Shown: one piece after another, positions 1 to 64,000 of the stretch
Layout: each line of letters begins with the position of its first letter
Numbering within the stretch: position 1 is the first letter of the stretch
DNA from: Mariprofundaceae bacterium
Lineage (GTDB): Bacteria; Pseudomonadota; Zetaproteobacteria; Mariprofundales; Mariprofundaceae
Direction of reading: 5' to 3'
DNA: 64,000 nt
Assembly (NCBI GenBank): GCA_015488115.1
Contig: WFOK01000016.1
Coordinates: forward strand, 1 to 64,000
Made by a program: the position numbers and the translations under genes
The notes under the pieces: generated by a model
Database searches by the model: none
Seen by the model: the letters and a program-made list of their open reading frames with translations, nothing else
Told to the model about the DNA's origin: nothing

Positions 1-30
1 AAGGGCTCACGGTGTGATGCCGTAAGCCCT
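1..30 (-). terminator. Probable intrinsic terminator of the initiator tRNA (cut by window edge)
   Basis: Bases 1-12 and 19-30 form a 12-base inverted repeat with one mismatch. It lies just downstream of the minus-strand tRNA gene. The minus-strand copy ends in TT at the window edge, so the rest of any U-tract is outside the window. Confidence 0.55.
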
Positions 31-39
31 TGATAAATT

Positions 40-114
<75 letters not shown>

Positions 115-153
115 TCAATGTGGGGACGAACTATAGGCTGGAAATGGCGCTTG

Positions 154-549
154 TCAACGCCTGTCCGCATCCAGATCCGCGCGCCGGAATCGCAGGCGAC
201 GCGGTTCGCCTTCCGGGTCATCTGGCGGGAAAAGCAGCGTGATGCTCTCCCAGTTCCTGTCATGCTCGATGTGCACCGGTCCCAGCCAGCGATCACCGAT
301 GCCGAATCCGATTTGATCGTCCTTGATGACCTCGACCGTGGAAAGCACCTTCAGGGGAGGGTGTTCATCGGGCATGATGAGCTTTACGCTTTCATCCGCA
401 TAGAACTGCAGGTGTGCGTTTCCGTCAACCTGCGCCCATTTGCCAACAAGTTGTTCCATCGTCGTCAGGGGAACGGGGTTGTCGGCGGCCATGCAGCCAG
501 CCAGCAAAAGCAGGATCACGGCGCAATAGAAACGATGCAGGCGTTTCAT
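154..549 (-). CDS. Small putative lipoprotein, unknown function
   Basis: The 131-residue product starts with a lipoprotein signal peptide: basic start, leucine-rich core, lipobox LAGC with Cys19. The mature part looks like a single small beta-rich domain including TTMEQLVGKWAQVD, which recalls lipocalin-like or META-like stress lipoproteins; I cannot assign a family. It follows the next lipoprotein gene by only 4 bases, so the two are probably co-transcribed. Likely location is the periplasmic face of a membrane. Confidence 0.8.
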   Translation of the reverse strand: MKRLHRFYCAVILLLLAGCMAADNPVPLTTMEQLVGKWAQVDGNAHLQFYADESVKLIMPDEHPPLKVLSTVEVIKDDQIGFGIGDRWLGPVHIEHDRNWESITLLFPPDDPEGEPRRLRFRRADLDADRR

Positions 550-553
550 CGAT

Positions 554-961
554 CTAGCTCCTTGGTTTCAGCATGTGCCCGGTGATGCTGAGCTTGTCGC
601 TGTCCACGGGCTTGAAGACCGTGATGGTTTCGCGGATCGTGCCATGATCGAATTTCAGCAAATAGCCGAAGATGTAGAAGTCGCCGCGGAAGCGCGGATC
701 CTTCTGCTGGAACGTGGGCTTGATCGCTCTGAGTTGTCCATAGCGCTTCGGGAGGGAAGCCAGGGTCTGCTTCCACAATTTTTCCGGATGGGCCTCGAGG
801 AACTTCCGGTCATAGAGCGGCATGATCTCATCCCATGCCTGCTGCTGCATGGCTTGGTGCAGGTGTTGGACAAGCTGTTCGGCTTCCTGCTGATGGCTTG
901 CCTGAGTCAGGCAGCCAGCCTGCAGCAGGACAAGCATGATGGCGAGAAAACGAAATCGCAT
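554..961 (-). CDS. Small putative lipoprotein, NTF2-like fold possible
   Basis: The start at 961 is chosen because GGAGGAG lies just upstream and a lipoprotein signal follows (lipobox LQAGC, Cys17). The same frame is open further upstream, but that part overlaps the divergent cytochrome gene and has no coding character. The 135-residue product has an amphipathic helix rich in Gln (residues 22-42) and then a domain resembling DUF4019/NTF2-like lipoproteins. It is the first gene of a two-gene unit with the lipoprotein at 154-549. Function unknown. Confidence 0.8.
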   Translation of the reverse strand: MRFRFLAIMLVLLQAGCLTQASHQQEAEQLVQHLHQAMQQQAWDEIMPLYDRKFLEAHPEKLWKQTLASLPKRYGQLRAIKPTFQQKDPRFRGDFYIFGYLLKFDHGTIRETITVFKPVDSDKLSITGHMLKPRS

Positions 962-1001
962 GCGTTGGCTCCTCCATTGCGCCCGGGATTCTAGGCGGAA
1001 A

Positions 1002-1033
1002 TGACCAAAGGTCACGCCCGGACGTGTCCGGGC
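1002..1033. promoter_or_regulatory. Tandem palindromes between divergent genes (possible operators)
   Basis: TGACC-AAA-GGTCA (1002-1014) is followed by GCCCGGAC-GT-GTCCGGGC (1016-1033). Both have perfect arms. They sit between a minus-strand lipoprotein start at 961 and the plus-strand cytochrome start at 1070, where a shared operator would be expected. Confidence 0.45.
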
Positions 1034-1061
1034 TTGCAAAGATCGGGCCAAGAAGAATAAT
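1034..1061 (+). promoter_or_regulatory. Candidate sigma70-type promoter for the 1070-3184 operon
   Basis: TTGCAA (1034-1039) and AATAAT (1056-1061) are separated by 16 bases. The predicted transcription start falls at about 1068-1070, on or next to the ATG at 1070. That gene has no clear Shine-Dalgarno, so it may be leaderless. Confidence 0.45.
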
Positions 1062-1069
1062 GGCGCGCC

Positions 1070-1720
1070 ATGACCAAGAACAGCCAACCGCTCAAGCCGG
1101 GCGAAAAAATCCTCTTTACCGTAGCCGGCGCTTTTGTCGTTTTTGCGCTGGTGGCCTTCATCATCATGCAGTTCGTGATTGCGAAGTCGGACAAGCCCGT
1201 GTTCGAAACAAAGACACACGCGGAGCTTTCGCCCGAGGGGCAGCATGGCTCGGAGCTGTTCCGCACCAATGGTTGTACGACCTGTCACCGCGCATTGCGC
1301 AATGGGACAAACATGGGGCGAACGGCCGATCTTGATGGTATCGGCTCTCGCCGTTCGCTGGACTGGCTCTATGCCTTCTTGCGTCATCCGGAGCAGACCT
1401 ATGAGGCGCCGACCATGGATCACCATGCCGGAGAGCATTCGGCTGCTTATGTGGCGCAACTGCCTGAAAAGGATCTTCACGCCATCGCCGTGTTTCTTTC
1501 CGAGCTGAAGGCCGATCAGGGCTCGGCTGCGGCACCGGTGCCGCCCAAGGGAGAGTCGCCGTTCATCGATGCCATGGTCAAGATGGTGGCGCCGAAGGAA
1601 TGGAAAGAAAAATACAGGGATATTCGCGACAAGATGAAGGATGAAGAGCAGGCTCGGTCGGCTGGGGAGCAGTCGCCGTCCAATGAGTCTGGCAAGGCTG
1701 CTGAGGAGGAGCGCCCGTGA
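1070..1720 (+). CDS. Membrane-anchored mono-haem c-type cytochrome
   Basis: The 216-residue protein has a short cytoplasmic start, one membrane anchor (about residues 12-38) and a periplasmic cytochrome c domain. The haem site is CTTCH (69-73) and Met116 is the likely distal ligand. A charged, Lys/Glu-rich tail follows. The segment LDGIGSRRSLDWLY is closely matched in the cytochrome at 7901-8395, so the two are probable paralogues. Its stop overlaps the GTG start of the short CcoN-like gene. A role passing electrons to the oxidase is inferred from position. A promoter-like sequence places the mRNA start at the ATG. Confidence 0.88.
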   Translation: MTKNSQPLKPGEKILFTVAGAFVVFALVAFIIMQFVIAKSDKPVFETKTHAELSPEGQHGSELFRTNGCTTCHRALRNGTNMGRTADLDGIGSRRSLDWLYAFLRHPEQTYEAPTMDHHAGEHSAAYVAQLPEKDLHAIAVFLSELKADQGSAAAPVPPKGESPFIDAMVKMVAPKEWKEKYRDIRDKMKDEEQARSAGEQSPSNESGKAAEEERP

Positions 1721-2223
1721 ATCAGCCATGGGAAGATCAGGAGTATGTCAAGTATACGCTGTGGTTCGTGTTCGCCTGCGTCATCTACAGTCTGATCGGC
1801 TTTTCCTGGGGTGCGCTCATGGGCGGCATCCATGAGTTTCGACATTTCGTGGATCACAGGCTGCATGGCAACCTGATTGTGCGCGCCCATACGCATATCA
1901 ACCTTCTGGGCTGGGTGGAGATGGCCATTTTTGCGGCCGTCTATTACATCATCCCGAGGCTGGTGAAACGGCCCATCTACAGCATCCGGCTGGTCAAGGC
2001 CCATTTCTGGACGCACAACCTGGGTCTGATTGGCATGGTCGTGTTCTTCACCACGGCCGGCATCATCGGCGGTTCGGCCAGTGTTTCGATGCCTCCGGAT
2101 GAGGTCGAGTTGCTGGTGCGTCCCTGGCTTGCCACGATGGGGGTCTTTGGTTCCCTGGTTTTGCTGGCCAATTGCATCTGGGCCTACAATATCTTCATGA
2201 CATGCAGGGGGTGGCGCCGGTGA
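1717..2223 (+). CDS. Short haem-copper-oxidase subunit I-like membrane protein
   Basis: The 168-residue protein has about four membrane spans and covers only part of a CcoN/NorB-type subunit. The motif RAHTHINLLGW (His58, His60) matches the region around the low-spin haem ligand of the full CcoN at 3970-5376, and YYIIPR with PIYSIRL follow in the same order. It lacks the CuB histidines, so it is unlikely to reduce oxygen alone. The GTG start overlaps the upstream stop (GTGA), with GAGGAGG 7 bases before it. A paralogue lies at 16536-17075. It may bind one haem b or act as a quinol/electron-transfer or assembly subunit; this is inference. Confidence 0.82.
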   Translation: MNQPWEDQEYVKYTLWFVFACVIYSLIGFSWGALMGGIHEFRHFVDHRLHGNLIVRAHTHINLLGWVEMAIFAAVYYIIPRLVKRPIYSIRLVKAHFWTHNLGLIGMVVFFTTAGIIGGSASVSMPPDEVELLVRPWLATMGVFGSLVLLANCIWAYNIFMTCRGWRR

Positions 2224-2720
2224 TGCGGGTGCTTGCTGTCCTGCTCCTGCTGTTGCTGGCCGGCTGCGGCGATCTGGATGTCGGCGGGGGCGGCGTGCTT
2301 CTTTCCGGCAAGCCGGCACCAGTCATCAAGACCAAGACGCTCAAGGACGTGGGCGGGGATCTGGCCAAGATCACGAGCTATCGCTATCCCGACCCGCGTA
2401 TGTACCAGCTTTCGTTCGACGATGCGCTGAAAATGCACAAGCCCATCGTCGTCGAGTTCGCCACGCCCGGGCACTGCACGCAGTGTGACAAGCAGCTTCA
2501 ATTGTTGAAGGTCATGATGAACAAGTACGAGGGCAAGGTGCTCTTCCTGCACATGGACCAGTACTACAACCCCGAGGCTTATGATGCCTTTCAGGTTCGC
2601 GGCGAGCCATGGACCTTCGTCATCAATGGGCAGGGGCTGGTGGAGGTGGTTTATCCGGGGCGCATCCTTTATCAGGAGATCGATCCGGTGCTGGCCCGCC
2701 TGACCGGGGCGGATGGCTAA
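2223..2720 (+). CDS. Thioredoxin-like lipoprotein with CTQC motif
   Basis: The 165-residue product starts at the ATG that overlaps the previous stop (TGATG). It has a lipobox LLAGC with Cys15. The thioredoxin-like domain starts near residue 65 and has the redox pair C85-T-Q-C88 and a probable cis-proline (Pro129 in RGEPWT). In oxidase operons, membrane-tethered thioredoxins commonly reduce apocytochrome CXXCH thiols or copper-site cysteines. That role fits here but is inferred. The motif is not the usual WCGPC. Confidence 0.85.
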   Translation: MRVLAVLLLLLLAGCGDLDVGGGGVLLSGKPAPVIKTKTLKDVGGDLAKITSYRYPDPRMYQLSFDDALKMHKPIVVEFATPGHCTQCDKQLQLLKVMMNKYEGKVLFLHMDQYYNPEAYDAFQVRGEPWTFVINGQGLVEVVYPGRILYQEIDPVLARLTGADG

Positions 2721-3184
2721 TGGCCGGCCGAAGGGATGAGGTCCGGGTTCGCCTCAAACCCGATAAGGCAGGGGTTGTTTGGGATCTGCTGCTCTATGTG
2801 CCGACCGTGACCTTCCTGCTGCTCTGGGGGTTGAAGTTCTGGTACGGGAAGGAGGATCAGGTCTGGATCGGGTATGGCCTGATGTTTTTGGGGTTCTTTT
2901 TCCTGATGGTTGGCGGCGGACGCATCCTTCGACGCCTGCTGATCATGCCGGGTGCGCCGGTGGAGATGGATGTCAATCGTCAGCGCATTCGCATGACCTT
3001 GAAGAATGGTGATTCGGTCTCGCTGATCAGGGACGTGCGCTTCTTCTCCGACTATGCCGGCAAGTCCTTTGCATTGACCGGGCTGGATCAGCAGGGACTC
3101 AAGCGTCAGTTCATCTTTCATCGCAAGCAGTTCGACGAAGATGAATACGAACGCGTCTGCAAGCTGCTGGAGCGTTACAAGTAG
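2720..3184 (+). CDS. Two-span membrane protein with cytoplasmic domain, unknown
   Basis: The ATG overlaps the upstream stop (TAATG). The 154-residue protein has a basic N-terminus, two membrane spans (about 23-42 and 52-72), then a soluble C-terminal part containing EMDVNRQRIRMTLKNGD and VRFFSDYAG. The soluble part looks like a small beta-rich PH-like domain. Last gene of the four-gene operon starting at 1070. I do not recognise the family; an accessory role for the oxidase is inferred from position only. Confidence 0.75.
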   Translation: MAGRRDEVRVRLKPDKAGVVWDLLLYVPTVTFLLLWGLKFWYGKEDQVWIGYGLMFLGFFFLMVGGGRILRRLLIMPGAPVEMDVNRQRIRMTLKNGDSVSLIRDVRFFSDYAGKSFALTGLDQQGLKRQFIFHRKQFDEDEYERVCKLLERYK

Positions 3185-3194
3185 GGCAAGTGGC

Positions 3195-3443
3195 CTAGCT
3201 GCGTCCCTGGCGCCGAAGGATATCCCAGAAGAAGTAGCCCATGATCGCTGCGGCGATCAGGACGACGATGGTGATGAGCCAGAATTCCGTGCGCTCGCTG
3301 ACCAGGCCGCCGACGAACATGTGCACTGAATAACCGAAGATGAACAGGCCGGCCAGTCCGCTGATGCCAAAGAGCAGTATTTCCCTCATGACGCAAAGAT
3401 GCAGCGAAACGCCTTGCGGCTCAAGGCTTTGAAGGGGTGCCAC
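3195..3443 (-). CDS. Small two-span membrane protein, unknown
   Basis: The 82-residue frame has two clear hydrophobic spans and a basic end (WDILRRQGRS). The GTG at 3443 is preceded by GAGGA at a suitable distance. An internal ATG at 3389 would give a 64-residue protein covering both spans but has no visible ribosome-binding site. It is the only minus-strand gene between the two parts of the oxidase island and is convergent with the gene ending at 3184. Function unknown. Confidence 0.55.
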   Translation of the reverse strand: MAPLQSLEPQGVSLHLCVMREILLFGISGLAGLFIFGYSVHMFVGGLVSERTEFWLITIVVLIAAAIMGYFFWDILRRQGRS

Positions 3444-3470
3444 GGAATCCTCGGTATTTGTTGCATGGTC

Positions 3471-3532
3471 TTGACATGAATTGGATTAAGGATAGCTTGC
3501 GGGATTATTAAAGGGAATTCATGTTTGAATTC
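3471..3532 (+). promoter_or_regulatory. Upstream region of the ccoN operon with -35-like box and palindrome
   Basis: A perfect TTGACA at 3471-3476 has no good -10 at standard spacing, which would fit an activator-dependent promoter. A perfect 7-base inverted repeat, GAATTCA-TGTT-TGAATTC (3515-3532), lies just before the AGGAGG of the first gene. It could be an operator or a leader hairpin. Confidence 0.4.
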
Positions 3533-3558
3533 TAGGAGAGCAAGAGAGGAGGGTTGAC

Positions 3559-3822
3559 GTGAAAAGTTCGATATGGTTGACCATCGTCGCCGGTTTCGTG
3601 ACCGGCATGGGCAACGGTTCCGTGTTTACCGTTGCGTTCCTGTTGGCCGTGGGGCGTGGTCCGTTTGATGAGGCGGGCATGTGGTTCATGGATCCTTATG
3701 ATCCCTTCACCTATCAAGGTGTGGCGGACTGGATCATGTTCATTTTCGGCTTTGCGTTTGTATTGATTCTGGGGTATGCGCTCAAGCAGCATGCATTGCT
3801 TGAAGGGATTCAGGAGGAGTAA
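3559..3822 (+). CDS. Small two-span membrane protein preceding ccoN
   Basis: GTG start, with AGGAGG 5 bases upstream. The 87-residue product has two hydrophobic spans (about 5-28 and 55-75) joined by an aromatic loop with FMDPYDPFTYQ. First gene of the ccoN operon, followed after 3 bases by a 36-codon gene. I do not recognise a family. Position suggests a small structural or assembly subunit of the oxidase. Confidence 0.78.
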   Translation: MKSSIWLTIVAGFVTGMGNGSVFTVAFLLAVGRGPFDEAGMWFMDPYDPFTYQGVADWIMFIFGFAFVLILGYALKQHALLEGIQEE

Positions 3823-3825
3823 GGA

Positions 3826-3936
3826 ATGGACACGATTGCATCGATTCTGGGTGTTTTGCTGGCATTCTCGAGTATGTGGTTCGCATGGTATCTGCTGATG
3901 CCGGGCCAGCATGACGAGACAACGCGCGACGAATAA
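3826..3936 (+). CDS. Tiny single-span membrane protein, possible CcoQ-like subunit
   Basis: A 36-codon frame reading MDTIASILGVLL and ending ETTRDE. One hydrophobic span is followed by a charged tail. The GAGGAGTAAGGA just before its ATG supplies a ribosome-binding site. It lies between the 87-residue gene and ccoN. Size and shape resemble the short single-span subunits (CcoQ) of cbb3 oxidases, but no diagnostic residue supports the name. Confidence 0.65.
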   Translation: MDTIASILGVLLAFSSMWFAWYLLMPGQHDETTRDE

Positions 3937-3969
3937 TCAGAGAAATCTAACTAGGGGGTCTTTTCAACA

Positions 3970-5376
3970 ATGCTGAAATACTTATTCGCCAAAGAGGAGG
4001 ATATACCGCAGGGAACTGCGGCCGTATTCTTTGCTGTATCGTCCATTGCCTGGTTCATCATCGGAACCGGCTTGGGCTCGTTCAATGCGGCCAAGCTCGC
4101 TTTTCCGGACTTTTTCCATGGCTCCTATGCGCTGCAGTTCGGCCACATGCGCCAGGTGCACGTGCATGCCGTGATCTTCGGCTGGATCGCCATGGCCTTC
4201 GCCGCCTCCATGATGTACATCACGCCGGCGCTCGGCAACACCAAGCTGTGGAGCGAAAAGCTTGGTGTATGGAACTGTCTGCTGTACAACGTGGGGCTGT
4301 GCCTCGCCCTGGCCCTGCTCTGGTCTGGTGTGACATCGGGCCGCGAGTACTCCGATCATATCTGGCCGATTGACCTGTACATCGCGTTTGTCATGGTGCT
4401 GCCGTGGGCGCTGAACGTGTGGATGACGATCCTGAATCGTCGCACGCAGGGCATCTATACGACGAACTGGTTCTTCGGCGCCTGCATGTTCATGACCGTG
4501 ATCGTGTTCCTGATCGGTAATCTTCCGGAATGGTTCCACCTGACCGGTCTGAACGAGGCCTACATGACCTGGTGGTTCGCGCACAACATCCTGGGTCTTC
4601 TGATCACGCCGGTGGCGGCTGCGATCACCTACTACATCGTGCCGAAGATCACGGGCAACCCGTTGTATTCGCACCGTGTAGGACACCTGCACTTTTGGTC
4701 GATCGTCGTGTTCTACTCCACGCCGGCTGCTCACCATCTGATGAGCTCTCCGCTGCCGGAGTGGCTGAAGTCGTTCGCCTCGGTTGAGGGCGTGCTGATC
4801 CTCGTGCCGGCCATTGCCTACGTCTGCAACATTCTGCTGACCATGCAGGGCAAGTGGGCCATGTTCGTGGAGAACATCGAGATCAAGTTCACGATCACTG
4901 GCGTTCTCTTGGCCATTCCGCTGAACATGCAGGGTGGTTTCCAGCAGACGCGCGCGATCAACTGGTACATCCATGGCACCGGCTGGATCGTGGCGCACGC
5001 CCACCTGGCCCTGCTCGGCTTCTCGACGTTTGCCGAGGCGGCAGCGGTGTACTACGGCCTGCAGGTCTTGCTGCGCCGCAAGCTTTATTCCTCATCGCTG
5101 GCCAACTTCCACTTCTGGATGCTTCTGATCGGCTTCTCCCTGTACTGGGTGTCGATGACGATCGCTGGCCTGATCCAGGGTGCGGCCAAGATCTACGAGG
5201 TGCCGTACATGGATGTGGTCATTGGTGAACATCCGTACATGGTTGTCCGCTGGCTGGGTGGAACGATGGTGTTCTTCGGCAACATCGTCTGGCTGTACAA
5301 TATGGTCATGACGGCGCGTGCCGGTACCCCGGTGCCTGCTGGACGCCAGCCCGCTGAGGTTGCGTACACACGCTGA
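3970..5376 (+). CDS. ccoN: cbb3-type cytochrome c oxidase subunit I (CcoN)
   Basis: Catalytic haem-copper subunit, 468 residues with about 12 spans. His64 (RQVHVHAVIFGW) is the likely low-spin haem ligand. CuB ligands are His205 (WWFAHNILG) and His255/His256 (TPAAHH). Tyr249 sits 44 residues after His205, as expected for the cross-linked tyrosine of cbb3 oxidases. His343 and His345 (VAHAHLALLG) are the haem b3 and second haem b ligands. All redox ligands are present, so it should reduce oxygen. Flanking sequence is divergent from common CcoN, consistent with a separate clade. ccoO follows after a GC-rich hairpin. Confidence 0.95.
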   Translation: MLKYLFAKEEDIPQGTAAVFFAVSSIAWFIIGTGLGSFNAAKLAFPDFFHGSYALQFGHMRQVHVHAVIFGWIAMAFAASMMYITPALGNTKLWSEKLGVWNCLLYNVGLCLALALLWSGVTSGREYSDHIWPIDLYIAFVMVLPWALNVWMTILNRRTQGIYTTNWFFGACMFMTVIVFLIGNLPEWFHLTGLNEAYMTWWFAHNILGLLITPVAAAITYYIVPKITGNPLYSHRVGHLHFWSIVVFYSTPAAHHLMSSPLPEWLKSFASVEGVLILVPAIAYVCNILLTMQGKWAMFVENIEIKFTITGVLLAIPLNMQGGFQQTRAINWYIHGTGWIVAHAHLALLGFSTFAEAAAVYYGLQVLLRRKLYSSSLANFHFWMLLIGFSLYWVSMTIAGLIQGAAKIYEVPYMDVVIGEHPYMVVRWLGGTMVFFGNIVWLYNMVMTARAGTPVPAGRQPAEVAYTR

Positions 5377-5385
5377 TAGATAGGC

Positions 5386-5412
5386 TCCGGCCCGGGGGCG
5401 GCCCGGGCCGGA
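5386..5412 (+). promoter_or_regulatory. Strong GC-rich hairpin between ccoN and ccoO
   Basis: TCCGGCCCGGG (5386-5396) and CCCGGGCCGGA (5402-5412) form a perfect 11-pair stem with a 5-base loop. No U-tract follows, so it is not a standard terminator. It may stabilise the ccoN transcript 3' end or adjust ccoN:ccoO ratios. Confidence 0.6.
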
Positions 5413-5452
5413 TGGCCAAAGGGAATTATCAACAGAATAGGGAGGAGAATCC

Positions 5453-6388
5453 GTGGCTTTTAGAGAGTATAAGATAGGATGCTGGATGTTCGGTATCGCA
5501 TTGAGCTTTTCGATGACGGTTACCATCTTTTTGCCAAGCATTGACATCTCGTCGATGTCATCAACCAAGGAGGCGCTTGAGAAGCAGCTGACCTATGGCT
5601 GGGAGAGCGGCTTCAACTACTACGATCCATTCCTGCAGGGTAAGGACAAGCCGATCAAGGTCATCCTGAACAAGGATCCGATGACCGGCGAGGCCATCGA
5701 TGAAACGGCGGCCTATGTGTTCCCGGCTGGAACCCATTTTCCGAATGGTCTAACCCATGATAACATCCTTGGCGACGACGTGCAGAAGGCCTCCGTGGAG
5801 CTGGGCAAGATTGATCAGGCCTCCGAGGAAGCCGGCGCCGTCTTTCTGGTGCAGACGACCGAGGATGACGTTCCTTACATCGAGAATGCCACGGCTACAC
5901 GCGGTTGGCAGGTCGATGCCGTGCTGAATGCCGCCGAGCAGAAGATCTATGCCGGTGCCGGCAAGACGATGTTTATCCGCGAGGGTTGCTGGTGGTGCCA
6001 TACGCTGCTGCCGGAGCAGACCCAGGACTGGCAGACCTTCGGGCGTCCGCCGCTTGTGGGTGACTTCAATGGCGAATCGCCGACCACGTTCGGCTCCGAC
6101 CGCAAGGCACCTGATCTGCTGCATGTCGGTTCGCGCAACAGCTCTCGGGAGTGGATGACCATGCACTTCTTCAACCCCCGCCTTGTGCAGCCACACTCGA
6201 TCATGCCTCGCTATGATTACCTCTGGGGTGACAAGGATGCCAACGGCAACCCCATCGACCTGGAGGCATGGGACCGCGAGTATCTCGAGTATGCCAAGGG
6301 CAACCGTGTCTATCCGCCTGAGGTGCCGGAACCGGCCCCCGACAGCGAGGCACGCAAGCTCATCGACTTTGTTCTGAATCTGAAATAA
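5453..6388 (+). CDS. ccoO: Divergent mono-haem cbb3 oxidase subunit II (CcoO)
   Basis: GTG start behind GGAGGAG. The 311-residue protein has one N-terminal anchor (about 8-30), a long periplasmic segment (31-165), and a cytochrome c domain. The haem site is IREGCWWCH (Cys179, Cys182, His183) and Met251 (HSIMPRYDYLWG) is the distal ligand. The framework from REGC to the MP motif, with a GS-K-PDL-VG stretch between, is that of CcoO. The two Trp in the CXXCH and the long insert before the haem are unusual. It should accept electrons from soluble or anchored cytochromes and pass them to CcoN. Confidence 0.9.
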   Translation: MAFREYKIGCWMFGIALSFSMTVTIFLPSIDISSMSSTKEALEKQLTYGWESGFNYYDPFLQGKDKPIKVILNKDPMTGEAIDETAAYVFPAGTHFPNGLTHDNILGDDVQKASVELGKIDQASEEAGAVFLVQTTEDDVPYIENATATRGWQVDAVLNAAEQKIYAGAGKTMFIREGCWWCHTLLPEQTQDWQTFGRPPLVGDFNGESPTTFGSDRKAPDLLHVGSRNSSREWMTMHFFNPRLVQPHSIMPRYDYLWGDKDANGNPIDLEAWDREYLEYAKGNRVYPPEVPEPAPDSEARKLIDFVLNLK

Positions 6389-6401
6389 GGGGAGGATAGA
6401 C

Positions 6402-7055
6402 ATGGCTTGGACATTAAGACGGCCGCTACATACACTGACAACGGAAGATGAAAACCAGCGGGCGAAAGACCTTTGGGAGGGCGAAAGCCTTGGCGGCATC
6501 GCCGAGAACAACAATCCCCTGCCGCGCCCGGTCATCGGTCTGCTGCTGCTGACCTACTTCACGGCCATGGCCATCACGTTTCCGCTCTATGGTCAGCGAC
6601 CAACGGCCGCTATCTACGCGGACTACGTTGCGCTGCTGAACAGTGAGCCCGTGCAGGAGGTCATCAACGACACTTCGCTTCCGTACAACGAGCGTAATGA
6701 CAAGGCGATGGCCATGATCGAGGACGCGCTGGCGCATTTCGACTCGAAGTATACGTTCCAGCGTGAACAGCATCCGATTTCCATGGATCAGCTGAAGATC
6801 ATCGCGCCGCAGATCGTGGAGCTTCAGACCGCAGGCGTGGATCTTGAGGAATACATTGTCGTCGGACCGGAAGTGATCAAGTCCAACTTCTTCAACATCC
6901 AGCCTGATGGCACCGTGATTGCGAAGCAGCCATGGTGGGATAAAGGCTATACGGTCGCATGCTGGTGGTTCATCGTGTTCTGCCTTTCCGTGATCATTGC
7001 AGTCAAGCGCCTGCCTCCGTTCACATGGCGGCCGGATCACTCGATTGCGCACTAA
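6402..7055 (+). CDS. CcoP-like membrane subunit lacking haem-binding motifs
   Basis: The 217-residue protein begins with a segment resembling the CcoP N-terminus: WEGESLGGIAENNNPLPRP (residues 25-43) precedes a membrane span, as in the WDGI-ELNNPLPRW signature. A periplasmic region rich in acidic residues follows, then a second span near residues 185-205 (CWWFIVFCLSVIIAV). There is no CXXCH anywhere, while ordinary CcoP carries two. The third oxidase subunit thus seems to keep a structural role while separate cytochromes in the cluster supply haem c. It follows ccoO by 13 bases with GGGGAGG as ribosome-binding site. Confidence 0.75.
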   Translation: MAWTLRRPLHTLTTEDENQRAKDLWEGESLGGIAENNNPLPRPVIGLLLLTYFTAMAITFPLYGQRPTAAIYADYVALLNSEPVQEVINDTSLPYNERNDKAMAMIEDALAHFDSKYTFQREQHPISMDQLKIIAPQIVELQTAGVDLEEYIVVGPEVIKSNFFNIQPDGTVIAKQPWWDKGYTVACWWFIVFCLSVIIAVKRLPPFTWRPDHSIAH

Positions 7056-7075
7056 TCTAAGAGGAGGAAGGTACG

Positions 7076-7210
7076 ATGATTGATATGGACAACCCACAGT
7101 TTGCAGCCGGTTTGGTGATTCTCATCGCCCTTGTCGGTCCGGTGTTGTACAGCTTCTTTGTCGACAAACACAAGAAGGGATCGCCGGATCCGCGCAAGAA
7201 CATCTTCTGA
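7076..7210 (+). CDS. Tiny single-span membrane protein at the end of the ccoNO operon
   Basis: A 44-codon frame: MIDMDNPQFAAG, one hydrophobic span, then a basic tail DKHKKGSPDPRKNIF. GAGGAGGAAG lies 5 to 15 bases before the ATG. It follows the CcoP-like gene by 20 bases and ends just before a strong terminator. Probably a small accessory subunit; family not recognised. Confidence 0.7.
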   Translation: MIDMDNPQFAAGLVILIALVGPVLYSFFVDKHKKGSPDPRKNIF

Positions 7211-7229
7211 TGCCGCGCTGATGAACGGA

Positions 7230-7261
7230 AAGCGCTGCCCTGGCGGGCAGCGCTTTTTTTT
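7230..7261 (+). terminator. Intrinsic terminator of the ccoN-ccoO operon
   Basis: AGCGCTGCCC-TGGC-GGGCAGCGCT (7231-7254), a perfect 10-pair stem, is followed by seven to eight T. It separates the core subunit genes from the accessory genes starting at 7296. Confidence 0.9.
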
Positions 7262-7295
7262 GTAGCCTATCTCCATTTCTGCACGAGGAGGAAGC

Positions 7296-7601
7296 ATGAA
7301 CGGATGGTTTGCCGCATTGCTGCCCATTTTGCTAGCGCCCGTGTCGGCCTGGGCCGCAGGCTCGCAGAGCTTCGATCTCGGCATCGAGAGCATGCGCTCG
7401 CACTCCTACAGTGTGGGCATCTTTGTGTTCATGATGATCGCGATTGCCGTGTTTGTCGGCATCATGTTCGCGCATTTCCGACCGAAGAAAGGGGAAAAGG
7501 TCAAGACCGGTGAAAAAATGCTGTTCGGGTGGATCATCGTGGGCGTGATCGCAGCCATCCTGTTTGCGGCCGTGCAACTGCTTGACGGCATCCTTTTTTG
7601 A
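7296..7601 (+). CDS. Small exported two-span membrane protein in oxidase island
   Basis: The 101-residue protein has a cleavable-looking signal peptide (to about residue 21, AWAAGS), then two membrane spans (about 40-60 and 76-96) separated by a Lys-rich cytoplasmic loop (RPKKGEKVKTGEKM). The layout loosely recalls the N-terminal membrane hairpin of oxidase subunit II without the copper domain. First gene after the terminator at 7230-7261. Function unknown. Confidence 0.75.
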   Translation: MNGWFAALLPILLAPVSAWAAGSQSFDLGIESMRSHSYSVGIFVFMMIAIAVFVGIMFAHFRPKKGEKVKTGEKMLFGWIIVGVIAAILFAAVQLLDGILF

Positions 7602-7631
7602 GCTGACAATCCACGACCCACGGAGGTGTCG

Positions 7632-7898
7632 ATGTTTGGCATAGAACTACAGGATGGCTGGACCATCTATATCTGGCTGATCAGCGGGGCATGCATTCTG
7701 ATCGGTGTCGTGTTTGGCATACGCTGGGCTGCCCGCAACGAACAGTTCGACGAGGACATCAAGTATTTGGTGTTCGATGACAATGACAGGGACAAGATGG
7801 ATCCGGCCGAATTCGCCAAATACCAGGAGGTTGTCAAGAAGCAGGAGGCCAGGCGCAAGGAAGTCCTTGCTCAAAAAGAGGCCGAACGCAACAGCTAA
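7632..7898 (+). CDS. CcoS/FixS-like cbb3 oxidase maturation protein
   Basis: Start at the ATG 7632 because ACGGAGG lies just before it; an in-frame GTG at 7626 overlaps that site. The 88-residue product has one membrane span followed by RWAARNEQFDED (31-42) and VFDDND (47-52). These match the WAVRSGQFDD and LFDDD signatures of CcoS, needed for cofactor insertion into cbb3 oxidase. The Lys/Glu-rich helical tail is longer than in typical CcoS (about 50-70 residues). It precedes a cytochrome gene by 2 bases. Confidence 0.75.
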   Translation: MFGIELQDGWTIYIWLISGACILIGVVFGIRWAARNEQFDEDIKYLVFDDNDRDKMDPAEFAKYQEVVKKQEARRKEVLAQKEAERNS

Positions 7899-7900
7899 AT

Positions 7901-8395
7901 ATGCTTGAACGCATCAATTGGATGACCGTGGTCACAACGGCCATTCTATTGTTCGCCGGCTTGCTGATCTATGCCACGATTCAGGGCATCATGCATCCGG
8001 CCGAAAACAGAAAGGCGCGGCAGGAGCTTCCGTTTTACTCCACGGCGGACGCGGAACTTCAAAGGGCGGGTGGCGAATTGTACCGCAAGCTTCAGTGCCG
8101 TAATTGCCATACAATATGGTCGGTCAAGAGCGTGTACCAGAATGTGCCAGCGCCGAGTCTGGATGGTATTGGGTCGCTGCGCAGCGAGGATTGGCTATAC
8201 CGCTACTTTTCTGCTGAGAACCCACAGGCCATTTTACCCACGCGCTTGAAGGACAAATATAAGATGCCGTCCTATGCCGATCTGGATGAAAAGGAGAGGC
8301 GTATCTTGGCCCGGTATTTTGCAAGCTTGAAGGTGCGCGACTGGTACCTTGATGAGGTTCGCAAGGCCGAGCGGGCCAAGTTGACTGGACAATGA
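7901..8395 (+). CDS. Membrane-anchored mono-haem c-type cytochrome
   Basis: The 164-residue protein has an N-terminal anchor (about 8-28) and a periplasmic cytochrome domain with CRNCH (66-70) and Met122 (KYKMPSY) as probable distal ligand. SLDGIGSLRSEDWLY is shared with the cytochrome at 1070-1720, so they are likely paralogues. It overlaps the next gene by 4 bases (ATGA). With the haem-free CcoP-like subunit nearby, it is a candidate for the missing CcoP haem function; this is inference. Confidence 0.88.
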   Translation: MLERINWMTVVTTAILLFAGLLIYATIQGIMHPAENRKARQELPFYSTADAELQRAGGELYRKLQCRNCHTIWSVKSVYQNVPAPSLDGIGSLRSEDWLYRYFSAENPQAILPTRLKDKYKMPSYADLDEKERRILARYFASLKVRDWYLDEVRKAERAKLTGQ

Positions 8396-8919
8396 GGACA
8401 AGCATGCAGCAACGAAGCCCAAGCAAGAAAACGAAGCCTCGGCTGACCGCCGATTCCTGGGCGCCTTACTGGGTGCGCGGTCTGCTGGCGCTGGGGCTTG
8501 GTATGGCCGCCTATAAGGGCGGCCTGGCTCTGCTTGACGTGCATCTCGAATGGTACCGCGGCATGCATGGCTTCGGCCTTGACTGGGTGCTGGCCATGAG
8601 CGTGCTGCCCGTGGCCACGGGCATCGTCGTCGGTGTGATTTATGGCTTTGGTGGCAAGTATTTGGCGCATTTTCCCCCCGCACTGATCATGTCCTGGTCC
8701 TATCTGCACACGCAGGCCTTGCCCGAGGGTGTGCATCTGCTTCCATGGGCCATCTGGATCATGTTTGTCATTTTGCAGATGGAGTTCTGTGCTGTCGGTG
8801 GCTTCATCGGCGAATTACTGACCAGAAGGTTTTTTTCCTGGGACAATCCGAACTTCAGGCGCGCCGATTCCGTTCCATTGCCGGATCAGGATGAGGGCAA
8901 TCCACCCGGACATTCATGA
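8392..8919 (+). CDS. Multi-span membrane protein of unknown function
   Basis: 175 residues: a basic, polar N-terminus of about 25 residues, then three to four hydrophobic spans and a cytoplasmic tail. Conserved-looking stretches include HGFGLDWVLAMSVLPV and FCAVGGFIGELLTRRFF. It overlaps the preceding cytochrome and the following FGE-like gene by 4 bases each, so the three are probably translated together. No family recognised; it may anchor or assemble the neighbouring periplasmic proteins. Confidence 0.78.
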   Translation: MRTSMQQRSPSKKTKPRLTADSWAPYWVRGLLALGLGMAAYKGGLALLDVHLEWYRGMHGFGLDWVLAMSVLPVATGIVVGVIYGFGGKYLAHFPPALIMSWSYLHTQALPEGVHLLPWAIWIMFVILQMEFCAVGGFIGELLTRRFFSWDNPNFRRADSVPLPDQDEGNPPGHS

Positions 8920-9968
8920 AGCGATATCGCAGGCCGCACCTGGATGCGCGCGAACTGAAGCGGCGCAAGCGCTGGCTAACGGCTACGCTGGTTGTCTGCA
9001 TCACGGCGGCCATGGTGGGAGGGTCGCTTCATGTCATGAAGCTGGGTTCGCTCAGGCTTGATGAGATGCGTGCCAAGGCGAGTTATGACCCGGCCGAGAT
9101 GGAGAAACACATTCGAGCCGCAGGCGAGGAGATTTATCTGCAGGAGGCCAACGAGCGCGACAGCTCTACCTGGGTCAGCTACACGCGGGGTGAAGCTGCC
9201 TCGCTGCTCAATGATGCCCAATGGAGCGAACTCGATCAGATGATCTATATCCCGGCTGGCGTGTTCGAAATGGGCACGGACGACCCGCGCTCAAATGAGG
9301 CCAACCGGCCAAAACACAAGGTGTTCGTCAAGGCCTTCCGTATCGACAAGTATCCCGTGACCCAGGCCGAATATGCGCGCTTTGTCGCGGCCAAGCATTA
9401 CCGGCCGCCGCTGAACTGGCGGGATGGCAAGATACCCCAGGGCCTGCTCATGCATCCGGTGACCATGGTTTCCTGGTACAATGCCCGTGATTACTGCGCA
9501 TGGGTGGGCAAAAGGCTGCCGACCGAGGCAGAGTGGGAAAAGGCCGCGCGAGGCACTGACGGGCGGCGATGGCCCTGGGGCAATCGCTTGGTGCCACAGA
9601 ACCTGAATACCTATTATCAGGTAGGACATACGACACCGGTTGATGCCTATCCGGGGGGCGCAAGCCCGTATGGTGTCATGGACATGGCGGGGAATGTGCA
9701 GGAATGGGTGGCCGATGTTTTTGCTCCCTATCCGGACTCTCCGGCCAGCGACCAAGTGTTTCAGGCCAAGGAGATCGACCCGAATTATCACCGTGGCTCG
9801 GATGAGAAGGAGGAGCTTGTCTATCGCGTCATGCGCGGTGGCTCGTGGAAGAGCGATCCTTTCTCCACGACGACATATCACCGCAATTATGCCTTGCCAA
9901 ACTATGCCTCGGACTTTTTTGGCTTCCGCTGCGCCATGGATGCAGAGGAGGCAAAGGAGCAGAGATGA
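8916..9968 (+). CDS. Membrane-anchored FGE/SUMF1-fold protein without catalytic cysteines
   Basis: 350 residues: basic start, one membrane anchor (about 20-40), then a formylglycine-generating-enzyme-fold domain (110-340). Signatures are IPAGVFEMG, KYPVTQAEYARF, RLPTEAEWEKAAR, GNVQEWVAD, RVMRGGSW and GFRCA. True FGE has two copper-binding cysteines just after RGGSW; here the sequence reads KSDPFS, with none. It is therefore unlikely to make formylglycine. It resembles the non-sulfatase branch of the family (NirV-like or structural). Overlaps on both sides by 4 bases place it firmly in the oxidase accessory operon. Confidence 0.88.
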   Translation: MKRYRRPHLDARELKRRKRWLTATLVVCITAAMVGGSLHVMKLGSLRLDEMRAKASYDPAEMEKHIRAAGEEIYLQEANERDSSTWVSYTRGEAASLLNDAQWSELDQMIYIPAGVFEMGTDDPRSNEANRPKHKVFVKAFRIDKYPVTQAEYARFVAAKHYRPPLNWRDGKIPQGLLMHPVTMVSWYNARDYCAWVGKRLPTEAEWEKAARGTDGRRWPWGNRLVPQNLNTYYQVGHTTPVDAYPGGASPYGVMDMAGNVQEWVADVFAPYPDSPASDQVFQAKEIDPNYHRGSDEKEELVYRVMRGGSWKSDPFSTTTYHRNYALPNYASDFFGFRCAMDAEEAKEQR

Positions 9969-10198
9969 AACGACTTGTGCAATTGGAGATGCTTGCATTG
10001 TTCCTGCTGTTCAGCCAGCCAGCCATGGCCGTGGACAGCTACCGCTTTCTGCATGTGACCATCGACACTCCATGGCTGGTGTTCGTGTTTTTGTTTTTCC
10101 TTGTTTTTGCGCCCATGATTCTCTCGGCCATCATCTATGTCCGGCAAGCCATGAAACGTGATGCTGAGGAGGACGAGAGCGATGAGAAGACTTCGTAG
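9965..10198 (+). CDS. Small exported single-span membrane protein
   Basis: Start at the ATG overlapping the upstream stop (ATGA), with AAAGGAG before it. The 77-residue product has a signal peptide to about residue 22 (PAMAVD), a short periplasmic piece, one strong span (35-58), then an acidic tail DAEEDESDEKTS. It overlaps the next gene by 17 bases. Function unknown. Confidence 0.7.
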   Translation: MKRLVQLEMLALFLLFSQPAMAVDSYRFLHVTIDTPWLVFVFLFFLVFAPMILSAIIYVRQAMKRDAEEDESDEKTS

Positions 10199-10541
10199 CC
10201 TTGTTTTGCTGCTCATCCTGTTTTGCGGCGCAGCTCCGATGTCCGGACAGGCTGCGTCCGCTCCCGCCCAGCAGGTCTCGCCTGAGGCCATGATTCAACA
10301 GTTCGTTGGCGAGGATGAACTCAGTCCCCAGCGCCGTATTGAAACCAAACGGAAGCACGAGATCCTGTTTCTGATGGGGCTGGCCTTGCTCGTGTTGCTG
10401 CTGGCAACCGGCGGTTTTGGCATCGCCATGGCTGCTTTTGGCAAGGAAGTGTTCGTGCCACACATGATTCTGGCCGGCTTGAGCCTGACGCTGGCCATTG
10501 CACATGCCGTGACCTCCATCGTCTGGTTCTGGCCCTACTAG
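10182..10541 (+). CDS. Exported two-span membrane protein, unknown
   Basis: Start at ATG 10182, 9 bases after GAGGAGG; an upstream ATG at 10158 lacks such a site. The 119-residue product has a signal peptide (to about residue 25, GQAAS), a polar stretch and two membrane spans ending WFWPY. Arrangement parallels the small protein at 7296-7601. Probably an accessory membrane subunit; no family recognised. Confidence 0.72.
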   Translation: MRRLRSLVLLLILFCGAAPMSGQAASAPAQQVSPEAMIQQFVGEDELSPQRRIETKRKHEILFLMGLALLVLLLATGGFGIAMAAFGKEVFVPHMILAGLSLTLAIAHAVTSIVWFWPY

Positions 10542-10572
10542 CTTTCCCGACGGGCATCAGCAGGCCAATCGC

Positions 10573-13191
10573 ATGAATCCACACTGGCTGCTGGTCGCTG
10601 TCTATGCCGGAACCGGCATGACCGCGCTGGCCTACGAAATCCTCTGGATGCGCATGTTGTCGCTGATGTACGGCATCAGCTCGTTTGGCGTTGTGTTCAC
10701 GGTGACGGCCTTCATGGCCGGCTTGGGACTGGGCAGCCTTCTGGGCACGCGGTCTGCTGTGCGCTTTTCCGCGCGACGCGGTCTTTCGACTTTGGCTCTC
10801 ATCGAGGGCGGGCTGGCCTTGTATGCCATGATCCTTCCGCTGCTGTTGCCCAGGTTGGACTCGTTCCTGCTTCATCTGGGTGCCGGCCTTCCATTGGGCA
10901 GCTGGCATGCCCTTCAGGGCGCGGGGGTGCTCCTGCTGCTGCTGCCGGCCGCTCTGCTCATGGGGCTTGCCTTCCCAATGGCTCTGGCGGGAGCGCGAGC
11001 CTTCAGGATCGATGTGGGGATCATGTACGGAAGCAATGCTTTGGGCGGCGCCGTGGGGGCATGGTTGCCTTTGTGGCTGTTGCCTGCCTTGGGCTGGCGT
11101 CACAGCCTTTGGCTCACTGCGGCCGTAGGGCTTTTTCTGTCCTTTTCTGCATGGTTCTTGAGCAGGGAAGCCGATACACGTGCGGAAGACAGGCACGAGC
11201 ATGGGGGGGGCGCATCCGCTGTTCGACCACCGGTACCGGATCTCCTGGCCTATGCCTTGATCGGTGCATCGGCCCTGATGTTCGAGGTGCTCTGGTCACG
11301 CCTGTTTGGGACACTGTTGTTACGCACCGAATACGTGCTGGCCGTGCTGCTCTTTGTCTATCTTGCAGGCATTGGGCTGGGAGGAGTGTTGGGTCGGCGG
11401 TTGCAAGCGCCTTTCTGGTTCAAGTCATTTCCGTTGCTCATTGCCACGGCGGCCATTGCCAGTCTCTATGCCCTTCCTCTGCTTGGTCAGTGGATTGCTG
11501 CGACATCGTTCCCCTCGTTTCCCATTGCGCTGATGACGCAGGCCCTGGCCATCACGGGCTGCACATTGCCGGTCACGTTGCTGCTTGGTGCCTGGTTGCC
11601 GATGCTCAACCGGCGCTTCTCCGGTGGGGATCCCTCCGGAGGCGGCTGGTGGTATGGAGCCAACAGCATCGGTGGCGCCGTTGGCGCCATGCTGGCCGGT
11701 TTTGCATTGATCCCAGTCCTTGGCAGCCCCATGGCCCTGATCCTTGCAGCCGTGCTGGTCTTCGCGGCTGGCATGCGATGGGCGCATGAGCCAAGACTAT
11801 GGATGTTCTTGCCCGCTTTGCTCTTACTTGCCTGGCCGGTGATGCACTGGCCTCCCGTGGCCGATCTGTTGCCCCGCCTGAAGGATGTGAAGGATCTCTC
11901 CGTATACGAGGATGCCATTGCACTTACACATGTCGTGGAGCGAGCTGATGGGCAACGCCTTCTTCTTTCCGACCTTCAGCGCATGGATGCCTCGAGTGAC
12001 CCTCTGGCGGTCGTCGTTCAGAAGAATCAGTCCCGGTTGCCGCTGCTGTTGCATCCAGGGGCTGAAAGCATCTTGTTTCTGGGGCTCGGTACGGGAATCA
12101 CGGCATCAGGATCCCTGGCGTTTCCCGGTCTTAGAAAGCGCGTGAGCGTTGAGCTCTCGCAAGGCGCCATCCTGGCCGCCGGCACCTATTTCAGGCCTGT
12201 CAACGCGGGCATTCTGGATCAAATGCAGATCATCGTCGATGACGGGCGTCGTTTTTTGCGCACGGGCATGGAGACCTATGATGTGATTGTGGGCGATCTG
12301 TTCCATCCGGATATGGCAGGTCGGGCCAATCTTCTTTCGCTGCAACAGTTTCGAAGGGTTCGCGCCCGACTGACGGACCATGGGGTGTTCGTGCAATGGC
12401 TTGCGCTCAACCAGTTTGATGTACGTTCTCTGAAGGTGATTCTGGCAACCTTTCTGAAGGCCTTTGGTTCGGGGCATGCGGTCGTGTTCATCGATGGCTA
12501 TCGACTGGCCATGGTCGGTTTCAAGGGCCCCCCATCCACGGTCGCAAGGCTTATGCGGCAACATGCCCTGCTCGAGGGGGATGCCGGCGGACATGAAGGG
12601 CTATGGACATGGCTTGGTCGCTGCTGGGGGGAGATTCCCGGGAAATGGCTGCAAGAGGTTCCCCTGCAGGATGAATGGTCCCCCGTCATTGAATACGCAT
12701 TGCCGCGGGTGCGCTATGAGGGCGGTGTGGACATGATCGCCATGTGGGGTTGGCTGCTGCAATGGCGTGCGAGCGATGAAGCGGTCCTGCGCTTCTGGCA
12801 TGCAGACGCTTCGCATCGTCCCCCCTTGGTTCGGGCCCGGGCTGGCAGTGCCCTGGATGTGCGCATGTGGCTTGCCGAGCTGCAAGGGGATGAGCACAAG
12901 GCCGTTGCTTATGCGAGGCTGGCCAAGCGCGCAAATGGGAAAGACCGATGGCCGAGCATTCTGCTCGCCGATCGTATGTTTGCTTCCCTGCGGTACGGTC
13001 TTCCCTCCGGGCTGACGCGCAGGCAGGCCTTGATGAAGATCTTGGATGTGTATCCTTGGCATGAGGGCGCGTTGCGCGAGATGTGGCTGCTGAGCCAGGA
13101 GGACGGCCATGTCTCGGAGGCCAGGCGATGGCATGACCGGCTGGCAGCCGTCGCTCCGCTCACCATTGATGTCCGCTCCGGTTTACATTAG
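10573..13191 (+). CDS. Large membrane protein with C-terminal spermidine-synthase-like domain
   Basis: 872 residues. The first ~430 form many membrane spans organised as two similar halves (MTALAYEILWMRMLS near the start and ASALMFEVLWSRLFG near residue 240). A Rossmann methyltransferase/aminopropyltransferase-like domain follows, with LFLGLGTGITAS near residue 500, an acidic residue in SVELSQ, and VIVGDLFHP. A helical tail, possibly TPR-like, completes it. Such fused proteins are often annotated as spermidine synthases, but the true substrate is unknown. It lies 11 bases upstream of ccoG and in the same operon. Confidence 0.85.
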   Translation: MNPHWLLVAVYAGTGMTALAYEILWMRMLSLMYGISSFGVVFTVTAFMAGLGLGSLLGTRSAVRFSARRGLSTLALIEGGLALYAMILPLLLPRLDSFLLHLGAGLPLGSWHALQGAGVLLLLLPAALLMGLAFPMALAGARAFRIDVGIMYGSNALGGAVGAWLPLWLLPALGWRHSLWLTAAVGLFLSFSAWFLSREADTRAEDRHEHGGGASAVRPPVPDLLAYALIGASALMFEVLWSRLFGTLLLRTEYVLAVLLFVYLAGIGLGGVLGRRLQAPFWFKSFPLLIATAAIASLYALPLLGQWIAATSFPSFPIALMTQALAITGCTLPVTLLLGAWLPMLNRRFSGGDPSGGGWWYGANSIGGAVGAMLAGFALIPVLGSPMALILAAVLVFAAGMRWAHEPRLWMFLPALLLLAWPVMHWPPVADLLPRLKDVKDLSVYEDAIALTHVVERADGQRLLLSDLQRMDASSDPLAVVVQKNQSRLPLLLHPGAESILFLGLGTGITASGSLAFPGLRKRVSVELSQGAILAAGTYFRPVNAGILDQMQIIVDDGRRFLRTGMETYDVIVGDLFHPDMAGRANLLSLQQFRRVRARLTDHGVFVQWLALNQFDVRSLKVILATFLKAFGSGHAVVFIDGYRLAMVGFKGPPSTVARLMRQHALLEGDAGGHEGLWTWLGRCWGEIPGKWLQEVPLQDEWSPVIEYALPRVRYEGGVDMIAMWGWLLQWRASDEAVLRFWHADASHRPPLVRARAGSALDVRMWLAELQGDEHKAVAYARLAKRANGKDRWPSILLADRMFASLRYGLPSGLTRRQALMKILDVYPWHEGALREMWLLSQEDGHVSEARRWHDRLAAVAPLTIDVRSGLH

Positions 13192-13202
13192 TATTTGCTG
13201 AT

Positions 13203-14531
13203 ATGTCTGCCGGCAATGCACTCAACCAGATTCCGGTTCGCGAGGAGCCGCGCGTTCCCGGCGCTAGTTTTCTGCATCCTGCGCGACGCCTGAGCCAGTT
13301 GCTGACCCTTGTCCTGCTCATTGCCATTCCCGCCTCGGGCCTGTTTCGCATCGATCCCGTCTCGGGCTCCTTTGTCATGCTCGATCGGCAGATTTGGTTC
13401 TCCGATATCTTCATTGTCATGGGGTTCTGGATTTTTGTGGCCAGTCTGCTGGTCATGATGTACTCTCTGGTGGGCGCCGTGTTTTGTGGATGGATGTGTC
13501 CACAGAACACAGTGTCCGAATGGGCCAATCACCTGACCGAGCGTCTGCTTGGCCGCAAGGCCCGGATGATGAGCTTGGATGGCAGCAGGATGGAGGTGGC
13601 CAGGCGCCGGAAGTCTCTGCTCAATTATCTTGTGCTGGGCATGTTGCTGCTGGCTGCGGCCATGTTCTATGCTCTGATTCCGCTGTTTTACTTCTATCCG
13701 CCAGAAGCTATCTGGTCTTTTGTCACGTTCCGGGAGGATCCGGCCCTGGCGGATTCATTACACTGGATCTATTTCGTGGTCGTGGCCGTGATGTTTATCG
13801 ATATTGCGGTCATTCGACATTTGTTGTGCAAGTACATGTGTATCTACCGTGTCTGGCAGCATTCGTTCAAGACTAGGGACACCCTGCATGTTTCCTATGA
13901 CGCATCACGCGCTGAGGATTGCGCTCATTGTCATTATTGCATGGATGCCTGCTTTCTCGATCTTGATCCGCGCAAGCCCGAGCTGTTTGACAGTTGCGTC
14001 AACTGTGGTGAATGCATTGTGGCCTGCGATGAGCTTCATGTGCGGAGCAGGAAGATGCAGGGCCCGGGGCTGTTGCGCCTGAAGCTGGGGGATGAATGGA
14101 AGGGCAGGTCGCGAGGCGCGCTGGGCTCCTTTTTCGGCCGCGCCAAGGCTGCCACGGCTTTTACATTGTTGGGTCTGCTGATGTTTGCCTATGGCATTAC
14201 GCAGTATGCGCCGGCCTCGTTCACGGTCTATCGCAGCGACCGCTGGCAGGGCAGCGATGTACGCGATTACACGATCAACATTGCCTGGAAGCTGAACCGG
14301 CCCGAGGATCTGTCGGTGCGCGTCGATGGGCTGGATTCCTCTTTGTACCGGCTGGAGCGCAGCAGGGTGCATTTTGATCAGGCCGGGAGGGTGAACGTCG
14401 GGCTGCATTTGAGCAAGAACATGCCCGAGGGCCTGCACCGGTTCAATATTGTCGTTGCTTCAGAGGACGGCTGGTCGGATGATTACGAGCTTCGCCATTA
14501 TGCCAATGGCGGTGGCAAGCAGGGGCTGTGA
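13203..14531 (+). CDS. ccoG: cbb3 oxidase assembly iron-sulfur protein CcoG
   Basis: 442 residues with four to five membrane spans. VFCGWMCPQ (Cys95, Cys99) is the CcoG motif linked to copper reduction. Two four-cysteine [4Fe-4S] sites follow: Cys240/243/246/250 and Cys265/268/271/275, the second in CVNCGECIVACD. The C-terminal periplasmic region resembles the Ig-like domain of the family. The first cluster is unusual in lacking the Pro after its last Cys (CMDACFLD). CcoG helps deliver copper to cbb3 oxidase; its position supports that here. Confidence 0.93.
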   Translation: MSAGNALNQIPVREEPRVPGASFLHPARRLSQLLTLVLLIAIPASGLFRIDPVSGSFVMLDRQIWFSDIFIVMGFWIFVASLLVMMYSLVGAVFCGWMCPQNTVSEWANHLTERLLGRKARMMSLDGSRMEVARRRKSLLNYLVLGMLLLAAAMFYALIPLFYFYPPEAIWSFVTFREDPALADSLHWIYFVVVAVMFIDIAVIRHLLCKYMCIYRVWQHSFKTRDTLHVSYDASRAEDCAHCHYCMDACFLDLDPRKPELFDSCVNCGECIVACDELHVRSRKMQGPGLLRLKLGDEWKGRSRGALGSFFGRAKAATAFTLLGLLMFAYGITQYAPASFTVYRSDRWQGSDVRDYTINIAWKLNRPEDLSVRVDGLDSSLYRLERSRVHFDQAGRVNVGLHLSKNMPEGLHRFNIVVASEDGWSDDYELRHYANGGGKQGL

Positions 14532-14543
14532 GGTAGCGATCCA

Positions 14544-14963
14544 ATGGAAGAAAAGAAGAAGTCATCAGACGAATCTCGGGATGTCGGACCGGTCAACAGC
14601 AAGTGGGGCGAGATACCGGAGGACCATTTCGGCTATGCATCGGATGAAGAACGCCGCAGGAAGAGAGGTTTGGAGGATTGGGAACTGGTGGAGAAGATTC
14701 CAGAGTCCCAGCGTCGCGTTCCGGCATGGTTCTTCGCCATCATCCTCGCTGTGCTGCTGGTCGCTTTCGGTCTGACCCTGCCGTTCTGGGGCGACAGGCC
14801 GGACCATCCAAGGCCTTGGTTCACCTGGGGGCATGTCGCGGCCGTGGCTTATTTGCTGATCGCAGGCGGCTTCATCTATTTCATGACCACGCTTTACGGA
14901 TCCAAGCGTGCCGGTCGACTGGATAGCGATCAGGAACGGGACGAAGATGATGCTTCCAAATAG
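14544..14963 (+). CDS. Two-span membrane protein of the oxidase island, unknown
   Basis: 139 residues: a long charged cytoplasmic N-terminus (about 60 residues), two membrane spans (about 62-80 and 96-115) joined by a short loop with WGDRPDHPRPWFTWGH, and an acidic tail. It follows ccoG by 12 bases and overlaps the next cytochrome by 17. The site could be that of a CcoH- or CcoP-type accessory protein, but no family signature is visible. Confidence 0.72.
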   Translation: MEEKKKSSDESRDVGPVNSKWGEIPEDHFGYASDEERRRKRGLEDWELVEKIPESQRRVPAWFFAIILAVLLVAFGLTLPFWGDRPDHPRPWFTWGHVAAVAYLLIAGGFIYFMTTLYGSKRAGRLDSDQERDEDDASK

Positions 14964-15264
14964 CATGACTGCCTTCAGTGGCCTGCTGCTGGCGTCGTTG
15001 CTTGCTTCCTGCACTCAGGAAAGTCCCGCCGTCCCTGCCTATCCGGAAATGGATGGCGAGAGATTCAGGGTTTTTGCGGAACACTGCTCATCCTGCCATG
15101 CCCCGCCGAAGCCGACGGTTCACGTTGCAAGGGAATGGCCCTTCGTGATCGCCCGCATGCAGCAGCATCGTGTGCAGCGTGGGCTGGGGCCGATCCCGGC
15201 TGCGGACATGGAGAAGATCAAGGACTATCTGCTCGAATATGCCAAGGCGGAGCATGGGCGATGA
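14947..15264 (+). CDS. Mono-haem c-type cytochrome lipoprotein
   Basis: The ATG at 14947 gives a 105-residue product with lipobox LLASC (Cys22) and haem site CSSCH (47-51); an in-frame ATG at 14965 is an alternative. Met76 or so (ARMQQHR) may be the distal ligand. The fold is short, about 70 residues after the lipid anchor. It overlaps the next gene by 4 bases (ATGA). Probably a membrane-tethered periplasmic electron carrier. Confidence 0.8.
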   Translation: MMLPNSMTAFSGLLLASLLASCTQESPAVPAYPEMDGERFRVFAEHCSSCHAPPKPTVHVAREWPFVIARMQQHRVQRGLGPIPAADMEKIKDYLLEYAKAEHGR

Positions 15265-15686
15265 GGAAGGTATCCTTCTGGCTGTTGATTTTGCTCATGG
15301 GGGGATTTCTAGCTGGCTGCTCGTCGAACGAACAGGCCTGGAAGCCGCCGGCCAAGCAATGGCAGGACCTGACCGTCGAGGTCGAATCGCGTCCTGAACT
15401 CCCTCGCCAGGGCATGAACGAGTTCATCGTCATCGTGAACCGCGCTAAGCGTGGTTACATCTCCGACCTGATCGTGAATGTTCGGACCGAGCACAGTGGT
15501 GATTGGCGTCAGGCCATGCCGGATGGCGCACTGGGCGTCTATCGGCGTGCGCTCCCCGTTGAAGATCCGGGGCGCGAACATCTGTACGTGCAACTGATTC
15601 GCGGACAGAAGCAACAAGCTGAACTCGTCTTTCCGCTCGCTGTCGGTACGCCTGCTCTTCAGGGGGACGCTGTTGAACGCAACTAG
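15261..15686 (+). CDS. Periplasmic lipoprotein, possible FixH/YtkA-like fold
   Basis: Start at the ATG overlapping the upstream stop. The 141-residue protein has a lipobox LAGC near residue 20 and a beta-rich domain with GMNEFIVIVNRA, then MPDGALGVYRRALP and YVQLIRG. The order (opening strand, a Met-bearing turn, a Tyr-containing strand, a closing strand) recalls the YtkA/FixH family found in oxidase operons. The match is weak. It overlaps the next cytochrome by 14 bases. Confidence 0.7.
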   Translation: MRKVSFWLLILLMGGFLAGCSSNEQAWKPPAKQWQDLTVEVESRPELPRQGMNEFIVIVNRAKRGYISDLIVNVRTEHSGDWRQAMPDGALGVYRRALPVEDPGREHLYVQLIRGQKQQAELVFPLAVGTPALQGDAVERN

Positions 15687-16029
15687 CCTGCTCCTCGGCA
15701 TGTGCCTGGGTCTGCTGTTGCTGCCCCCATGCGGAAGCGCTGCCGATGCGGCCAGAGGCGCGATTGTGGCCAAGGTGCGCTGTTCGCCGTGTCACCACCT
15801 TGACGCGCCCTCGACGCACATTGGCCCGAGCCTGCTGGGCGTTTACGGGCGAAAGCCATCCATCGAGGGCGTGCCGTTTCAGGAGTGGTCGGCCAGCGCG
15901 CTTGATCTCTGGTTGCGCAATCCCAGGGCCGTCAAGCTGAATACGAAAATGCAGCTTCCTCCGCTCTCAAAGCGCGATCGCCAGGATATCATCGCCTATC
16001 TGGCGCAGCAGGCGGACTCACTTCGCTGA
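15673..16029 (+). CDS. Small periplasmic cytochrome c
   Basis: TTG start with CAGGGGG just upstream. The 118-residue product has a signal peptide (cleaved near residue 24) and a class I-type cytochrome c domain: CSPCHH (37-42), IGPSLLGVYGRK, and a Met (TKMQLPPLS) as distal ligand followed by the C-terminal helix. It is likely a soluble or loosely anchored electron donor. Its 3' end overlaps the convergent gene at 16018-16539 by 12 bases. Confidence 0.88.
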   Translation: MNATSLLLGMCLGLLLLPPCGSAADAARGAIVAKVRCSPCHHLDAPSTHIGPSLLGVYGRKPSIEGVPFQEWSASALDLWLRNPRAVKLNTKMQLPPLSKRDRQDIIAYLAQQADSLR

Positions 16030-16539
16030 ACGCTGTCGAATCCGGGCTTCCAGCTTGGGGCTTCTCAACCAGTGGCGAATGATCATGATCTGGGTGCCAC
16101 CGCGATCCTCGCGGCAGCGGGGGCAGGTCAGGTAACTCAGGTACAGTTCGGTTGGACGCTTGCCTTCGTCAAATAGCTCGGACTGCATCTCGCGTATGGC
16201 CTGCTTGATCTGGTGGACCTCACCCTTGAACAGGCGGCAGCGGATCATGAACGGGTTCTTCAGGCGTTTGATGCGCCTGGCCGGCGAATGATCGTCAGCC
16301 AGCAGGGCATAGATTCTGCCTCGAAACATGCCCGTCTTGGCCAGCACGAAGCCGGGCCACTGCTCCTCCAGACCCAAGCGACTGATATCCTGATGCTGGC
16401 GGTCCAGGCATGCCTCGAAGCCGATGGGCATGTGAAGGAACATCGGAACGGCTTGCTCGTGCACCAGCCAACCGCCCAAATCGATGTCCTTTCCATGCCA
16501 GTCTGGCCATTCCGAAGGGCAACCGCAGTCCAGTCTCAT
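16018..16539 (-). CDS. Hypothetical protein with N-terminal CGC and C-terminal CPRC motifs
   Basis: 173 residues, no signal peptide or membrane span. It starts MRLDCGCPSEWPDW and has a late LTCPRCRED, so two cysteine pairs could bind a metal. The middle is rich in Arg/Lys with a helix QIKQAIREMQSELFDEGK. The ATG overlaps the stop of the upstream CcoN-like gene (ATGA), indicating co-translation. I do not recognise a family; a metal-handling or regulatory role is only a guess. Confidence 0.75.
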   Translation of the reverse strand: MRLDCGCPSEWPDWHGKDIDLGGWLVHEQAVPMFLHMPIGFEACLDRQHQDISRLGLEEQWPGFVLAKTGMFRGRIYALLADDHSPARRIKRLKNPFMIRCRLFKGEVHQIKQAIREMQSELFDEGKRPTELYLSYLTCPRCREDRGGTQIMIIRHWLRSPKLEARIRQRSAK

Positions 16540-17075
16540 GAGGGCGAGTCTGCCCCCCTGTAGATATCTTTCAAGGTCAGCAGCACATTGGCCAGATAGA
16601 CCCAGAAGCCTATGGCCAGGATGCTGGCCGAAATGGAGATGACCGGACCGTAGAAGCGGTGAACGGATGGAATGCTGGCCGGGTCGCTCAGCCAGAGGTT
16701 TCCTTCAACGATACCGAAGATCAGCAGGGCCGTATAGAAGGATAGCACGCCAACCGTGGTCCACCAGAAGGAGTGCTCGGCCAAGCGGTGCGAGTGAATC
16801 GGCTTGCCGGTGACCTTGGGCAGCATGTAATAGGTGACGGCCATGCCAAGGATGGTCACGCCGCCGACGAGATTGATGTGGGCGTGGGCCAGCGGGTCGA
16901 TCATGTGTCCCGGGCCGCCGTAGGGGCTGCCGATGGAATCCAGCCAGGAGCGAACGGCCGGAATGACCTGGAGAAGACCGTGAACCGTGCCGATGAAGAA
17001 TGACAACACGGACATGATCAGAAACTTGACCAGGTAGCGATGTTCATGATGGGAAGCTTGATCTGGTTGATTCAT
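16536..17075 (-). CDS. Second short haem-copper-oxidase subunit I-like membrane protein
   Basis: 179 residues with four to five spans. LAHAHINLVGG (His64, His66), YYMLPKVTGKPIHSHRLAEHSFWW and a late span match the same part of CcoN as the protein at 1717-2223, and the PKVTGKP-HSHR stretch is even closer to CcoN (PKITGNPLYSHR). The CuB histidine pair is absent. It is divergently transcribed from the c4 gene group and flanks the island on the opposite side from its paralogue. Confidence 0.82.
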   Translation of the reverse strand: MNQPDQASHHEHRYLVKFLIMSVLSFFIGTVHGLLQVIPAVRSWLDSIGSPYGGPGHMIDPLAHAHINLVGGVTILGMAVTYYMLPKVTGKPIHSHRLAEHSFWWTTVGVLSFYTALLIFGIVEGNLWLSDPASIPSVHRFYGPVISISASILAIGFWVYLANVLLTLKDIYRGADSPS

Positions 17076-17143
17076 AGCGCTGGCAGCATAGCGGCCACGG
17101 ACGGCGGTGCAAGCGGCGATGCATCTGGTCTGTCCGCTCGTGG

Positions 17144-17545
17144 ATGACTAGACTGCCGCGCATGCCTGTTTCTGTCGTGCTGGTGATGCTCAGTTTTCTC
17201 GTCATGGGGCTTGCCTGGCTGTGGCGAAAGCGCCATCGATTGCATGTGATGCTCATGGGGCTGGTCATCGGCTTTGATGTGCTGTTTCCCGTCTGGCTGT
17301 ATCTCACCCATGACTGGAAGCGGCGCCTTATTGATGAGGGGGAGCTTTTTTCCTTCCTGGTCTGGGCGCATCTGTTCCTGGTGCTGACCCTGTATGCGCT
17401 CTATGTGCTGCAGGTCCAGGCGGGTAAACAACTGCTTGCACAACAAGAGCATAGCCGACAGAATCACCGCGTTCAGAGTAGGGGCATTGTACTGGTGAGG
17501 CTGTTCGTCTTTCTGACCGGGGCCTTGCTGATTGAGCCAAAGTAG
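17144..17545 (+). CDS. Membrane protein, possibly DUF420-like
   Basis: 133 residues (start at 17144; ATG 17162 is an alternative and neither has a good ribosome-binding site). Four hydrophobic spans: about 8-25, 35-55, 68-88 and 112-128. Charged pairs sit between them, including KRRLIDEGELFSFLVWAHLFLVL. The general layout resembles DUF420/CtaM-type oxidase assembly proteins, but conserved histidines cannot be confirmed. It lies between the CcoN-like gene and the c4 group. Confidence 0.65.
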   Translation: MTRLPRMPVSVVLVMLSFLVMGLAWLWRKRHRLHVMLMGLVIGFDVLFPVWLYLTHDWKRRLIDEGELFSFLVWAHLFLVLTLYALYVLQVQAGKQLLAQQEHSRQNHRVQSRGIVLVRLFVFLTGALLIEPK

Positions 17546-17637
17546 GGAGGGCCATTAAGGAAAATTAATTTCCGGCTTGCCTTTTTGAATCCAGTATGCA
17601 GGATGCCATTTTTAGAAATGAATAGGGAGGTGCGGTA

Positions 17638-17787
17638 ATGCTTGCTCATCTTATCGAGGCTTCGACGGGGTTCCAGACTGGAACGGTTCTGAGCATGTAT
17701 CTGGTAATCTTTGTGACGCTGGGGGTCATCGCGGCGATCGGATACATTGCTGCAATTCGGCGCCAGGAAGACCGGAACAAGAATTAA
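17638..17787 (+). CDS. Tiny single-span membrane protein upstream of cytochrome c4
   Basis: A 49-codon frame, MLAHLIEASTGFQ, one membrane span, then RRQEDRNKN. AGGGAGG lies 7 bases before the ATG. It is followed after 32 bases by the di-haem cytochrome gene. The pattern of a tiny membrane protein next to a redox gene repeats those at 3826 and 7076. Function unknown. Confidence 0.7.
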   Translation: MLAHLIEASTGFQTGTVLSMYLVIFVTLGVIAAIGYIAAIRRQEDRNKN

Positions 17788-17819
17788 GTAAGGGACGTAA
17801 TATTTCAGGAGGGAAATGC

Positions 17820-18608
17820 ATGAAACGGTTGACAATGACGATGGGAATGGCAGCCATCACGGCTTTCTTGGCCGTGCCAGTGCTTGCCAGCGCCGGTGAG
17901 GTGACCGGCGATGTGGACAATGGCCGGAAGATCTATCAGAACGGCAAGGGCGACAATGTCCCGGCGTGTCAGGGTTGTCACGGCATCGACGGTCTTGGCA
18001 GCGATGACATGGGCACGCCTCGATTGGCCTATCAGGTTGACACCTACATCCTCAAGCAGTTGGCTGACTTCGCCAAGGGTATCCGCAAGGACAACACGAT
18101 GTTCCAGATGAACGATATCGCCGCGGGCCTGACCGAGCAGGAGATGAAGGATGTCGCTGCTTACGTGCATACGCTGAAGACGCCATTCATCGGTTCCGAT
18201 CTCGACAAGCTGGCCAAGGATGACCCGTCGGTTGGAGACCCGGCCAAGGGCAAGATGATCGCCGAGTTCGGTGCTCCCGATCATGGTGTGCCGGCTTGCC
18301 AGAGCTGCCATGGCTTCCATGGACGTAGTGCTGGTCGGCTGTATCCGGCCATCGGTGGCCAGCGTTATACCTACCTGAAGCATGAGCTGGAAGCCTTCCG
18401 CGAGGGTTGGCGCGCCTATGGCAGCAAGTCGCTGTCCGCAGCCGATGCCGAGTCCATGGATGATGCCGTCCGCGTCAATGACTACATGGGCCAGATGCGC
18501 GCCGTTGCGGGTCGGTTGACGGATGAGGACATTGCGAATGTCGCCGCCTTCCTGACCGTGGCTCGTCCGGTTGCTCCGGGCAATCCGCGTTCGCCCGTCC
18601 GTCAGTAA
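17820..18608 (+). CDS. Di-haem cytochrome c4-like protein
   Basis: 262 residues: signal peptide (to about residue 25), then two similar halves with haem sites CQGCH (50-54) and CQSCH (160-164). Each is preceded by VPAC and followed by HG. This is the c4 pattern of duplicated class I domains. Cytochromes c4 are soluble or membrane-associated donors to cbb3 oxidases in proteobacteria, which fits the island. CAGGAGGGAAATGC precedes the start, and a strong terminator follows at 18640. Confidence 0.93.
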   Translation: MKRLTMTMGMAAITAFLAVPVLASAGEVTGDVDNGRKIYQNGKGDNVPACQGCHGIDGLGSDDMGTPRLAYQVDTYILKQLADFAKGIRKDNTMFQMNDIAAGLTEQEMKDVAAYVHTLKTPFIGSDLDKLAKDDPSVGDPAKGKMIAEFGAPDHGVPACQSCHGFHGRSAGRLYPAIGGQRYTYLKHELEAFREGWRAYGSKSLSAADAESMDDAVRVNDYMGQMRAVAGRLTDEDIANVAAFLTVARPVAPGNPRSPVRQ

Positions 18609-18639
18609 ACGACGCGCTTAAATCGCATCCAGGCACGGA

Positions 18640-18668
18640 AACGGGGGGCTTTCATGCCCCCCGTTTTC
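18640..18668 (+). terminator. Intrinsic terminator after the c4 gene
   Basis: AACGGGGGGC (18640-18649) and GCCCCCCGTT (18656-18665) form a perfect 10-pair stem with a 6-base loop, followed by TTTC. The U-tract is short, but the stem is very stable. Confidence 0.8.
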
Positions 18669-18692
18669 ATGCGTTCGTTCACAGGAGGGGAT

Positions 18693-19010
18693 ATGCATAC
18701 ATGCAGCGAGTGTAGCCGGTCATACTCGGTCAGGGGTTCGGATGCCGGCTTGTGTCCTGATTGCCTTCGGAAACGCCTGTCGCGCACCTGGGGGCGCCAG
18801 ATGAGATTCTATGGCACAAGCTGCCTGCTTGGGTTGGTTCTTCTGGTCTACGTTGTATGGCAGGCGCGCACCCATCAGCAGGCCATGGGCGAGCATTCCA
18901 TGCTGTGGACCGGGCTTGCTGCTCTTGGCGGCCTGGCACTGCTTGGCGGCCTGTTTGGTCTCGCCTTGGCCGTGTTCTTTCATTATTGGCACCGCAGGAA
19001 GAAAGGCTGA
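18693..19010 (+). CDS. Zinc-ribbon membrane protein, unknown
   Basis: Start at ATG 18693, because AGGAGGGG lies 2 to 9 bases upstream; the frame is open further but would overlap the terminator. The 105-residue product begins with a zinc-ribbon-like pair (CSEC near residue 4 and CPDC near 22). Two membrane spans follow (about 35-53 and 67-95), then a basic tail HWHRRKKG. Separate from the oxidase operon. Function unknown. Confidence 0.7.
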   Translation: MHTCSECSRSYSVRGSDAGLCPDCLRKRLSRTWGRQMRFYGTSCLLGLVLLVYVVWQARTHQQAMGEHSMLWTGLAALGGLALLGGLFGLALAVFFHYWHRRKKG

Positions 19011-19058
19011 GCTTTACCTAACCGGTGCCAGCGGCAGTCACCAGTTGAATGGCGGGGC

Positions 19059-19409
19059 TCAGTTTTCCGGGTTATTGCCAGCGACGGGGTTGAACATCGA
19101 AAAGGGAAGGTGGGCGACTTTGCCCTCCCCGCTGGTTTCAATGACCTTGGCCTTGCCCCGCTTGTCAACCTCGTCAATGCGAATGACCGAGTGCATGGGA
19201 ATAAATGAGCGCTTCACATTCGAAAATTCGCTCTTCAGGCTTTCCTCAGTCGGGTCGAGCACGAGCGAAGATTTTTCGCCGAACGAAAAGCCGCTGATCT
19301 CGATGAAGCCGAGCATGGATGAGGAACCGACGCTTTGAACGTACAGTTCGTAGATTTTGCCCTGGTTCATGAATTGAACCCTGTACAGTCGACGGTTTGG
19401 ACTGCTCAT
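19059..19409 (-). CDS. DUF1820 family protein
   Basis: 116 residues matching DUF1820: RLYRVQFMNQGKIYELYV near the start, GFIEISGFSFGE, and the core KRSFIPMHSVIRIDEV. The family is a small cytoplasmic beta-rich protein of unknown role, common in proteobacteria. Single gene, with no close partner on its strand. Confidence 0.88.
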   Translation of the reverse strand: MSSPNRRLYRVQFMNQGKIYELYVQSVGSSSMLGFIEISGFSFGEKSSLVLDPTEESLKSEFSNVKRSFIPMHSVIRIDEVDKRGKAKVIETSGEGKVAHLPFSMFNPVAGNNPEN

Positions 19410-19443
19410 GGCGTCATGCTAGCAGGGAAACGCATGGAAGTAA

Positions 19444-19818
19444 TCACGGCCAGTAGGTGACCGAGGCCGTGCAGGTTTCTGCAATTTCGATGCGCGAGAT
19501 GCTCAGGCGCTCATTCTCCAGGCGCGGGCTAAGTTGCCTGTAAAGCTCCGCTGCCACGTTCTCGCTTGTCGGATTGATGCGGTCGAATGGCGGGATATCG
19601 TTCAGGTGGTAATGGTCCCAGCGGTCCAGCACCTGTTTGAGCTCCCTCTTCAAGATGGCATAGTCAATACCCATGCCGAGTTCATCGAGCTGTTCGCATT
19701 TCACATACAGCCGCACATGCCAATTGTGACCATGCAGGCGAGCGCAATCGCCGTCATAGCCGCGGAGCAGGTGGGCGGCAGAAAAATGGGCCTTGCAGCA
19801 GAGTTCGAAGCTCGCCAT
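19444..19818 (-). CDS. queD: 6-carboxytetrahydropterin synthase (QueD)
   Basis: The ATG at 19818 gives 124 residues, the family's usual length; the open frame extends upstream, but that part is not conserved. Zinc ligands are the His of HFSAAH and the HGHNWHV histidines. The catalytic Cys is in GDCARLHGHN, and the D/H pair in RWDHYHLND is present. A late E-T-C-T-A stretch closes the fold. QueD makes the pterin precursor of queuosine. Its distance from tgt, five genes upstream on the same strand, supports a queuosine role. Confidence 0.9.
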   Translation of the reverse strand: MASFELCCKAHFSAAHLLRGYDGDCARLHGHNWHVRLYVKCEQLDELGMGIDYAILKRELKQVLDRWDHYHLNDIPPFDRINPTSENVAAELYRQLSPRLENERLSISRIEIAETCTASVTYWP

Positions 19819-19825
19819 GGTGGGT

Positions 19826-20224
19826 TTATTCGGCCCCGGGGAGCAGCATGGCGGCGGAAACCGGACGCCCTTCACCGACGAGGATGTTGTAAGTGCCTGC
19901 GGCAGAGCGTGAGTCCATGCATTCGAGGCCGATATGGTTGGCGCGCAGCAGTTCCACGACGTCCGGTGAGGGGAAGCTGGTCAGTCTTCCGGTTCCGATC
20001 AGCAGCAAGGAAGGTTGATTCTCCAGAATCAACTCCAGATGGGAGACGGTCAATTCTCCGATGCGATTCGGCCCCCATGGGGCGATGACCTTGCCCTCAT
20101 GCAGCATCAGCCCCGAATCGTAGCGCACCTGGTTGATGCGGAACCATGTCATGCCGTAACCCGTGAATAGATGGGTCTCCGAGTCGATCTGCGGGCTGAT
20201 ATCCCCGGGAATGTATGTGCTCAG
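19826..20224 (-). CDS. Mth938-like (DUF498) protein with probable CTG start
   Basis: The first ATG is at 20152, but the frame upstream encodes the conserved family beginning (FTGYGM). The most likely start is CTG at 20224. It overlaps the secF stop as CTGA and has GGAGG 7 bases before it. This gives 132 residues. Core motifs are LILENQPSLLLIGTG and the GLECMDSRSAAGTYNIL stretch, typical of the Mth938/NDUFAF3 family. Its bacterial function is unclear; it often sits next to secDF. Confidence 0.82.
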   Translation of the reverse strand: MSTYIPGDISPQIDSETHLFTGYGMTWFRINQVRYDSGLMLHEGKVIAPWGPNRIGELTVSHLELILENQPSLLLIGTGRLTSFPSPDVVELLRANHIGLECMDSRSAAGTYNILVGEGRPVSAAMLLPGAE

Positions 20225-21168
20225 GGCCTTGCCTCCAATTCCTTGATGTCTTCCTCGCTCGTGATCTTGAAACGTCCAGCCAGGCTCAACATCAGCGGGC
20301 TGGCGATGTAAATGGAGGAGTAGGTGCCCACAAGAATGCCCGCGAGCAGGGCGAACGCGAAATCATGGATGACTTCTCCCCCGAGGAAGAACAGGGCCAG
20401 CACGACCAGCAGGGTGGTCAACGAGGTCATCAGGGTCCGCGCCAGGGTCTGATTGATTGCCTTGTTGGCTACAGTGGCTTCGCCCTCGGGGTTTTTCTTC
20501 TTGCGGTTGGCGGCGAAGTTCTCGCGGATTCTGTCGAAGACGACGATGGTGTCGTTCAGCGAATAGCCGATGACCGTGAGCAGGGCAGCAATCACCGGTA
20601 GCGTGAATTCCTTGCCGGTGATCGAGAAAAGCCCCAACACAATGGTGATGTCGTGCAGCAGGGCCGCATCCGCGCCCAGCGCAAAGCGGAATTCGAATCG
20701 AAAGGTTACATAGAGCAGAATGGCCACCATTGCAATCAGAACGGCAAGAATGCCCGCGCGGGTCAATTCCTTGCCGACCTGGGGGCCAACGTATTCGACT
20801 CGGCGCATCTCAACGGCATCTGCCCCAAATGATGCATGCAGGGCATCAAGAATGGCCGTGCTTATCTTGGAGGTTTCCTCACCCTCCCGGTTTTGCACGC
20901 GAATCAGAATCTCCTCAGGGGAACCGAATTCCTGAATGACCGCATGTCCGTACCCGGCCGGAACGAGCGCCTTGCGTACCTCGCCAATCTCCGGCGGCTG
21001 GGTGAACTTCACCTCGACAAGCGTTCCGCCAGTGAAATCGATGCCGAAGTTGAGCCCCTTGATAGCAAGGGATCCGAGCGAGATGAGGATCATCAGGCCG
21101 GACAATAAAAGGGCCAACTTACGCCTGCCGATGAAATCGATGTTGATATCCGGTCGAATCAGTTGCAT
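20221..21168 (-). CDS. secF: Protein translocase subunit SecF
   Basis: 315 residues with six spans. N-terminal NFGIDFTGGTLVEVKF, a periplasmic P-loop-like ferredoxin-fold domain, and the conserved GYSLNDTIVVFDRIREN are all present. SecF with SecD uses proton motive force to finish export of Sec substrates. It follows secD by 10 bases and the whole block runs tgt-yajC-secD-secF, the usual order. Confidence 0.97.
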   Translation of the reverse strand: MQLIRPDINIDFIGRRKLALLLSGLMILISLGSLAIKGLNFGIDFTGGTLVEVKFTQPPEIGEVRKALVPAGYGHAVIQEFGSPEEILIRVQNREGEETSKISTAILDALHASFGADAVEMRRVEYVGPQVGKELTRAGILAVLIAMVAILLYVTFRFEFRFALGADAALLHDITIVLGLFSITGKEFTLPVIAALLTVIGYSLNDTIVVFDRIRENFAANRKKKNPEGEATVANKAINQTLARTLMTSLTTLLVVLALFFLGGEVIHDFAFALLAGILVGTYSSIYIASPLMLSLAGRFKITSEEDIKELEARP

Positions 21169-21178
21169 GACGTATCCC

Positions 21179-22759
21179 TCAAATGCTCAGCTTTTCAATG
21201 CGTTGACGTCTGGATGTCGCGAAGGCGATGATGCCGCGGGTCACCATGATGGCCGTGAACATCGAGGCGAGAATGCCGACGGACAAGGTGACGGCAAACC
21301 CCTTGACCGGCCCGGAGCCGAACTGGAACAGCACGATGGCCGCGATCAGCGTCGTGATGTTGGCATCGACGATGGTGGAAAGGGCCTTGTCGAAGCCGCC
21401 ATCGATAGCGGCCAGGGGTGTTTTCCCGAGATGGAGTTCTTCTCGAATGCGTTCGAAGATCAGCACGTTTGCATCCACGGCCATGCCGATGGTCAGCACG
21501 ATACCGGCAATACCGGGCAGTGTCAGCGTTGCGCCGAGCATGCTCATGGCGGCCACAATGATGAGCATGTTGAACAATAGGGCGATGTTGGCCACGAGGC
21601 CGAAAGCCCGATAATAGATAACCATGAACAGCAGAACCAGAATGGCGCCGATGATGATGGAGTTCATGCCCTGTTCCACGGAATCCTGGCCCAGGCTTGG
21701 TCCAATGGAGCGCTCCTCGACAACCTTTACGGGAGCGGGCAAGGCGCCAGCCCGCAGCACGATGGCCAGGTCATGAGCCTCCTTGGGAGTAAAGCTGCCC
21801 GTGATCTGGGCGGTTCCTCCGGAGATCCTTTCTCGAATCACGGGAGCGGACATGACCACGCCTTCAAGAATGATGGCGAAGCGCTCGCCGACATGTGCGG
21901 CTGTCAGCTTGTCGAACTTGCGCGCTCCCTTGCTGTTGAATTTCAAGGTGACGGCATATTCATTGAAGCGGGAATCGATGGACACGCGCGCATCGGCGAC
22001 CTCTGTTCCGGACAGCTCCGTGCGCTTCTTCAGCAGATAGGGTTGACGGTATGTACGGCCATTGCGGGTTTCCTTGGGGCCGTACATGATGATGTCGCCA
22101 GGCGGGATCTGGCCATTCAGGGCCTTCTGCAGATCCCCCTTCTCATCAACGAGCTTGAATTCAAGCTGGGCCGTGCGACCGATCAGCTCCTTGGCGTGGG
22201 CCGTGTCCTCATAGCCGGGAATCTGAACGAGGATTCGCCTTTCCCCCTGCTTGACGATGACCGGCTCCGTTGTGCCCAGGGCGTCGATGCGGCTTCGGAT
22301 GACTTCGATGGCTTGATCGATCGCGAATTTCTGGATTTCGGAAACCACATCGGGCTTCAGATCCAGGCGCAGGCCGGATTCGCCTTGGCGGCTGATGCCA
22401 TAGCTTGGCAGCGCCTTGGCCAGCAGTTGTTCAGCGGCTGAAACGTCTTCCTTCCGCTTAAGGCTCACCTCGATGGATGATTGCTTCGCGGCGAGTTTCT
22501 GGTAGCGAAGCTTGGCCTTGCGCAACTCCTGACGCACGAGGCTGATGTCTTCCTCGACGCTGTGCTCGACGGCCTTGTCGACATCTACATCGAGAACAAG
22601 GTGTACACCGCCCTTGAGGTCGAGTCCCAGGCTCATGGGTTTGCTCATGGCATCGGGCCACCAGGATGGAACCTGCATGATATTGGGCAGACTACCCATG
22701 ATCGAGACGACGAGCACGAGGGCGATCAACCAGTATTTCCAGCTTGGATATTTATGCAT
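21179..22759 (-). CDS. secD: Protein translocase subunit SecD
   Basis: 526 residues: an N-terminal span, a large periplasmic domain with GLDLKGGVHLVLDVD, and five C-terminal spans with GMAVDANVLIFERIREE. Length is within the usual SecD range. It is the partner of SecF, immediately downstream, and follows yajC. Confidence 0.97.
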   Translation of the reverse strand: MHKYPSWKYWLIALVLVVSIMGSLPNIMQVPSWWPDAMSKPMSLGLDLKGGVHLVLDVDVDKAVEHSVEEDISLVRQELRKAKLRYQKLAAKQSSIEVSLKRKEDVSAAEQLLAKALPSYGISRQGESGLRLDLKPDVVSEIQKFAIDQAIEVIRSRIDALGTTEPVIVKQGERRILVQIPGYEDTAHAKELIGRTAQLEFKLVDEKGDLQKALNGQIPPGDIIMYGPKETRNGRTYRQPYLLKKRTELSGTEVADARVSIDSRFNEYAVTLKFNSKGARKFDKLTAAHVGERFAIILEGVVMSAPVIRERISGGTAQITGSFTPKEAHDLAIVLRAGALPAPVKVVEERSIGPSLGQDSVEQGMNSIIIGAILVLLFMVIYYRAFGLVANIALLFNMLIIVAAMSMLGATLTLPGIAGIVLTIGMAVDANVLIFERIREELHLGKTPLAAIDGGFDKALSTIVDANITTLIAAIVLFQFGSGPVKGFAVTLSVGILASMFTAIMVTRGIIAFATSRRQRIEKLSI

Positions 22760-22807
22760 GAACCTTGTTCCCTTCTGCGGTTTTTTTCTGTTGAGCGAGT
22801 CCGATTA

Positions 22808-23158
22808 TCAGTCGGCCAGGCTGGAAATGGTGTCCTGCTTGACCTTGATGCGGACCCCGTCGGCAATTTCCACCTTGACCTGCCCATCCTTGACATCGAG
22901 AACGGTGCCATAGATGCCGCCACCGGTAATGATCTTGTCGCCTTTCTTCAGGCTTTCGATCATCGCACGGTGCGCCTTCAGTCTCTTCTGCTGGGGGCGG
23001 ATCAGCAGGAAGTAGAAAATCACGAACATCAGCAGCAAGGGTACGAGCGATGCAAGGCCGCTGCCCGCCGCAGCCGCCCCTTCGGCGTGAGCCGTCCCCG
23101 TCATGGCCGTGGCCATGAACATGGAGGCAAGAAGATGATTCGAAATGGATTTACGCAT
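22808..23158 (-). CDS. yajC: Preprotein translocase accessory protein YajC
   Basis: 116 residues with one span (about 36-56, LLLMFVIFYFLLIRPQQKR) and a C-terminal cytoplasmic beta domain containing GDKIITGGGIYGTV. The N-terminal ~25 residues look like a signal peptide (GTAHAEG), longer than in many YajC proteins. Set between tgt and secD. Confidence 0.95.
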   Translation of the reverse strand: MRKSISNHLLASMFMATAMTGTAHAEGAAAAGSGLASLVPLLLMFVIFYFLLIRPQQKRLKAHRAMIESLKKGDKIITGGGIYGTVLDVKDGQVKVEIADGVRIKVKQDTISSLAD

Positions 23159-23179
23159 GGTGATGTCTCCTGAAAGATG

Positions 23180-24394
<1,215 letters not shown>

Positions 24395-24437
24395 CAGTGC
24401 TTTCAAAGGATACTTCGGTCCAAGGAGGTGATGGAAC

Positions 24438-24866
24438 ATGACACTGACAAGGTGGTCTCCGTGGCAGGAGTTGGAGAACATCAATCGTCAGCTTGCCCGT
24501 CTGCTTGATGACAGGGCCTTGGGCTTCGGCGGTGAGACAGGCGAATGGGCTCCGTCGGTGGACATCCGTGAGACGGATGATGCCCTGATCGTCGAGGCAG
24601 AGCTGCCGGGCATTGAAAAGAAGGATGTGAAGATCGAGGTGCGTGATGGCGTTCTCAGCATTTCTGGCGAACGTCGTTACGAAAGGGACGTGAAAGAAGA
24701 GAACGTCCATCGCATTGAGCGCGCCTACGGCCGGTTCGCTCGCAGCTTCGTCTTGCCGACGAACGTCGATGCAGACAAGATCAAGGCGAAGATGAAGAAT
24801 GGTGTGCTTGAGGTCAGGCTGCCCAAGGTTGAGAGCGCCAAACCGAAAGCCATCACCATCGAGTGA
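24438..24866 (+). CDS. Small heat-shock protein (Hsp20 family)
   Basis: 142 residues with an alpha-crystallin domain (about 35-140): PSVDIRETDDALIVEAELPG, GVLSISGER, an RAYGRFARSFVLP stretch, then MKNGVLEVRLPK and a final I-T-I anchor motif. Functions as an ATP-independent holdase. Ribosome-binding site AAGGAGGTGAT, a near-perfect match to 16S, lies 6 bases upstream, which predicts strong translation. An intrinsic terminator follows at 24912. Confidence 0.96.
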   Translation: MTLTRWSPWQELENINRQLARLLDDRALGFGGETGEWAPSVDIRETDDALIVEAELPGIEKKDVKIEVRDGVLSISGERRYERDVKEENVHRIERAYGRFARSFVLPTNVDADKIKAKMKNGVLEVRLPKVESAKPKAITIE

Positions 24867-24911
24867 ACCGGAGGACGGGAGTTCATCAGATTTGCCGGCG
24901 CATGCCGGAAG

Positions 24912-24941
24912 GGGGCCGCAACAGCGGCCCCACATTTTTTT
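24912..24941 (+). terminator. Intrinsic terminator after the Hsp20 gene
   Basis: GGGGCCGC (24912-24919) and GCGGCCCC (24924-24931) form a perfect 8-pair stem with an AACA loop, followed by ACATTTTTTT. Confidence 0.88.
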
Positions 24942-24954
24942 CGGGGTTGTCGAC

Positions 24955-25902
24955 ATGATTGCAAGACAAAGCTATGAGCGTCAGAAATGGAGAAACATTC
25001 TGCATTCCATCGTGTTGTTGACGGCCATGATGGCATTGTTCTTCGGATTGGGAAGGTTTCTGTTTGGTTCGACTGGGAGCATGTTCATGCTTCTTTTGGG
25101 GGTGGGCATGCTGCTTTTTGCCCCCCAGGCCTCCATGTGGATGACCCTGCGCATGTTTCATGCGCGCAGGCTCTCCCCCTGGGATGCGCCGGAATTGCAT
25201 GCCATGATCGAAACATTGGCCGCGAGGGCCGGGCTGGACCGTGTTCCGGAGGTTTATTGGGTGCCCAGCGCCGTGCCGAATGCCTTTGCCATGTCTGGTG
25301 GCGGACGCACGCTGGTCGCTGTCAGCGATGGGCTGCTCCGCCTGCTCGATGGAAGGGAGCTCGCGGGGGTTCTGGCCCATGAAATCAGCCACATCAGGCA
25401 TGGGGACCTTTTTGTCATGAGCATGGCCGACATGCTCAGCCGCATGACAGCGCTGATGTCGGATGTCGGGTGGATTTCACTGCTTCTGTTTCTGCCGGTC
25501 AGTCTTCTGGCCGGCATCGACATTCCCTGGATGTTCATCTTGCTTTTGATGGTGGCACCCCTGCTTTCCATGCTGCTCCAGCTTGCGCTTTCACGGACGA
25601 GGGAATTCGATGCGGATCTGGGGGCAGTCGAGTTGACGAATGACCCCATCGGGCTTGCCCGGGCCTTGCTCAAGATCGAGCGGGGCATGAGCCACTGGTG
25701 GCGATGGATTCTACCCGGCTCCGAGGGCATGGCGCCCTCGCTGTTGAGAACCCATCCACTGACAACTGAACGGGTGCGACGGCTTGAGTCCCTGGTGGAT
25801 CATGCTCATGGCTCTCCCCTGTTTGGCGATGTTCATGTTTCGCCCCTGGGGCACCCCGTTCGAGAGGGGAGGCGCTGGCGCGGCATCGGCTTCTGGTACT
25901 GA
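24955..25902 (+). CDS. Membrane-associated M48 family metalloprotease
   Basis: ATG at 24955 gives 315 residues. Two N-terminal spans (about 16-58) precede the protease domain. The zinc motif is HEISH (142-146), with a later E in TREFDADLGAVEL as the third ligand. A further hydrophobic hairpin (about 165-205) lies between. The layout is HtpX-like, and the position after the Hsp20 gene suits a protein-quality-control role. The true substrate is unknown. Confidence 0.88.
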   Translation: MIARQSYERQKWRNILHSIVLLTAMMALFFGLGRFLFGSTGSMFMLLLGVGMLLFAPQASMWMTLRMFHARRLSPWDAPELHAMIETLAARAGLDRVPEVYWVPSAVPNAFAMSGGGRTLVAVSDGLLRLLDGRELAGVLAHEISHIRHGDLFVMSMADMLSRMTALMSDVGWISLLLFLPVSLLAGIDIPWMFILLLMVAPLLSMLLQLALSRTREFDADLGAVELTNDPIGLARALLKIERGMSHWWRWILPGSEGMAPSLLRTHPLTTERVRRLESLVDHAHGSPLFGDVHVSPLGHPVREGRRWRGIGFWY

Positions 25903-25991
25903 GCATGGCCTCTTTGGTCTGCGCAGGCGCGAGTGGCCTTTGACGTCCGTGTCAATTCCGGCAGCATGCGAGAATCCTTGAGGAGAGGGGC

Positions 25992-27509
25992 ATGAGGGAC
26001 AAGTTCACCTTGCTTTTGTATGCGCTGGCCGTTTTTCTGATGATTGAAACGGCAGTCTTTGTGACCGACGTTGGCGTGGATGGATTGTTTGGCGTCATCA
26101 ATGGCTATCTGGCCAGCATTCTCTTTTTTGATGTATGGCCGGGCGAGGGAGCCATGCCCTTTATTGTCGCCTGGTTGATCGCCGGCGCGGTTTATCTGAC
26201 TGTCCGCTTTGGCTTTATCAATGTGCGCATGATGGGGCATGCGGTGGACATCCTCAGGGGCAAGTATCGCTCCGCCGAGGACAAGGGAGATGTAACACCG
26301 TTTCAAGCCCTGACAACAGCCCTTTCGGCAACTGTTGGCCTGGGCAATATCGCGGGCGTGGCCATTGCCGTCAGTGTTGGTGGGCCCGGGGCGACCTTCT
26401 GGATGATTGTCGCGGGCTTTTTCGGTATGACCTCCAAGTTCACCGAGGTCACGCTGGCCCAGATCTACAGGGAATTCCGTCCGGACGGCCGGGTCATGGG
26501 CGGGGCCATGGAATACCTTTCCAAGGGGTTTGCGGAGAAGGGCATGCCGAGGTTGGGGCGCGCTTTGGCCATGCTGTTTGCCGTGTTCTGCATCGGCGCG
26601 TCGCTCGGCGGGGGCAATGCCTTCCAGGTGTCCCAGGCCATGGGGGCCGTGCAGGGAGAAATACCGTTCTTCAGGGAGTTTCCATGGTGCTTCGGGCTGC
26701 TCATGGCCGTCGCTGTTGGCATCGTGATCATTGGCGGCATCCGCCGCATTGCCCATGCGGCCGAGGCCATTGTGCCCACCATGGTGTTCATTTATCTCAG
26801 CGCCTGTCTGTGGATCATCTTTTCCCATCTTGATCAGTTGCCGCATGCCATCGTCATGATCGTTCAGCAGGCCTTTCATCCCACGGCGGTGGCCGGCGGC
26901 ATGATTGGCGTTGTTGTCCAGGGGTTCAAGCGCGCGGCATTCTCCAGCGAGGCTGGCATTGGCTCGGCCGCCATCGCGCACTCGGCTGCGGCCGTCAAGT
27001 ATCCCGTGTGGCAAGGGTTTGTCGCTCTTTATGAGCCGTTTATCGATACGATTGTCATCTGCACGATGACGGCCCTTGTGATCATCATTACGGGTGTATG
27101 GCAGGCGCCAGAGCATGCAGACCTAGTGGCTCAGAGCAAGGGGGCGGCCCTGACTGCCGTGGCCTTTGGTTCGGTGATTTCATGGTTCCCCACGATTCTT
27201 TCGCTCTCGGTCGTGTTGTTTGCCTACAGCACGATGATTTCCTGGTCCTACTATGGGGAGCGCTGCTGGACCTTTGTTTTCGGGGAGAAGAATTCGATCG
27301 TTTATCGCATCATGTTTGTGATGTTCATCGTGCTGGCCTCCCTCGGCAGTCCCGGCAGCATTCTCGAATTCAGCGACCTGCTGTTGCTTGGCATGGCCTT
27401 TCCGAACTTTCTGGCCCTGTACCTGCTACAGGGCAAGGTGGCCGCTGCGCTTGCCGATTACCGCAGGCGTCTTCGGCAGGGCGAATTCGATCAGGGGGAC
27501 CTCGCCTGA
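25992..27509 (+). CDS. AGCS-family sodium:amino-acid symporter
   Basis: 505 residues, about 11 spans. Family signatures include TALSATVGLGNIAGVAIAV, FWMIVAGFFGMTSKFTEV and FSSEAGIGSAAIAHSAAA. These transporters import alanine or glycine with sodium or protons. The long N-terminus before the first conserved span (residues 1-70, two hydrophobic stretches) is more extended than in the E. coli protein. Its ribosome-binding site is GAGGAGAGGGG. Substrate inferred from family. Confidence 0.92.
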   Translation: MRDKFTLLLYALAVFLMIETAVFVTDVGVDGLFGVINGYLASILFFDVWPGEGAMPFIVAWLIAGAVYLTVRFGFINVRMMGHAVDILRGKYRSAEDKGDVTPFQALTTALSATVGLGNIAGVAIAVSVGGPGATFWMIVAGFFGMTSKFTEVTLAQIYREFRPDGRVMGGAMEYLSKGFAEKGMPRLGRALAMLFAVFCIGASLGGGNAFQVSQAMGAVQGEIPFFREFPWCFGLLMAVAVGIVIIGGIRRIAHAAEAIVPTMVFIYLSACLWIIFSHLDQLPHAIVMIVQQAFHPTAVAGGMIGVVVQGFKRAAFSSEAGIGSAAIAHSAAAVKYPVWQGFVALYEPFIDTIVICTMTALVIIITGVWQAPEHADLVAQSKGAALTAVAFGSVISWFPTILSLSVVLFAYSTMISWSYYGERCWTFVFGEKNSIVYRIMFVMFIVLASLGSPGSILEFSDLLLLGMAFPNFLALYLLQGKVAAALADYRRRLRQGEFDQGDLA

Positions 27510-27536
27510 TTCGCCCGTATGCGAGGCTTGCGGTAC

Positions 27537-27564
27537 TTGCAATGGATCGCAATATCCCTATGAT
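27537..27564 (+). promoter_or_regulatory. Candidate promoter of the rimP-nusA-infB operon
   Basis: TTGCAA (27537-27542) and TATGAT (27559-27564) are separated by 16 bases. It lies 56 bases before the rimP ATG and upstream of a terminator-like stem. Confidence 0.5.
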
Positions 27565-27579
27565 TCGCATACTCTCGAG

Positions 27580-27606
27580 GTGAGCTGCGGCTCGCTTTTT
27601 TGTTTT
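27580..27606 (+). terminator. Terminator-like hairpin in the rimP-nusA leader (possible attenuator)
   Basis: GTGAGC-TGCG-GCTCGC (27580-27595, six pairs with one G-T) is followed by TTTTTTGTTTT. It lies after the candidate promoter at 27537 and before rimP. It could terminate the upstream symporter transcript, act as a leader attenuator, or both. Confidence 0.6.
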
Positions 27607-27620
27607 ATAGGGATGGTTTC

Positions 27621-27621
27621 A
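27621..27621 (+). other. Start-site note for rimP
   Basis: The ATG at 27621 is preferred over an in-frame TTG at 27600, which lies inside the U-tract of the hairpin. TAGGGA lies 8 bases before the ATG. Confidence 0.6.
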
Positions 27622-28097
27622 TGCCCCAGGATGCATCGGTGGAATTGCGAATCTGGCAACTGGCTGAGCCCATTGCGGATGAATTGGGTCTGGATATTCT
27701 GAAGGTTTCCGTAGGCAGTGGTCATAGTCAGCTGGTGCGCGTGATTGTCGACCGGGCCGGTGGGGTGGATGCCGATACCCTGGAACGAATGAGCCGAGGT
27801 TTGTCTCTGCAGATGGATGCAGAGGACCCGATTCAGGGGCGTTACAGGCTGGAGATTACATCTCCGGGGCTCGACTGGCCGCTGACGACAAGGGCCGATT
27901 TTGAGCGGCATCGGGATGAATGGCTGGCCGTCCACATGCGTGACGGGAGGACCTTCCAGGGTTGGAATCGGGGCGCAACGGATGACGGGTTTGAGCTTGA
28001 AGACGCGCAGGGTCGGCGGCTTGACATCCGAAGCGATGATGTGCTGAAGGTGCATCGGGCGATCAACTGGAAGGCGATCGTCAAAAGGAAAAAATAG
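27621..28097 (+). CDS. rimP: Ribosome maturation factor RimP
   Basis: 158 residues with the RimP pattern: an N-terminal alpha-beta domain (LAEPIADELGLDILKV, VRVIVDRAGGVDADTLERMSR, YRLEITSPGLDWPL) and a C-terminal SH3-like domain (residues about 90-150). It assists 30S subunit maturation. First gene of the translation operon, 14 bases before nusA. Confidence 0.94.
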   Translation: MPQDASVELRIWQLAEPIADELGLDILKVSVGSGHSQLVRVIVDRAGGVDADTLERMSRGLSLQMDAEDPIQGRYRLEITSPGLDWPLTTRADFERHRDEWLAVHMRDGRTFQGWNRGATDDGFELEDAQGRRLDIRSDDVLKVHRAINWKAIVKRKK

Positions 28098-28111
28098 GAG
28101 CTGGGAAATCG

Positions 28112-29578
28112 ATGAATGCTCAATTGTTGCAAGTTGCTGATGCGGTCGCGCGAGAGAAGTCCGTGGATCGCGAGTTGGTGCTCGAAGCCATGGAGCAGGC
28201 CATCCGGACGGCCGCGCGTCGCACCTATGCAGGCAAGCATGTTGAGGCTGAGGTGGATCGCCAGACCGGGGAAATCCGCCTGTACCATGTTCGTACAGTT
28301 GTTGAACAGGTTGAAGATCCCGAGAACGAGCTGACCCTTGAGGAGGCAAGAAAACTGGATCCGCAGGCTGAGATCGGTTCGGAGCTGCGCGAGCAGCTTC
28401 CCCCGATCGAGCTTGGCCGCATTGCGGCCCAGACGGCAAAGCAGGTCATCAACCAGAAGATTCGCGAAGCCGAACGGGAACGCGTCGTGGCGGAGTACGG
28501 TCCACGCGTCGGCGAATTGATCACCGGCATCGTCAAGCGCGTCGAGAGAGGAAATGTCTATCTGGATCTCGGGCGCGGGGAGGCCGTGATGTACCGCGAG
28601 GACATGCTGCCCCGGGAAACCTTCCGGCAGGGTGATCGCGTCAAGGTTTATATTCGCGAGGTGCGCAACCAGCCTAAGGGTCCGCTCGTGTTCGTGTCGC
28701 GAGCCGATGCAGGCATGGTTCTCAGGCTTTTCGAGCAGGAGGTGCCCGAAATCCAGGATGGCATCGTATCCATTCAGGCCATTGCCCGGGACCCGGGATC
28801 CAGAAGCAAGATTGCCGTGGTGTCCACGGACCCGGCGGTTGATCCTGTCGGCGCGTGCGTGGGTATGCGCGGCGCGCGCGTTCAGGCCGTGGTCAATGAG
28901 CTGCATGGGGAGAAGATCGATATCATCGAATGGACGGATGATCCGGCCGTGTTCGTGGTCAATGCGCTTGCGCCTGCGGAAATTGAGCGCGTGCTGGTGG
29001 ATGAGACGCGCAATACCATTGAGGTCGCCGTGAGCGAGGATAATCTCGCCATGGCTATCGGACGCCGGGGGCAGAACGTTCGTCTGGCTTCTGAGCTTAC
29101 GGGCTGGAATATCGAGATCATGAGCACGGGTGAGGAACGTGAACGCAGACAGGAAGAGATGGCCCGTGCGCAGGCGTTGTTCCAGGAAGCGCTCGATATT
29201 GATGAGGACTTTGCGCAAGTTCTTGTCGCGGAAGGGTTTTTGTCCCTGGAGGATTTGGCCTACTGTGCCGTTGAGGAGATTGCCGCCATTGAAGGGCTGG
29301 ACATGGAGGTTGCACAGGAATTGCAGAATCGTGCGCGCAACGCGCTTCTGGACCGTGCTTTGGCCAAGGCGGATGAAACATCGGGCATTTCCCTGCTTGA
29401 TCTGCCGGGCATGACCCGCGAGATCGCCGAGCGATTGGCCGAAAGAGACATCATGAGCGTTGAATCGCTGGCGGATGCGGCCGTGGATGAAATCGAGGAT
29501 GTCGAGGGTCTTTCACGGGAGCAGGCGGAGGCCCTGATTCTGGCAGCCAGGGAGGCAAGTGGCTGGTTCGACGAATAA
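28112..29578 (+). CDS. nusA: Transcription termination/antitermination factor NusA
   Basis: 488 residues: N-terminal domain, S1 domain (GELITGIVKRVERGNVYLDL), two KH domains (VGACVGMRGARVQAVVNEL and AIGRRGQNVRLASELTGW), and two C-terminal acidic helix-hairpin repeats. The repeats are ILVAEGFLSLEDLA-like around residue 370 and LLDLPGMTREIAERL around 430. It binds RNA polymerase and regulates pausing and termination. Its leader holds a terminator-like hairpin, so autoregulation is plausible. It overlaps ylxR by 20 bases. Confidence 0.97.
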   Translation: MNAQLLQVADAVAREKSVDRELVLEAMEQAIRTAARRTYAGKHVEAEVDRQTGEIRLYHVRTVVEQVEDPENELTLEEARKLDPQAEIGSELREQLPPIELGRIAAQTAKQVINQKIREAERERVVAEYGPRVGELITGIVKRVERGNVYLDLGRGEAVMYREDMLPRETFRQGDRVKVYIREVRNQPKGPLVFVSRADAGMVLRLFEQEVPEIQDGIVSIQAIARDPGSRSKIAVVSTDPAVDPVGACVGMRGARVQAVVNELHGEKIDIIEWTDDPAVFVVNALAPAEIERVLVDETRNTIEVAVSEDNLAMAIGRRGQNVRLASELTGWNIEIMSTGEERERRQEEMARAQALFQEALDIDEDFAQVLVAEGFLSLEDLAYCAVEEIAAIEGLDMEVAQELQNRARNALLDRALAKADETSGISLLDLPGMTREIAERLAERDIMSVESLADAAVDEIEDVEGLSREQAEALILAAREASGWFDE

Positions 29579-30182
29579 GGCGGACAAGCATTCTGGGCCA
29601 CGGAGGCGATGTTTTGCTTGCCGCCGGGAGGTCTCAAAGCTGGAGGCAATGCGTCTGGTTGTGGATCAGGATGGCTTGGTTTGGCCTGATTTGTTGCAGC
29701 AGGCTCCAGGGCGCGGGTCTTATCTGTGCATGAGGGAGGATTGTCTGCGTCGCATGCATGACCGGACATTTCGTGGACTCAAGGCAAAGTTCCCCGGCTT
29801 GAAGGATGAGTGGAAGGGTCTGCGCTCACGCATGCTGAAGGCCTTGTGTGCCCGCATGGCGATGCTGTTGCGTTCAATGCGCAGGGACGCCAGTCTCGGA
29901 AGGGATGCGGTCATGCAGCGGATGTGGAATAATGCGCCTTTGGTGGTGCTGCTGGCCCGGGACGCCGGAGAGGCGCTTCAACGGCAGATTTCCATGGCGG
30001 TGGAGAAACGCAGGGCGGCGGGAGCCCGCACCATCCTGGTATGCGCGTTGGATGCTGGCTTGCTGGGAGAGCCTTTCGCCAGGGAAAGGCTGGCCGTGGT
30101 CGGATTTGATGAGGGTCGGCAGACTGCCGAGCTGGTAAAAAACTGCGCTTGGTTAGAGCGCTTGGAAGGAATCGAGGTATAA
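29559..30182 (+). CDS. Fused YlxR (DUF448) and L7Ae-like RNA-binding protein
   Basis: GTG start within the nusA 3' end, preceded by GGGAGG. 207 residues. The N-terminal half (about 12-85) is YlxR-like: RRRCFACRREVSKLEAMRLV, PGRGSYLC and a CLRRMH segment. The C-terminal half (about 110-200) looks like an L7Ae-type domain: VVLLARDAGEALQRQI and AELVKNCAWLERLEGIEV. Separate ylxR and ylxQ genes occur at this place in Firmicutes; here they appear joined. A role in RNA or ribosome biology is inferred. Confidence 0.85.
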   Translation: MAGSTNKADKHSGPRRRCFACRREVSKLEAMRLVVDQDGLVWPDLLQQAPGRGSYLCMREDCLRRMHDRTFRGLKAKFPGLKDEWKGLRSRMLKALCARMAMLLRSMRRDASLGRDAVMQRMWNNAPLVVLLARDAGEALQRQISMAVEKRRAAGARTILVCALDAGLLGEPFARERLAVVGFDEGRQTAELVKNCAWLERLEGIEV

Positions 30183-30186
30183 ATAC

Positions 30187-32934
30187 ATGGCGAAGCGAAT
30201 CCTCGACTTGGCGAAGGAATTGGGCATGACGGCTGCAGAGGTCGAGCAACTTGCAGAGCAGTGCAATGTTGCCGTCAGCGGTCCATCGACCAAGCTGGAT
30301 GTGGATGATCAGGATAAAATCCGCCAGGCGGCCGCGGCCAGAAAGGGCAAGAACGTCTCTCCGGCCAAGGGAAAGACGTTGACCTTGAAGCGTCCCATGG
30401 TGGCAGGCCAGGTGCGTGCTGGCAGCAATGTTGATGGAAAGGGCAGAAAGGTCGAGGTGCGTCGCCGCCGGGCGGTGAGACCGACGGCAGCTGCGGCAAG
30501 CACCAAGCCCGCACCAGTGGTCAGACCGGCAGCGCCCAAGGCGGCACAAGCCCCATCTCCCGCCGCACAGGCGGCCAAGGCCATTGAGGCGAAAAAGGTC
30601 GAGAAGCTTGCCGCAGCGCCAAAGGCCTCGGTTCCTCCTGTCCAGAAAAAAGCCACGCCGGGGGCCCGGCCGGAGGCACGGAAGACCAGCTCCTCAAGGG
30701 CGACGGGTGCCTCTGCGGGTACATCCCAGTCCGCTGCAGCGAAATCGGGGCCCAGGACCACGATTCGCCGTGGCCTGACGCCTGCCCAGATTGCGGCAAA
30801 GAAAGCCCCGAGTTCGTCGCTGAAGGATATTGAGAAACAAATCAGTGAGGAACGGCGCCAGCGCCGCGAGGCGCAGCGCACCACCCGTCCACAGGGCGCC
30901 AGGGGGCCATCCGCAGGCGCGCCCAAGCGCATTCCTTCTGTCGCCGTCGCGCCCCAGTCGCCTGGCGAGGGTTTTTCAGGGGCCCGCAAGCGACCTCAGG
31001 GTGGTGCGGGAAGGCCACAACGACGCCTGAGTCCTGCTGAAAAAGCGGCTCGTCGCGCCTATGCCGAAAAGCGCCATATTGTTCTGACCCAGGAAGAGGA
31101 AGAACGCATGGCCCGGCTTGCGCGAGGTGATCGCAAGCGTGCCAAGAAGAAGATCACGAAGGGCGATGCCGATTTTGTCGTGCGTGAAGTGGAGATCACG
31201 GATCCCATTCTCGTTTCGGAGCTGGCCAGCCGCATGGCTATCAAGGGAGGCGAGGTGGTTCAGAAGCTGTTCGAAATGGGCATGCCGACCACGGTCAATG
31301 AGACCATTGATGCCGAGACGGCCGTCCTTGTTGTCGAAGAGTTTGGACACAAGCCCAAGGTGATCAATGCCGCTGCGGTCGAGGATGTCTTGATTGACGA
31401 AGAAGAGGATGATCCCGATGCGCTGCAGCCGCGTCCGCCTGTTGTCGTGGTCATGGGGCATGTCGATCATGGCAAGACCTCCATTCTGGATGCCTTGCGC
31501 AAGGCCAATGTCGCGGCAGGCGAGGCCGGTGGCATCACGCAGCACATCGGTGCCTACATGGTCAAGCTGGATTCAGGCGACCGGGTGGTCTTCATCGATA
31601 CACCGGGCCATGAGGCCTTCACCAGCCTTCGTTCACGGGGCGCGCATCTGACGGATGTTGCCGTGCTGGTCGTGGCTGCGGATGACGGCGTGAAGCCGCA
31701 GACGGTCGAGGCGTTGAACCATGCGCGTGCAGCCGGCGTGCCAATCATCGTTGCCATCAACAAGATGGACAAGGAAGGCGCAAATCCCGAGATGGTCAAG
31801 CGTCAGTTGGCCGAACACGAGTTGATTCCGGAAGAGTGGGGCGGCGATACGATCTTTGTGGAGGTGTCCGCAAAGACGGGGCAGGGCCTGGACGAATTGC
31901 TCGAGATGCTGGCCTTGCAGACCGAATTGCTGGAACTGAAGGCCAACCCCAACCGGCGGGGCCGTGGCATCGTTATCGAGTCAAGGCTTGATCGGGGACG
32001 TGGGCCGGTGGCCACGGTTCTTGTCAAGAATGGCACCTTCCACAAGGGCGACATCGTTGTCGTGGGCTCGGTCATGGGCCGCATCAGGGCCCTTGTGGAT
32101 GAAAATGGCGTTCAGCACCGCACAGCAGGTCCCTCAATCCCGTTTGAACTGCTCGGTCTTGAGAGCGTGCCAGAGGCGGGAAGCGAGATCATTGTGGTCG
32201 AGAATGAAAAGCAGGCGCGGGATATCGTCCGCTATCGGCGCGATCTGGAACGCGAAAAGGGTGTGGCCAGCCAGAAGCGGGCAAGCCTGGACGAGCTTTT
32301 TGCATCGATGCAGAGTGGGCTCAAGGAAGTACCGGTGCTCATCAAGGGTGATGTCACGGGGTCTGTCGAGGCCATGGCGGATTCCCTGGCCAAACTTGGC
32401 ACGGATGAGGTCAAGGTCAAGGTGGTGCACAAGGGCATTGGTGGCATCACGGAGTCGGATGTCATGCTCGCCTCGGCCTCCAATGCAATCATCATTGGCT
32501 TCAATGTCCGCCCAGATGCCAAGGCGAAAAAGCTAGCCGAGCAGGAAGGCGTGGATGTCCGTTTCTACAAGGTCATCTATGATGCGATCGATGAAATCAA
32601 GGCGGCGATGGCTGGCGTGCTGGCTCCCGAGCAGGTTGAGAAGGTCATTGGCTCGGCGGAGGTGCGCGAGGTGTTCTCGGTGCCGAAGGTTGGGTCGGTT
32701 GCCGGCTGTTATGTCACGGATGGCCATGTGACGCGGAATGCCGGTGTGCGCGTCCTGCGCGAGGGTGTCCTGATCTATGATGGCAAGCTTGCCTCGCTGA
32801 AACGATTCAAGGACGATGTTCGCGAAGTGAAGGCCGGATACGAGTGCGGTATCGGCATTGAGAAGTTCAATGACGTCAAGGTCGGCGACACGTTTGAGTT
32901 TTATGTCATCGAGGAAGTGGCGGCAAAGCTGTGA
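30187..32934 (+). CDS. infB: Translation initiation factor IF-2
   Basis: 915 residues. A helical N-terminal domain is followed by a long Ala/Lys/Arg-rich linker (about 60-300). The GTPase domain has GHVDHGKTS (about 424), DTPGHEAF (about 472) and NKMDKEG (about 524), followed by the beta-barrel and C-terminal domains. It brings fMet-tRNA to the 30S subunit, and the cognate initiator tRNA is at 40-114. It overlaps rbfA by 4 bases. Confidence 0.98.
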
Positions 32935-33269
32935 ACCACCCCGCGCAAAGCAGGCTCAATGCTGATATCCAGCGCTTGCTGGCCACCATGATCATCCGGG
33001 ATGTTTCCGATCCCCGGCTGCATGGCGTCAGCATCACGAGGGTAGAATCCGCAGGTGTGCATGTCCTGAATGTCTGGGTTCATGCGATTCAGGAGGTTGA
33101 TCCCGAAGTCTGCGTCCGGCAGTTGATGCGCATGAAGCCTCATTTCGAGCATGCCTTGCGCAGGGCCATGCCCAGGCGCCGCATTCCGGCCCTCCGCTTC
33201 CAATGGGACCATGCTGCTGACCGCGCTCACTCGGTGCAGGAACGCTTGCGGTTGATCCGCGAAAAATGA
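32931..33269 (+). CDS. rbfA: Ribosome-binding factor A
   Basis: GTG start overlapping the infB stop (GTGA). 112 residues with the RbfA KH-like fold: RLNADIQRLLATMIIRDVSDPRL and a late ALRFQWDHAADRAHSVQERL. It binds 30S intermediates during maturation. It overlaps the next gene by 4 bases. Confidence 0.92.
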   Translation: MNHPAQSRLNADIQRLLATMIIRDVSDPRLHGVSITRVESAGVHVLNVWVHAIQEVDPEVCVRQLMRMKPHFEHALRRAMPRRRIPALRFQWDHAADRAHSVQERLRLIREK

Positions 33270-34267
33270 ACCCCTTGTTTCCGGAAACCGATTGGGCCCC
33301 GCTCTGCAAGGCTGTTCGTGAATCATCCAGCATTGTTCTGACGACCCACCGCAACCCCGACGGGGACGGCATCGGGTCGCAGATCGCATTGTTCCATGGC
33401 TTGCGCCTGCTGGGCAAGCAGGTGACAATGCATAATCGGGATGGCGTTCCTCGCATCTATCGTTTTCTGAACGGGAGCGAGCTGGTAGGAGCGGGGGATT
33501 GGCATGGTGCATCAGCCGCCGGTGATCTGGTCATCAGCCTGGATAGCGGCAGCCAGCAGAGACTTGGCCTGCCCTCATCGTTCTTTGAGGGTGCGCGTCT
33601 TGCCAATCTCGATCATCATGCAAGTAACACGCATTTCGGTGATCATGTCGTTGTCGATCCACGCTATTGTGCCACGGGAGCCATGGTCTTCGACTTTCTG
33701 CTCGCGATGGAGATTCCGATTGAGGCTGAAATCGCGCAGGCCCTCTACACCTCGGTGATGACAGACACTTGCGGATTCCGCCTGGCAAGCGTGGACGCCT
33801 CGGTCCATCGGCTTGCCGCGGAGCTTGTCGAGTGTGGAGCCCGCCCGTGGAACATTGCCATGCATGTTTATGAAAGCCGCAGCCTTGCTTCGGTACGCCT
33901 GCTGGGTCTGTGTCTGCAGTCTCTGGCCTTGCATGATGGGGGGCGCTCAGCATGGATTGCCGTGACGACCGAGATGTATCGGGAAACGGGTGCGGACGTC
34001 GAGGATACCGAAGGACTCATTGATTATGCCCGGGGCATTGAGGGTGTCGAGGTGGCCGTACTCATTCGGGCCGATGAAGCCGAGCGAGGGTGCTGGAAGA
34101 TAAGCTTCCGCGGGAAATCCCATGCCGATGTTGGAAGGCTTGCAGCCAGTCTGGGGGGAGGCGGCCATCCGCATGCAGCCGGATGCAGAATGCGAGGGGA
34201 ACTCGAAGAGGTCCGCGGACATCTGCGGAATGCGGTGAGTCGCCTGCTGGCCAAAGAAAAAGTATGA
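33266..34267 (+). CDS. nrnA: DHH-family oligoribonuclease/pAp phosphatase (NrnA-like)
   Basis: 333 residues. DHH-family sites: THRNPDGDGIGS, a SLDSGS Asp and NLDHHASN (the DHH motif), then a DHHA1 domain ending GGGGHPHAAGC. These enzymes degrade short RNA oligomers and pAp. ATGA overlaps with both rbfA and truB show tight translational linkage. This slot between rbfA and truB is common for NrnA. Confidence 0.93.
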   Translation: MNPLFPETDWAPLCKAVRESSSIVLTTHRNPDGDGIGSQIALFHGLRLLGKQVTMHNRDGVPRIYRFLNGSELVGAGDWHGASAAGDLVISLDSGSQQRLGLPSSFFEGARLANLDHHASNTHFGDHVVVDPRYCATGAMVFDFLLAMEIPIEAEIAQALYTSVMTDTCGFRLASVDASVHRLAAELVECGARPWNIAMHVYESRSLASVRLLGLCLQSLALHDGGRSAWIAVTTEMYRETGADVEDTEGLIDYARGIEGVEVAVLIRADEAERGCWKISFRGKSHADVGRLAASLGGGGHPHAAGCRMRGELEEVRGHLRNAVSRLLAKEKV

Positions 34268-35172
34268 TGGCGTCCGGTGTGCTTTTTCTGGACAAGCCGG
34301 TTGGCTGGACATCCAGGAAGGCTGTCAATATGGTCACCATGGTGCTGTCGGAGAAGGGGGGGCGACTCAAGGCCGGGCATGCGGGAACCCTGGATCCTCT
34401 TGCCTCGGGCATGCTGCCGATTCTCCTCGGAGAGGCCACGCGATTTGCCGATTATGGACTCTCGGCGGCCAAAACCTACCGCGTCTGCTTGGATCTCAGC
34501 ATTCAGACGGATACCCTGGACAAGGAAGGTCGCGCCACGGCCACCTTCGATCCCCCTCGGTCAGGCATGGTGCCGGCGGACATTGAGCGGGTGCTGCAGG
34601 GGTTTGTGGGGCGGATCAAGCAGGTGCCGCCAGCTTTCTCTGCCGTTCGTGTCGGGGGAAAGCGGGCTTATGATCTGGCGCGAGCCGGCGAGCAACCGTC
34701 ACTGAAGGCGCGATGCGTGGAGATCAAGGAGCTTCGACTGGAGCACTTTGCATGGCCGCGGCTTACGCTGTACGTTGAATGTTCGAAGGGAACCTACATT
34801 CGTTCCCTGGCCAGGGATATTGGCTGTCAGCTGGGGCTTGGGGGCTGTGTGTTGAGCCTGCGGCGCTTGAGCACCGGGGGGTGGGGCGAAGACATGATGG
34901 TGACGCCCGAGCGGCTGCAGGCCGGGCGCTGGGATTGCGTGCTTCCTTTGGAGGCGTGGCTCGCGCACCTGCCCCGATGTGAACTCGATGAAGAGCAATC
35001 CAGGCGTTTCATCCATGGACAACGTCTTCCCGTCGACAACGTGGAAGCATGCGAGCTAGCGGTTTTTCATGGAGGCAGATTGTTGGGGACGGCACGGGCG
35101 AGGCCCGGCTTGCGAGGCATGGTGCTGCATCCTCTCAAGGTGCTTCACTCGGCCAGGGAATGCCTGACATAA
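34264..35172 (+). CDS. truB: tRNA pseudouridine-55 synthase TruB
   Basis: The ATG at 34264 overlaps the upstream stop; ATG 34267 is also possible. 302 residues. Catalytic motif GHAGTLDPLASG, with Asp, and KTYRVCLDLSIQTDTLDKEG and CSKGTYIRSLARDIG follow. It modifies U55 in the T loop of tRNAs. Last core gene of the translation operon; rpsO does not follow. Confidence 0.96.
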   Translation: MMASGVLFLDKPVGWTSRKAVNMVTMVLSEKGGRLKAGHAGTLDPLASGMLPILLGEATRFADYGLSAAKTYRVCLDLSIQTDTLDKEGRATATFDPPRSGMVPADIERVLQGFVGRIKQVPPAFSAVRVGGKRAYDLARAGEQPSLKARCVEIKELRLEHFAWPRLTLYVECSKGTYIRSLARDIGCQLGLGGCVLSLRRLSTGGWGEDMMVTPERLQAGRWDCVLPLEAWLAHLPRCELDEEQSRRFIHGQRLPVDNVEACELAVFHGGRLLGTARARPGLRGMVLHPLKVLHSARECLT

Positions 35173-35204
35173 ACCAAGACGACGGGTAAACTAGGGGGCG
35201 TCTC

Positions 35205-35687
35205 ATGCGTTTTTTCTCGCTCAGGAAGGCACCGAATGCGGGTGATCCGGATATACCCGGGGGCAATCATGTTCGCATCACGACGGAATTTGGAGATATC
35301 GTCATCGAGCTTTTCCCCGACGATGCTCCCAATACCGTGGCCAATTTTAAGAAGCTGGCGTCCACGGGCTTTTACAATGGCCTGCGCTTTCATCGCGTGA
35401 TTCCCGGTTTTGTCGCTCAGGGTGGTGATCCGAACGGCGATGGCACCGGTGGGCCTGGATACAAGATCCGGGCCGAATTCAATGAGCGAAAGCATCATCG
35501 CGGTACGGTAGCCATGGCCAGGGCCACAGACCCGGACTCCGCCGGTAGCCAATTCTACATATGCTATGCGGACCTTCCCCATCTGGATGGCCAGTACACG
35601 GTTTTTGGCCGAGTTGTCCATAGCATGGATGTCGTCGATCGCATCCGGGACGGAACCCTCATGCAACGGGTCATTGTTGAGCCATAA
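35205..35687 (+). CDS. Cyclophilin-type peptidyl-prolyl isomerase
   Basis: 160 residues with a cyclophilin core: TTEFGDIVIELFPDDAPNTVANF, FHRVIPGFVAQGGDPNGDGTG, then DSAGSQFYI. There is no signal peptide, so it acts in the cytoplasm. It follows truB by 32 bases, with AGGGGGCG near the start. Convergent with typA. Confidence 0.94.
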   Translation: MRFFSLRKAPNAGDPDIPGGNHVRITTEFGDIVIELFPDDAPNTVANFKKLASTGFYNGLRFHRVIPGFVAQGGDPNGDGTGGPGYKIRAEFNERKHHRGTVAMARATDPDSAGSQFYICYADLPHLDGQYTVFGRVVHSMDVVDRIRDGTLMQRVIVEP

Positions 35688-35706
35688 GGCAGGGACTGCC
35701 GGCCAC

Positions 35707-37527
35707 TCAAGCGGCGACGGAAGCCCTTGATGCCCGTTTTCGATCACTTTCCTTCAGCAGTCGCTTTCTCAACCGAATGGATTTGGGGGTGATTTCGACC
35801 AGTTCATCCTCGGCAATGAATTCGATGGCCCGTTCAAGCGTCAGGGGAATCGGCGGCACGAGGTCGATGGCGTCATCCTTTCCCGAGGCCCGGATGTTTG
35901 TCAGCTTCTTCGCTTTGACGGGGTTGACAACCAGATCAGTCTCCCGGTTGTGGATACCGATGATCATGCCCTCATAAACCCTTTCACCCGGTCCGATGAA
36001 CATCTTGCCGCGTTCCTGAAGCTTCCATAAGGCGTAAGCGACGGCCTCCCCATCCACCATGGAGACCAGCACGCCATTCGGGCGGCCGGGCAGGGAACCG
36101 ATATAGGGGCCATAGCCATGGAAAACATGATGAAGCACGCCCGTGCCCTTGGTGTCGGTCAAAAACTCAGACGTGTAACCGATCAGTCCTCGGGTCGGGC
36201 AAATGAATTCGAGGCGCGTCGTTCCATCCGGATTGGCCTGCATGTGCGTCATTTCCGCACCGCGCTTGCCCAGCTTTTCAATGACCGCGCCTTGATGTTC
36301 CTCTGGGACATCCACGGTGACGTGCTCGTAAGGCTCCTGCTTGATCCCATCCTGTTCGCGGACGATGACCGTGGGGCGGGACACGGCCATTTCAAAGCCC
36401 TCCCGCCTCATGTTTTCCAGCAGAATGCCGATGTGCAGTTCCCCGCGTCCCGAAATCTTGTAAACATCAGCTGAGTCCGTTTCCTCGACGCGCATGGCGA
36501 CATTGGTGCGGATCTCCTTCATGAGGCGGTCCCTGATCTGCCTGGTGGTCACGAACTTTCCTTCCTTGCCGGCCAGCGGTGAATCATTCACATGGAGCTC
36601 CATGGTCATGGTCGGTTCGTCAACCCGGATGGCTGGCAGGGCCTTGGGCTTGGCAGGGTCGGCGATGGTTTCTCCGATCTGGACATGTTCCACGCCCGCC
36701 ACGGCTATGATGTCACCGGCTTCCGCCTCTTCGATTTCGATGCGGTTCAGCCCATGAAAGCCGAACAGTTTTGTGATGCGAAAGGATTCGAGGTCTCCAC
36801 CTGCATGCACGACGCAGACTTCCTGCCCCTGCCGGATGCGACCATGGGCGATGCGGCCAACGACAATGCGTCCCAGATAATCGTCCCAATCGAGCGTGGT
36901 GGCCAGCATTTGCAGCGGGGCCTCGGGATCTCCCTCGGGGGGTGATACGTGCTTGATGATCGTGTCGAACAGGCATTTCAGATCCTGGGGTGATTCCTTC
37001 AGGTCGAGCATGGCATAACCGTTTTTCGCCGAGGCATAGACCACGGGAAAGTCCAGCTGCTCATCTGAAGCCCCGAGCGATGCAAAAAGGTCAAAGGTTG
37101 CATCAACGACGGCGTCCGGGTCTGATCCCTCGCGATCAATCTTGTTGACGACGACAATGGGCTTCAGGCCAAGCGCCAGCGCCTTGGACGTGACGAACTT
37201 TGTCTGCGGCATCGGGCCTTCCCGTGCATCCACGAGCAACAGGACGCCATCAACCATGTTCAGGATGCGTTCCACTTCGCCACCAAAGTCCGCGTGCCCG
37301 GGCGTGTCCACAATATTGATGGTCATGTCTCCGTAGCGGATGGCCGTGTTCTTGGCGAGAATCGTGATGCCACGTTCGCGTTCGAGATCGTTGGAATCCA
37401 TGATGCGAGTTTCAAGATCCTCACGGTCGCTGAATGTTCCTGATTGTTTCAGCAGTTCATCGACGAGCGTGGTCTTGCCATGATCGACATGGGCGATGAT
37501 GGCGATGTTGCGAAGCTTGCGCGGCAT
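35707..37527 (-). CDS. typA: Ribosome-associated GTPase TypA/BipA
   Basis: The ATG at 37527 gives 606 residues, the family length. The frame continues far upstream without a stop, but that part overlaps the divergent secreted-protein gene and is not TypA-like. G-domain motifs are [35 protein letters not shown] and NKIDREG. It is a translation GTPase involved in ribosome assembly and stress adaptation. Confidence 0.97.
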
Positions 37528-37619
37528 GGTTGGAAAACCTCTATCCTGGAAAAGTGCGCGCATGGTAACAGGTGCGGAGAAAAATTCATTGCCGGATCTG
37601 TCCTGATTCCATCGGGAAT

Positions 37620-37647
37620 TTGACAAGCATGAACTTTCTGCTATCAA
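37620..37647 (+). promoter_or_regulatory. Candidate promoter of the secreted repeat protein
   Basis: A perfect TTGACA (37620-37625) and TATCAA (37642-37647) with a 16-base spacer. It lies about 65 bases upstream of the AAGGAGGGAGGAC ribosome-binding site and GTG start. Confidence 0.5.
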
Positions 37648-37710
37648 TGGTATATCCACTTTGTTGATGCCGAGTGGTGAAAAATGGTTTGACTCCAAAG
37701 GAGGGAGGAC

Positions 37711-38667
37711 GTGCGTTCTCCAAAAATATCCATGCTGCATTTTGCATTTGCAGCTTTTCTTCTGGCTGCGCCGGCTGGCGTTCAGGCTGCAGCGCAATAC
37801 AATCTTACGATGAGTGTTTCGGGGCAGATACCGATTGCAGGCGTGAGCAAGCCCATCGCGGTGACGGTGACAAGGAAAAATGCGCCGCTGCCACAAAGCA
37901 AGGCCGTTTTTTGTTCTGCCGCAGCCAATTTCCACACCACGGTGAACGGTTATCAATGGAAGGTCAGCAAATGCACTTACAATAAACGGATTCACGTTGG
38001 ACGGACCACGTTGCAGGGGACGGTCAGGATTGCGGGCATCAAAAGGCCACTGAGCCTGAATGTGACCTATCGGTATGTCAGGGTCGCAGCGGTTGGTGGA
38101 GCGGTCGCGGGCATTGTGAAGGGCAATTCGGACTTGCTCATCAATGTTAATGGGAAGTTCAATTTTCTGGGCCTGGGCTGGCATAAGTTCCGGTCTTCGG
38201 TTATGCGCAGAAACTTGAACAAGCCAGCCAGCAGAGCAAGCTTCTGTGGTGCCGCTCGGAACTTTGCTGGAGCCAACTGGCGAGTGGCGCGTTGCAGCTA
38301 CAACGTGAAGTCCGGTAAGGGGCGCGTTGTCCATGTGGGTAAGTTCAATTCCAACGGCACGCTTGTTCCGGTTCGTTTCACGGCGGATTATATCTATACC
38401 AATGCACTGGCGCAGCCTGTGCTTACCGGAGTGGCCAAGAAAGGCAAGAATATCCTGAAGTGGGCCGCTGTTCGGGGTGCCCGAGGCTATACAGTGTATC
38501 GCAAGGCCCCGGGGCAGGGCATGCGCGTCTACCGAAAGCTTGGCAAGGTGACCCGGTTCGTGGACCGCAAGATTCAGCAGGGCAAGCTGTATACTTACGC
38601 CGTGGTGGCCACGAACAATCGGACCTATTCGCCTAAGTCAAATCGTGTGACACTGAAGGCCAGATGA
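37711..38667 (+). CDS. Secreted protein with two similar Cys-pair domains and an FN3 domain
   Basis: GTG start behind AAGGAGGGAGGAC. 318 residues: signal peptide to about residue 27 (GVQAAAQ), two related beta-rich domains (about 28-122 and 130-230), and a fibronectin type III-like domain (235-316; ILKWAAVRGARGYTVYRK). Each repeat has one Cys pair (68/88 and 179/195) in the shared pattern FC-AA-NF...W-V--C-YN, probably a disulfide. The protein is strongly basic. It has its own promoter and terminator. No family recognised; it could be an adhesin, a matrix component or a polyanion binder. Confidence 0.85.
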   Translation: MRSPKISMLHFAFAAFLLAAPAGVQAAAQYNLTMSVSGQIPIAGVSKPIAVTVTRKNAPLPQSKAVFCSAAANFHTTVNGYQWKVSKCTYNKRIHVGRTTLQGTVRIAGIKRPLSLNVTYRYVRVAAVGGAVAGIVKGNSDLLINVNGKFNFLGLGWHKFRSSVMRRNLNKPASRASFCGAARNFAGANWRVARCSYNVKSGKGRVVHVGKFNSNGTLVPVRFTADYIYTNALAQPVLTGVAKKGKNILKWAAVRGARGYTVYRKAPGQGMRVYRKLGKVTRFVDRKIQQGKLYTYAVVATNNRTYSPKSNRVTLKAR

Positions 38668-38692
38668 TTGCTGGCAAGTAATGGTTCACCGG

Positions 38693-38721
38693 CAAGGGGG
38701 CGTCAGCCCCCTTGTTTTTTT
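38693..38721 (+). terminator. Intrinsic terminator after the secreted repeat protein gene
   Basis: CAAGGGGGC (38693-38701) and GCCCCCTTG (38706-38714) form a perfect 9-pair stem with a GTCA loop, followed by seven T. Confidence 0.92.
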
Positions 38722-38766
38722 GAACAACGCTGTCATCCAGTGGTATGCTTTTCTTGGGGTCTGGGC

Positions 38767-39258
38767 TCAGTACGGATGCTTTCTCCAGCCTGCCTTGCAT
38801 AGCCAGGGGGAGATGAGAAGTTCCAGGATCATGAAGGCTGCCGCGATGAGGACTGCATCCAATATCGTACCATCAAGCCACATTTGGGCGAGTAGGGCAG
38901 GAATGAGGGACTCCGGGATTTGATCCAGTCCCGTTGCGCGTCCCTCAGGGGGGATGCCAAGGCGCCGCTTGATGAAGCTGGAAACAAGATCGCCTGTCAT
39001 GGCGCCCAAGCCGATGGCAAGCCCAAGGGTCCAGGGCCAGCCAAAAAAAAGACTCCCCGCCATGCTGCACAGAACGCCGCTGAGCAGGCCGCGCCAGGTT
39101 TTGGAACTGCCCAGAATCGGACGGCCGTCATGCCACTTCCTGCCGCCGTCGATGGGCGCATTCCACCAGGAAGGCAGTAACTTCCGGGCGAGGATGGGAG
39201 CGCCGTTGGCCAAGGTGATGACCACGAGCAATTGGACATCGACAAGCCATGCCGTCAT
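38767..39258 (-). CDS. CarS-like (DUF46) CDP-alcohol phosphatidyl/archaeol synthase family protein
   Basis: 163 residues with four to five spans. Family signatures are LANGAPILARKL, DGRPILGSSKTWRG, GDLVSSFIKRR and GLDQIPESLIPAL. Archaeal members (CarS) add CDP to archaeol-type lipids. Bacterial DUF46 members are common but poorly defined, and this organism shows no other sign of archaeal lipids. A role in CTP-dependent lipid activation is inferred. Confidence 0.85.
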   Translation of the reverse strand: MTAWLVDVQLLVVITLANGAPILARKLLPSWWNAPIDGGRKWHDGRPILGSSKTWRGLLSGVLCSMAGSLFFGWPWTLGLAIGLGAMTGDLVSSFIKRRLGIPPEGRATGLDQIPESLIPALLAQMWLDGTILDAVLIAAAFMILELLISPWLCKAGWRKHPY

Positions 39259-39306
39259 GGTTTCATTCTACAGCAAGCATGCTTGGAGCACCAACAGGAG
39301 ACGGAA

Positions 39307-39732
39307 GTGAGAAGGCTCATGCGCATTGAAACTCACCACCGCGAGGAATTGATCGATATCACGGACATGGTCGCAGATCTAGTGTGCGACAGCGGCGTCC
39401 GCGATGGCTTGGTTCACGTGTATGCCCAAGGCGCCACGGCTGCGATCATGATTCAGGAGAACTGGGATGAATCCGTGCAAAGTGATGTGATTGCCCTGCT
39501 GCGCAAACTGATTCCGCGAGGCGTCTGGTTGCATGATGCCCAGGACGGAAACGGCGATGCCCATCTGAAGGCCGGCATCGTCGGACCTTCGGAAACCGTG
39601 CCGATCCTTCAGGGAAGGCTTGGTCTTTCCCGCTGGCAGAACATCTTCTTCTGTGAATTCGATGGTCCGAGAAGGGAACGGCCAATCGTCGTGACCATCA
39701 TCCCTGCTCGACATGATGGGGCGCTCCGCTAG
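39307..39732 (+). CDS. YjbQ/UPF0047 family protein
   Basis: The GTG at 39307 is preceded by AGGAG; an ATG at 39319 also fits. 141 residues with DITDMVADLV near the start, GLVHVYAQGATAAIMIQE, and HLKAGIVGPSETVPI plus a closing FFCEFDGPRR. The family has weak thiamine-phosphate-synthase-like activity in E. coli, but its true role is unsettled. Just upstream of hemH. Confidence 0.88.
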   Translation: MRRLMRIETHHREELIDITDMVADLVCDSGVRDGLVHVYAQGATAAIMIQENWDESVQSDVIALLRKLIPRGVWLHDAQDGNGDAHLKAGIVGPSETVPILQGRLGLSRWQNIFFCEFDGPRRERPIVVTIIPARHDGALR

Positions 39733-39752
39733 CTTCACGGGGCGGAGGTATC

Positions 39753-40763
39753 ATGCAAGAGCATTGTTCGGGACCCGGCTTGTCCGAGGCTACAGGCGTT
39801 CTGCTGGTCAATCTTGGCACACCGCAGGCGCCCACGCCAAGTGATCTGCGCGCATACCTGAAAGAATTTCTTTCCGATCCCAGGGTGGTCGAGAAGCCGC
39901 GCTGGCTGTGGTTGCCCGTGCTCCATGGCATCATTCTGAATGTTCGTCCGAGCCGGTCGGCCAAGCTGTATCGCAAGGTGTGGACGGATGCCGGACCGCC
40001 CCTGCTGCGTTCGACCGCATCTCTGGCCACGAAGATGTCCGAATGTCTGAAGCATTCGGGTGATTCCATCCTTGTTGCCATTGGCATGCGCTATGGGAGG
40101 CCCACCATCAGGGACGGCCTGTTGAAGCTTCTGGATAACGGATGCAGGAAGCTCGTTGTTCTGCCACTTTATCCGCAATATTCGGCGACGACGACAGCCT
40201 CGACAATGGATGCCCTAGGCGATGCCCTGAAGGGTTGCCGCGACATTCCCGACCTGAATTTCATCAGCCGCTATTATGATCATCCCGACTATATCGAGAC
40301 CGTGGCATCCAGCATCGAATCGTATTGGGAAGAACATGGGCGACCGGAGCGTCTCTTGTGCTCCTTTCATGGCATTCCGGAGCGGTATGCGCGCGCAGGG
40401 GACCCATATCCGGAAGAATGCCGGATAACGGTTGCGCGGCTGCGAGAACGTTTGGGCATGAGCGAGGAAGCCCTGCTGATCGGTTTCCAGTCCCGTTTTG
40501 GCCGTGAACCATGGGTCGGCCCCCATACCGACGAGCTCCTGCAGGAGCTCGGTCGCCAGCATGTGGGAAGAGTGGATGTGGTTTGCCCGGGGTTTGCTGT
40601 GGATTGCCTGGAGACGCTGGAGGAAATCGCCATGGAGAACCGTCAGCTTTTTCTTGATGCCGGCGGGTCTTCCTTCCACTACATTCCCGCGCTCAATGAT
40701 CGGGATGAGCATGTCCTGATGCTTTGCTCGATTCTGCGCAGTCGGGGCCATCTTTTCTCCTGA
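39753..40763 (+). CDS. hemH: Ferrochelatase
   Basis: 336 residues. VLLVNLGTPQAPT near the start, a likely active-site His in CSFHGIPERY and the acidic partner in the VVCPGFAVDCLETLEEI region. It inserts iron into protoporphyrin IX. GGCGGAGG lies just before the ATG. Haem supply suits the cytochrome-rich island, though it is not adjacent. Confidence 0.96.
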   Translation: MQEHCSGPGLSEATGVLLVNLGTPQAPTPSDLRAYLKEFLSDPRVVEKPRWLWLPVLHGIILNVRPSRSAKLYRKVWTDAGPPLLRSTASLATKMSECLKHSGDSILVAIGMRYGRPTIRDGLLKLLDNGCRKLVVLPLYPQYSATTTASTMDALGDALKGCRDIPDLNFISRYYDHPDYIETVASSIESYWEEHGRPERLLCSFHGIPERYARAGDPYPEECRITVARLRERLGMSEEALLIGFQSRFGREPWVGPHTDELLQELGRQHVGRVDVVCPGFAVDCLETLEEIAMENRQLFLDAGGSSFHYIPALNDRDEHVLMLCSILRSRGHLFS

Positions 40764-40769
40764 ACACTC

Positions 40770-41267
40770 ATGCATCATCTGGTCTGCTTAAGCATGCTTC
40801 TGTTTTTGGCCGGGTGTGCTCATCATGAAGAAAGGACACTCCCCCTTAAGATCGGACATATTGAAGTCAGGCCTGCATGTGAGGGGAAGGCACATCATAT
40901 CATGCGTTTAAAGCTTGCCGAGGCGTTGGCGCTGCAACTGAAACGGCGTCTGACGAGACTGAAGGCTTACAGACCCGGTCATGGCCAGGGGTTGGCCATG
41001 TGCATCAGGCAGGTTCACTTGAGACCTGATCTCGCCGTGCTTTTTCTTTATCTGTTCGTTGAGCCCGATGTGCTGGAGGTCAAGATGCAGTGGCAGGATG
41101 GAGAGGGAAGGGATGAAGAAAGGGTGTTCCGCGCGAGCAGTAACACGGGGGGCTGGCCCTCCAGCCTTGGTATTTCACGGCGTCTGGAGATCTTGACTCA
41201 AGTGGTCACGCGGAAGATCGTGAGGCATCTCGAAAACACGACACAGGCGGACCGTGCTCTACGTTAG
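40770..41267 (+). CDS. Putative lipoprotein, unknown
   Basis: 165 residues with a lipobox LAGC (Cys16) and a mature domain of helices and strands, including HHIMRLKLAEALALQLKRR and LFLYLFVEPDVLEV. It follows hemH by 6 bases and its 3' end overlaps a convergent methyltransferase gene by 4. Family not recognised. Confidence 0.75.
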   Translation: MHHLVCLSMLLFLAGCAHHEERTLPLKIGHIEVRPACEGKAHHIMRLKLAEALALQLKRRLTRLKAYRPGHGQGLAMCIRQVHLRPDLAVLFLYLFVEPDVLEVKMQWQDGEGRDEERVFRASSNTGGWPSSLGISRRLEILTQVVTRKIVRHLENTTQADRALR

Positions 41268-42226
41268 CCCGTGCTCGAATGCTTGCGGATCAAGCAGATG
41301 AACATGGCATCGCTGTAAGGCCCGGGAAGGATGCGAACGGCCGAGCGCACCTGCTCAGCAAGGTGCCTTCCTCGCCAGCGCGTCAGGCCGGGCATGGTCG
41401 GAAGCCCTTGGATGCTGATCGGCTCAGTAGAGATGATCTCTCCGTAGTGCCTGATGGCATCCTGAATGACGAGCTCGTTTTCCTCCGGTGCAAAGGAACA
41501 GGTGGCATAGACAAGGCATCCCCCTGTTTTCAGGCAGCGTATCGCCGATCTCAGCAGGCCTTTCTGTTTCCGGCTTGTCTCCCTGATCTTCCGGAGGCTC
41601 CAGTGTGACTGGCTCGCAGGCTCTCCAGGACGCATGCGGGCCTCAGTTGAGCATGGCGCATCAACTAGAATGGCATCAAAAGTGTTGGCAAAGCGCCGCC
41701 ATAGCCATCGCCCATCTTGCAACATGGTTTGAACGGTATCCGCGCCCTGCTGCGCTAGCACGCTCCGCAACTTGAAGAAGCGCTTCCGCACGGCTTCATT
41801 GGCCAGGAGGGTTCCCTCGCCTTGCATCATCGCTGCCAATTGCAGGGTTTTGCCCCCGGGGGCCGCGCACATGTCCAGCACATGCATGCCGGGACGAACG
41901 GGCAGGCAAGCTGCAGCAAGCTGACTGCTCAGGGACTGACTGTACAGCAGCCCCCCTCTGTACATGTCAGAGTCGAGGACCGCCTGCCGCTGTGTCGGAG
42001 CAACGAAAAGTGCATCGGGCTTATGGGGCCAGGGATCCGCATCAATGCCCAGTCGCCCCAGGGCTTTGAGCATCAGCTCCGGGGTCGTCTTCAGTCGATT
42101 GACGCGGAAGCATGGACGGCGCTCGGTCGCAAGCTGCTCAAGCACCATTTCGACGGGATGCGGGGCCACGATTTCTCCGAGTCGCTCCACGAAGCCTTCC
42201 GGCCAGTGCCCGAAAGACTCAGTCAT
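41264..42226 (-). CDS. RsmB/NOP2/Sun-family RNA m5C methyltransferase
   Basis: The ATG at 42226 gives 320 residues; the open frame upstream overlaps the parvulin gene in another frame. Motifs: VLDMCAAPGGKTLQLA for SAM binding, DAILVDAPCSTEARMR with the PCS cysteine, and LVYATCSFAPEEN with the catalytic TCS. It lacks an N-terminal NusB-like domain, so it may act as RsmF/YebU-like rather than RsmB. The start overlaps the upstream stop by 8 bases. Confidence 0.92.
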   Translation of the reverse strand: MTESFGHWPEGFVERLGEIVAPHPVEMVLEQLATERRPCFRVNRLKTTPELMLKALGRLGIDADPWPHKPDALFVAPTQRQAVLDSDMYRGGLLYSQSLSSQLAAACLPVRPGMHVLDMCAAPGGKTLQLAAMMQGEGTLLANEAVRKRFFKLRSVLAQQGADTVQTMLQDGRWLWRRFANTFDAILVDAPCSTEARMRPGEPASQSHWSLRKIRETSRKQKGLLRSAIRCLKTGGCLVYATCSFAPEENELVIQDAIRHYGEIISTEPISIQGLPTMPGLTRWRGRHLAEQVRSAVRILPGPYSDAMFICLIRKHSSTG

Positions 42227-43073
42227 GTAAGACGTCCTCAAATTCGCCTTGAAAGACGTGAACGGACTGATGCTCCAGCAAAGAAGCAACCCAACGCTCC
42301 CACTGGTCGTGACGCATGTCAGCGATGATTTGCGCGCGGATATCTTCAGGGCTTGGGCTCGATGCAGGACGTCTTTCAAGCAGCTGGAAGATATGCCATT
42401 GCTCATCCATTTTCACGGGGTTGCATAAATCGCCCGGTCTTTTCAGCCGGTTCAGGATCTTTCTCCATTCCTCGGGCAGCTCTGGAACATTGATCCAGCG
42501 CTCGCTGACCGGTGGGGGCGCGTCATTCTGCGACGAAGATTGATGGCTTAGCTTTTTCCACAGGGCGGCGGCCTCTTGATGACTCTTGCTCACCCAGTGG
42601 CGCAGTTTGATGCCCTCGGGTTGCTCATAGCGTTTGCTGTGAGCCCGGAAATACGCATCAATCTCGTCCTTTCCTGGCTCGGGCAGAGACTTGAGAAAGC
42701 GGGCATGCAGCTCGTCGACAAGAACGCTTTCCCTCAAGCGCTGTAGTTTCCAGCGCACAGCGGGTTCCAGATCGAGCCCGGTCCTGATGGCCTGCTGCGC
42801 GAGCGCCCGTCGGCGGATCAGTTGCCGGAGGATTTTCTTTCGAAGCTGGTGCTCGTCGATGCCTTGCCGCAATGCCGGAGGCAGCAGTTCAAGTTCGCGC
42901 TGGAGTTCATCGGCACGGACTATAAGCTGTCCGACGGTTGCAAGCACGGGCGATGAAGAGCCGACATTTTGGTTTGCTGCATGATCGCGGTCGCCACATC
43001 CAGCCGAAAGGGTCGTGGCCGCCAACAGAAGAGCCTGGAAAACATACGCAATCCTTCTTCGCATCATGAACAT
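42219..43073 (-). CDS. Parvulin/SurA-like periplasmic lipoprotein
   Basis: 284 residues: signal peptide with lipobox-like LSAGC (Cys near residue 26), an N-terminal helical SurA/PrsA-like segment (VLATVGQLIVRADELQREL, LRKKILRQLIRRRALAQQAI), and a degenerate parvulin domain (about 150-240). A C-terminal helix follows. It probably assists folding of exported or outer-membrane proteins. Whether the isomerase site works cannot be judged. ATG at 43067 is an alternative start. Confidence 0.8.
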   Translation of the reverse strand: MFMMRRRIAYVFQALLLAATTLSAGCGDRDHAANQNVGSSSPVLATVGQLIVRADELQRELELLPPALRQGIDEHQLRKKILRQLIRRRALAQQAIRTGLDLEPAVRWKLQRLRESVLVDELHARFLKSLPEPGKDEIDAYFRAHSKRYEQPEGIKLRHWVSKSHQEAAALWKKLSHQSSSQNDAPPPVSERWINVPELPEEWRKILNRLKRPGDLCNPVKMDEQWHIFQLLERRPASSPSPEDIRAQIIADMRHDQWERWVASLLEHQSVHVFQGEFEDVLHD

Positions 43074-43125
43074 GGTAGGCTAGCGTTCGCCGAAGGGTTC
43101 CGCATCCATCGAAAGGGGAGGGCTC

Positions 43126-44817
43126 ATGACACCGGTAGTGATGGCCGTGATTGTTTTGTGTCTGTACATGCTTTTCTATCGCTTTTATGCAAAGGGGTTC
43201 CTGGGACGCAGGATTTTCGAACTCAGCGGCACGGCGCAAACTCCCGCGCATGCATTGAGGGACGATGTCGATTATGTGCCGACAAACAAATACATCCTGT
43301 TCGGGCATCATTATGCCTCGATCGCGGGGCTCGCCCCCATGCTCGGACCAGCCATCGCAGTCATATGGGGGTGGGTTCCGGCCTTGTGCTGGGTCGTGTT
43401 TGGCACATTGCTGATTGGTGCCGTGCATGATTTTTCGGCGCTGGTATTGTCATCCAGGCATCAAGGGCGAAGCATCGGCACGATCGCCCGGGATGTGATC
43501 AGCCCGCGCACCCGCCTGCTGTTTCTTCTGGTCATTTTCTTCCTCGTTGCCTTGGCCATGGGGGTTTTCGTGCTGGTCATTTCGGGTTTGTTTGCGGCCC
43601 CCGATAGCGCACACATCCCGCCCACGGCGCATCCGGAGGCCGTGTTTCCGACCTATTCCCTGATGCTCATTGCCATGCTGATCGGGTTTCTTGTCTTCAG
43701 GAGGGGGCTTCCCCTGTGGCCGATGATCGCCCTGGGATTCGTGCTCATGCTGGTCACAACCCGTATCGGCCTTGATCTGCCTGTCACGGGCATCAGCGCC
43801 CATGCCTGGACCTGGACCCTATTGCTCTATGCCTTTGCCGCTAGTGTCCTGCCTGTCTGGCTGTTGCTGCAGCCGCGCGACTTCCTCAATTCGCTGCTGC
43901 TTTATCTGGCGCTGTTTTCGATGTTGGCCGGTTTCTTTCTCCTTTCACCGGACTGGGCAGCGCCTGCCATCAATCCTCATCCTGCAGGCGCTCCGCCCAT
44001 GCTTCCATTTCTGTTCATTGTCATTGCCTGTGGCGCTGTGTCGGGGTTTCATGGACTCGTGGCCTCTGGCACCACCTCCAAGCAGTTGGACCGGGAAACG
44101 GATGCTCCGTTTGTCGGTTACACCGGCATGATCGGTGAGTCGTTGCTGGCCCTGTTGGCCGTGTTGGCGACAACTGCAGGCGCGTTTGCATCACGGGCGG
44201 ATTGGGAGGCCTTTTACGGTTCATGGGAGAAGGCCGTGGGCCTTCACCAGAAACTCGGGGTTTTCATCCAGGGTAATGCCAATTTCATTCATCAACTTGG
44301 CGTGCCCCTTGATTATGCGGCCGCTTTCATCAGCGTCGTTGTCGTCGGTTTTGCCATGACCTCCGTGGATACGGGGGCGCGCCTGTTGCGATTCAATATC
44401 GAGGAAATTGCGGATACCTTGGGTGTCCATGGCCTGAAGAATCGCTATCTCTCAACGGCCCTGGCCGTGGCAGCCATCGGCTTCTTCGCCTTTTTCGAGG
44501 TCGATGGCAAGCCGGCCGGACTTTTTCTGTGGACCCTGTTTGGTACCACGAACCAGATTCTAGCCGGCCTGACCCTGTTGACCGTCACGATTTATCTGTA
44601 TCGCAGAAGAAAGCCCATCTTGTACACGCTCTTGCCCATGTTGCTGGTGTTGGGTGCGACCGTTTCCGGCATGATCATGGGCGTGCTCAAGGCAATGGCA
44701 AATGGACAGTGGACCGTGGCATTCGTGGGGGGTATCATCTTTTTGCTGGCTGCTTGGGTGCTGGTCGAGGCCCTGCTCGTTGTCAGGCGGGTGCGCAGCA
44801 CCTGGCGAAAGGACTGA
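43126..44817 (+). CDS. cstA: Carbon starvation protein A family transporter
   Basis: 563 residues with about 15 spans. YVPTNKYILFGHHYASIAGLAP and GPAIAVIWGWVPALCWVVFG, with GAVHDFSALV, are CstA signatures. It is shorter than E. coli CstA (about 700 residues) and belongs with the shorter members. The family imports pyruvate or peptides. GGGGAGGG precedes its ATG. Confidence 0.93.
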   Translation: MTPVVMAVIVLCLYMLFYRFYAKGFLGRRIFELSGTAQTPAHALRDDVDYVPTNKYILFGHHYASIAGLAPMLGPAIAVIWGWVPALCWVVFGTLLIGAVHDFSALVLSSRHQGRSIGTIARDVISPRTRLLFLLVIFFLVALAMGVFVLVISGLFAAPDSAHIPPTAHPEAVFPTYSLMLIAMLIGFLVFRRGLPLWPMIALGFVLMLVTTRIGLDLPVTGISAHAWTWTLLLYAFAASVLPVWLLLQPRDFLNSLLLYLALFSMLAGFFLLSPDWAAPAINPHPAGAPPMLPFLFIVIACGAVSGFHGLVASGTTSKQLDRETDAPFVGYTGMIGESLLALLAVLATTAGAFASRADWEAFYGSWEKAVGLHQKLGVFIQGNANFIHQLGVPLDYAAAFISVVVVGFAMTSVDTGARLLRFNIEEIADTLGVHGLKNRYLSTALAVAAIGFFAFFEVDGKPAGLFLWTLFGTTNQILAGLTLLTVTIYLYRRRKPILYTLLPMLLVLGATVSGMIMGVLKAMANGQWTVAFVGGIIFLLAAWVLVEALLVVRRVRSTWRKD

Positions 44818-44820
44818 ACC

Positions 44821-45603
44821 TTGGACCTCTGGCTGATCAAGCTTCTCGGGCAAATGCTGTTGCCGCCGGCATTGTTCCTGATTCTTGCCTTTGCCGGCTT
44901 GTTGGCATGGAGGCGTGCATGGGGACGAAGACTTGTCTTCATGAGTCTCATCGCTATCTGGCTGCTGTCCCTGGCTCCGATCAGGGATTTTCTGCTTTGG
45001 CCTTTGGAGGGTGCCTATGATCCATTGCCGGTCGCGGATGCGGATGGCTTGCATGCCCAGGCCATCGTATTGCTCGGCGGGGGGCTTTATGAGCACGCGC
45101 CCGAGTTTGGCGGTGAGGATGCCCTGGAGAAATATGCCCTGATGCGTACGGTCTATGCGGCCGAGCTGGCCAAGAAAACAGGGCTGGATGTTTATGCCAG
45201 TGGTGGAATCGTCTTTTCGGGGCAGGAAACGCCGGAGGGAGAGGTCATGGTGCGGTGGCTAGCTCGGTTCGGAGTTCCGCGCGAGCGCTTGCATGCGGAG
45301 AATGCGGCAAGAACAACCTGGGAAAACGCTCAGCGCCTGCATGATCTGCTCATGCAGCGCGATATCCAGCACGTTATCCTGGTCACTTCCGCCTATCACA
45401 TGCCCAGAGCCGTGCGTGCCTTTCGCGCTCATGGCTTTGATGTTCATCCGGCGCCTGCTGCCTATCGGAAGAGTGAGGCCCCCTATGCGGTCCGGGACTG
45501 GTTCCCGAGAGCTGATGCGTTTCACGACGCCTGCGATGCATTGCATGAGTATCTGGGCATGTTATGGTATTTTTTGCGTTACGAGATGGCGCAAGCAGCG
45601 TGA
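44821..45603 (+). CDS. DUF218 (YdcF/ElyC/SanA-like) membrane protein
   Basis: TTG start with AAAGGA upstream. 260 residues: two N-terminal membrane spans (about 12-28 and 38-55) and a DUF218 domain. Domain motifs are AIVLLGGGLYEH, VYASGGIVFSG, ENAARTTWENA and VTSAYHMPRAV. In E. coli, ElyC affects cell-envelope integrity and undecaprenyl-lipid recycling. Follows cstA by 3 bases. Confidence 0.9.
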   Translation: MDLWLIKLLGQMLLPPALFLILAFAGLLAWRRAWGRRLVFMSLIAIWLLSLAPIRDFLLWPLEGAYDPLPVADADGLHAQAIVLLGGGLYEHAPEFGGEDALEKYALMRTVYAAELAKKTGLDVYASGGIVFSGQETPEGEVMVRWLARFGVPRERLHAENAARTTWENAQRLHDLLMQRDIQHVILVTSAYHMPRAVRAFRAHGFDVHPAPAAYRKSEAPYAVRDWFPRADAFHDACDALHEYLGMLWYFLRYEMAQAA

Positions 45604-45648
45604 ACGGATCGATGGTTTGATTGGGCGCAAGGCCCTGATGGGGGGAAG

Positions 45649-48426
45649 ATGATTCAGGATGATCTCTTGGGCGCTGGTAGCGATTACCTGGAGGCCCTCT
45701 TCGACCGCTTCCGCAGCAATCCACGCTCGGTTCCCAAGGCTTGGGCCCTGTTCTTTGAACGGGAGTTCGGCAGGGATGGTGATACGGCCCGAATGCATCG
45801 CGACATGCTCAGGCGCATGGTCATTCATCCCGGCGTGCTCCGGGAAAGCAACAAGCCCGCCAGCTTCTTCATCGAATACCCCTCGCGAGCATTGTACCTG
45901 ATTCAGGGATACCGCATGCATGGCCACCTTCACGCAGACCTGGATCCGTTGAAGTTGAATCCCGTGCGTCCGGGGCCGGAACTGGAACTCGGGTTCTACG
46001 GGCTCGGCCCCGATGATCTGGATGCGGAATTCCCCGTGGGCGATCTGGCGGGCGGCGGCCGGCGCAAACTCAGGGAGATTGTCGACATTCTGCGGCGCAC
46101 CTATTGTGGCCATATCGGTCCTGAGTTCATGCATATCACCGATTCCGTACGCCGTCACTGGCTGCAGCAACGATTGGAAGACATCTGCTCGACACCGCGT
46201 TACGACGAGGACACCAAGAGGCAAATCTTCAGAAACATTCTTCACGCCGAGGAGTTCGAGCGCTTCCTGCATACGCGGTATGCCGGTCAGAAGCGTTTTT
46301 CCCTGGAAGGGGGAGAGTCGCTGATTGCCATGCTGGACATCCTCATTCAGCGGGCAGGTGGGTGCGGCGTCAGGGAACTGATTCTGGGCATGGCGCACCG
46401 CGGCAGGCTCAATGTGCTGGCCAATATTCTTGGCAAGTCGCTCTCCGATATTTTTGCGGAGTTTGAGGGCGAGGAACTGGAAGAGACGGCGCACGGCCAG
46501 GGGGATGTCAAATATCATCTTGGCTTCTCCGCCGATGTGGAAACCTCCGGTGGAGCGGTTCATGTTTCCCTGGGCTTCAATCCATCCCATTTGGAAATCA
46601 TCACCCCGGTGGCCCTGGGCAGTGTTCGGGCGCGCCAGTGTCGGCGCAGGGACTCAGAGCGCAAGGAGGTCGTGCCGGTGCTCATCCACGGAGATGCCGC
46701 CTTTGCAGGCCAGGGCGTTGTGGCCGAGTCCCTGAACCTCTCGAAGCTGGGCGGCTTCCGGGTGGGTGGCACGATTCATCTTGTTGTCAACAATCAGATT
46801 GGTTTCACGGTGAATCCATTTGACGCACGCTCCACGCTTTATGCGACGGACATTGCCAAAATGGTGCAGGCCCCGATCCTGCATGTGAACGGGGATGACC
46901 CCGAAGCGTGTTGTCTTGCAACCGAAATTGCGCTCGAGTATCGGGAGCGTTTCCATGATGATGTGGTCATTGATCTGATTTGCTATCGCCGAAGAGGCCA
47001 CAACGAGGCCGATACGCCCGAAGTGACACAGCCCGTGATGTACAGAAAGATTGCCGAGCATCCGACGGTTGTGGCCATTTACCGGGACCGCCTGCTGGCC
47101 GAGCAGGTGCTCAAGCCGGGTGAGCATGAGGCCATGGTTCGGCGTTATCGTGAATGCATGGATGATGTGCGCCGCAATCGTCGCGCATCGCCAAGTCCGT
47201 CCAATTCCCTGCAGGGGAGATGGCGAGCCTTTGCTGGCCCTGCTGTGGAGCCCGAAACCGCTGTGGAGGCCGGTCTCCTGGCCGACTTGTGCGAGCGGGT
47301 GCACACGATGCCAAATGGTTTCGAATTGCACCCCAAGGTCGCACGCATCTTCGAGCGGCGCATGGCCATGATGCGGGGAGAGCAGCCGGTGGATTGGGGC
47401 TGCGCCGAAATCATGGCTTATGCCACCCTCGTTCACGAGGGAGGTTGGGTCCGGATCACGGGGCAGGATACAGGACGGGGCACCTTTTTTCATCGGCATG
47501 CCGCGGTGTACGATCAGAAAACGGGTCGGAAGTTCATCCCTCTCCGCCAGGTCGAAAACGGGCCGATGTCACATTTTCTAGTCGTGGATTCGATGCTTTC
47601 GGAACTTGCCGTCATGGCTTACGAATACGGCTACTCGGTGGCCGAGCCCCGCGCCCTGGTGATCTGGGAGGCGCAATATGGAGATTTCGCGAACAATGGC
47701 CAGGTTGTCATTGACCAGTTCATTGCCTCGGGGGAATCCAAGTGGAACAGGATGAGCGGCCTCGTGCTGTGGCTTCCCCATGGTTACGAAGGCCAGGGAG
47801 CAGAGCATTCCTCGGCCAGACTTGAACGCTTCTTGCAGCTATGTGCCGAAGACAACATGCAGGTCGTCTATCCGACGACGCCAGCCCAACTGTTTCATCT
47901 GTTGCGCCGCCAGTTGCGAATCAACATTCGCAAGCCTTTGATTCTGATGGGACCCAAGAGCATGTTGCGGCAGAAGGGCTCGTTTTCGCAGCTTCGGGAC
48001 TTTACGGATGGAAGGTTCATGAGCGTGCTGGACGAGCCGCATGGCATGGATAACCCGCGCCGGCTTCTGCTCTGCAGCGGCAAGGTGTATTATGATCTTG
48101 TGGCGGAACGGCAACGGCGTCAGTTGAGGGATGTGGCCATCGTGCGAATCGAGCGTCTTTATCCCTTTCCGAGCGAGGCCTTGACGGAGGTGATCGGGAG
48201 GTATGATGGAGTCAGGGATATCGTCTGGGTCCAAGAGGAGCCACTGAATCAGGGAGCCTGGCTTTTCGTGGAGCACAAGATCGAGGCTTGTCTGGGGCGG
48301 GGGCAAAGGCTGGGCTGCGTCGGCAGGCCCGAGGCAGCGGCTCCAGCCGTTGGGCTGGCAAGGCGGCATTTGAAGGAGCAAATGGAACTTGTTGATCGGG
48401 CGCTGACCGGCGCAGGGGAGGAATGA
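45649..48426 (+). CDS. sucA: 2-oxoglutarate dehydrogenase E1 component
   Basis: 925 residues with the E1o layout: N-terminal [13 protein letters not shown], a thiamine diphosphate domain with [15 protein letters not shown] and NGDDPEACC, a Mg-binding region, and the C-terminal transketolase-like half with [18 protein letters not shown]. It decarboxylates 2-oxoglutarate in the oxidative TCA cycle. sucB follows by 1 base. Confidence 0.97.
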
Positions 48427-48427
48427 C

Positions 48428-49531
48428 ATGGCGGATGTTGAAATCAAGGTGCCTTCACTGGGTGAATCCGAAACCGAGGCCACACTGGTTTCCTGGCTCA
48501 AAAAGGAGGGGGATACCGTTCTGGCAGATGATGTCGTCGCCGAGGTCGAGAGCGACAAGATCACCATGGAGGTGGTCGCACTCGAGGCGGGTGTGCTGAA
48601 GCGGATTTTGAAGCAGGCTGGAGAACAGGTGGTGCCTGGCGAGGTGATTGGGTTCATTGATACGGAGGCGGTCACCGTCGAGCCGGCCGACCGGCCGTCC
48701 CCGGCGCGCTCTACCGAACTGGAGGAGCCAGGCGGGGCGGATGTGTCCAAGGGCAAGGTTGAAGGGGAGCTCGACAGGGTGGGAAAAGGCCAGCACGAGC
48801 AACAGGATGCGCGGCCTCGGCAGGCGGAGGAAAGAAGGGAGGAGCGCGTTCCCATGAGCGGGCTCCGCAAGCGCATAGCGGAGCGTCTGAAAATGGCCCA
48901 GAACACGGCGGCCATGCTGACGACATTCAATGAGGTTAACATGCAGCCGGTGCTCGACCTTCGCAAGCGTTTTGGCGATGCCTTCAGGGAGCGACATGGC
49001 ATCAAGCTGGGGCTGATGTCCTTTTTCGTTCAGGCCGTGGCGCAGGCCATGGCGAAATATCCGGCGCTCAACGCTTACATCGATGGTGATGACATCGTCT
49101 ATCATAATTATCTGGATGTTGGCATTGCCGTCAGCACCGATCGAGGGCTGATCGTGCCCGTGCTCCGCAATGCTGAAAAGCTGAGCCTGGCCGATATTGA
49201 GCGTGGCATCGCTGACCTGGCCAGAAGGGCGCGAGAAGGTGGGTTGCTGCCAGATGACCTCAAGGGCGGGACCTTTACCATCACCAATGGCGGCGTTTTC
49301 GGTTCCCTGCTGTCCACCCCGATCCTGAATCCGCCACAAAGTGGGATTCTGGGCATGCACACGATCCAGAAACGGCCCGTGGTTGAGGATGACGATATCG
49401 TGATCAGACCCATGATGTATCTGGCGCTGACCTATGACCATCGACTCATCGATGGCGCCGAAGCGGTCCGTTTTCTGGTTGCGATCAAGGAAGCACTTGA
49501 ATACCCGGCCAGCCTTCACCTGAACCTGTAA
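48428..49531 (+). CDS. sucB: 2-oxoglutarate dehydrogenase E2 component (dihydrolipoyl succinyltransferase)
   Basis: 367 residues: an N-terminal lipoyl domain with the lysine motif [11 protein letters not shown], a charged linker with a peripheral-subunit-binding role uncertain (about 90-140), and the catalytic domain with [20 protein letters not shown] and DHRLIDG. The E1-binding domain seems reduced: no clear A-x-P-A-x-R-x-L motif is visible in the linker. No lpd gene follows in the window. Confidence 0.95.
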
Positions 49532-49547
49532 CAGGGCGGAGCAGGTC

Positions 49548-50408
49548 TCAGCTCAGGCCCGTGTCCATCTCGGGCCCATGTTCTTCCAGGCTCAGCTCAT
49601 ATTCGCGGTTGCAGTACTGGCAGGAAATTCTGACTCGTCCATATTCATCGCTGAGGTCTTCCAGTTCTTCCTCATCCAGAGAGGCGAGGGCCGCGCGCAA
49701 TGCTTCCGCGCTGCAGTGGCAGTGATAGCGGTAGCTGTCCCGGCCCACGACCTTGCATCCCAGGGCAGAAAAATGTTCCAGAATGGCCTCCGGAGCATGG
49801 TCTGAAAGGGCATGGTCCGGGATTTTGGCCATGGCCTCGACGGCCCTGAACCAGTCGTCGTTTTTGCAACCGGGCATGGCTTCGATCAACAGACCGGTTT
49901 TTTCCAGCAGAATGAGGTCGGCGTTGATCTGCACGGATTTCTGCAGGTAATGCACGAGTTGGTCGGCAAGATAGGCCGAATCATGCTCGATGACGGAAAC
50001 ATAGGGTTGACCAAAGCCGAGGTCGCGCACGGTTGAAACCCTGATCGGCGTGCCCAGCCATGCATCGAGGCCATGATGGGTTTGCTGCCTGCCGAGCATG
50101 GTGATGCCTTCGTTCCAGTCAATGTAGCCGCGCACGCAGCCTGATCGCGCCTCGGCCAGAATACGGCGGATGGGATGGGTCTTGTGTTCCGAGCCGTCAA
50201 TTTGCAGCACCTGTCTGGTGCCCCCCTTGCTGATGCTGAGCAGCAGAATGGAAGCCACCAGGGTCTGGCCCAAGAGATCCAGCGGCGTTCCCATCAAGCC
50301 GTGAATGTCGGCTGCGGCGCGGAAGATGGCGTCTCCCCGAATTATGGCACCCCGTGTCTTGGCTTCGGGGAGCAAGAACCTGATCAGGAGATCACTGTTT
50401 CCAGCCAT
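49548..50408 (-). CDS. hslO: Redox-regulated chaperone Hsp33
   Basis: 286 residues. The zinc/redox switch is CHC (in YHCHCSAEA) and CQYC (SCQYCNREY) near the C-terminus. GTPLDLLGQTLVASILLLS and a GCVRGYIDW-like stretch match the family. It becomes an active holdase when oxidised. Overlaps the HAD gene by 25 bases. Confidence 0.95.
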   Translation of the reverse strand: MAGNSDLLIRFLLPEAKTRGAIIRGDAIFRAAADIHGLMGTPLDLLGQTLVASILLLSISKGGTRQVLQIDGSEHKTHPIRRILAEARSGCVRGYIDWNEGITMLGRQQTHHGLDAWLGTPIRVSTVRDLGFGQPYVSVIEHDSAYLADQLVHYLQKSVQINADLILLEKTGLLIEAMPGCKNDDWFRAVEAMAKIPDHALSDHAPEAILEHFSALGCKVVGRDSYRYHCHCSAEALRAALASLDEEELEDLSDEYGRVRISCQYCNREYELSLEEHGPEMDTGLS

Positions 50409-51025
50409 GACTTCACCTCGTTTAAGTTCGAAAAACAGAAAGCGGCTCCGGCCATGCTCAATTCATCCGTGGAAAAATGGCCACTGATGCCGATGGGCTT
50501 GGCCCCGATCGCCGAGGCGGCCTTCATGTCGGCTGTGCCGTCACCAATCATGATGGCTTGCATCGGTGCGATGCCCAGGTGTTCGCAGGCGATCTGAAGC
50601 GTGTGTGGATCGGGTTTCTGTCTGCGGCCCTCAGTCAGGCCCACAACCACGTCGAAGTAGTGCCTCCAGGCCAGGTGCTCGAGCTGCGCCTCCGCCCTTG
50701 ATTGGGACTTGCTGGTCACGATGGCGACAGGAATGTCATGATCGTAGAGCCATTGCAACAGCGGTTCCGCTCCCGGTAGTGGTTGAATGTCAAACAGCCG
50801 TTGATCATGAAATTCGAGAAAGCGCCTGGCGGCGGCTTCCCGGTTGTCGCCGAACAGGGAGATCATGCTGCATTCTCCCTTGCCGGTGTGGCGCTTGATT
50901 TCTGTCTCGCTCATGGGGGGCAAGCCGAATTCCCTCAGCGTGCAGTTCAGAGCATGGACGATGGGCGCAAAGGCGTCGACAAGTGTGCCATCCATGTCCA
51001 GCAAGATGGCTGCGGTTTGCTTCAT
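50384..51025 (-). CDS. HAD-superfamily phosphatase, phosphoglycolate-phosphatase-like
   Basis: 213 residues with the four HAD motifs: DMDGTLVDA, TSKSQ, KPDPHTL and MIGDGTADMKAA. The helical cap after motif I (about residues 15-80) fits subfamily IA (Gph, PpaX). The substrate cannot be read from sequence. Overlaps both neighbours. Confidence 0.88.
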   Translation of the reverse strand: MKQTAAILLDMDGTLVDAFAPIVHALNCTLREFGLPPMSETEIKRHTGKGECSMISLFGDNREAAARRFLEFHDQRLFDIQPLPGAEPLLQWLYDHDIPVAIVTSKSQSRAEAQLEHLAWRHYFDVVVGLTEGRRQKPDPHTLQIACEHLGIAPMQAIMIGDGTADMKAASAIGAKPIGISGHFSTDELSMAGAAFCFSNLNEVKSWLETVIS

Positions 51026-51888
51026 GCTGGACGATCCTTTTTTCTTCTCAGGGATGAAAGATGCTGCATCAGCAGCGCGTGAAGCTGCTGCGTGACCGGG
51101 CCAGGCGCGCGAAGTCGGCGCTCATCGATGCGGCGGACAGGGAGCAATATCCAGCTCGTGCTGGTGACCATGCACTCTTTCAGTCCGGCCTCACGGGGAT
51201 GCCATGCCCGCTCCTGCACGGATATCCCGTGCTGCTTTGCCAGCTTCAGGCAAAGATGGCGCGTGATGCCTCCAAGCACGTGATGGTCCTGAGGGTGGGT
51301 GACCAGCGTTTGGCCGATGACCGCAAACACATTGCTGGAACAGCCTTCAAGGATGTGTCCGTTGTCATCGACCCAGAAGGCCTCTTCGGCGCCTTTGCGC
51401 CGTGCCTCCATGCGTCCCAGGACATTGGGCAGAAGGGCAATCGACTTGATATCGCATCGCTGCCAGCGCATGTCGCGCATCGTGATCGCACGAAGGCCAC
51501 GCTTGAATGCTGCCTCATCGGGAAGCTCAAGCCTTCGGGCCGTCATCACCAGTGTCGGTCGGGTCGAAGCGGTGGGTAGATGGGATCGCGAGGTTATTCC
51601 CCGCGTTATCTGGATGTAGATCGTTGCATCCTGAAGATGGGGGTTCCTCAGATAAAGCTGCTGTGCGAGTTCGCCGAGCCTTCGCTTCGAGACCGGTGGC
51701 GAGATGCCAATGGCCCCCGCTGACTGATAGAGCCTTTCGAGATGAAGCTCCATGTCGAGGAATGTTCCTCCGAGACAGGCGATGACCTCATAGACACCAT
51801 CGGCGAACTGGAATCCACGATCCTCTATGTGGATCCGGGCATCGGCCAGGGGAAGGAACGCGCCATTGAGAAATGCGATCTCATTCAC
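51022..51888 (-). CDS. dat: D-amino-acid aminotransferase-like (class IV PLP enzyme)
   Basis: The GTG at 51888 overlaps the dacA stop (GTGAATGA). 288 residues, the usual length for D-amino-acid transaminase. FLNGAFLPLADARIHIEDRGFQFADGVYE is the class IV start. The PLP lysine is in CDIKSIALLPNVL and a Glu follows in AEEAFWVDDNG. It probably interconverts D-Ala and D-Glu; branched-chain aminotransferase is the main alternative. The dacA neighbour favours D-Ala metabolism. Confidence 0.83.
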   Translation of the reverse strand: MNEIAFLNGAFLPLADARIHIEDRGFQFADGVYEVIACLGGTFLDMELHLERLYQSAGAIGISPPVSKRRLGELAQQLYLRNPHLQDATIYIQITRGITSRSHLPTASTRPTLVMTARRLELPDEAAFKRGLRAITMRDMRWQRCDIKSIALLPNVLGRMEARRKGAEEAFWVDDNGHILEGCSSNVFAVIGQTLVTHPQDHHVLGGITRHLCLKLAKQHGISVQERAWHPREAGLKECMVTSTSWILLPVRRIDERRLRAPGPVTQQLHALLMQHLSSLRRKKDRPA

Positions 51889-53059
51889 TCGCTGTTTCTT
51901 CTGCGTTTTCGTTTTCCTGCCACCACAGCAGGAGAGTGTCCCACATGCGGCCGACCCATGATGCCCGCGCGACATCCCGACTCGCTACCATGGGGAAGGA
52001 GTCCAGCACCTGTTCCTTGCCATTGAGGACCAGCACGGCATCAATGGTGCCCAGTTCCTGCCCTGCCTTGATGGGAGCCTTTACGGGCGAGTCATAGCGA
52101 AGGTGAAACTTCAGTTGCTTTTCGCTCCCTTTGGGAAGGGTCACCCAAACAGGCTTGGAGGGCTTTAGCCATACCCGGTCTTCCTTGCCTTCGTAAATGC
52201 GGATTTCACGGCGGATGTCCCGTTCAGCCGGTCGGATGGTGACAAAATTCCTGAAACCGTACTGGAGAAGCGCTTTCGTTTGCGCCGCTCTGGCATGATC
52301 CGAGTCGGTGCCGAAAACGGCAGCCACAAACCGCGTGCCATTGCGTTCTGCAGACCCGACCAAGCAGTAGCCTGCCTCTTCTGTATGGCCGGTCTTGATG
52401 CCATCCGCCCCGGGCATGGTCCAAAGAAGCCGGTTACGGTTGGGTTGGGTGTGCCCTTCGTAAGCATACTCTTTTTCCTTGAAGATCTCATAGTACTGGG
52501 GAAAGTCACGCCAAAGCGCCGCGCCAAGTTTGGCCATGTCCAGGGCGGAACTGTAGTGCTCTGGTGCCGGAAAGCCGGTGGCGTTGACAAAATGGGTGTT
52601 CTCCAGGCCAAGTTCCCGGGCCTTTTCGTTCATGCGATCTGCAAAGGCCTCTTCTGATCCGGCGACATGCTCGGCCAGGGCGATGCAGGCATCATTGCCG
52701 GAAAGCGTCGCAATGCCGTGAAGGATTTGTTCGACGGTCGGCTTCAGTCGGGGCTCGAGGAACATCGTGCTTCCGCCAATCTTCCAGGCCTTCTCGCTAA
52801 CGTCGACCTTTTCCTCAAGGCTCAGGCGCCCAAGGGACAGATCCTCGAATGCGAGATACAGGGTCATCATCTTGGTCAGGCTGGCTGGAGGAAGATGTCG
52901 CTCTGCATTGTGTTTTGCCAGCACGCTACCGGTCCGGGCATCCACGATGGCCCAGGCCTTGGCCTCAATGTGGGGCGGGGATGGCCAGGATGCCGCTGTG
53001 GCCTGTGGCAGGAACAGCATCAGCCATGCGAGCATGCTCCAGATGGTGCGAACTACCAT
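51881..53059 (-). CDS. dacA: D-alanyl-D-alanine carboxypeptidase (PBP5/6 family)
   Basis: The ATG at 53059 gives 392 residues with GGAGGAC just upstream and a signal peptide (PQATAASW). Serine protease motifs: PASLTKMM (SxxK), LSGNDA (SxN) and DGIKTGHTEEAG (KTG). A PBP5 C-terminal beta domain and an amphipathic membrane helix at the end (WDTLLLWWQENEN) follow. It trims the terminal D-Ala of peptidoglycan peptides. Overlaps rluD by 7 bases. Confidence 0.95.
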   Translation of the reverse strand: MVVRTIWSMLAWLMLFLPQATAASWPSPPHIEAKAWAIVDARTGSVLAKHNAERHLPPASLTKMMTLYLAFEDLSLGRLSLEEKVDVSEKAWKIGGSTMFLEPRLKPTVEQILHGIATLSGNDACIALAEHVAGSEEAFADRMNEKARELGLENTHFVNATGFPAPEHYSSALDMAKLGAALWRDFPQYYEIFKEKEYAYEGHTQPNRNRLLWTMPGADGIKTGHTEEAGYCLVGSAERNGTRFVAAVFGTDSDHARAAQTKALLQYGFRNFVTIRPAERDIRREIRIYEGKEDRVWLKPSKPVWVTLPKGSEKQLKFHLRYDSPVKAPIKAGQELGTIDAVLVLNGKEQVLDSFPMVASRDVARASWVGRMWDTLLLWWQENENAEETASE

Positions 53060-53901
53060 GTCCAGTCCTCCTCGGGATAGACCTCCCATGCCTGCGCATC
53101 CAGCAGCGCAGGCGGGGTAATGCTGAGCTTCCATGCATGAAGCATCATGCGCTCATGGGGCTTCCCGCCGTAGCGGATGTCCCCAAGGATCGGGCATCCT
53201 ACTGTTGAAAGATGAATGCGCAATTGATGGCTCCGTCCAGTCAGAGGTTGAAGCTCGAGCAGCGCCCTTTGCCGACGGCGTTCGATGACCCGAGCTTGGG
53301 TTAGCGAGCGTCTCCCTTGCGCATGCACCTCATACCGCCCATCGGTCGTTCTGCGCCGGGCAATGGGAAGATCAATGGTCAGTGTTTCCCAGGACGGGAT
53401 CGGTTCGACGACGGCGAGATATGTTTTCTGGACGCAATTCTGCCAGAGTGACTGCAGTTGCTGGTGCCGGGCATGATTGGCGCTGAACAACATCAGACCG
53501 GAAGTGTCTCGGTCCAGCCGATGCACCGGACGGAAAGGTTTGCCGAGCAGGCGCTGCAACTCATCGGGAAGGCAGCCGATGCTACGGTGCAGCGCTTCCT
53601 GGCTGTATTGGCCGCAACGCTTGTGAATCAGCACAAGATCTTCCTGCTTCCAGATGATCTGTTCCTTTTGCAGTGGTCTTGTCCGTTCGCCTTCAAGATG
53701 GGCGATACGGATACGTTGGCCTCGGCGCACGACTCTCCCCGCTAGACGGCAGCGCTTTTTATTCAGGTATGCTCCACCCAGTTGGATGATGTATCTGGCC
53801 TTGCGGCGCGAGATGCCGAACATCCGGCTGATGACCTGGTCCAGCCGCAGGCCGTCGCACGCATCGGGAACCGTAGCCATCTGATCCGTGAAGGTGCTCA
53901 T
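53053..53901 (-). CDS. RluC/RluD-family pseudouridine synthase
   Basis: 282 residues from ATG 53901. An S4-like RNA-binding segment (RLDQVISRMFGISRRKARYII, GGAYLNKKRC) precedes the catalytic HRLDRDTSGLMLF motif. A closing RSHQLRIHL stretch is present. It modifies 23S rRNA or tRNA uridines; which site is not decidable here. Starts 4 bases after the LOG gene stop. Confidence 0.9.
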   Translation of the reverse strand: MSTFTDQMATVPDACDGLRLDQVISRMFGISRRKARYIIQLGGAYLNKKRCRLAGRVVRRGQRIRIAHLEGERTRPLQKEQIIWKQEDLVLIHKRCGQYSQEALHRSIGCLPDELQRLLGKPFRPVHRLDRDTSGLMLFSANHARHQQLQSLWQNCVQKTYLAVVEPIPSWETLTIDLPIARRRTTDGRYEVHAQGRRSLTQARVIERRRQRALLELQPLTGRSHQLRIHLSTVGCPILGDIRYGGKPHERMMLHAWKLSITPPALLDAQAWEVYPEEDWTW

Positions 53902-53905
53902 GGCC

Positions 53906-54460
53906 TTATGCAGCTTTCGGGATGGCTTCCAGGCAGCCGAGCACGGCTTCGTGCGATTCGCAGCAGAACACGTGTTGCATGGGTAAGTCGCTGGAAAACA
54001 GCAGGCCTCTGGCAAAGGCGTCCAGGATATCGCGCCACATCGGGCCATACAGGATCAGAGGCCTGGGCTCCAGCACGTGAATGACCAATAGATCCCAGGT
54101 CATGGCGAGTTCGGCGACGGTTCCCAGCCCGCCAGGCAGGACAAGGTAGGCCTTTCCTCCCTCGATAAGGGCTTCCATGCGGTCAAAGAAAGTGTGGGCG
54201 CGTATTTCCTCACTGAGGGCGTGGTCTGGTGGCGTGGGAAATCGTTCAAGGGTTATTCCGCGTACATGACCACCGCCAGCCCGGATGCCCTGGCAGAAGG
54301 CGGCCATCATGCCCTGATGACCGCCAACGAGCCCGTCCCAGCCCAGCGATGCGATCTTGCGCGACAGTTCGGTGACGTCTGCATATAGATGAGGATCAAG
54401 ATCCGTTCGGGATGCGCCAAAGGCCGTGATTCGACGTCGCTTCTCCATTGCATTGTGCAT
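53906..54460 (-). CDS. LOG family (possible nucleotide-5'-monophosphate phosphoribohydrolase) protein
   Basis: ATG 54460 is used; ATG 54448 and TTG 54487 are alternatives. 184 residues with a Rossmann-like start (ITAFGASRTDLDP), GLVGGHQGMMAAFCQGI, and the signature PGGLGTVAEL. Bacterial LOG enzymes hydrolyse AMP or other nucleotides, and some make cytokinins, but the classical PGGFGTxxE is altered. Function inferred from fold. Confidence 0.78.
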   Translation of the reverse strand: MHNAMEKRRRITAFGASRTDLDPHLYADVTELSRKIASLGWDGLVGGHQGMMAAFCQGIRAGGGHVRGITLERFPTPPDHALSEEIRAHTFFDRMEALIEGGKAYLVLPGGLGTVAELAMTWDLLVIHVLEPRPLILYGPMWRDILDAFARGLLFSSDLPMQHVFCCESHEAVLGCLEAIPKAA

Positions 54461-54527
54461 CTTAGGCAAAAGCAGGAAGGGTTCCAAGTCTGTCCTTTGC
54501 GTTCAGTCGGTCCTGGATACAGTCACC

Positions 54528-55535
54528 TTATGCCCGCGCGCTGCTCAGGCAGTGCGCGCATCCCAGCATGGCGGCTAGTTCCGAAACGGCCATGGCATAA
54601 TTGTAGGATCTGTTCCATCGTGTGATGACCTGGAAGTTTCTGTGCACAAGCGCCATGGCGGGTCCACTTGCTCGATGCAATGGGATGATGGCTACCTCGT
54701 CATCATCCGACCAAGGGTGCGGGATTGCTGGCAGCCGATCCGTCAACGTTTCGAGTGTGGTGAAGCGGCGAATACCCAGGTTCGCCCTGGAGGCCAAGGC
54801 CGGGATGAATGGGAGCCAACAGGCAATCGGGCGGCCAGCCTGCCAGCCATGCTGTCTGAAATAGTGGGCGATGGATGCCGTGATATCAGGCATGGAGTCC
54901 CAGACGTTTCTTTTTCCATCGTGATCGGCGTCCACGGCGTAGGCCCTGAACGAGGATGGAATAAATTGCGTGGCGCCGAATGCGCCTGCATAGGAGCCCC
55001 GGATGGCAAGTGGGTCCAGTTTTTCTTCCTGGCACAACAGAAGGAATTCCCCCAGTTGTTCACGGAAGAAATCGGAGCGTCTTGAATAGCCCGTGGCCAG
55101 CGTGAACAGGGCATCCAGTACGCGGTCCCTGCCCGGATTACGGCCGAAATGGCTTTCCATGCCTAGGATCGCGGCAATGATTTCCTTTTCCACATGATAG
55201 GTTTTCCACTGATCCTCCAGGATTTCAGCGTTCCGGACCAGGAATGCGCGCCCTTCCAGATGCATCTGCTTGGTCAGAAACATCCGGCGGTATTCAGCAT
55301 ATGGTTTTGATTCATATGGTTGTCGCATGCGGCGGATGACGGATGGAACAAAGCGGGCCTTTAGCAGAATGTCCCGGATGTGATCGGCCGGCAGGGATGT
55401 CTGACGTACCAGAATGCGGATTAGGTTCTCAAGTTCCGCCTCCCTGGACCAGCTTGCTGGCGTCCATAACAGCATGAACGGAAGCGAGGCGGCGAGCATG
55501 CCCAAGGTCCGCCGCCTCCGCGCGCAAAACCTCAT
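54528..55535 (-). CDS. mltB: Membrane-bound lytic murein transglycosylase B-like
   Basis: 335 residues. A signal peptide-like N-terminus (twin basic RRRR then hydrophobic), a catalytic Glu in ILGMESHFGRNPG, and GAFGATQFIPSSFRAYAVDADHDGKRN with a late DITASIAHYF. It cleaves peptidoglycan glycan strands with 1,6-anhydro formation. No lipobox is visible, so it may be soluble or inner-membrane held. Located next to envelope genes. Confidence 0.9.
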   Translation of the reverse strand: MRFCARRRRTLGMLAASLPFMLLWTPASWSREAELENLIRILVRQTSLPADHIRDILLKARFVPSVIRRMRQPYESKPYAEYRRMFLTKQMHLEGRAFLVRNAEILEDQWKTYHVEKEIIAAILGMESHFGRNPGRDRVLDALFTLATGYSRRSDFFREQLGEFLLLCQEEKLDPLAIRGSYAGAFGATQFIPSSFRAYAVDADHDGKRNVWDSMPDITASIAHYFRQHGWQAGRPIACWLPFIPALASRANLGIRRFTTLETLTDRLPAIPHPWSDDDEVAIIPLHRASGPAMALVHRNFQVITRWNRSYNYAMAVSELAAMLGCAHCLSSARA

Positions 55536-55600
55536 GGACTCAGTCCTGCGATCCACCGTCCGCATCCATTCGGCTGGAAGGCGGGTGAAGCGGCAAGGGA

Positions 55601-56281
55601 CTAAAAATGGAACTCCCGCTTCTCTGGCAGGCCCTCCATGTTCTGCAACAGGGTTTCCATGATCGTAGTCCGGTGCTCGACCTCTCCTCGACGTATGATG
55701 TGCACGAGCGAAACAACGGGATTCTCGCCGATAAATGCCAGAATTTGTGCATTCTCCTTCAGGTATTCGAGCAGATGCTTCGGCAACTCCTTGAGGGCTC
55801 CCCCCACAACCAGGGCATCAAAGCTTCCCTTTTTCAGCTCTTTCCGTTGTTGCATGGCTTCGGGGTCCATGGCGTTGACATGGAGTACGGTGGCATTGGT
55901 GATGCCATGGTTTTTCAGGTTTTTCCTTGCCATCTTGGCAAGCTCCCCATGAATCTCGCAACTGACAACCTCTCTGGCCTGCATGGCCAGCATCGCAGTC
56001 AGAAAGCCCGTTCCAGTGCCGATTTCCAGGACGCGCTCCGTGCCTTCAAGCTGCAGGGCCTGGAGAATATGGGCCTCCTGCAGGGGCGTGAGCATTTCCT
56101 GGCCGCATGGCAGGGGAAGGTGGCCCTCCATGTAGGCTATGCTCCTGATGTGTTCGGGAACAAACTCCTCGCGAGGCATGCTTTCAATCAGATCCAGCGT
56201 TTTGGGGTCGAGCACCTTGCCGCAACGGATCTGGTATTCGACCATGTTGTGTCTAGCACGTTCAAAGATGTCGGTTGTCAT
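55601..56281 (-). CDS. pcm: Protein-L-isoaspartate O-methyltransferase
   Basis: 226 residues. Motif I of class I methyltransferases: VLEIGTGTGFLTAMLA. Upstream FVPEHIRSIAYMEGHLPLPCGQEMLTPLQEA matches the PIMT substrate region. It repairs damaged Asp residues in proteins. Separated from rodZ by 39 bases. Confidence 0.9.
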   Translation of the reverse strand: MTTDIFERARHNMVEYQIRCGKVLDPKTLDLIESMPREEFVPEHIRSIAYMEGHLPLPCGQEMLTPLQEAHILQALQLEGTERVLEIGTGTGFLTAMLAMQAREVVSCEIHGELAKMARKNLKNHGITNATVLHVNAMDPEAMQQRKELKKGSFDALVVGGALKELPKHLLEYLKENAQILAFIGENPVVSLVHIIRRGEVEHRTTIMETLLQNMEGLPEKREFHF

Positions 56282-56320
56282 CCCCCATGCCCTCCTTCAC
56301 GAGCACTGAAATATGCGTTC

Positions 56321-57274
56321 TCAATGGCCGGATGGCAAGTCGGAGCTGTCTGAGGGCTTGGATGTGGCCGGGGAACGGATGATGAGATCCCGAACGGTTC
56401 GCTTGCCCGGTGCGAGCTTGCCGGCTTCGGCAACGAGCTGGCCGTCAACGGATACGCTCAGGGATGCAGGCCGACCGCTTGAGATGATGACATAATCGCT
56501 TTCGGTTTCCACCGTGGCGCTTTCCCCGTTTTTGAGCAGACGGTAGATGCTTTTCTCGCCGCGTCTTCCCTGTTGATCGGGCAGGTACACTTCAAGCCAG
56601 ACGTCTTGTCCCGTCGCGGAGAACGTGTAGCGATGCCGGGCAGGCGCTGCGGATGGCTTTTCGACAGGCATCGCCGTGACGGCTTGTCGGGCTTCGACCG
56701 CCGCGTTTTCTTCCGGATGTGTTCCGGTTGGGGCTTCTCGAGCGGATACCTGCGTCGCATCTGCTTCGCTTGCGGATTGTTCCTCAAGGTCGATTGGTTC
56801 CGGCGGTTCCGGCAGGGATTCGCCAAGATCGATGGTTGAGACCTGCTGCTGTGTGGGCTTGGGGATTGTGTCATGGCTCATCTGGTTTGCGTTGAACAGG
56901 ATGAAGAGAAGAACGAAGATGCCTCCGGCCCATATTGCCCACTTTTTTGAGGGCGCCACTGGCGGGTCCGGAAAGGTCATCGGTTTCGTGAGCTGGTATT
57001 CGGCATTGTTGAGCTTTCGGACTTTCTCGGAAAGATCCAGGCCCAGCAGGGTCGCGTACTGTTTCAGGAATCCTATGGCGTAGGCATCGCCGGGAAGGGC
57101 CTCCCATTCCCCGGTTTCCAGCGCCTCGATGTAGGCCCTGCGCAGCTTGAGCTGATGCGCGACATCCTGGACGGAGAGGTGTTTTTCCCGGCGGGCCCTA
57201 GAAAGCTCCTGCCCGATTTCGGTGAGGAGCGCTGTGCGTTCATCCGTTTCGCTGGGCTGGTGTTCCTGATTCAT
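56321..57274 (-). CDS. rodZ: RodZ-like cytoskeletal/cell-shape protein
   Basis: 317 residues: a cytoplasmic HTH domain (LSRARREKHLSVQDVAHQL and RRAYIEALETGEWEALPG, residues 17-60), one membrane span (about 113-132), a periplasmic linker, and a beta-rich C-terminal DUF4115 domain (about 215-300; DVWLEVYLPDQQGRRGEKSI). RodZ links MreB to peptidoglycan synthesis. The start overlaps the pilF stop (ATGA). Confidence 0.9.
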   Translation of the reverse strand: MNQEHQPSETDERTALLTEIGQELSRARREKHLSVQDVAHQLKLRRAYIEALETGEWEALPGDAYAIGFLKQYATLLGLDLSEKVRKLNNAEYQLTKPMTFPDPPVAPSKKWAIWAGGIFVLLFILFNANQMSHDTIPKPTQQQVSTIDLGESLPEPPEPIDLEEQSASEADATQVSAREAPTGTHPEENAAVEARQAVTAMPVEKPSAAPARHRYTFSATGQDVWLEVYLPDQQGRRGEKSIYRLLKNGESATVETESDYVIISSGRPASLSVSVDGQLVAEAGKLAPGKRTVRDLIIRSPATSKPSDSSDLPSGH

Positions 57275-58029
57275 GGCAGTTTCTCCATCTGCTCCTCGGC
57301 CCAGGCCTTGTCCATTTCATCGGTTGCGTGATCCTTGAACTGGATAAGATAGGCCTTGGCCAGTGCGGGCTGTGTTTTGCTCAGGATGGATACGAGCATC
57401 TGGGTGAGTTCCCGGCTTTGAGGTTTTTTCCGCAGTGTCGTTTTCAGCAGCGCTTCCGCATAGCGGGGCTTTCCCATGCTGAGATAGACCTTGGCCTCCC
57501 TGAGCGTCGGCAGGGTATCTTCTGGACGAAGCAGTTTCGCCTTCTGGTATGCGCTCAGGGCTTCCTCGGCATGACCTTGGGCCAACAGGGCGTCGCCCAA
57601 GTTCATCAGGGCCAGATGCTGATTTCTGTAGCGTGGATCGGCAAGCGCCAAGCGCGCCTGGCGCACCGCCTCGTCATAGCGGTGGAGCTCAATGAGCAGG
57701 TTTGCGTAGTTGTTATGGGTTTCCGGTCTGGACCGGATGCGCAGTGAACGTTTATAGAGTGTCTCCGCCTTGTCTGTATTCCCCCTCAAGCGCCAGGCAT
57801 AGGCGAGCGCATCCAGCACCTCCGGCTGGTTCGGGTGCAGCTTGTCGGCCTGCATCAGTTCGTCAAAGGCCTTGGGAAGAAGGCCCTTCTGCAAGGCGTC
57901 CACGCCCAGCTGGAAATGAAGCCGGGCCTGCTTTTCCTTTTGTTCCTTGCTGGCATGAGATGTGGCGCATCCCCCGACAAGTCCGCAGCACAGCAACAGA
58001 AGCAGGAGGGGGTAGGCGACCCTTCTCAA
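57271..58029 (-). CDS. TPR lipoprotein, PilF/PilW-like type IV pilus assembly factor
   Basis: TTG start overlapping the mtnP stop (TTGA). 252 residues with lipobox VGGC (Cys near 21) and four to five TPR repeats (for example LGVDALQKGLLPKAFDELMQA and LLIELHRYDEAVRQARLA). PilF proteins help PilQ secretin insertion, and the gene often sits between rlmN and rodZ as here. No other pilus gene is in the window. Confidence 0.85.
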   Translation of the reverse strand: MRRVAYPLLLLLLCCGLVGGCATSHASKEQKEKQARLHFQLGVDALQKGLLPKAFDELMQADKLHPNQPEVLDALAYAWRLRGNTDKAETLYKRSLRIRSRPETHNNYANLLIELHRYDEAVRQARLALADPRYRNQHLALMNLGDALLAQGHAEEALSAYQKAKLLRPEDTLPTLREAKVYLSMGKPRYAEALLKTTLRKKPQSRELTQMLVSILSKTQPALAKAYLIQFKDHATDEMDKAWAEEQMEKLP

Positions 58030-58883
58030 AGCCTTTTCTCCACCAGCGCGAAAATGCGCCTTAATGCCTCATCGTCATGCTCACCGGGATCGGAGAACAG
58101 GCCATGATCCAGCGCGCGCGCGCAGAGCGGACAGCCACCAGCCTCCCAAGGCATTTGCAGCCATTTGTCCAGCATCTTTTTTGCCTTGGCAACATTTTTC
58201 TGCATGATCTCGATCACCGATTGAACGGAGACGTCCTCCTCCGTTTCATGCCAGCAGTCATAATCCGTGCACATGGCCACGGTTGCATAACAGATTTCCG
58301 CTTCCCGGGCCAGTTTGGCCTCGGGAAGATTGGTCATGCCGATGACATCCATGTCCCATTGCCGATAGAGCCTGGATTCGGCCCGGGTGGAAAATTGCGG
58401 GCCCTGTATGACCAGGTAGGTTCCACTTGTGTGCACGCTGATCTCCAAGGCATCACAAGCCTCGATCAGCTGATGCCGAAGCTGCGGACAAACCGGGTCA
58501 GCCATGGAAACGTGGGCCACGACAGGCCCTTCGAAGAAGGAGGATGCTCTTCCGTGCGTCCGGTCGACAAACTGGTCCACGATGACAAAGTCGCCCGGAC
58601 ATATATCCTCCTTCAGGGAGCCGACGGCGGAAATGGAGACAATGCGCGACACGCCGGCCAGCTTCATGGCATAGATGTTCGCCCGGTAATTGATGCGGTG
58701 GGGCGGAAGGGTGTGCTTTGGCCCATGCCGCGGCAGGAACACGATTTCCTGACCGTGCATGCGTGCTAGGGTCAAGGGGGCGGAGGGTTTGCCAAATGGG
58801 GTGTCGAGCTCAAGCTCCTCGACCAGTTCCATGCCATCCATCCGATATAGGCCGCTTCCGCCGATAATGCCTGTACGCTGCAT
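58026..58883 (-). CDS. mtnP: S-methyl-5'-thioadenosine phosphorylase
   Basis: 285 residues from ATG 58883. GIIGGSGLYRMDG, a phosphate-site FLPRHGPKHTLPPHRINYRAN, VIGMTNLPEAKLAREAE and the TDYDCWHETEE motif (paired Asp at the purine site) fit the MTAP branch over general purine phosphorylase. It salvages 5'-methylthioadenosine. Set between rlmN and pilF. Confidence 0.93.
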   Translation of the reverse strand: MQRTGIIGGSGLYRMDGMELVEELELDTPFGKPSAPLTLARMHGQEIVFLPRHGPKHTLPPHRINYRANIYAMKLAGVSRIVSISAVGSLKEDICPGDFVIVDQFVDRTHGRASSFFEGPVVAHVSMADPVCPQLRHQLIEACDALEISVHTSGTYLVIQGPQFSTRAESRLYRQWDMDVIGMTNLPEAKLAREAEICYATVAMCTDYDCWHETEEDVSVQSVIEIMQKNVAKAKKMLDKWLQMPWEAGGCPLCARALDHGLFSDPGEHDDEALRRIFALVEKRL

Positions 58884-58887
58884 GGAA

Positions 58888-60003
58888 TTAATCACCCTCC
58901 CCATCGACATGGTGGCGCGCCTTGTCTGCGACATCCGCCTTCAACTGTCCGCAGGCAGCCATGATATCCTGTCCCCTAGACCGCCTTACCGTTGCACGAA
59001 TGCCTTTTGAAATCAAGTGTTGCGCGAATTCGTTCATCCGCTCTCTTGGGGTCCCCCGGTAGGGACTGCCGGGATAGGGGTTGAACTGAATCAGGTTGAC
59101 GCGCTCGCGATGCGGACGAACAAACCGGCAGAGCGCTTCAAGATCGCACTCGCGATCATTGACCCGATCCAGCAGGACATACTCCAGCGTGATATGTCGC
59201 TGATGCCCCAGGGGATATCTGTCGAGGCATTGCCGGAGCTGTTCCAGGGGATACTTTCGGTTGATGGGAACAAGCTCGTTGCGCAATTCATTCTCGGCTG
59301 CATGCAGGGAAATGGCCAGGTTCACGGGAAAGCGCTCGCCCAGCCGCTCGATTTGCGGGATCAGGCCCGAGGTCGAAACCGTGATACGCCTGCGGGAGAT
59401 GTTCAGGCCGTCGGGAGCGAGGAGAAGCTCGAGGCTGCCGTGAACACCCGGCTCGTTGGCCAGCGGTTCACCCATGCCCATGTAGACGATGTGCGTGATG
59501 TTCTGGTGCAGGTCTGGGGGAAGGGGGGCTTCGTTCAGGTCTTGCATGATGCAAAGAACCTGGGCGATGATTTCCGCCTTGTTCAGGTTGCCCGTGAATC
59601 CCTGGGTTCCCGTATGACAGAAGGGACAGTCCAGTACGCAGCCCACCTGCGATGAAAGGCAGACCGTGATCCGGCTGCTTTCGGGGATCATGACGCTTTC
59701 GATCATTTTCCCTGACAAGCGGGGGCGGTTAAGCGAGAAGACATACTTGCGCGTGCCATCCTGGGACGTTTCACGGCGCACAAGGTCAATGGGGCTGCAG
59801 TCGATGAATGCCTCCAGGCGGTCACGGAGGCGCGGAGGAAGATTGCTCATGCGTTTGGGGTCGAGAACGCCCTTGTTTCGCCAGTCGAGAATCTGTTTCG
59901 CCCGAAATCGCGGTTCTCCCCATTGGCTGACCAGGGTCGACAATTCCGCTGCTGTCATGCCCGGCAGCTGGGGCCTGCTTGTTTGTTTTTGCATGAAGCG
60001 CAT
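58888..60003 (-). CDS. rlmN: Dual-specificity RNA methyltransferase RlmN
   Basis: 371 residues from ATG 60003 (59994 possible). Radical SAM cluster in SSQVGCVLDCPFCHTGTQGF (CXXXCXXC), a KRMSNLPPRLRD-like region and a C-terminal catalytic segment with RRSRGQDIMAACGQL. It methylates A2503 of 23S rRNA and A37 of some tRNAs. First gene of the long minus-strand run to hslO. Confidence 0.96.
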   Translation of the reverse strand: MRFMQKQTSRPQLPGMTAAELSTLVSQWGEPRFRAKQILDWRNKGVLDPKRMSNLPPRLRDRLEAFIDCSPIDLVRRETSQDGTRKYVFSLNRPRLSGKMIESVMIPESSRITVCLSSQVGCVLDCPFCHTGTQGFTGNLNKAEIIAQVLCIMQDLNEAPLPPDLHQNITHIVYMGMGEPLANEPGVHGSLELLLAPDGLNISRRRITVSTSGLIPQIERLGERFPVNLAISLHAAENELRNELVPINRKYPLEQLRQCLDRYPLGHQRHITLEYVLLDRVNDRECDLEALCRFVRPHRERVNLIQFNPYPGSPYRGTPRERMNEFAQHLISKGIRATVRRSRGQDIMAACGQLKADVADKARHHVDGEGD

Positions 60004-60040
60004 TGTGACAGAATGTTTCGTCTTGAGGTAGCATGGCGCC

Positions 60041-61120
60041 ATGTCGTTGGCTTCGCGCAATCCGGTTGGCATTCGGGAAACGGATTTTCTGGAGATGCTC
60101 CGGTTTGTACGGGTCGTCCAGTCTCTCCAGCATAATGAGGATTATGTCAGGCAGCTGGAAGACAGGATTCCTGCGGCGGCGCGCCTGGATCCGGACTGGC
60201 CCTCCATGCTCATGGGATTCGATTTTCATCTAACGCCCCAGGGGCCGCGGTTGATTGAAATCAACAACAATGCCGGGGGGCTTTTTGTCGGCACCTCGTC
60301 GTCGGGCGAGGACCAGTGGATTCCCCAGCCGTCTCATGAAGAGCTTCAGGGCAGCCTTCAGCAACGGCTTCTGGACATGTTTGCGCCGGATTGGCACCGG
60401 ATCGCGATCATGGACGAAAACGTGCGCGAACAGTTCATGTTTCCCGAGATGCAGGCATATGCCCGGCTACTCAATGCCCATGGGCGCCGATGCTGGCTCG
60501 TCTCTCCCGAGGAACTGGAATTGTCCGGATCGGAGATCCGTTTTCGAGGAGAGCGGGTGGACGCCATCTACAACCGGCATACGGACTTTTATCTGGAGTC
60601 GCCCGCTCTGCGACATGTTCGAAGCGCTTTTCTGGCAGGAGCAGTGGCGCTCAATCCCTATCCGAGAAGTTATGCGCTTGTCGGCGATAAGAGGCGAATG
60701 GTGGATTGGTGGCGCGAAGGCTGGCTGGAACAGTGCCTGCCCTCCAAGATGGTTGCGCTGGTACGCAGGCTGACCCCGGAAACGCACCGGCTTGATGAAG
60801 TGGACAAACAGTGGGTCTGGCATCATCGGAAGCGATTCGTTTTCAAGCCTGCAGCCCGGCATGGGGGGAAGGGAGTGTTGCTGGGCAGGAGCATGAGCCG
60901 GAGAAGGTTTGACATGCTCGATCCGCATGAGACGATCGTTCAGCAGTATGTGCCACCCAGCCGTGTCGAGATCGAAGGGAGGCTGTTGAAGTTGGATGTC
61001 CGTCTGTTCATGCATGGCACCCGCTTGATTGCGCTTGCAGGGCGCGTGTGGCTTGGGCAGGTGACCAATTTTCGGGTCGCTGGCACGGGATGGGTGTCTC
61101 TCAGTCTGGATGAGGCGTGA
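60041..61120 (+). CDS. ATP-grasp-like protein of unknown substrate
   Basis: 359 residues. The C-terminal half (about 255-340) has an ATP-grasp pattern: RFVFKPAARHGGKGVLLG, VQQYVPPSRVEIEG and LLKLDVRLFMHG. The middle has RGERVDAIYNRHTDFYLE and the N-terminal part RLIEINNNAGGLF, as in circularly permuted or ligase-type folds. It overlaps the first transferase gene by 4 bases (GTGA), so the three genes are likely one unit. Product unknown; a peptide-like ligation is possible. Confidence 0.78.
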   Translation: MSLASRNPVGIRETDFLEMLRFVRVVQSLQHNEDYVRQLEDRIPAAARLDPDWPSMLMGFDFHLTPQGPRLIEINNNAGGLFVGTSSSGEDQWIPQPSHEELQGSLQQRLLDMFAPDWHRIAIMDENVREQFMFPEMQAYARLLNAHGRRCWLVSPEELELSGSEIRFRGERVDAIYNRHTDFYLESPALRHVRSAFLAGAVALNPYPRSYALVGDKRRMVDWWREGWLEQCLPSKMVALVRRLTPETHRLDEVDKQWVWHHRKRFVFKPAARHGGKGVLLGRSMSRRRFDMLDPHETIVQQYVPPSRVEIEGRLLKLDVRLFMHGTRLIALAGRVWLGQVTNFRVAGTGWVSLSLDEA

Positions 61121-61797
61121 ACACGCTTGCCATCATCATTCCCTGTCTCGACGAGGCTGACCGCATTCCCGCCCTGGCCCGCATGCTGCGCGGACTGGAT
61201 GCCGACGAGATCATCTGCGTGGATGGAGGCTCGCAGGATGGTACACGAGATCTGTTGGCGCAACATGGCCTGCCCTGCCTCGTTGCCGGCCGAGGTAGGG
61301 CCATGCAGATGAACGCGGGCGCCGCAGTGTGTTCCTCGGACATTCTTGTGTTCGTGCATGCCGATACGGTGCTGGGCCAGGAGCATCTTGACGATATCCG
61401 CCATGCTCTTGAAGACGGGGCCGTGCCCGGTGGCCGCTTCGATGTCCGCCTGTCGGGAACACATCCCGCATTTCGCATGATTGAATGGCTGATCAATGCC
61501 CGTTCCCGGCTGACCAGGATCAGCACCGGGGATCAGGTCATGTTCGTTCGCCGGCAGGTGTTTGTCCGTCTCGGTGGCTTCCCGGAACAACCCTTGATGG
61601 AAGACATCGAATTTTCCAAGCGATTGAGGAAGCTGGGGAAAATAGCATGCCTTCGCCGGCCGGTGACAACCTCCAGCCGTCGCTGGGAGAAGGCTGGAAT
61701 ATTGCATACGATTTTTCACATGTGGTGGTTGAGAGGGCTGTACGCCCTTGGCGTTTCGCCCCATTGGCTTGCCTTGCATTACAGGAAGATTCGGTGA
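61117..61797 (+). CDS. Family 2 glycosyltransferase (rSAM/selenodomain-associated transferase 2)
   Basis: GTG start overlapping the upstream stop. 226 residues with a GT-A fold: LAIIIPCLDEADRIPAL, EIICVDGGSQDGT (DxD-like pair), FVHADTVLG, GDQVMFVRRQVFVRLGGFPEQPLMEDIEF. Matches the TIGR04283 pattern, usually found beside a radical SAM/selenodomain protein, which is not in this window. Confidence 0.88.
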   Translation: MNTLAIIIPCLDEADRIPALARMLRGLDADEIICVDGGSQDGTRDLLAQHGLPCLVAGRGRAMQMNAGAAVCSSDILVFVHADTVLGQEHLDDIRHALEDGAVPGGRFDVRLSGTHPAFRMIEWLINARSRLTRISTGDQVMFVRRQVFVRLGGFPEQPLMEDIEFSKRLRKLGKIACLRRPVTTSSRRWEKAGILHTIFHMWWLRGLYALGVSPHWLALHYRKIR

Positions 61798-62402
61798 TGG
61801 TTCGCTGCATTCTGATGGGCAAGGCGCCCGTTCCGGGAAACGTGAAAACAAGGCTTTTGTCCAGATACACTCCGATGCAGGCTGCGGCCATCTATGCCCG
61901 GATGCTTGAGCTGACGCTTTCGCGGGTGGCCCGGCTGTTCGCGGATGTTTGGGTTGCAGCCGATGATCCGGCAGACCCATGCTTTGCCGAGTTGCCTCAT
62001 GAGCTTGTACACCAGGGGAACGGGGATCTGGGGCGGCGCATGTTGCGCCTGATGCGGCTTCACTTTGCATCTTCAGCGGAGCCGGTCGTGTTTCTGGGTT
62101 GCGATTCTCCGCATATGCCGGATGAGCGCGTGTTGCTGGGCCTTGAAGCCCTTGCCTGGTCCGATGTTGTCATCGGGCCCGTTGAGGATGGGGGGTACGA
62201 CCTCCTCGGGATGCGCAGGCCTGTAGAATCGATCTTTCGCAGGATCGGCTGGGGTGGTGCAAGGGTCATGGAGCAGACGCTTTGCGCGCTTGAGGATGAA
62301 CGACTCACCGTTCATTTGCTGTCGTCTTTCTACGATCTGGATTTTCCGGAGGATTTGGTGAGGTGTGGTTGGGCTCCCATGTGTCCATCCATGTCGATTT
62401 AG
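61797..62402 (+). CDS. DUF2064 glycosyltransferase (rSAM/selenodomain-associated transferase 1)
   Basis: ATG 61797 used; GTG 61794 is possible. 201 residues. MGKAPVPGNVKTRLL, LARMLELTLSR-type helix, VVFLGCDSPHMPDERV and DVVIGPVEDGGYDLLGM match the TIGR04282/DUF2064 family. In arsenosugar clusters these act with ArsS and ArsM, but neither is seen here. Confidence 0.88.
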   Translation: MVRCILMGKAPVPGNVKTRLLSRYTPMQAAAIYARMLELTLSRVARLFADVWVAADDPADPCFAELPHELVHQGNGDLGRRMLRLMRLHFASSAEPVVFLGCDSPHMPDERVLLGLEALAWSDVVIGPVEDGGYDLLGMRRPVESIFRRIGWGGARVMEQTLCALEDERLTVHLLSSFYDLDFPEDLVRCGWAPMCPSMSI

Positions 62403-62478
62403 TCAATGATGATGACTGGAAATGATAGTCTCCAATGTCTACATTAAATCCAGAGACCAAGTGAACAGGAGGTGGGCA

Positions 62479-62919
62479 ATGTATCATGGTAAACCCATCT
62501 GGGTGCTTGCAGCCAATGCTGGCCAGGCCAGGCTGTGGATGGCGGCAAGTCCATCAGCCGGGCTGGAAGAGATCAGGGTTTTTGAGAATCCGGAGGCTCG
62601 TCTGCACGAACGAGAGCTTACGAGCGATTTGCCTGGACGGGCTTTCGACAGCGCCGGTGAAGGGCGTCATGCCATGGAGCAGCAGGTGTCACCCAAGAAA
62701 GAGATTGCCATTCGCTTTGCTCATGAGATTGCCCGCTATCTGATCAAGAACAAGGATGCCATGGAAAAGCTCTATGTGGCCGCTGCTCCCGAGTTTCTCG
62801 GCCTGTTGCGCCAGTCGCTGAATGGCAGCTTGAATGATGGGCGGCTGGTAGAGTTGCCGAAGGATTATTCGGGGTTGGATGCACGGACATTGCGCGCACG
62901 ATTGCCGAATTATCTCTGA
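62479..62919 (+). CDS. Host-attachment family protein
   Basis: ATG 62479 chosen because AGGAGGTGG lies 4 bases upstream. 146 residues: WVLAANAGQARLW near the start, a conserved D-L-PGRAFDSAGEGRHAM loop, and a C-terminal LPKDYSGLDARTLRARLP. The fold resembles RNase H-like nucleotide-binding proteins. The name comes from a plant-associated locus, and a host role is not implied here. Its 3' end overlaps trmO by 10 bases. Confidence 0.85.
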   Translation: MYHGKPIWVLAANAGQARLWMAASPSAGLEEIRVFENPEARLHERELTSDLPGRAFDSAGEGRHAMEQQVSPKKEIAIRFAHEIARYLIKNKDAMEKLYVAAAPEFLGLLRQSLNGSLNDGRLVELPKDYSGLDARTLRARLPNYL

Positions 62920-63485
62920 GACTGTTCAGGCGGGCGGCATCCGCCATCCTCTCCCAGGATGCTTGTCCACCCTGGGTCGGCGTGAGGGATGGCGTCGGCA
63001 TATGGCAGGTATGGCTTGATGTCGAGGACGGGAGTGCCATCCAGCATGTCGCAGCCTTCGATGTGCAGTGTCAGTCCCGAGATCCCCGCAAGACGAACGG
63101 CGGAAAGGCCGATGCTATTCGGGCGATGGGGTGCCCGGGTGGCCAGCACGCCTCGGCGGATCTTGGGGCCTCTGGGGGGCAACACGGTCGGGTTCCATCC
63201 CTGGTTCAGGTGCATCCAGTACAGAATCCAGATGTGGGAGAAGCCATCAAGATCGGTCAGGGCCTGATGCAGATTCAGGTCCCTGCGCAGCAGGATGCGA
63301 GCGGGCGTTCTCACGCCCAAGGCTGGTTGCCGGGGGGTCGCAAAGCGTTCCCGGAATGGGCTGCGCACGACGCCGATGGGCGTCATTTCAATGCGCATGT
63401 TTCCGCATTGTTCTTCATCCATGGCCGTCGTATAGGATTTCGGCGGCTTTCTGCCGCGGTGAACGGGGTGCGCTTCATTCATCAT
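62910..63485 (-). CDS. trmO: tRNA N6-methyltransferase TrmO (TsaA family)
   Basis: The ATG at 63485 overlaps the clpA stop; ATG 63398 begins the conserved part (MRIEMTPIGVVRSPFRERF) and may be the true start. Motifs: LDGFSHIWILYWMHLNQ, then RAPHRPNSIGLSAVRL and VLDIKPYLPYADAI. TrmO methylates t6A37 in tRNA-Thr using SAM. Confidence 0.9.
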   Translation of the reverse strand: MMNEAHPVHRGRKPPKSYTTAMDEEQCGNMRIEMTPIGVVRSPFRERFATPRQPALGVRTPARILLRRDLNLHQALTDLDGFSHIWILYWMHLNQGWNPTVLPPRGPKIRRGVLATRAPHRPNSIGLSAVRLAGISGLTLHIEGCDMLDGTPVLDIKPYLPYADAIPHADPGWTSILGEDGGCRPPEQSQR

Positions 63486-64000
63486 GCAGGCTGTTTTTCA
63501 CGGATGCGCACGACAAGCTCTCCATTCTCAACGTCGATGACGGCCGATCCCCCGCGCTGCAGGGGGCCGAACAGGATGGCATCCGCAAGGGGCTGCTTGA
63601 TTTTGTCCTGGATCAGCCTCGCCATGGGCCGGGCGCCCATCTTTGGATCATGGCCGTGACGTGCCAGCCATTTTCGGGCCTCGTCCGTCCTCTGAAGCTC
63701 GACCTTTTTCTCCTGAAGTTGGCATTCGAGTTCCACGAGGAACTTGTCCACAACATGCAGGATCACATCCTCGTTCAGGGGTGCAAATGGAATGATGGCA
63801 TCCAGACGGTTGCGGAATTCGGGCGAGAAGATTCTGTTAACTGCGGATAGGACGTCCCCAGGCTCCGGGCGCGCTTGGAAGCCCATGGGGTTTTTCTGCA
63901 AATCGAATGCTCCTGCATTGCTCGTCATGATCAGGATGACCTGACGGAAATCAGCCTGCCTGCCATTGTTGTCGGTCAGCTTGCCATGGTCCATGACCTG
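63482..64000 (-). CDS. clpA: ATP-dependent Clp protease ATPase subunit ClpA (C-terminal part)
   Basis: Partial: the gene continues past the window end; only the last 172 residues are seen. VMDHGKLTDNNGRQADFRQVILIMTSNAGA (second AAA+ domain), IFSPEFRNRLDAIIPF and GARPMARLIQDKIKQPLADAIL are ClpA signatures. The unfoldase feeds ClpP. Its stop overlaps the trmO start. Confidence 0.93.
   Translation of the reverse strand, partial: QVMDHGKLTDNNGRQADFRQVILIMTSNAGAFDLQKNPMGFQARPEPGDVLSAVNRIFSPEFRNRLDAIIPFAPLNEDVILHVVDKFLVELECQLQEKKVELQRTDEARKWLARHGHDPKMGARPMARLIQDKIKQPLADAILFGPLQRGGSAVIDVENGELVVRIREKQPA

Follow-up and report, generated by a model that had tools for sequence, protein, structure and literature searches.

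The window, a stretch of 64,000 nucleotides of a Mariprofundaceae genome (Zetaproteobacteria), harbours a cbb3 oxidase island at 1070-18608 (Table 1). The lineage is known for iron oxidation. Open reading frame and profile searches of the island place every gene named in the initial annotation where it had been put: a CcoN with its full set of ligands, a divergent CcoO, a CcoP-like protein devoid of haem, two short CcoN-like proteins, five further c-type cytochromes, a CcoG-like and a CcoS-like protein and a series of small membrane proteins. The seven CXXCH motifs that it had counted are distributed over six c-type proteins, one each in cytA, CcoO, cytB, cytC and cytD and two in cytE. Neighbouring genes mostly overlap or abut, as had been described, with gaps of ∼100–300 bases at 3443-3559, 3822-3970, 7055-7296 and 17545-17820, and three genes lie on the minus strand. 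The likely starts of the thioredoxin-like gene, hyp191 and cytC are at 2223, 2720 and 14947, instead of those of the longest open reading frames. The promoter scan returned 7 sites where 7.1 would be expected by chance. Terminator-like sites number 26 against 15.8 in shuffles, and many are inside genes.

Table 1. Features of the oxidase island; locus counts give the loci in which a gene is in place (zeta, zetaproteobacterial; TM, transmembrane helix)
Feature	Position	Strand	Evidence
cytA: N-terminal TM anchor, one haem c; cytB paralogue	1070..1720	+	PF00034 E=4.8e-8
N_small1: 4-TM protein, CcoN C-terminal helices, AHxH histidines kept	1717..2223	+	COX1 profile 309-427, E=1.8e-16
Thioredoxin-like lipoprotein, conserved CTxC	2223..2720	+	PF00085 E=5.7e-7
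hyp191: 2-TM protein	2720..3184	+	13/16 zeta, 31/34 non-zeta loci
hyp82m: small 2-TM protein	3195..3443	-	14/16 zeta, 29/34 non-zeta loci
hyp87: small 2-TM protein immediately upstream of ccoN	3559..3822	+	16/16 zeta, 33/34 non-zeta loci
CcoN, distal type, catalytic subunit	3970..5376	+	COX1 E=1.5e-80
CcoO, distal type: TM, inserted domain of ∼110 residues, mono-haem FixO core (REGCWWCH)	5453..6388	+	FixO at residues 169-261, E=1.3e-18
CcoP-like subunit without haem: N-terminal CcoP-like motif plus TM, helical domain in the middle, TM at the C-terminus	6402..7055	+	sub-threshold FixP_N
hyp101: small membrane protein	7296..7601	+	31/31 non-zeta loci
CcoS-like small protein	7626..7898	+	FixS E=0.0042, sub-threshold; 31/31 non-zeta loci
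cytB: N-terminal TM anchor, one haem c	7901..8395	+	PF00034 E=7.1e-6
mem175: membrane protein	8392..8919	+	16/18 zeta, 28/31 non-zeta loci
FGE-fold protein with TM anchor	8916..9968	+	PF03781 E=1.8e-60
hyp79: small 1-TM protein	9965..10198	+	31/31 non-zeta loci
mem127: membrane protein, ∼3 TM	10158..10541	+	H102, H116 kept in ≥95% of 54
MFS-like/spermidine-synthase-like fusion	10573..13191	+	NF037959 E=4e-14, above cut-off
CcoG-like ferredoxin-type membrane protein	13203..14531	+	TIGR02745 E=4.5e-35 over nearly full length; twelve conserved Cys
hyp139: 2-TM protein, TM motif common with CcoP-like subunit	14544..14963	+	hhalign 93.7% over 41 columns
cytC: mono-haem lipoprotein cytochrome	14947..15264	+	DHC E=3.7e-4, just below cut-off
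Small lipoprotein	15261..15686	+	lipobox Cys conserved; 27/31 non-zeta loci
cytD: mono-haem cytochrome with signal peptide	15673..16029	+	PF00034 E=1e-5
Bact_hydrolase-like protein	16018..16539	-	PF20603 E=3.1e-12; same place in non-zeta loci
N_small2: second 4-TM CcoN-half protein	16536..17075	-	COX1 E=1e-11
DUF420-like 4-TM protein	17144..17545	+	PF04238 E=9.1e-5, below cut-off; inside Nitrotoga island too
cytE: di-haem c4-like periplasmic cytochrome	17820..18608	+	two PF00034 domains, E=7.3e-21

The island is not a chance assemblage, since many other genomes conserve its open reading frames in the same order. The search for the same gene order, which had been proposed as a check, yielded 35 loci with both flanks in Zetaproteobacteria, Gammaproteobacteria and Nitrosomonadales, including Ca. 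Nitrotoga: the order is kept in 34, and all 19 core genes are present in 22. The loci read include those of the cultured Mariprofundus erugo P3 and Mariprofundus sp. EBB-1. The non-zetaproteobacterial members stem from a scan of genome contigs covering the best 80 of 217 relatives, and the family is spread at least as widely as observed. Among 399 sampled genomes of the phylum, all those with matches at E<=1e-20 belong to the same taxonomic order as the window.

The catalytic subunit is characterized by the residues H64, H205, H255, H256, H343, H345, Y249 and Q321, present in all 74 relatives. The six haem/CuB histidines and the helix VII cross-link tyrosine by which C-type (cbb3) haem-copper oxidases are recognized are thus all in place, and the haem/CuB ligands and the tyrosine are kept in 74/74 distal proteins, as in canonical CcoN. 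At the sequence level the two groups are far apart, with 28–32% identity between distal CcoN and the canonical set and a score of 244 bits against the ccoN equivalog TIGR00780, below its cut-off of 583. The suggested CcoN phylogeny resolves a clade separate from canonical CcoN: 28 distal rows fall on one side of a branch with support 100/98, and 14 canonical rows on the other. This clade most likely corresponds to the little-studied ‘distal’ cbb3 oxidases (the Ducluzeau 2008 subtree), an assignment made by taxon match with PMC7029218, as the tree is devoid of a published distal reference sequence. Zetaproteobacteria (PMC7029218) and Sideroxydans (PMC8788666) have been reported to contain distal cbb3 oxidases, which are also named for Gallionellaceae among PMC7029218, PMC8788666 and PMC10734462. 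They too are a second form of cbb3, in bacteria of the same class, with a separate CcoN subtree and a different subunit composition; CcoN subtrees are known to differ in this last respect (PMC8788666).

In canonical cbb3 oxidases CcoP is a two-haem subunit, and the enzyme contains three c haems in total. The island shares with the canonical (proximal) ccoNOQP enzymes, such as 3mk7, the CcoN fold, the haem and CuB ligands and the mono-haem core of CcoO. It differs in the low CcoN identity, the insert in CcoO, the replacement of a glutamate by Gln321 and a CcoP-like protein that is haem-free; a di-haem CcoP is absent from the island. CcoO displays one CXXCH in 79/79 relatives; its structural model is of low quality in the haem core (mean pLDDT 65), so that a fold search with it, which returned nothing at E<=0.001, carries little weight. 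The CcoP-like protein lacks CXXCH in 73/73 relatives. Its match to FixP_N is sub-threshold (17.8 bits, cut-off 24.9, E=0.0027), as is that of one relative, L112 (21.6 bits, E=1.8e-4, also below 24.9), and the CcoP-like proteins of two further relatives give no match. Alignment with the canonical CcoP N-terminus by hhalign reaches 57% (E=1.1e-4; range 35–57%). This short, weak N-terminal motif hints at a resemblance to CcoP, short of membership of the CcoP family. The model of the protein has a pLDDT of 83; searches of the PDB produced nothing at E<=0.001 by fold and no match up to E=1 by sequence alignment.

The genome from which the window derives is a 72-contig draft of 1.69 Mb, 98.65% complete. 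Within it neither a canonical CcoO nor a canonical CcoP was found, the latter, with a standard ccoNOQP operon, having been named beforehand as the finding that would speak against an unusual oxidase, and the haem-free CcoP-like gene is the only match to FixP_N. The CcoI copper ATPase had been described as missing from the window, and a copper P-type ATPase is indeed located on another contig (C23). Contig C67 carries the one remaining full-length COX1 relative, which is NorB-like and is read as NorB; the genome has a cytochrome bd gene as well. It appears to encode no O2-reducing haem-copper enzyme besides the distal oxidase, although the absence of a second one is not absolute because the genome is a 72-contig draft.

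The separate cytochromes fall into groups of different constancy. The paralogues cytA and cytB (hhalign 99.3%) contain one CXXCH in 50/50 and 58/58 relatives, respectively, and belong to the island in 44/50 and 47/49 loci. A histidine, H118, found in 51/51 relatives, is a possible main candidate for the sixth haem ligand of cytA, and M122, in 56/59 relatives, is the probable one of cytB. In cytC the lipobox cysteine and the haem motif are conserved in at least 95% of 28 relatives. As cytC is detected in only 16/31 non-zetaproteobacterial loci and cytD is restricted to Zetaproteobacteria in the sample (no non-zetaproteobacterial locus among the best 80 of 217 relatives), both make poor candidates for carrying the core haems, whereas cytA and cytB are good candidates. 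The third type, cytE, has two CXXCH in 39/39 relatives, is the first gene of the island in non-zetaproteobacterial loci and is the likely, Cyc1-like electron donor. A cyc1 homologue accompanies the cbb3 cluster of Sideroxydans ES-1 (PMC8788666), and a c4 cytochrome is the natural donor of the Vibrio cholerae cbb3 oxidase according to the title of a reference in PMC11549363.

Several other genes are reminiscent of an assembly apparatus. The matches of N_small1 and N_small2 to COX1 are confined to its C-terminal part, beyond profile position 309; by hhalign the two proteins score 98.9% and 97.6% against canonical CcoN and 98.1% against each other. H58 and H60 of N_small1 are conserved in at least 95% of 52 relatives. 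The thioredoxin-like lipoprotein, whose C102, C105 and lipobox C32 (numbered from 2172) are conserved in at least 95% of 43 relatives, is a probable assembly factor, and the DUF420-like protein a possible oxidase assembly factor. The CcoG-like protein scores 121 bits against TIGR02745, which has a curated cut-off of 317, and by this measure falls outside the CcoG family; it also displays a CXXCH string, within the conserved ferredoxin-type cysteine cluster. Cysteine conservation in the FGE-fold protein is limited to C28 and C339, and the catalytic region is without a conserved cysteine pair.

Sequence analysis provides a CcoN with the ligands of an O2-reducing haem-copper centre, a CcoO with one c haem and a CcoP-like protein with none. 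The reading that we favour, and consider rather probable, is that the island encodes a distal-type cbb3 oxidase together with its electron-entry proteins and assembly kit. The CcoP-like protein, although haem-free, would still serve as a scaffold docked on CcoN, and the membrane-anchored paralogues cytA and cytB would supply the two haems of CcoP, giving three c haems again. Electrons from lithotrophic donors would reach cytE in the periplasm and proceed through cytA/cytB, CcoO and haem b to the b3-CuB site, where O2 would be reduced. The CcoN halves, the CTxC lipoprotein and the CcoG-, CcoS- and DUF420-like proteins may help to build the haem and copper centres. A more far-reaching version, put forward tentatively and with somewhat less than even confidence, envisages a di-haem subunit taken apart, in which a scaffold derived from CcoP and two one-haem paralogues restore the three c haems, the whole being built by a fixed kit of ∼19 genes, among them the CcoN halves as possible haem b chaperones, common to iron- and nitrite-oxidizer lineages. 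The membrane-anchored one-haem proteins are three (CcoO, cytA and cytB), equal to the canonical count of c haems, a match that may be coincidence. An origin of cytA and cytB from the haem domains of CcoP is unsupported, because by hhalign their profiles are about equally like canonical CcoO, CcoP domains and cytE. That the main candidate for the sixth ligand of cytA is a histidine also counts against the favoured reading.

This lack of preference for CcoP would also fit a simpler enzyme, consisting of CcoN, CcoO and the haem-free CcoP-like subunit with a single c haem, on which cytA, cytB and cytE dock transiently. CcoO has its own haem, and the genes of cytA and cytB are situated several genes from ccoNO, one on either side. 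Both proteins are, however, membrane-anchored and nearly always part of the island, as expected of subunits, and transient docking is judged rather unlikely. Less probable still is that cytA and cytB belong to other machinery, for instance as an electron conduit to complex III or ACIII or in haem or copper delivery, so that the island joins two machines. The FGE-fold protein, the MFS/spermidine-synthase-like fusion and several membrane proteins are without a known link to cbb3 oxidases, but three lineages maintain the entire set in order, and core genes flank ccoNO on both sides.

The substitution of the glutamate of 14/14 canonical CcoN by Gln321 in 74/74 distal proteins raises the question of whether the enzyme mainly reduces a substrate other than O2, for example NO. 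The cross-link tyrosine and CuB histidines are kept in all distal CcoN, the CcoN profile is far nearer to cbb3 chains (5e-65) than to NorB (1e-6), and the genome has its separate NorB-like gene; this option is very improbable and was set aside on these grounds. Returning to the favoured oxidase with separate haem carriers, a role specific to iron is countered by the finding that distal ccoNO of Sideroxydans ES-1 is upregulated on thiosulfate and not on Fe(II)-citrate (PMC8788666).

The unusual oxidase branch proposed in the initial annotation holds as regards the haem-free CcoP-like subunit, the separate cytochromes and the conserved unit; the branch itself is most likely the ‘distal’ cbb3 that had already been reported. 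Already known are this branch in the genomes of iron oxidizers and the proposal, made for Ferrovum JA12 in 2016, that subunit III is replaced by co-localized c-type cytochromes (PMC4725956). As described there, only subunits I and II were recognized in the Ferrovum cluster, the spacing of locus tags resembles that of the island, a likeness by description, and the passages on this cluster report no haem-free CcoP relative. In the distal cbb3 literature (PMC7029218, PMC8788666 and PMC10734462) the gene order of the island and a haem-free CcoP relative were not found, and neither was a biochemical account of the subunits. Nor did the literature on distal cbb3 and Ferrovum yield the persistence of such a relative or the match of CcoO, cytA and cytB with the canonical three c haems. 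The conserved gene order singles out specific proteins as candidate subunits or assembly factors, and nitrite oxidizers possess the same kit. How electrons get into an enzyme that lacks a di-haem CcoP is a question about respiration with inorganic donors that can be put directly to the test. In Ca. Tenderia electrophaga the cyc1 region, with a polyferredoxin and hypothetical proteins, is syntenic with Mariprofundus ferrooxydans, and complex IV-2 is among the most expressed genes (PMC5371394); likened by description, this complex might, at a guess, be an oxidase of the same kind.

The catalytic subunit of the oxidase island had been described as ligand-complete, and every ligand was indeed found in the CcoN of the window. 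A tree built from 28 distal and 14 canonical sequences plus a NorB-like one sets the distal and canonical CcoN apart with support of 100/98, and identity to the window protein is 77–96% for distal sequences versus 28–32% for canonical ones. The two groups also differ in a conserved residue: glutamine 321 is present in all 74 distal CcoN, where the canonical proteins (14/14) have glutamate. The genes named for this island in the initial annotation are all present, as are the seven CXXCH motifs, which are spread over six c-type proteins. Positions are collected in the table below.

Features of the oxidase island, its flank and a related locus in the same genome
Feature	Sequence	Position	Strand	Remark
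tRNA gene	window	43-114	minus	Rfam tRNA, 66.1 bits; just upstream of island
cytA, c-type cytochrome	window	1070-1720
N_small1, short CcoN-like protein	window	1717-2223	plus
Distal CcoN	window	3970-5376	plus
Haem-free CcoP-like protein	window	6402-7055	plus
cytB, c-type cytochrome	window	7901-8395
FGE-fold protein	window	8916-9968
mem127, small membrane protein	window	10158-10541
hyp139, small membrane protein	window	14544-14963
N_small2, short CcoN-like protein	window	16536-17075	minus
cytE, c-type cytochrome	window	17820-18608
COX1 relative on contig C67	L045	8904-10331	minus	COX1 match

The CcoP-like protein is devoid of any haem motif, as had been proposed, and CXXCH is likewise absent from its relatives (0/73). 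Its FixP_N Pfam score of 17.8 bits in the window, like the 21.6 bits of the protein from one relative (L112), lies below the cut-off of 24.9, and the counterparts in two other stretches (L127 and L139) yield no FixP_N match in Pfam. In the alignment a GI-x-E-x-N motif and, after it, a proline stand directly before the first transmembrane segment, and E35, N37 and P41 do not vary among 39 sequences; this arrangement resembles the E-x-NNPLP of canonical CcoP. Comparison with canonical CcoP by hhalign gives 35–57%. The structure of the protein is predicted with a pLDDT of 83, and a fold search with this model returned no match in the PDB. Judged from these sequence features, the haem-free protein is a probable, albeit unproven, relative of CcoP. 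A transmembrane motif of the CcoP-like subunit recurs in the small protein hyp139 (93.7% by hhalign across 41 columns), which is perhaps a second relative of this anchor.

Canonical cbb3 oxidases carry three c haems in CcoO and CcoP together. The island cytochromes cytA and cytB are paralogues, each anchored by a transmembrane segment and bearing one haem, and together with CcoO they make up three membrane-anchored c haems, a count equal to that of the canonical pair. Among loci with enough flanking sequence, cytA occurs in 44 of 50 and cytB in 47 of 49. The di-haem cytE heads the island in loci outside the Zetaproteobacteria, and the remaining two cytochromes, cytC and cytD, are not general among the loci.

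The genome to which the window (contig C16) belongs is 1.69 Mb in size, distributed over 72 contigs and 98.65% complete, and a scan of genomes places Mariprofundaceae as its nearest named relatives. A canonical CcoO or CcoP elsewhere in this genome was sought and none was found: in a FixO search of 61 genomes the divergent copy is its only CcoO, and the FixP_N search disclosed no second match besides the haem-free gene. COX1 matches are confined to the CcoN of the window, the two short CcoN-like proteins and one gene on contig C67, which from its sequence reads like the cytochrome c NO reductase NorB. The genome further encodes CydA and a copper P-type ATPase. Across the 41 zetaproteobacterial genomes listed, assignment by reading FixO score bands gives a divergent CcoO in 22, a canonical CcoO in 17 and both in seven.

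The proteins of the window were compared by tblastn with 25 stretches, two of which are other parts of the same genome and 23 of which derive from relatives. Portions of the island with the gene order retained occur in 21 of these 23 stretches, and the other two (L047 and L048), both chosen for weak FixO matches, show stray cytochrome matches only. The expected core order is found in 34 of 35 loci with both flanks and all 19 core genes are present in 22 of the 35; therefore, the small island proteins are encoded by genuine genes and selection keeps the block intact. The island is split in some Zetaproteobacteria, for example in L033, a stretch that holds only the portion from cytA to the CcoP-like gene. 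An alignment scan of CcoO in named genomes recovered 217 relatives, and the best 80 of these 217, which were retained, include Zetaproteobacteria, Gammaproteobacteria (Ectothiorhodospiraceae and Chromatiales among them), Nitrosomonadales and Ca. Nitrotoga. In four Ca. Nitrotoga stretches (L139, L142, L143 and L148) the DUF420-like gene is placed differently from that of the window: it lies inside the island, between the small membrane protein genes hyp191 and hyp82m.

The initial annotation had regarded the island as an unusual oxidase branch with split cytochrome functions. The haem-free CcoP-like protein and the CcoN clade uphold the branch; the splitting of functions is an earlier idea, as co-localized cytochromes were proposed as a stand-in for subunit III in Ferrovum (PMC4725956). 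Two cbb3 forms, proximal and distal, are described in Zetaproteobacteria (PMC7029218) and both occur in Sideroxydans, in which distal ccoNO is overall about three times higher and rises on thiosulfate (PMC8788666); ccoNOP is annotated in Mariprofundus ferrooxydans PV-1 (PMC3179512). As the distal oxidase, to which the island most likely belongs, and the proposed cytochrome substitution are already published, the split-cytochrome idea is credited to that work. Neither the gene order of the island nor the Gln321 marker nor a haem-free relative of CcoP was encountered in the portions of the literature covered, mostly by term searches.

By hhalign, the two short CcoN-like proteins match one another as well as the C-terminal portion of CcoN. 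Both retain AHxH, where the b and b3 ligands lie in CcoN, and are without the part bearing the CuB histidines and the remaining haem b ligand; one might guess at a role in haem b handling. The FGE-fold protein, whose sole conserved cysteines are C28 and C339, is probably not a formylglycine-generating enzyme. The membrane protein mem127, in which H102 and H116 are conserved, weakly resembles cytochrome b561 (E=0.0088) and is possibly a b-type cytochrome.
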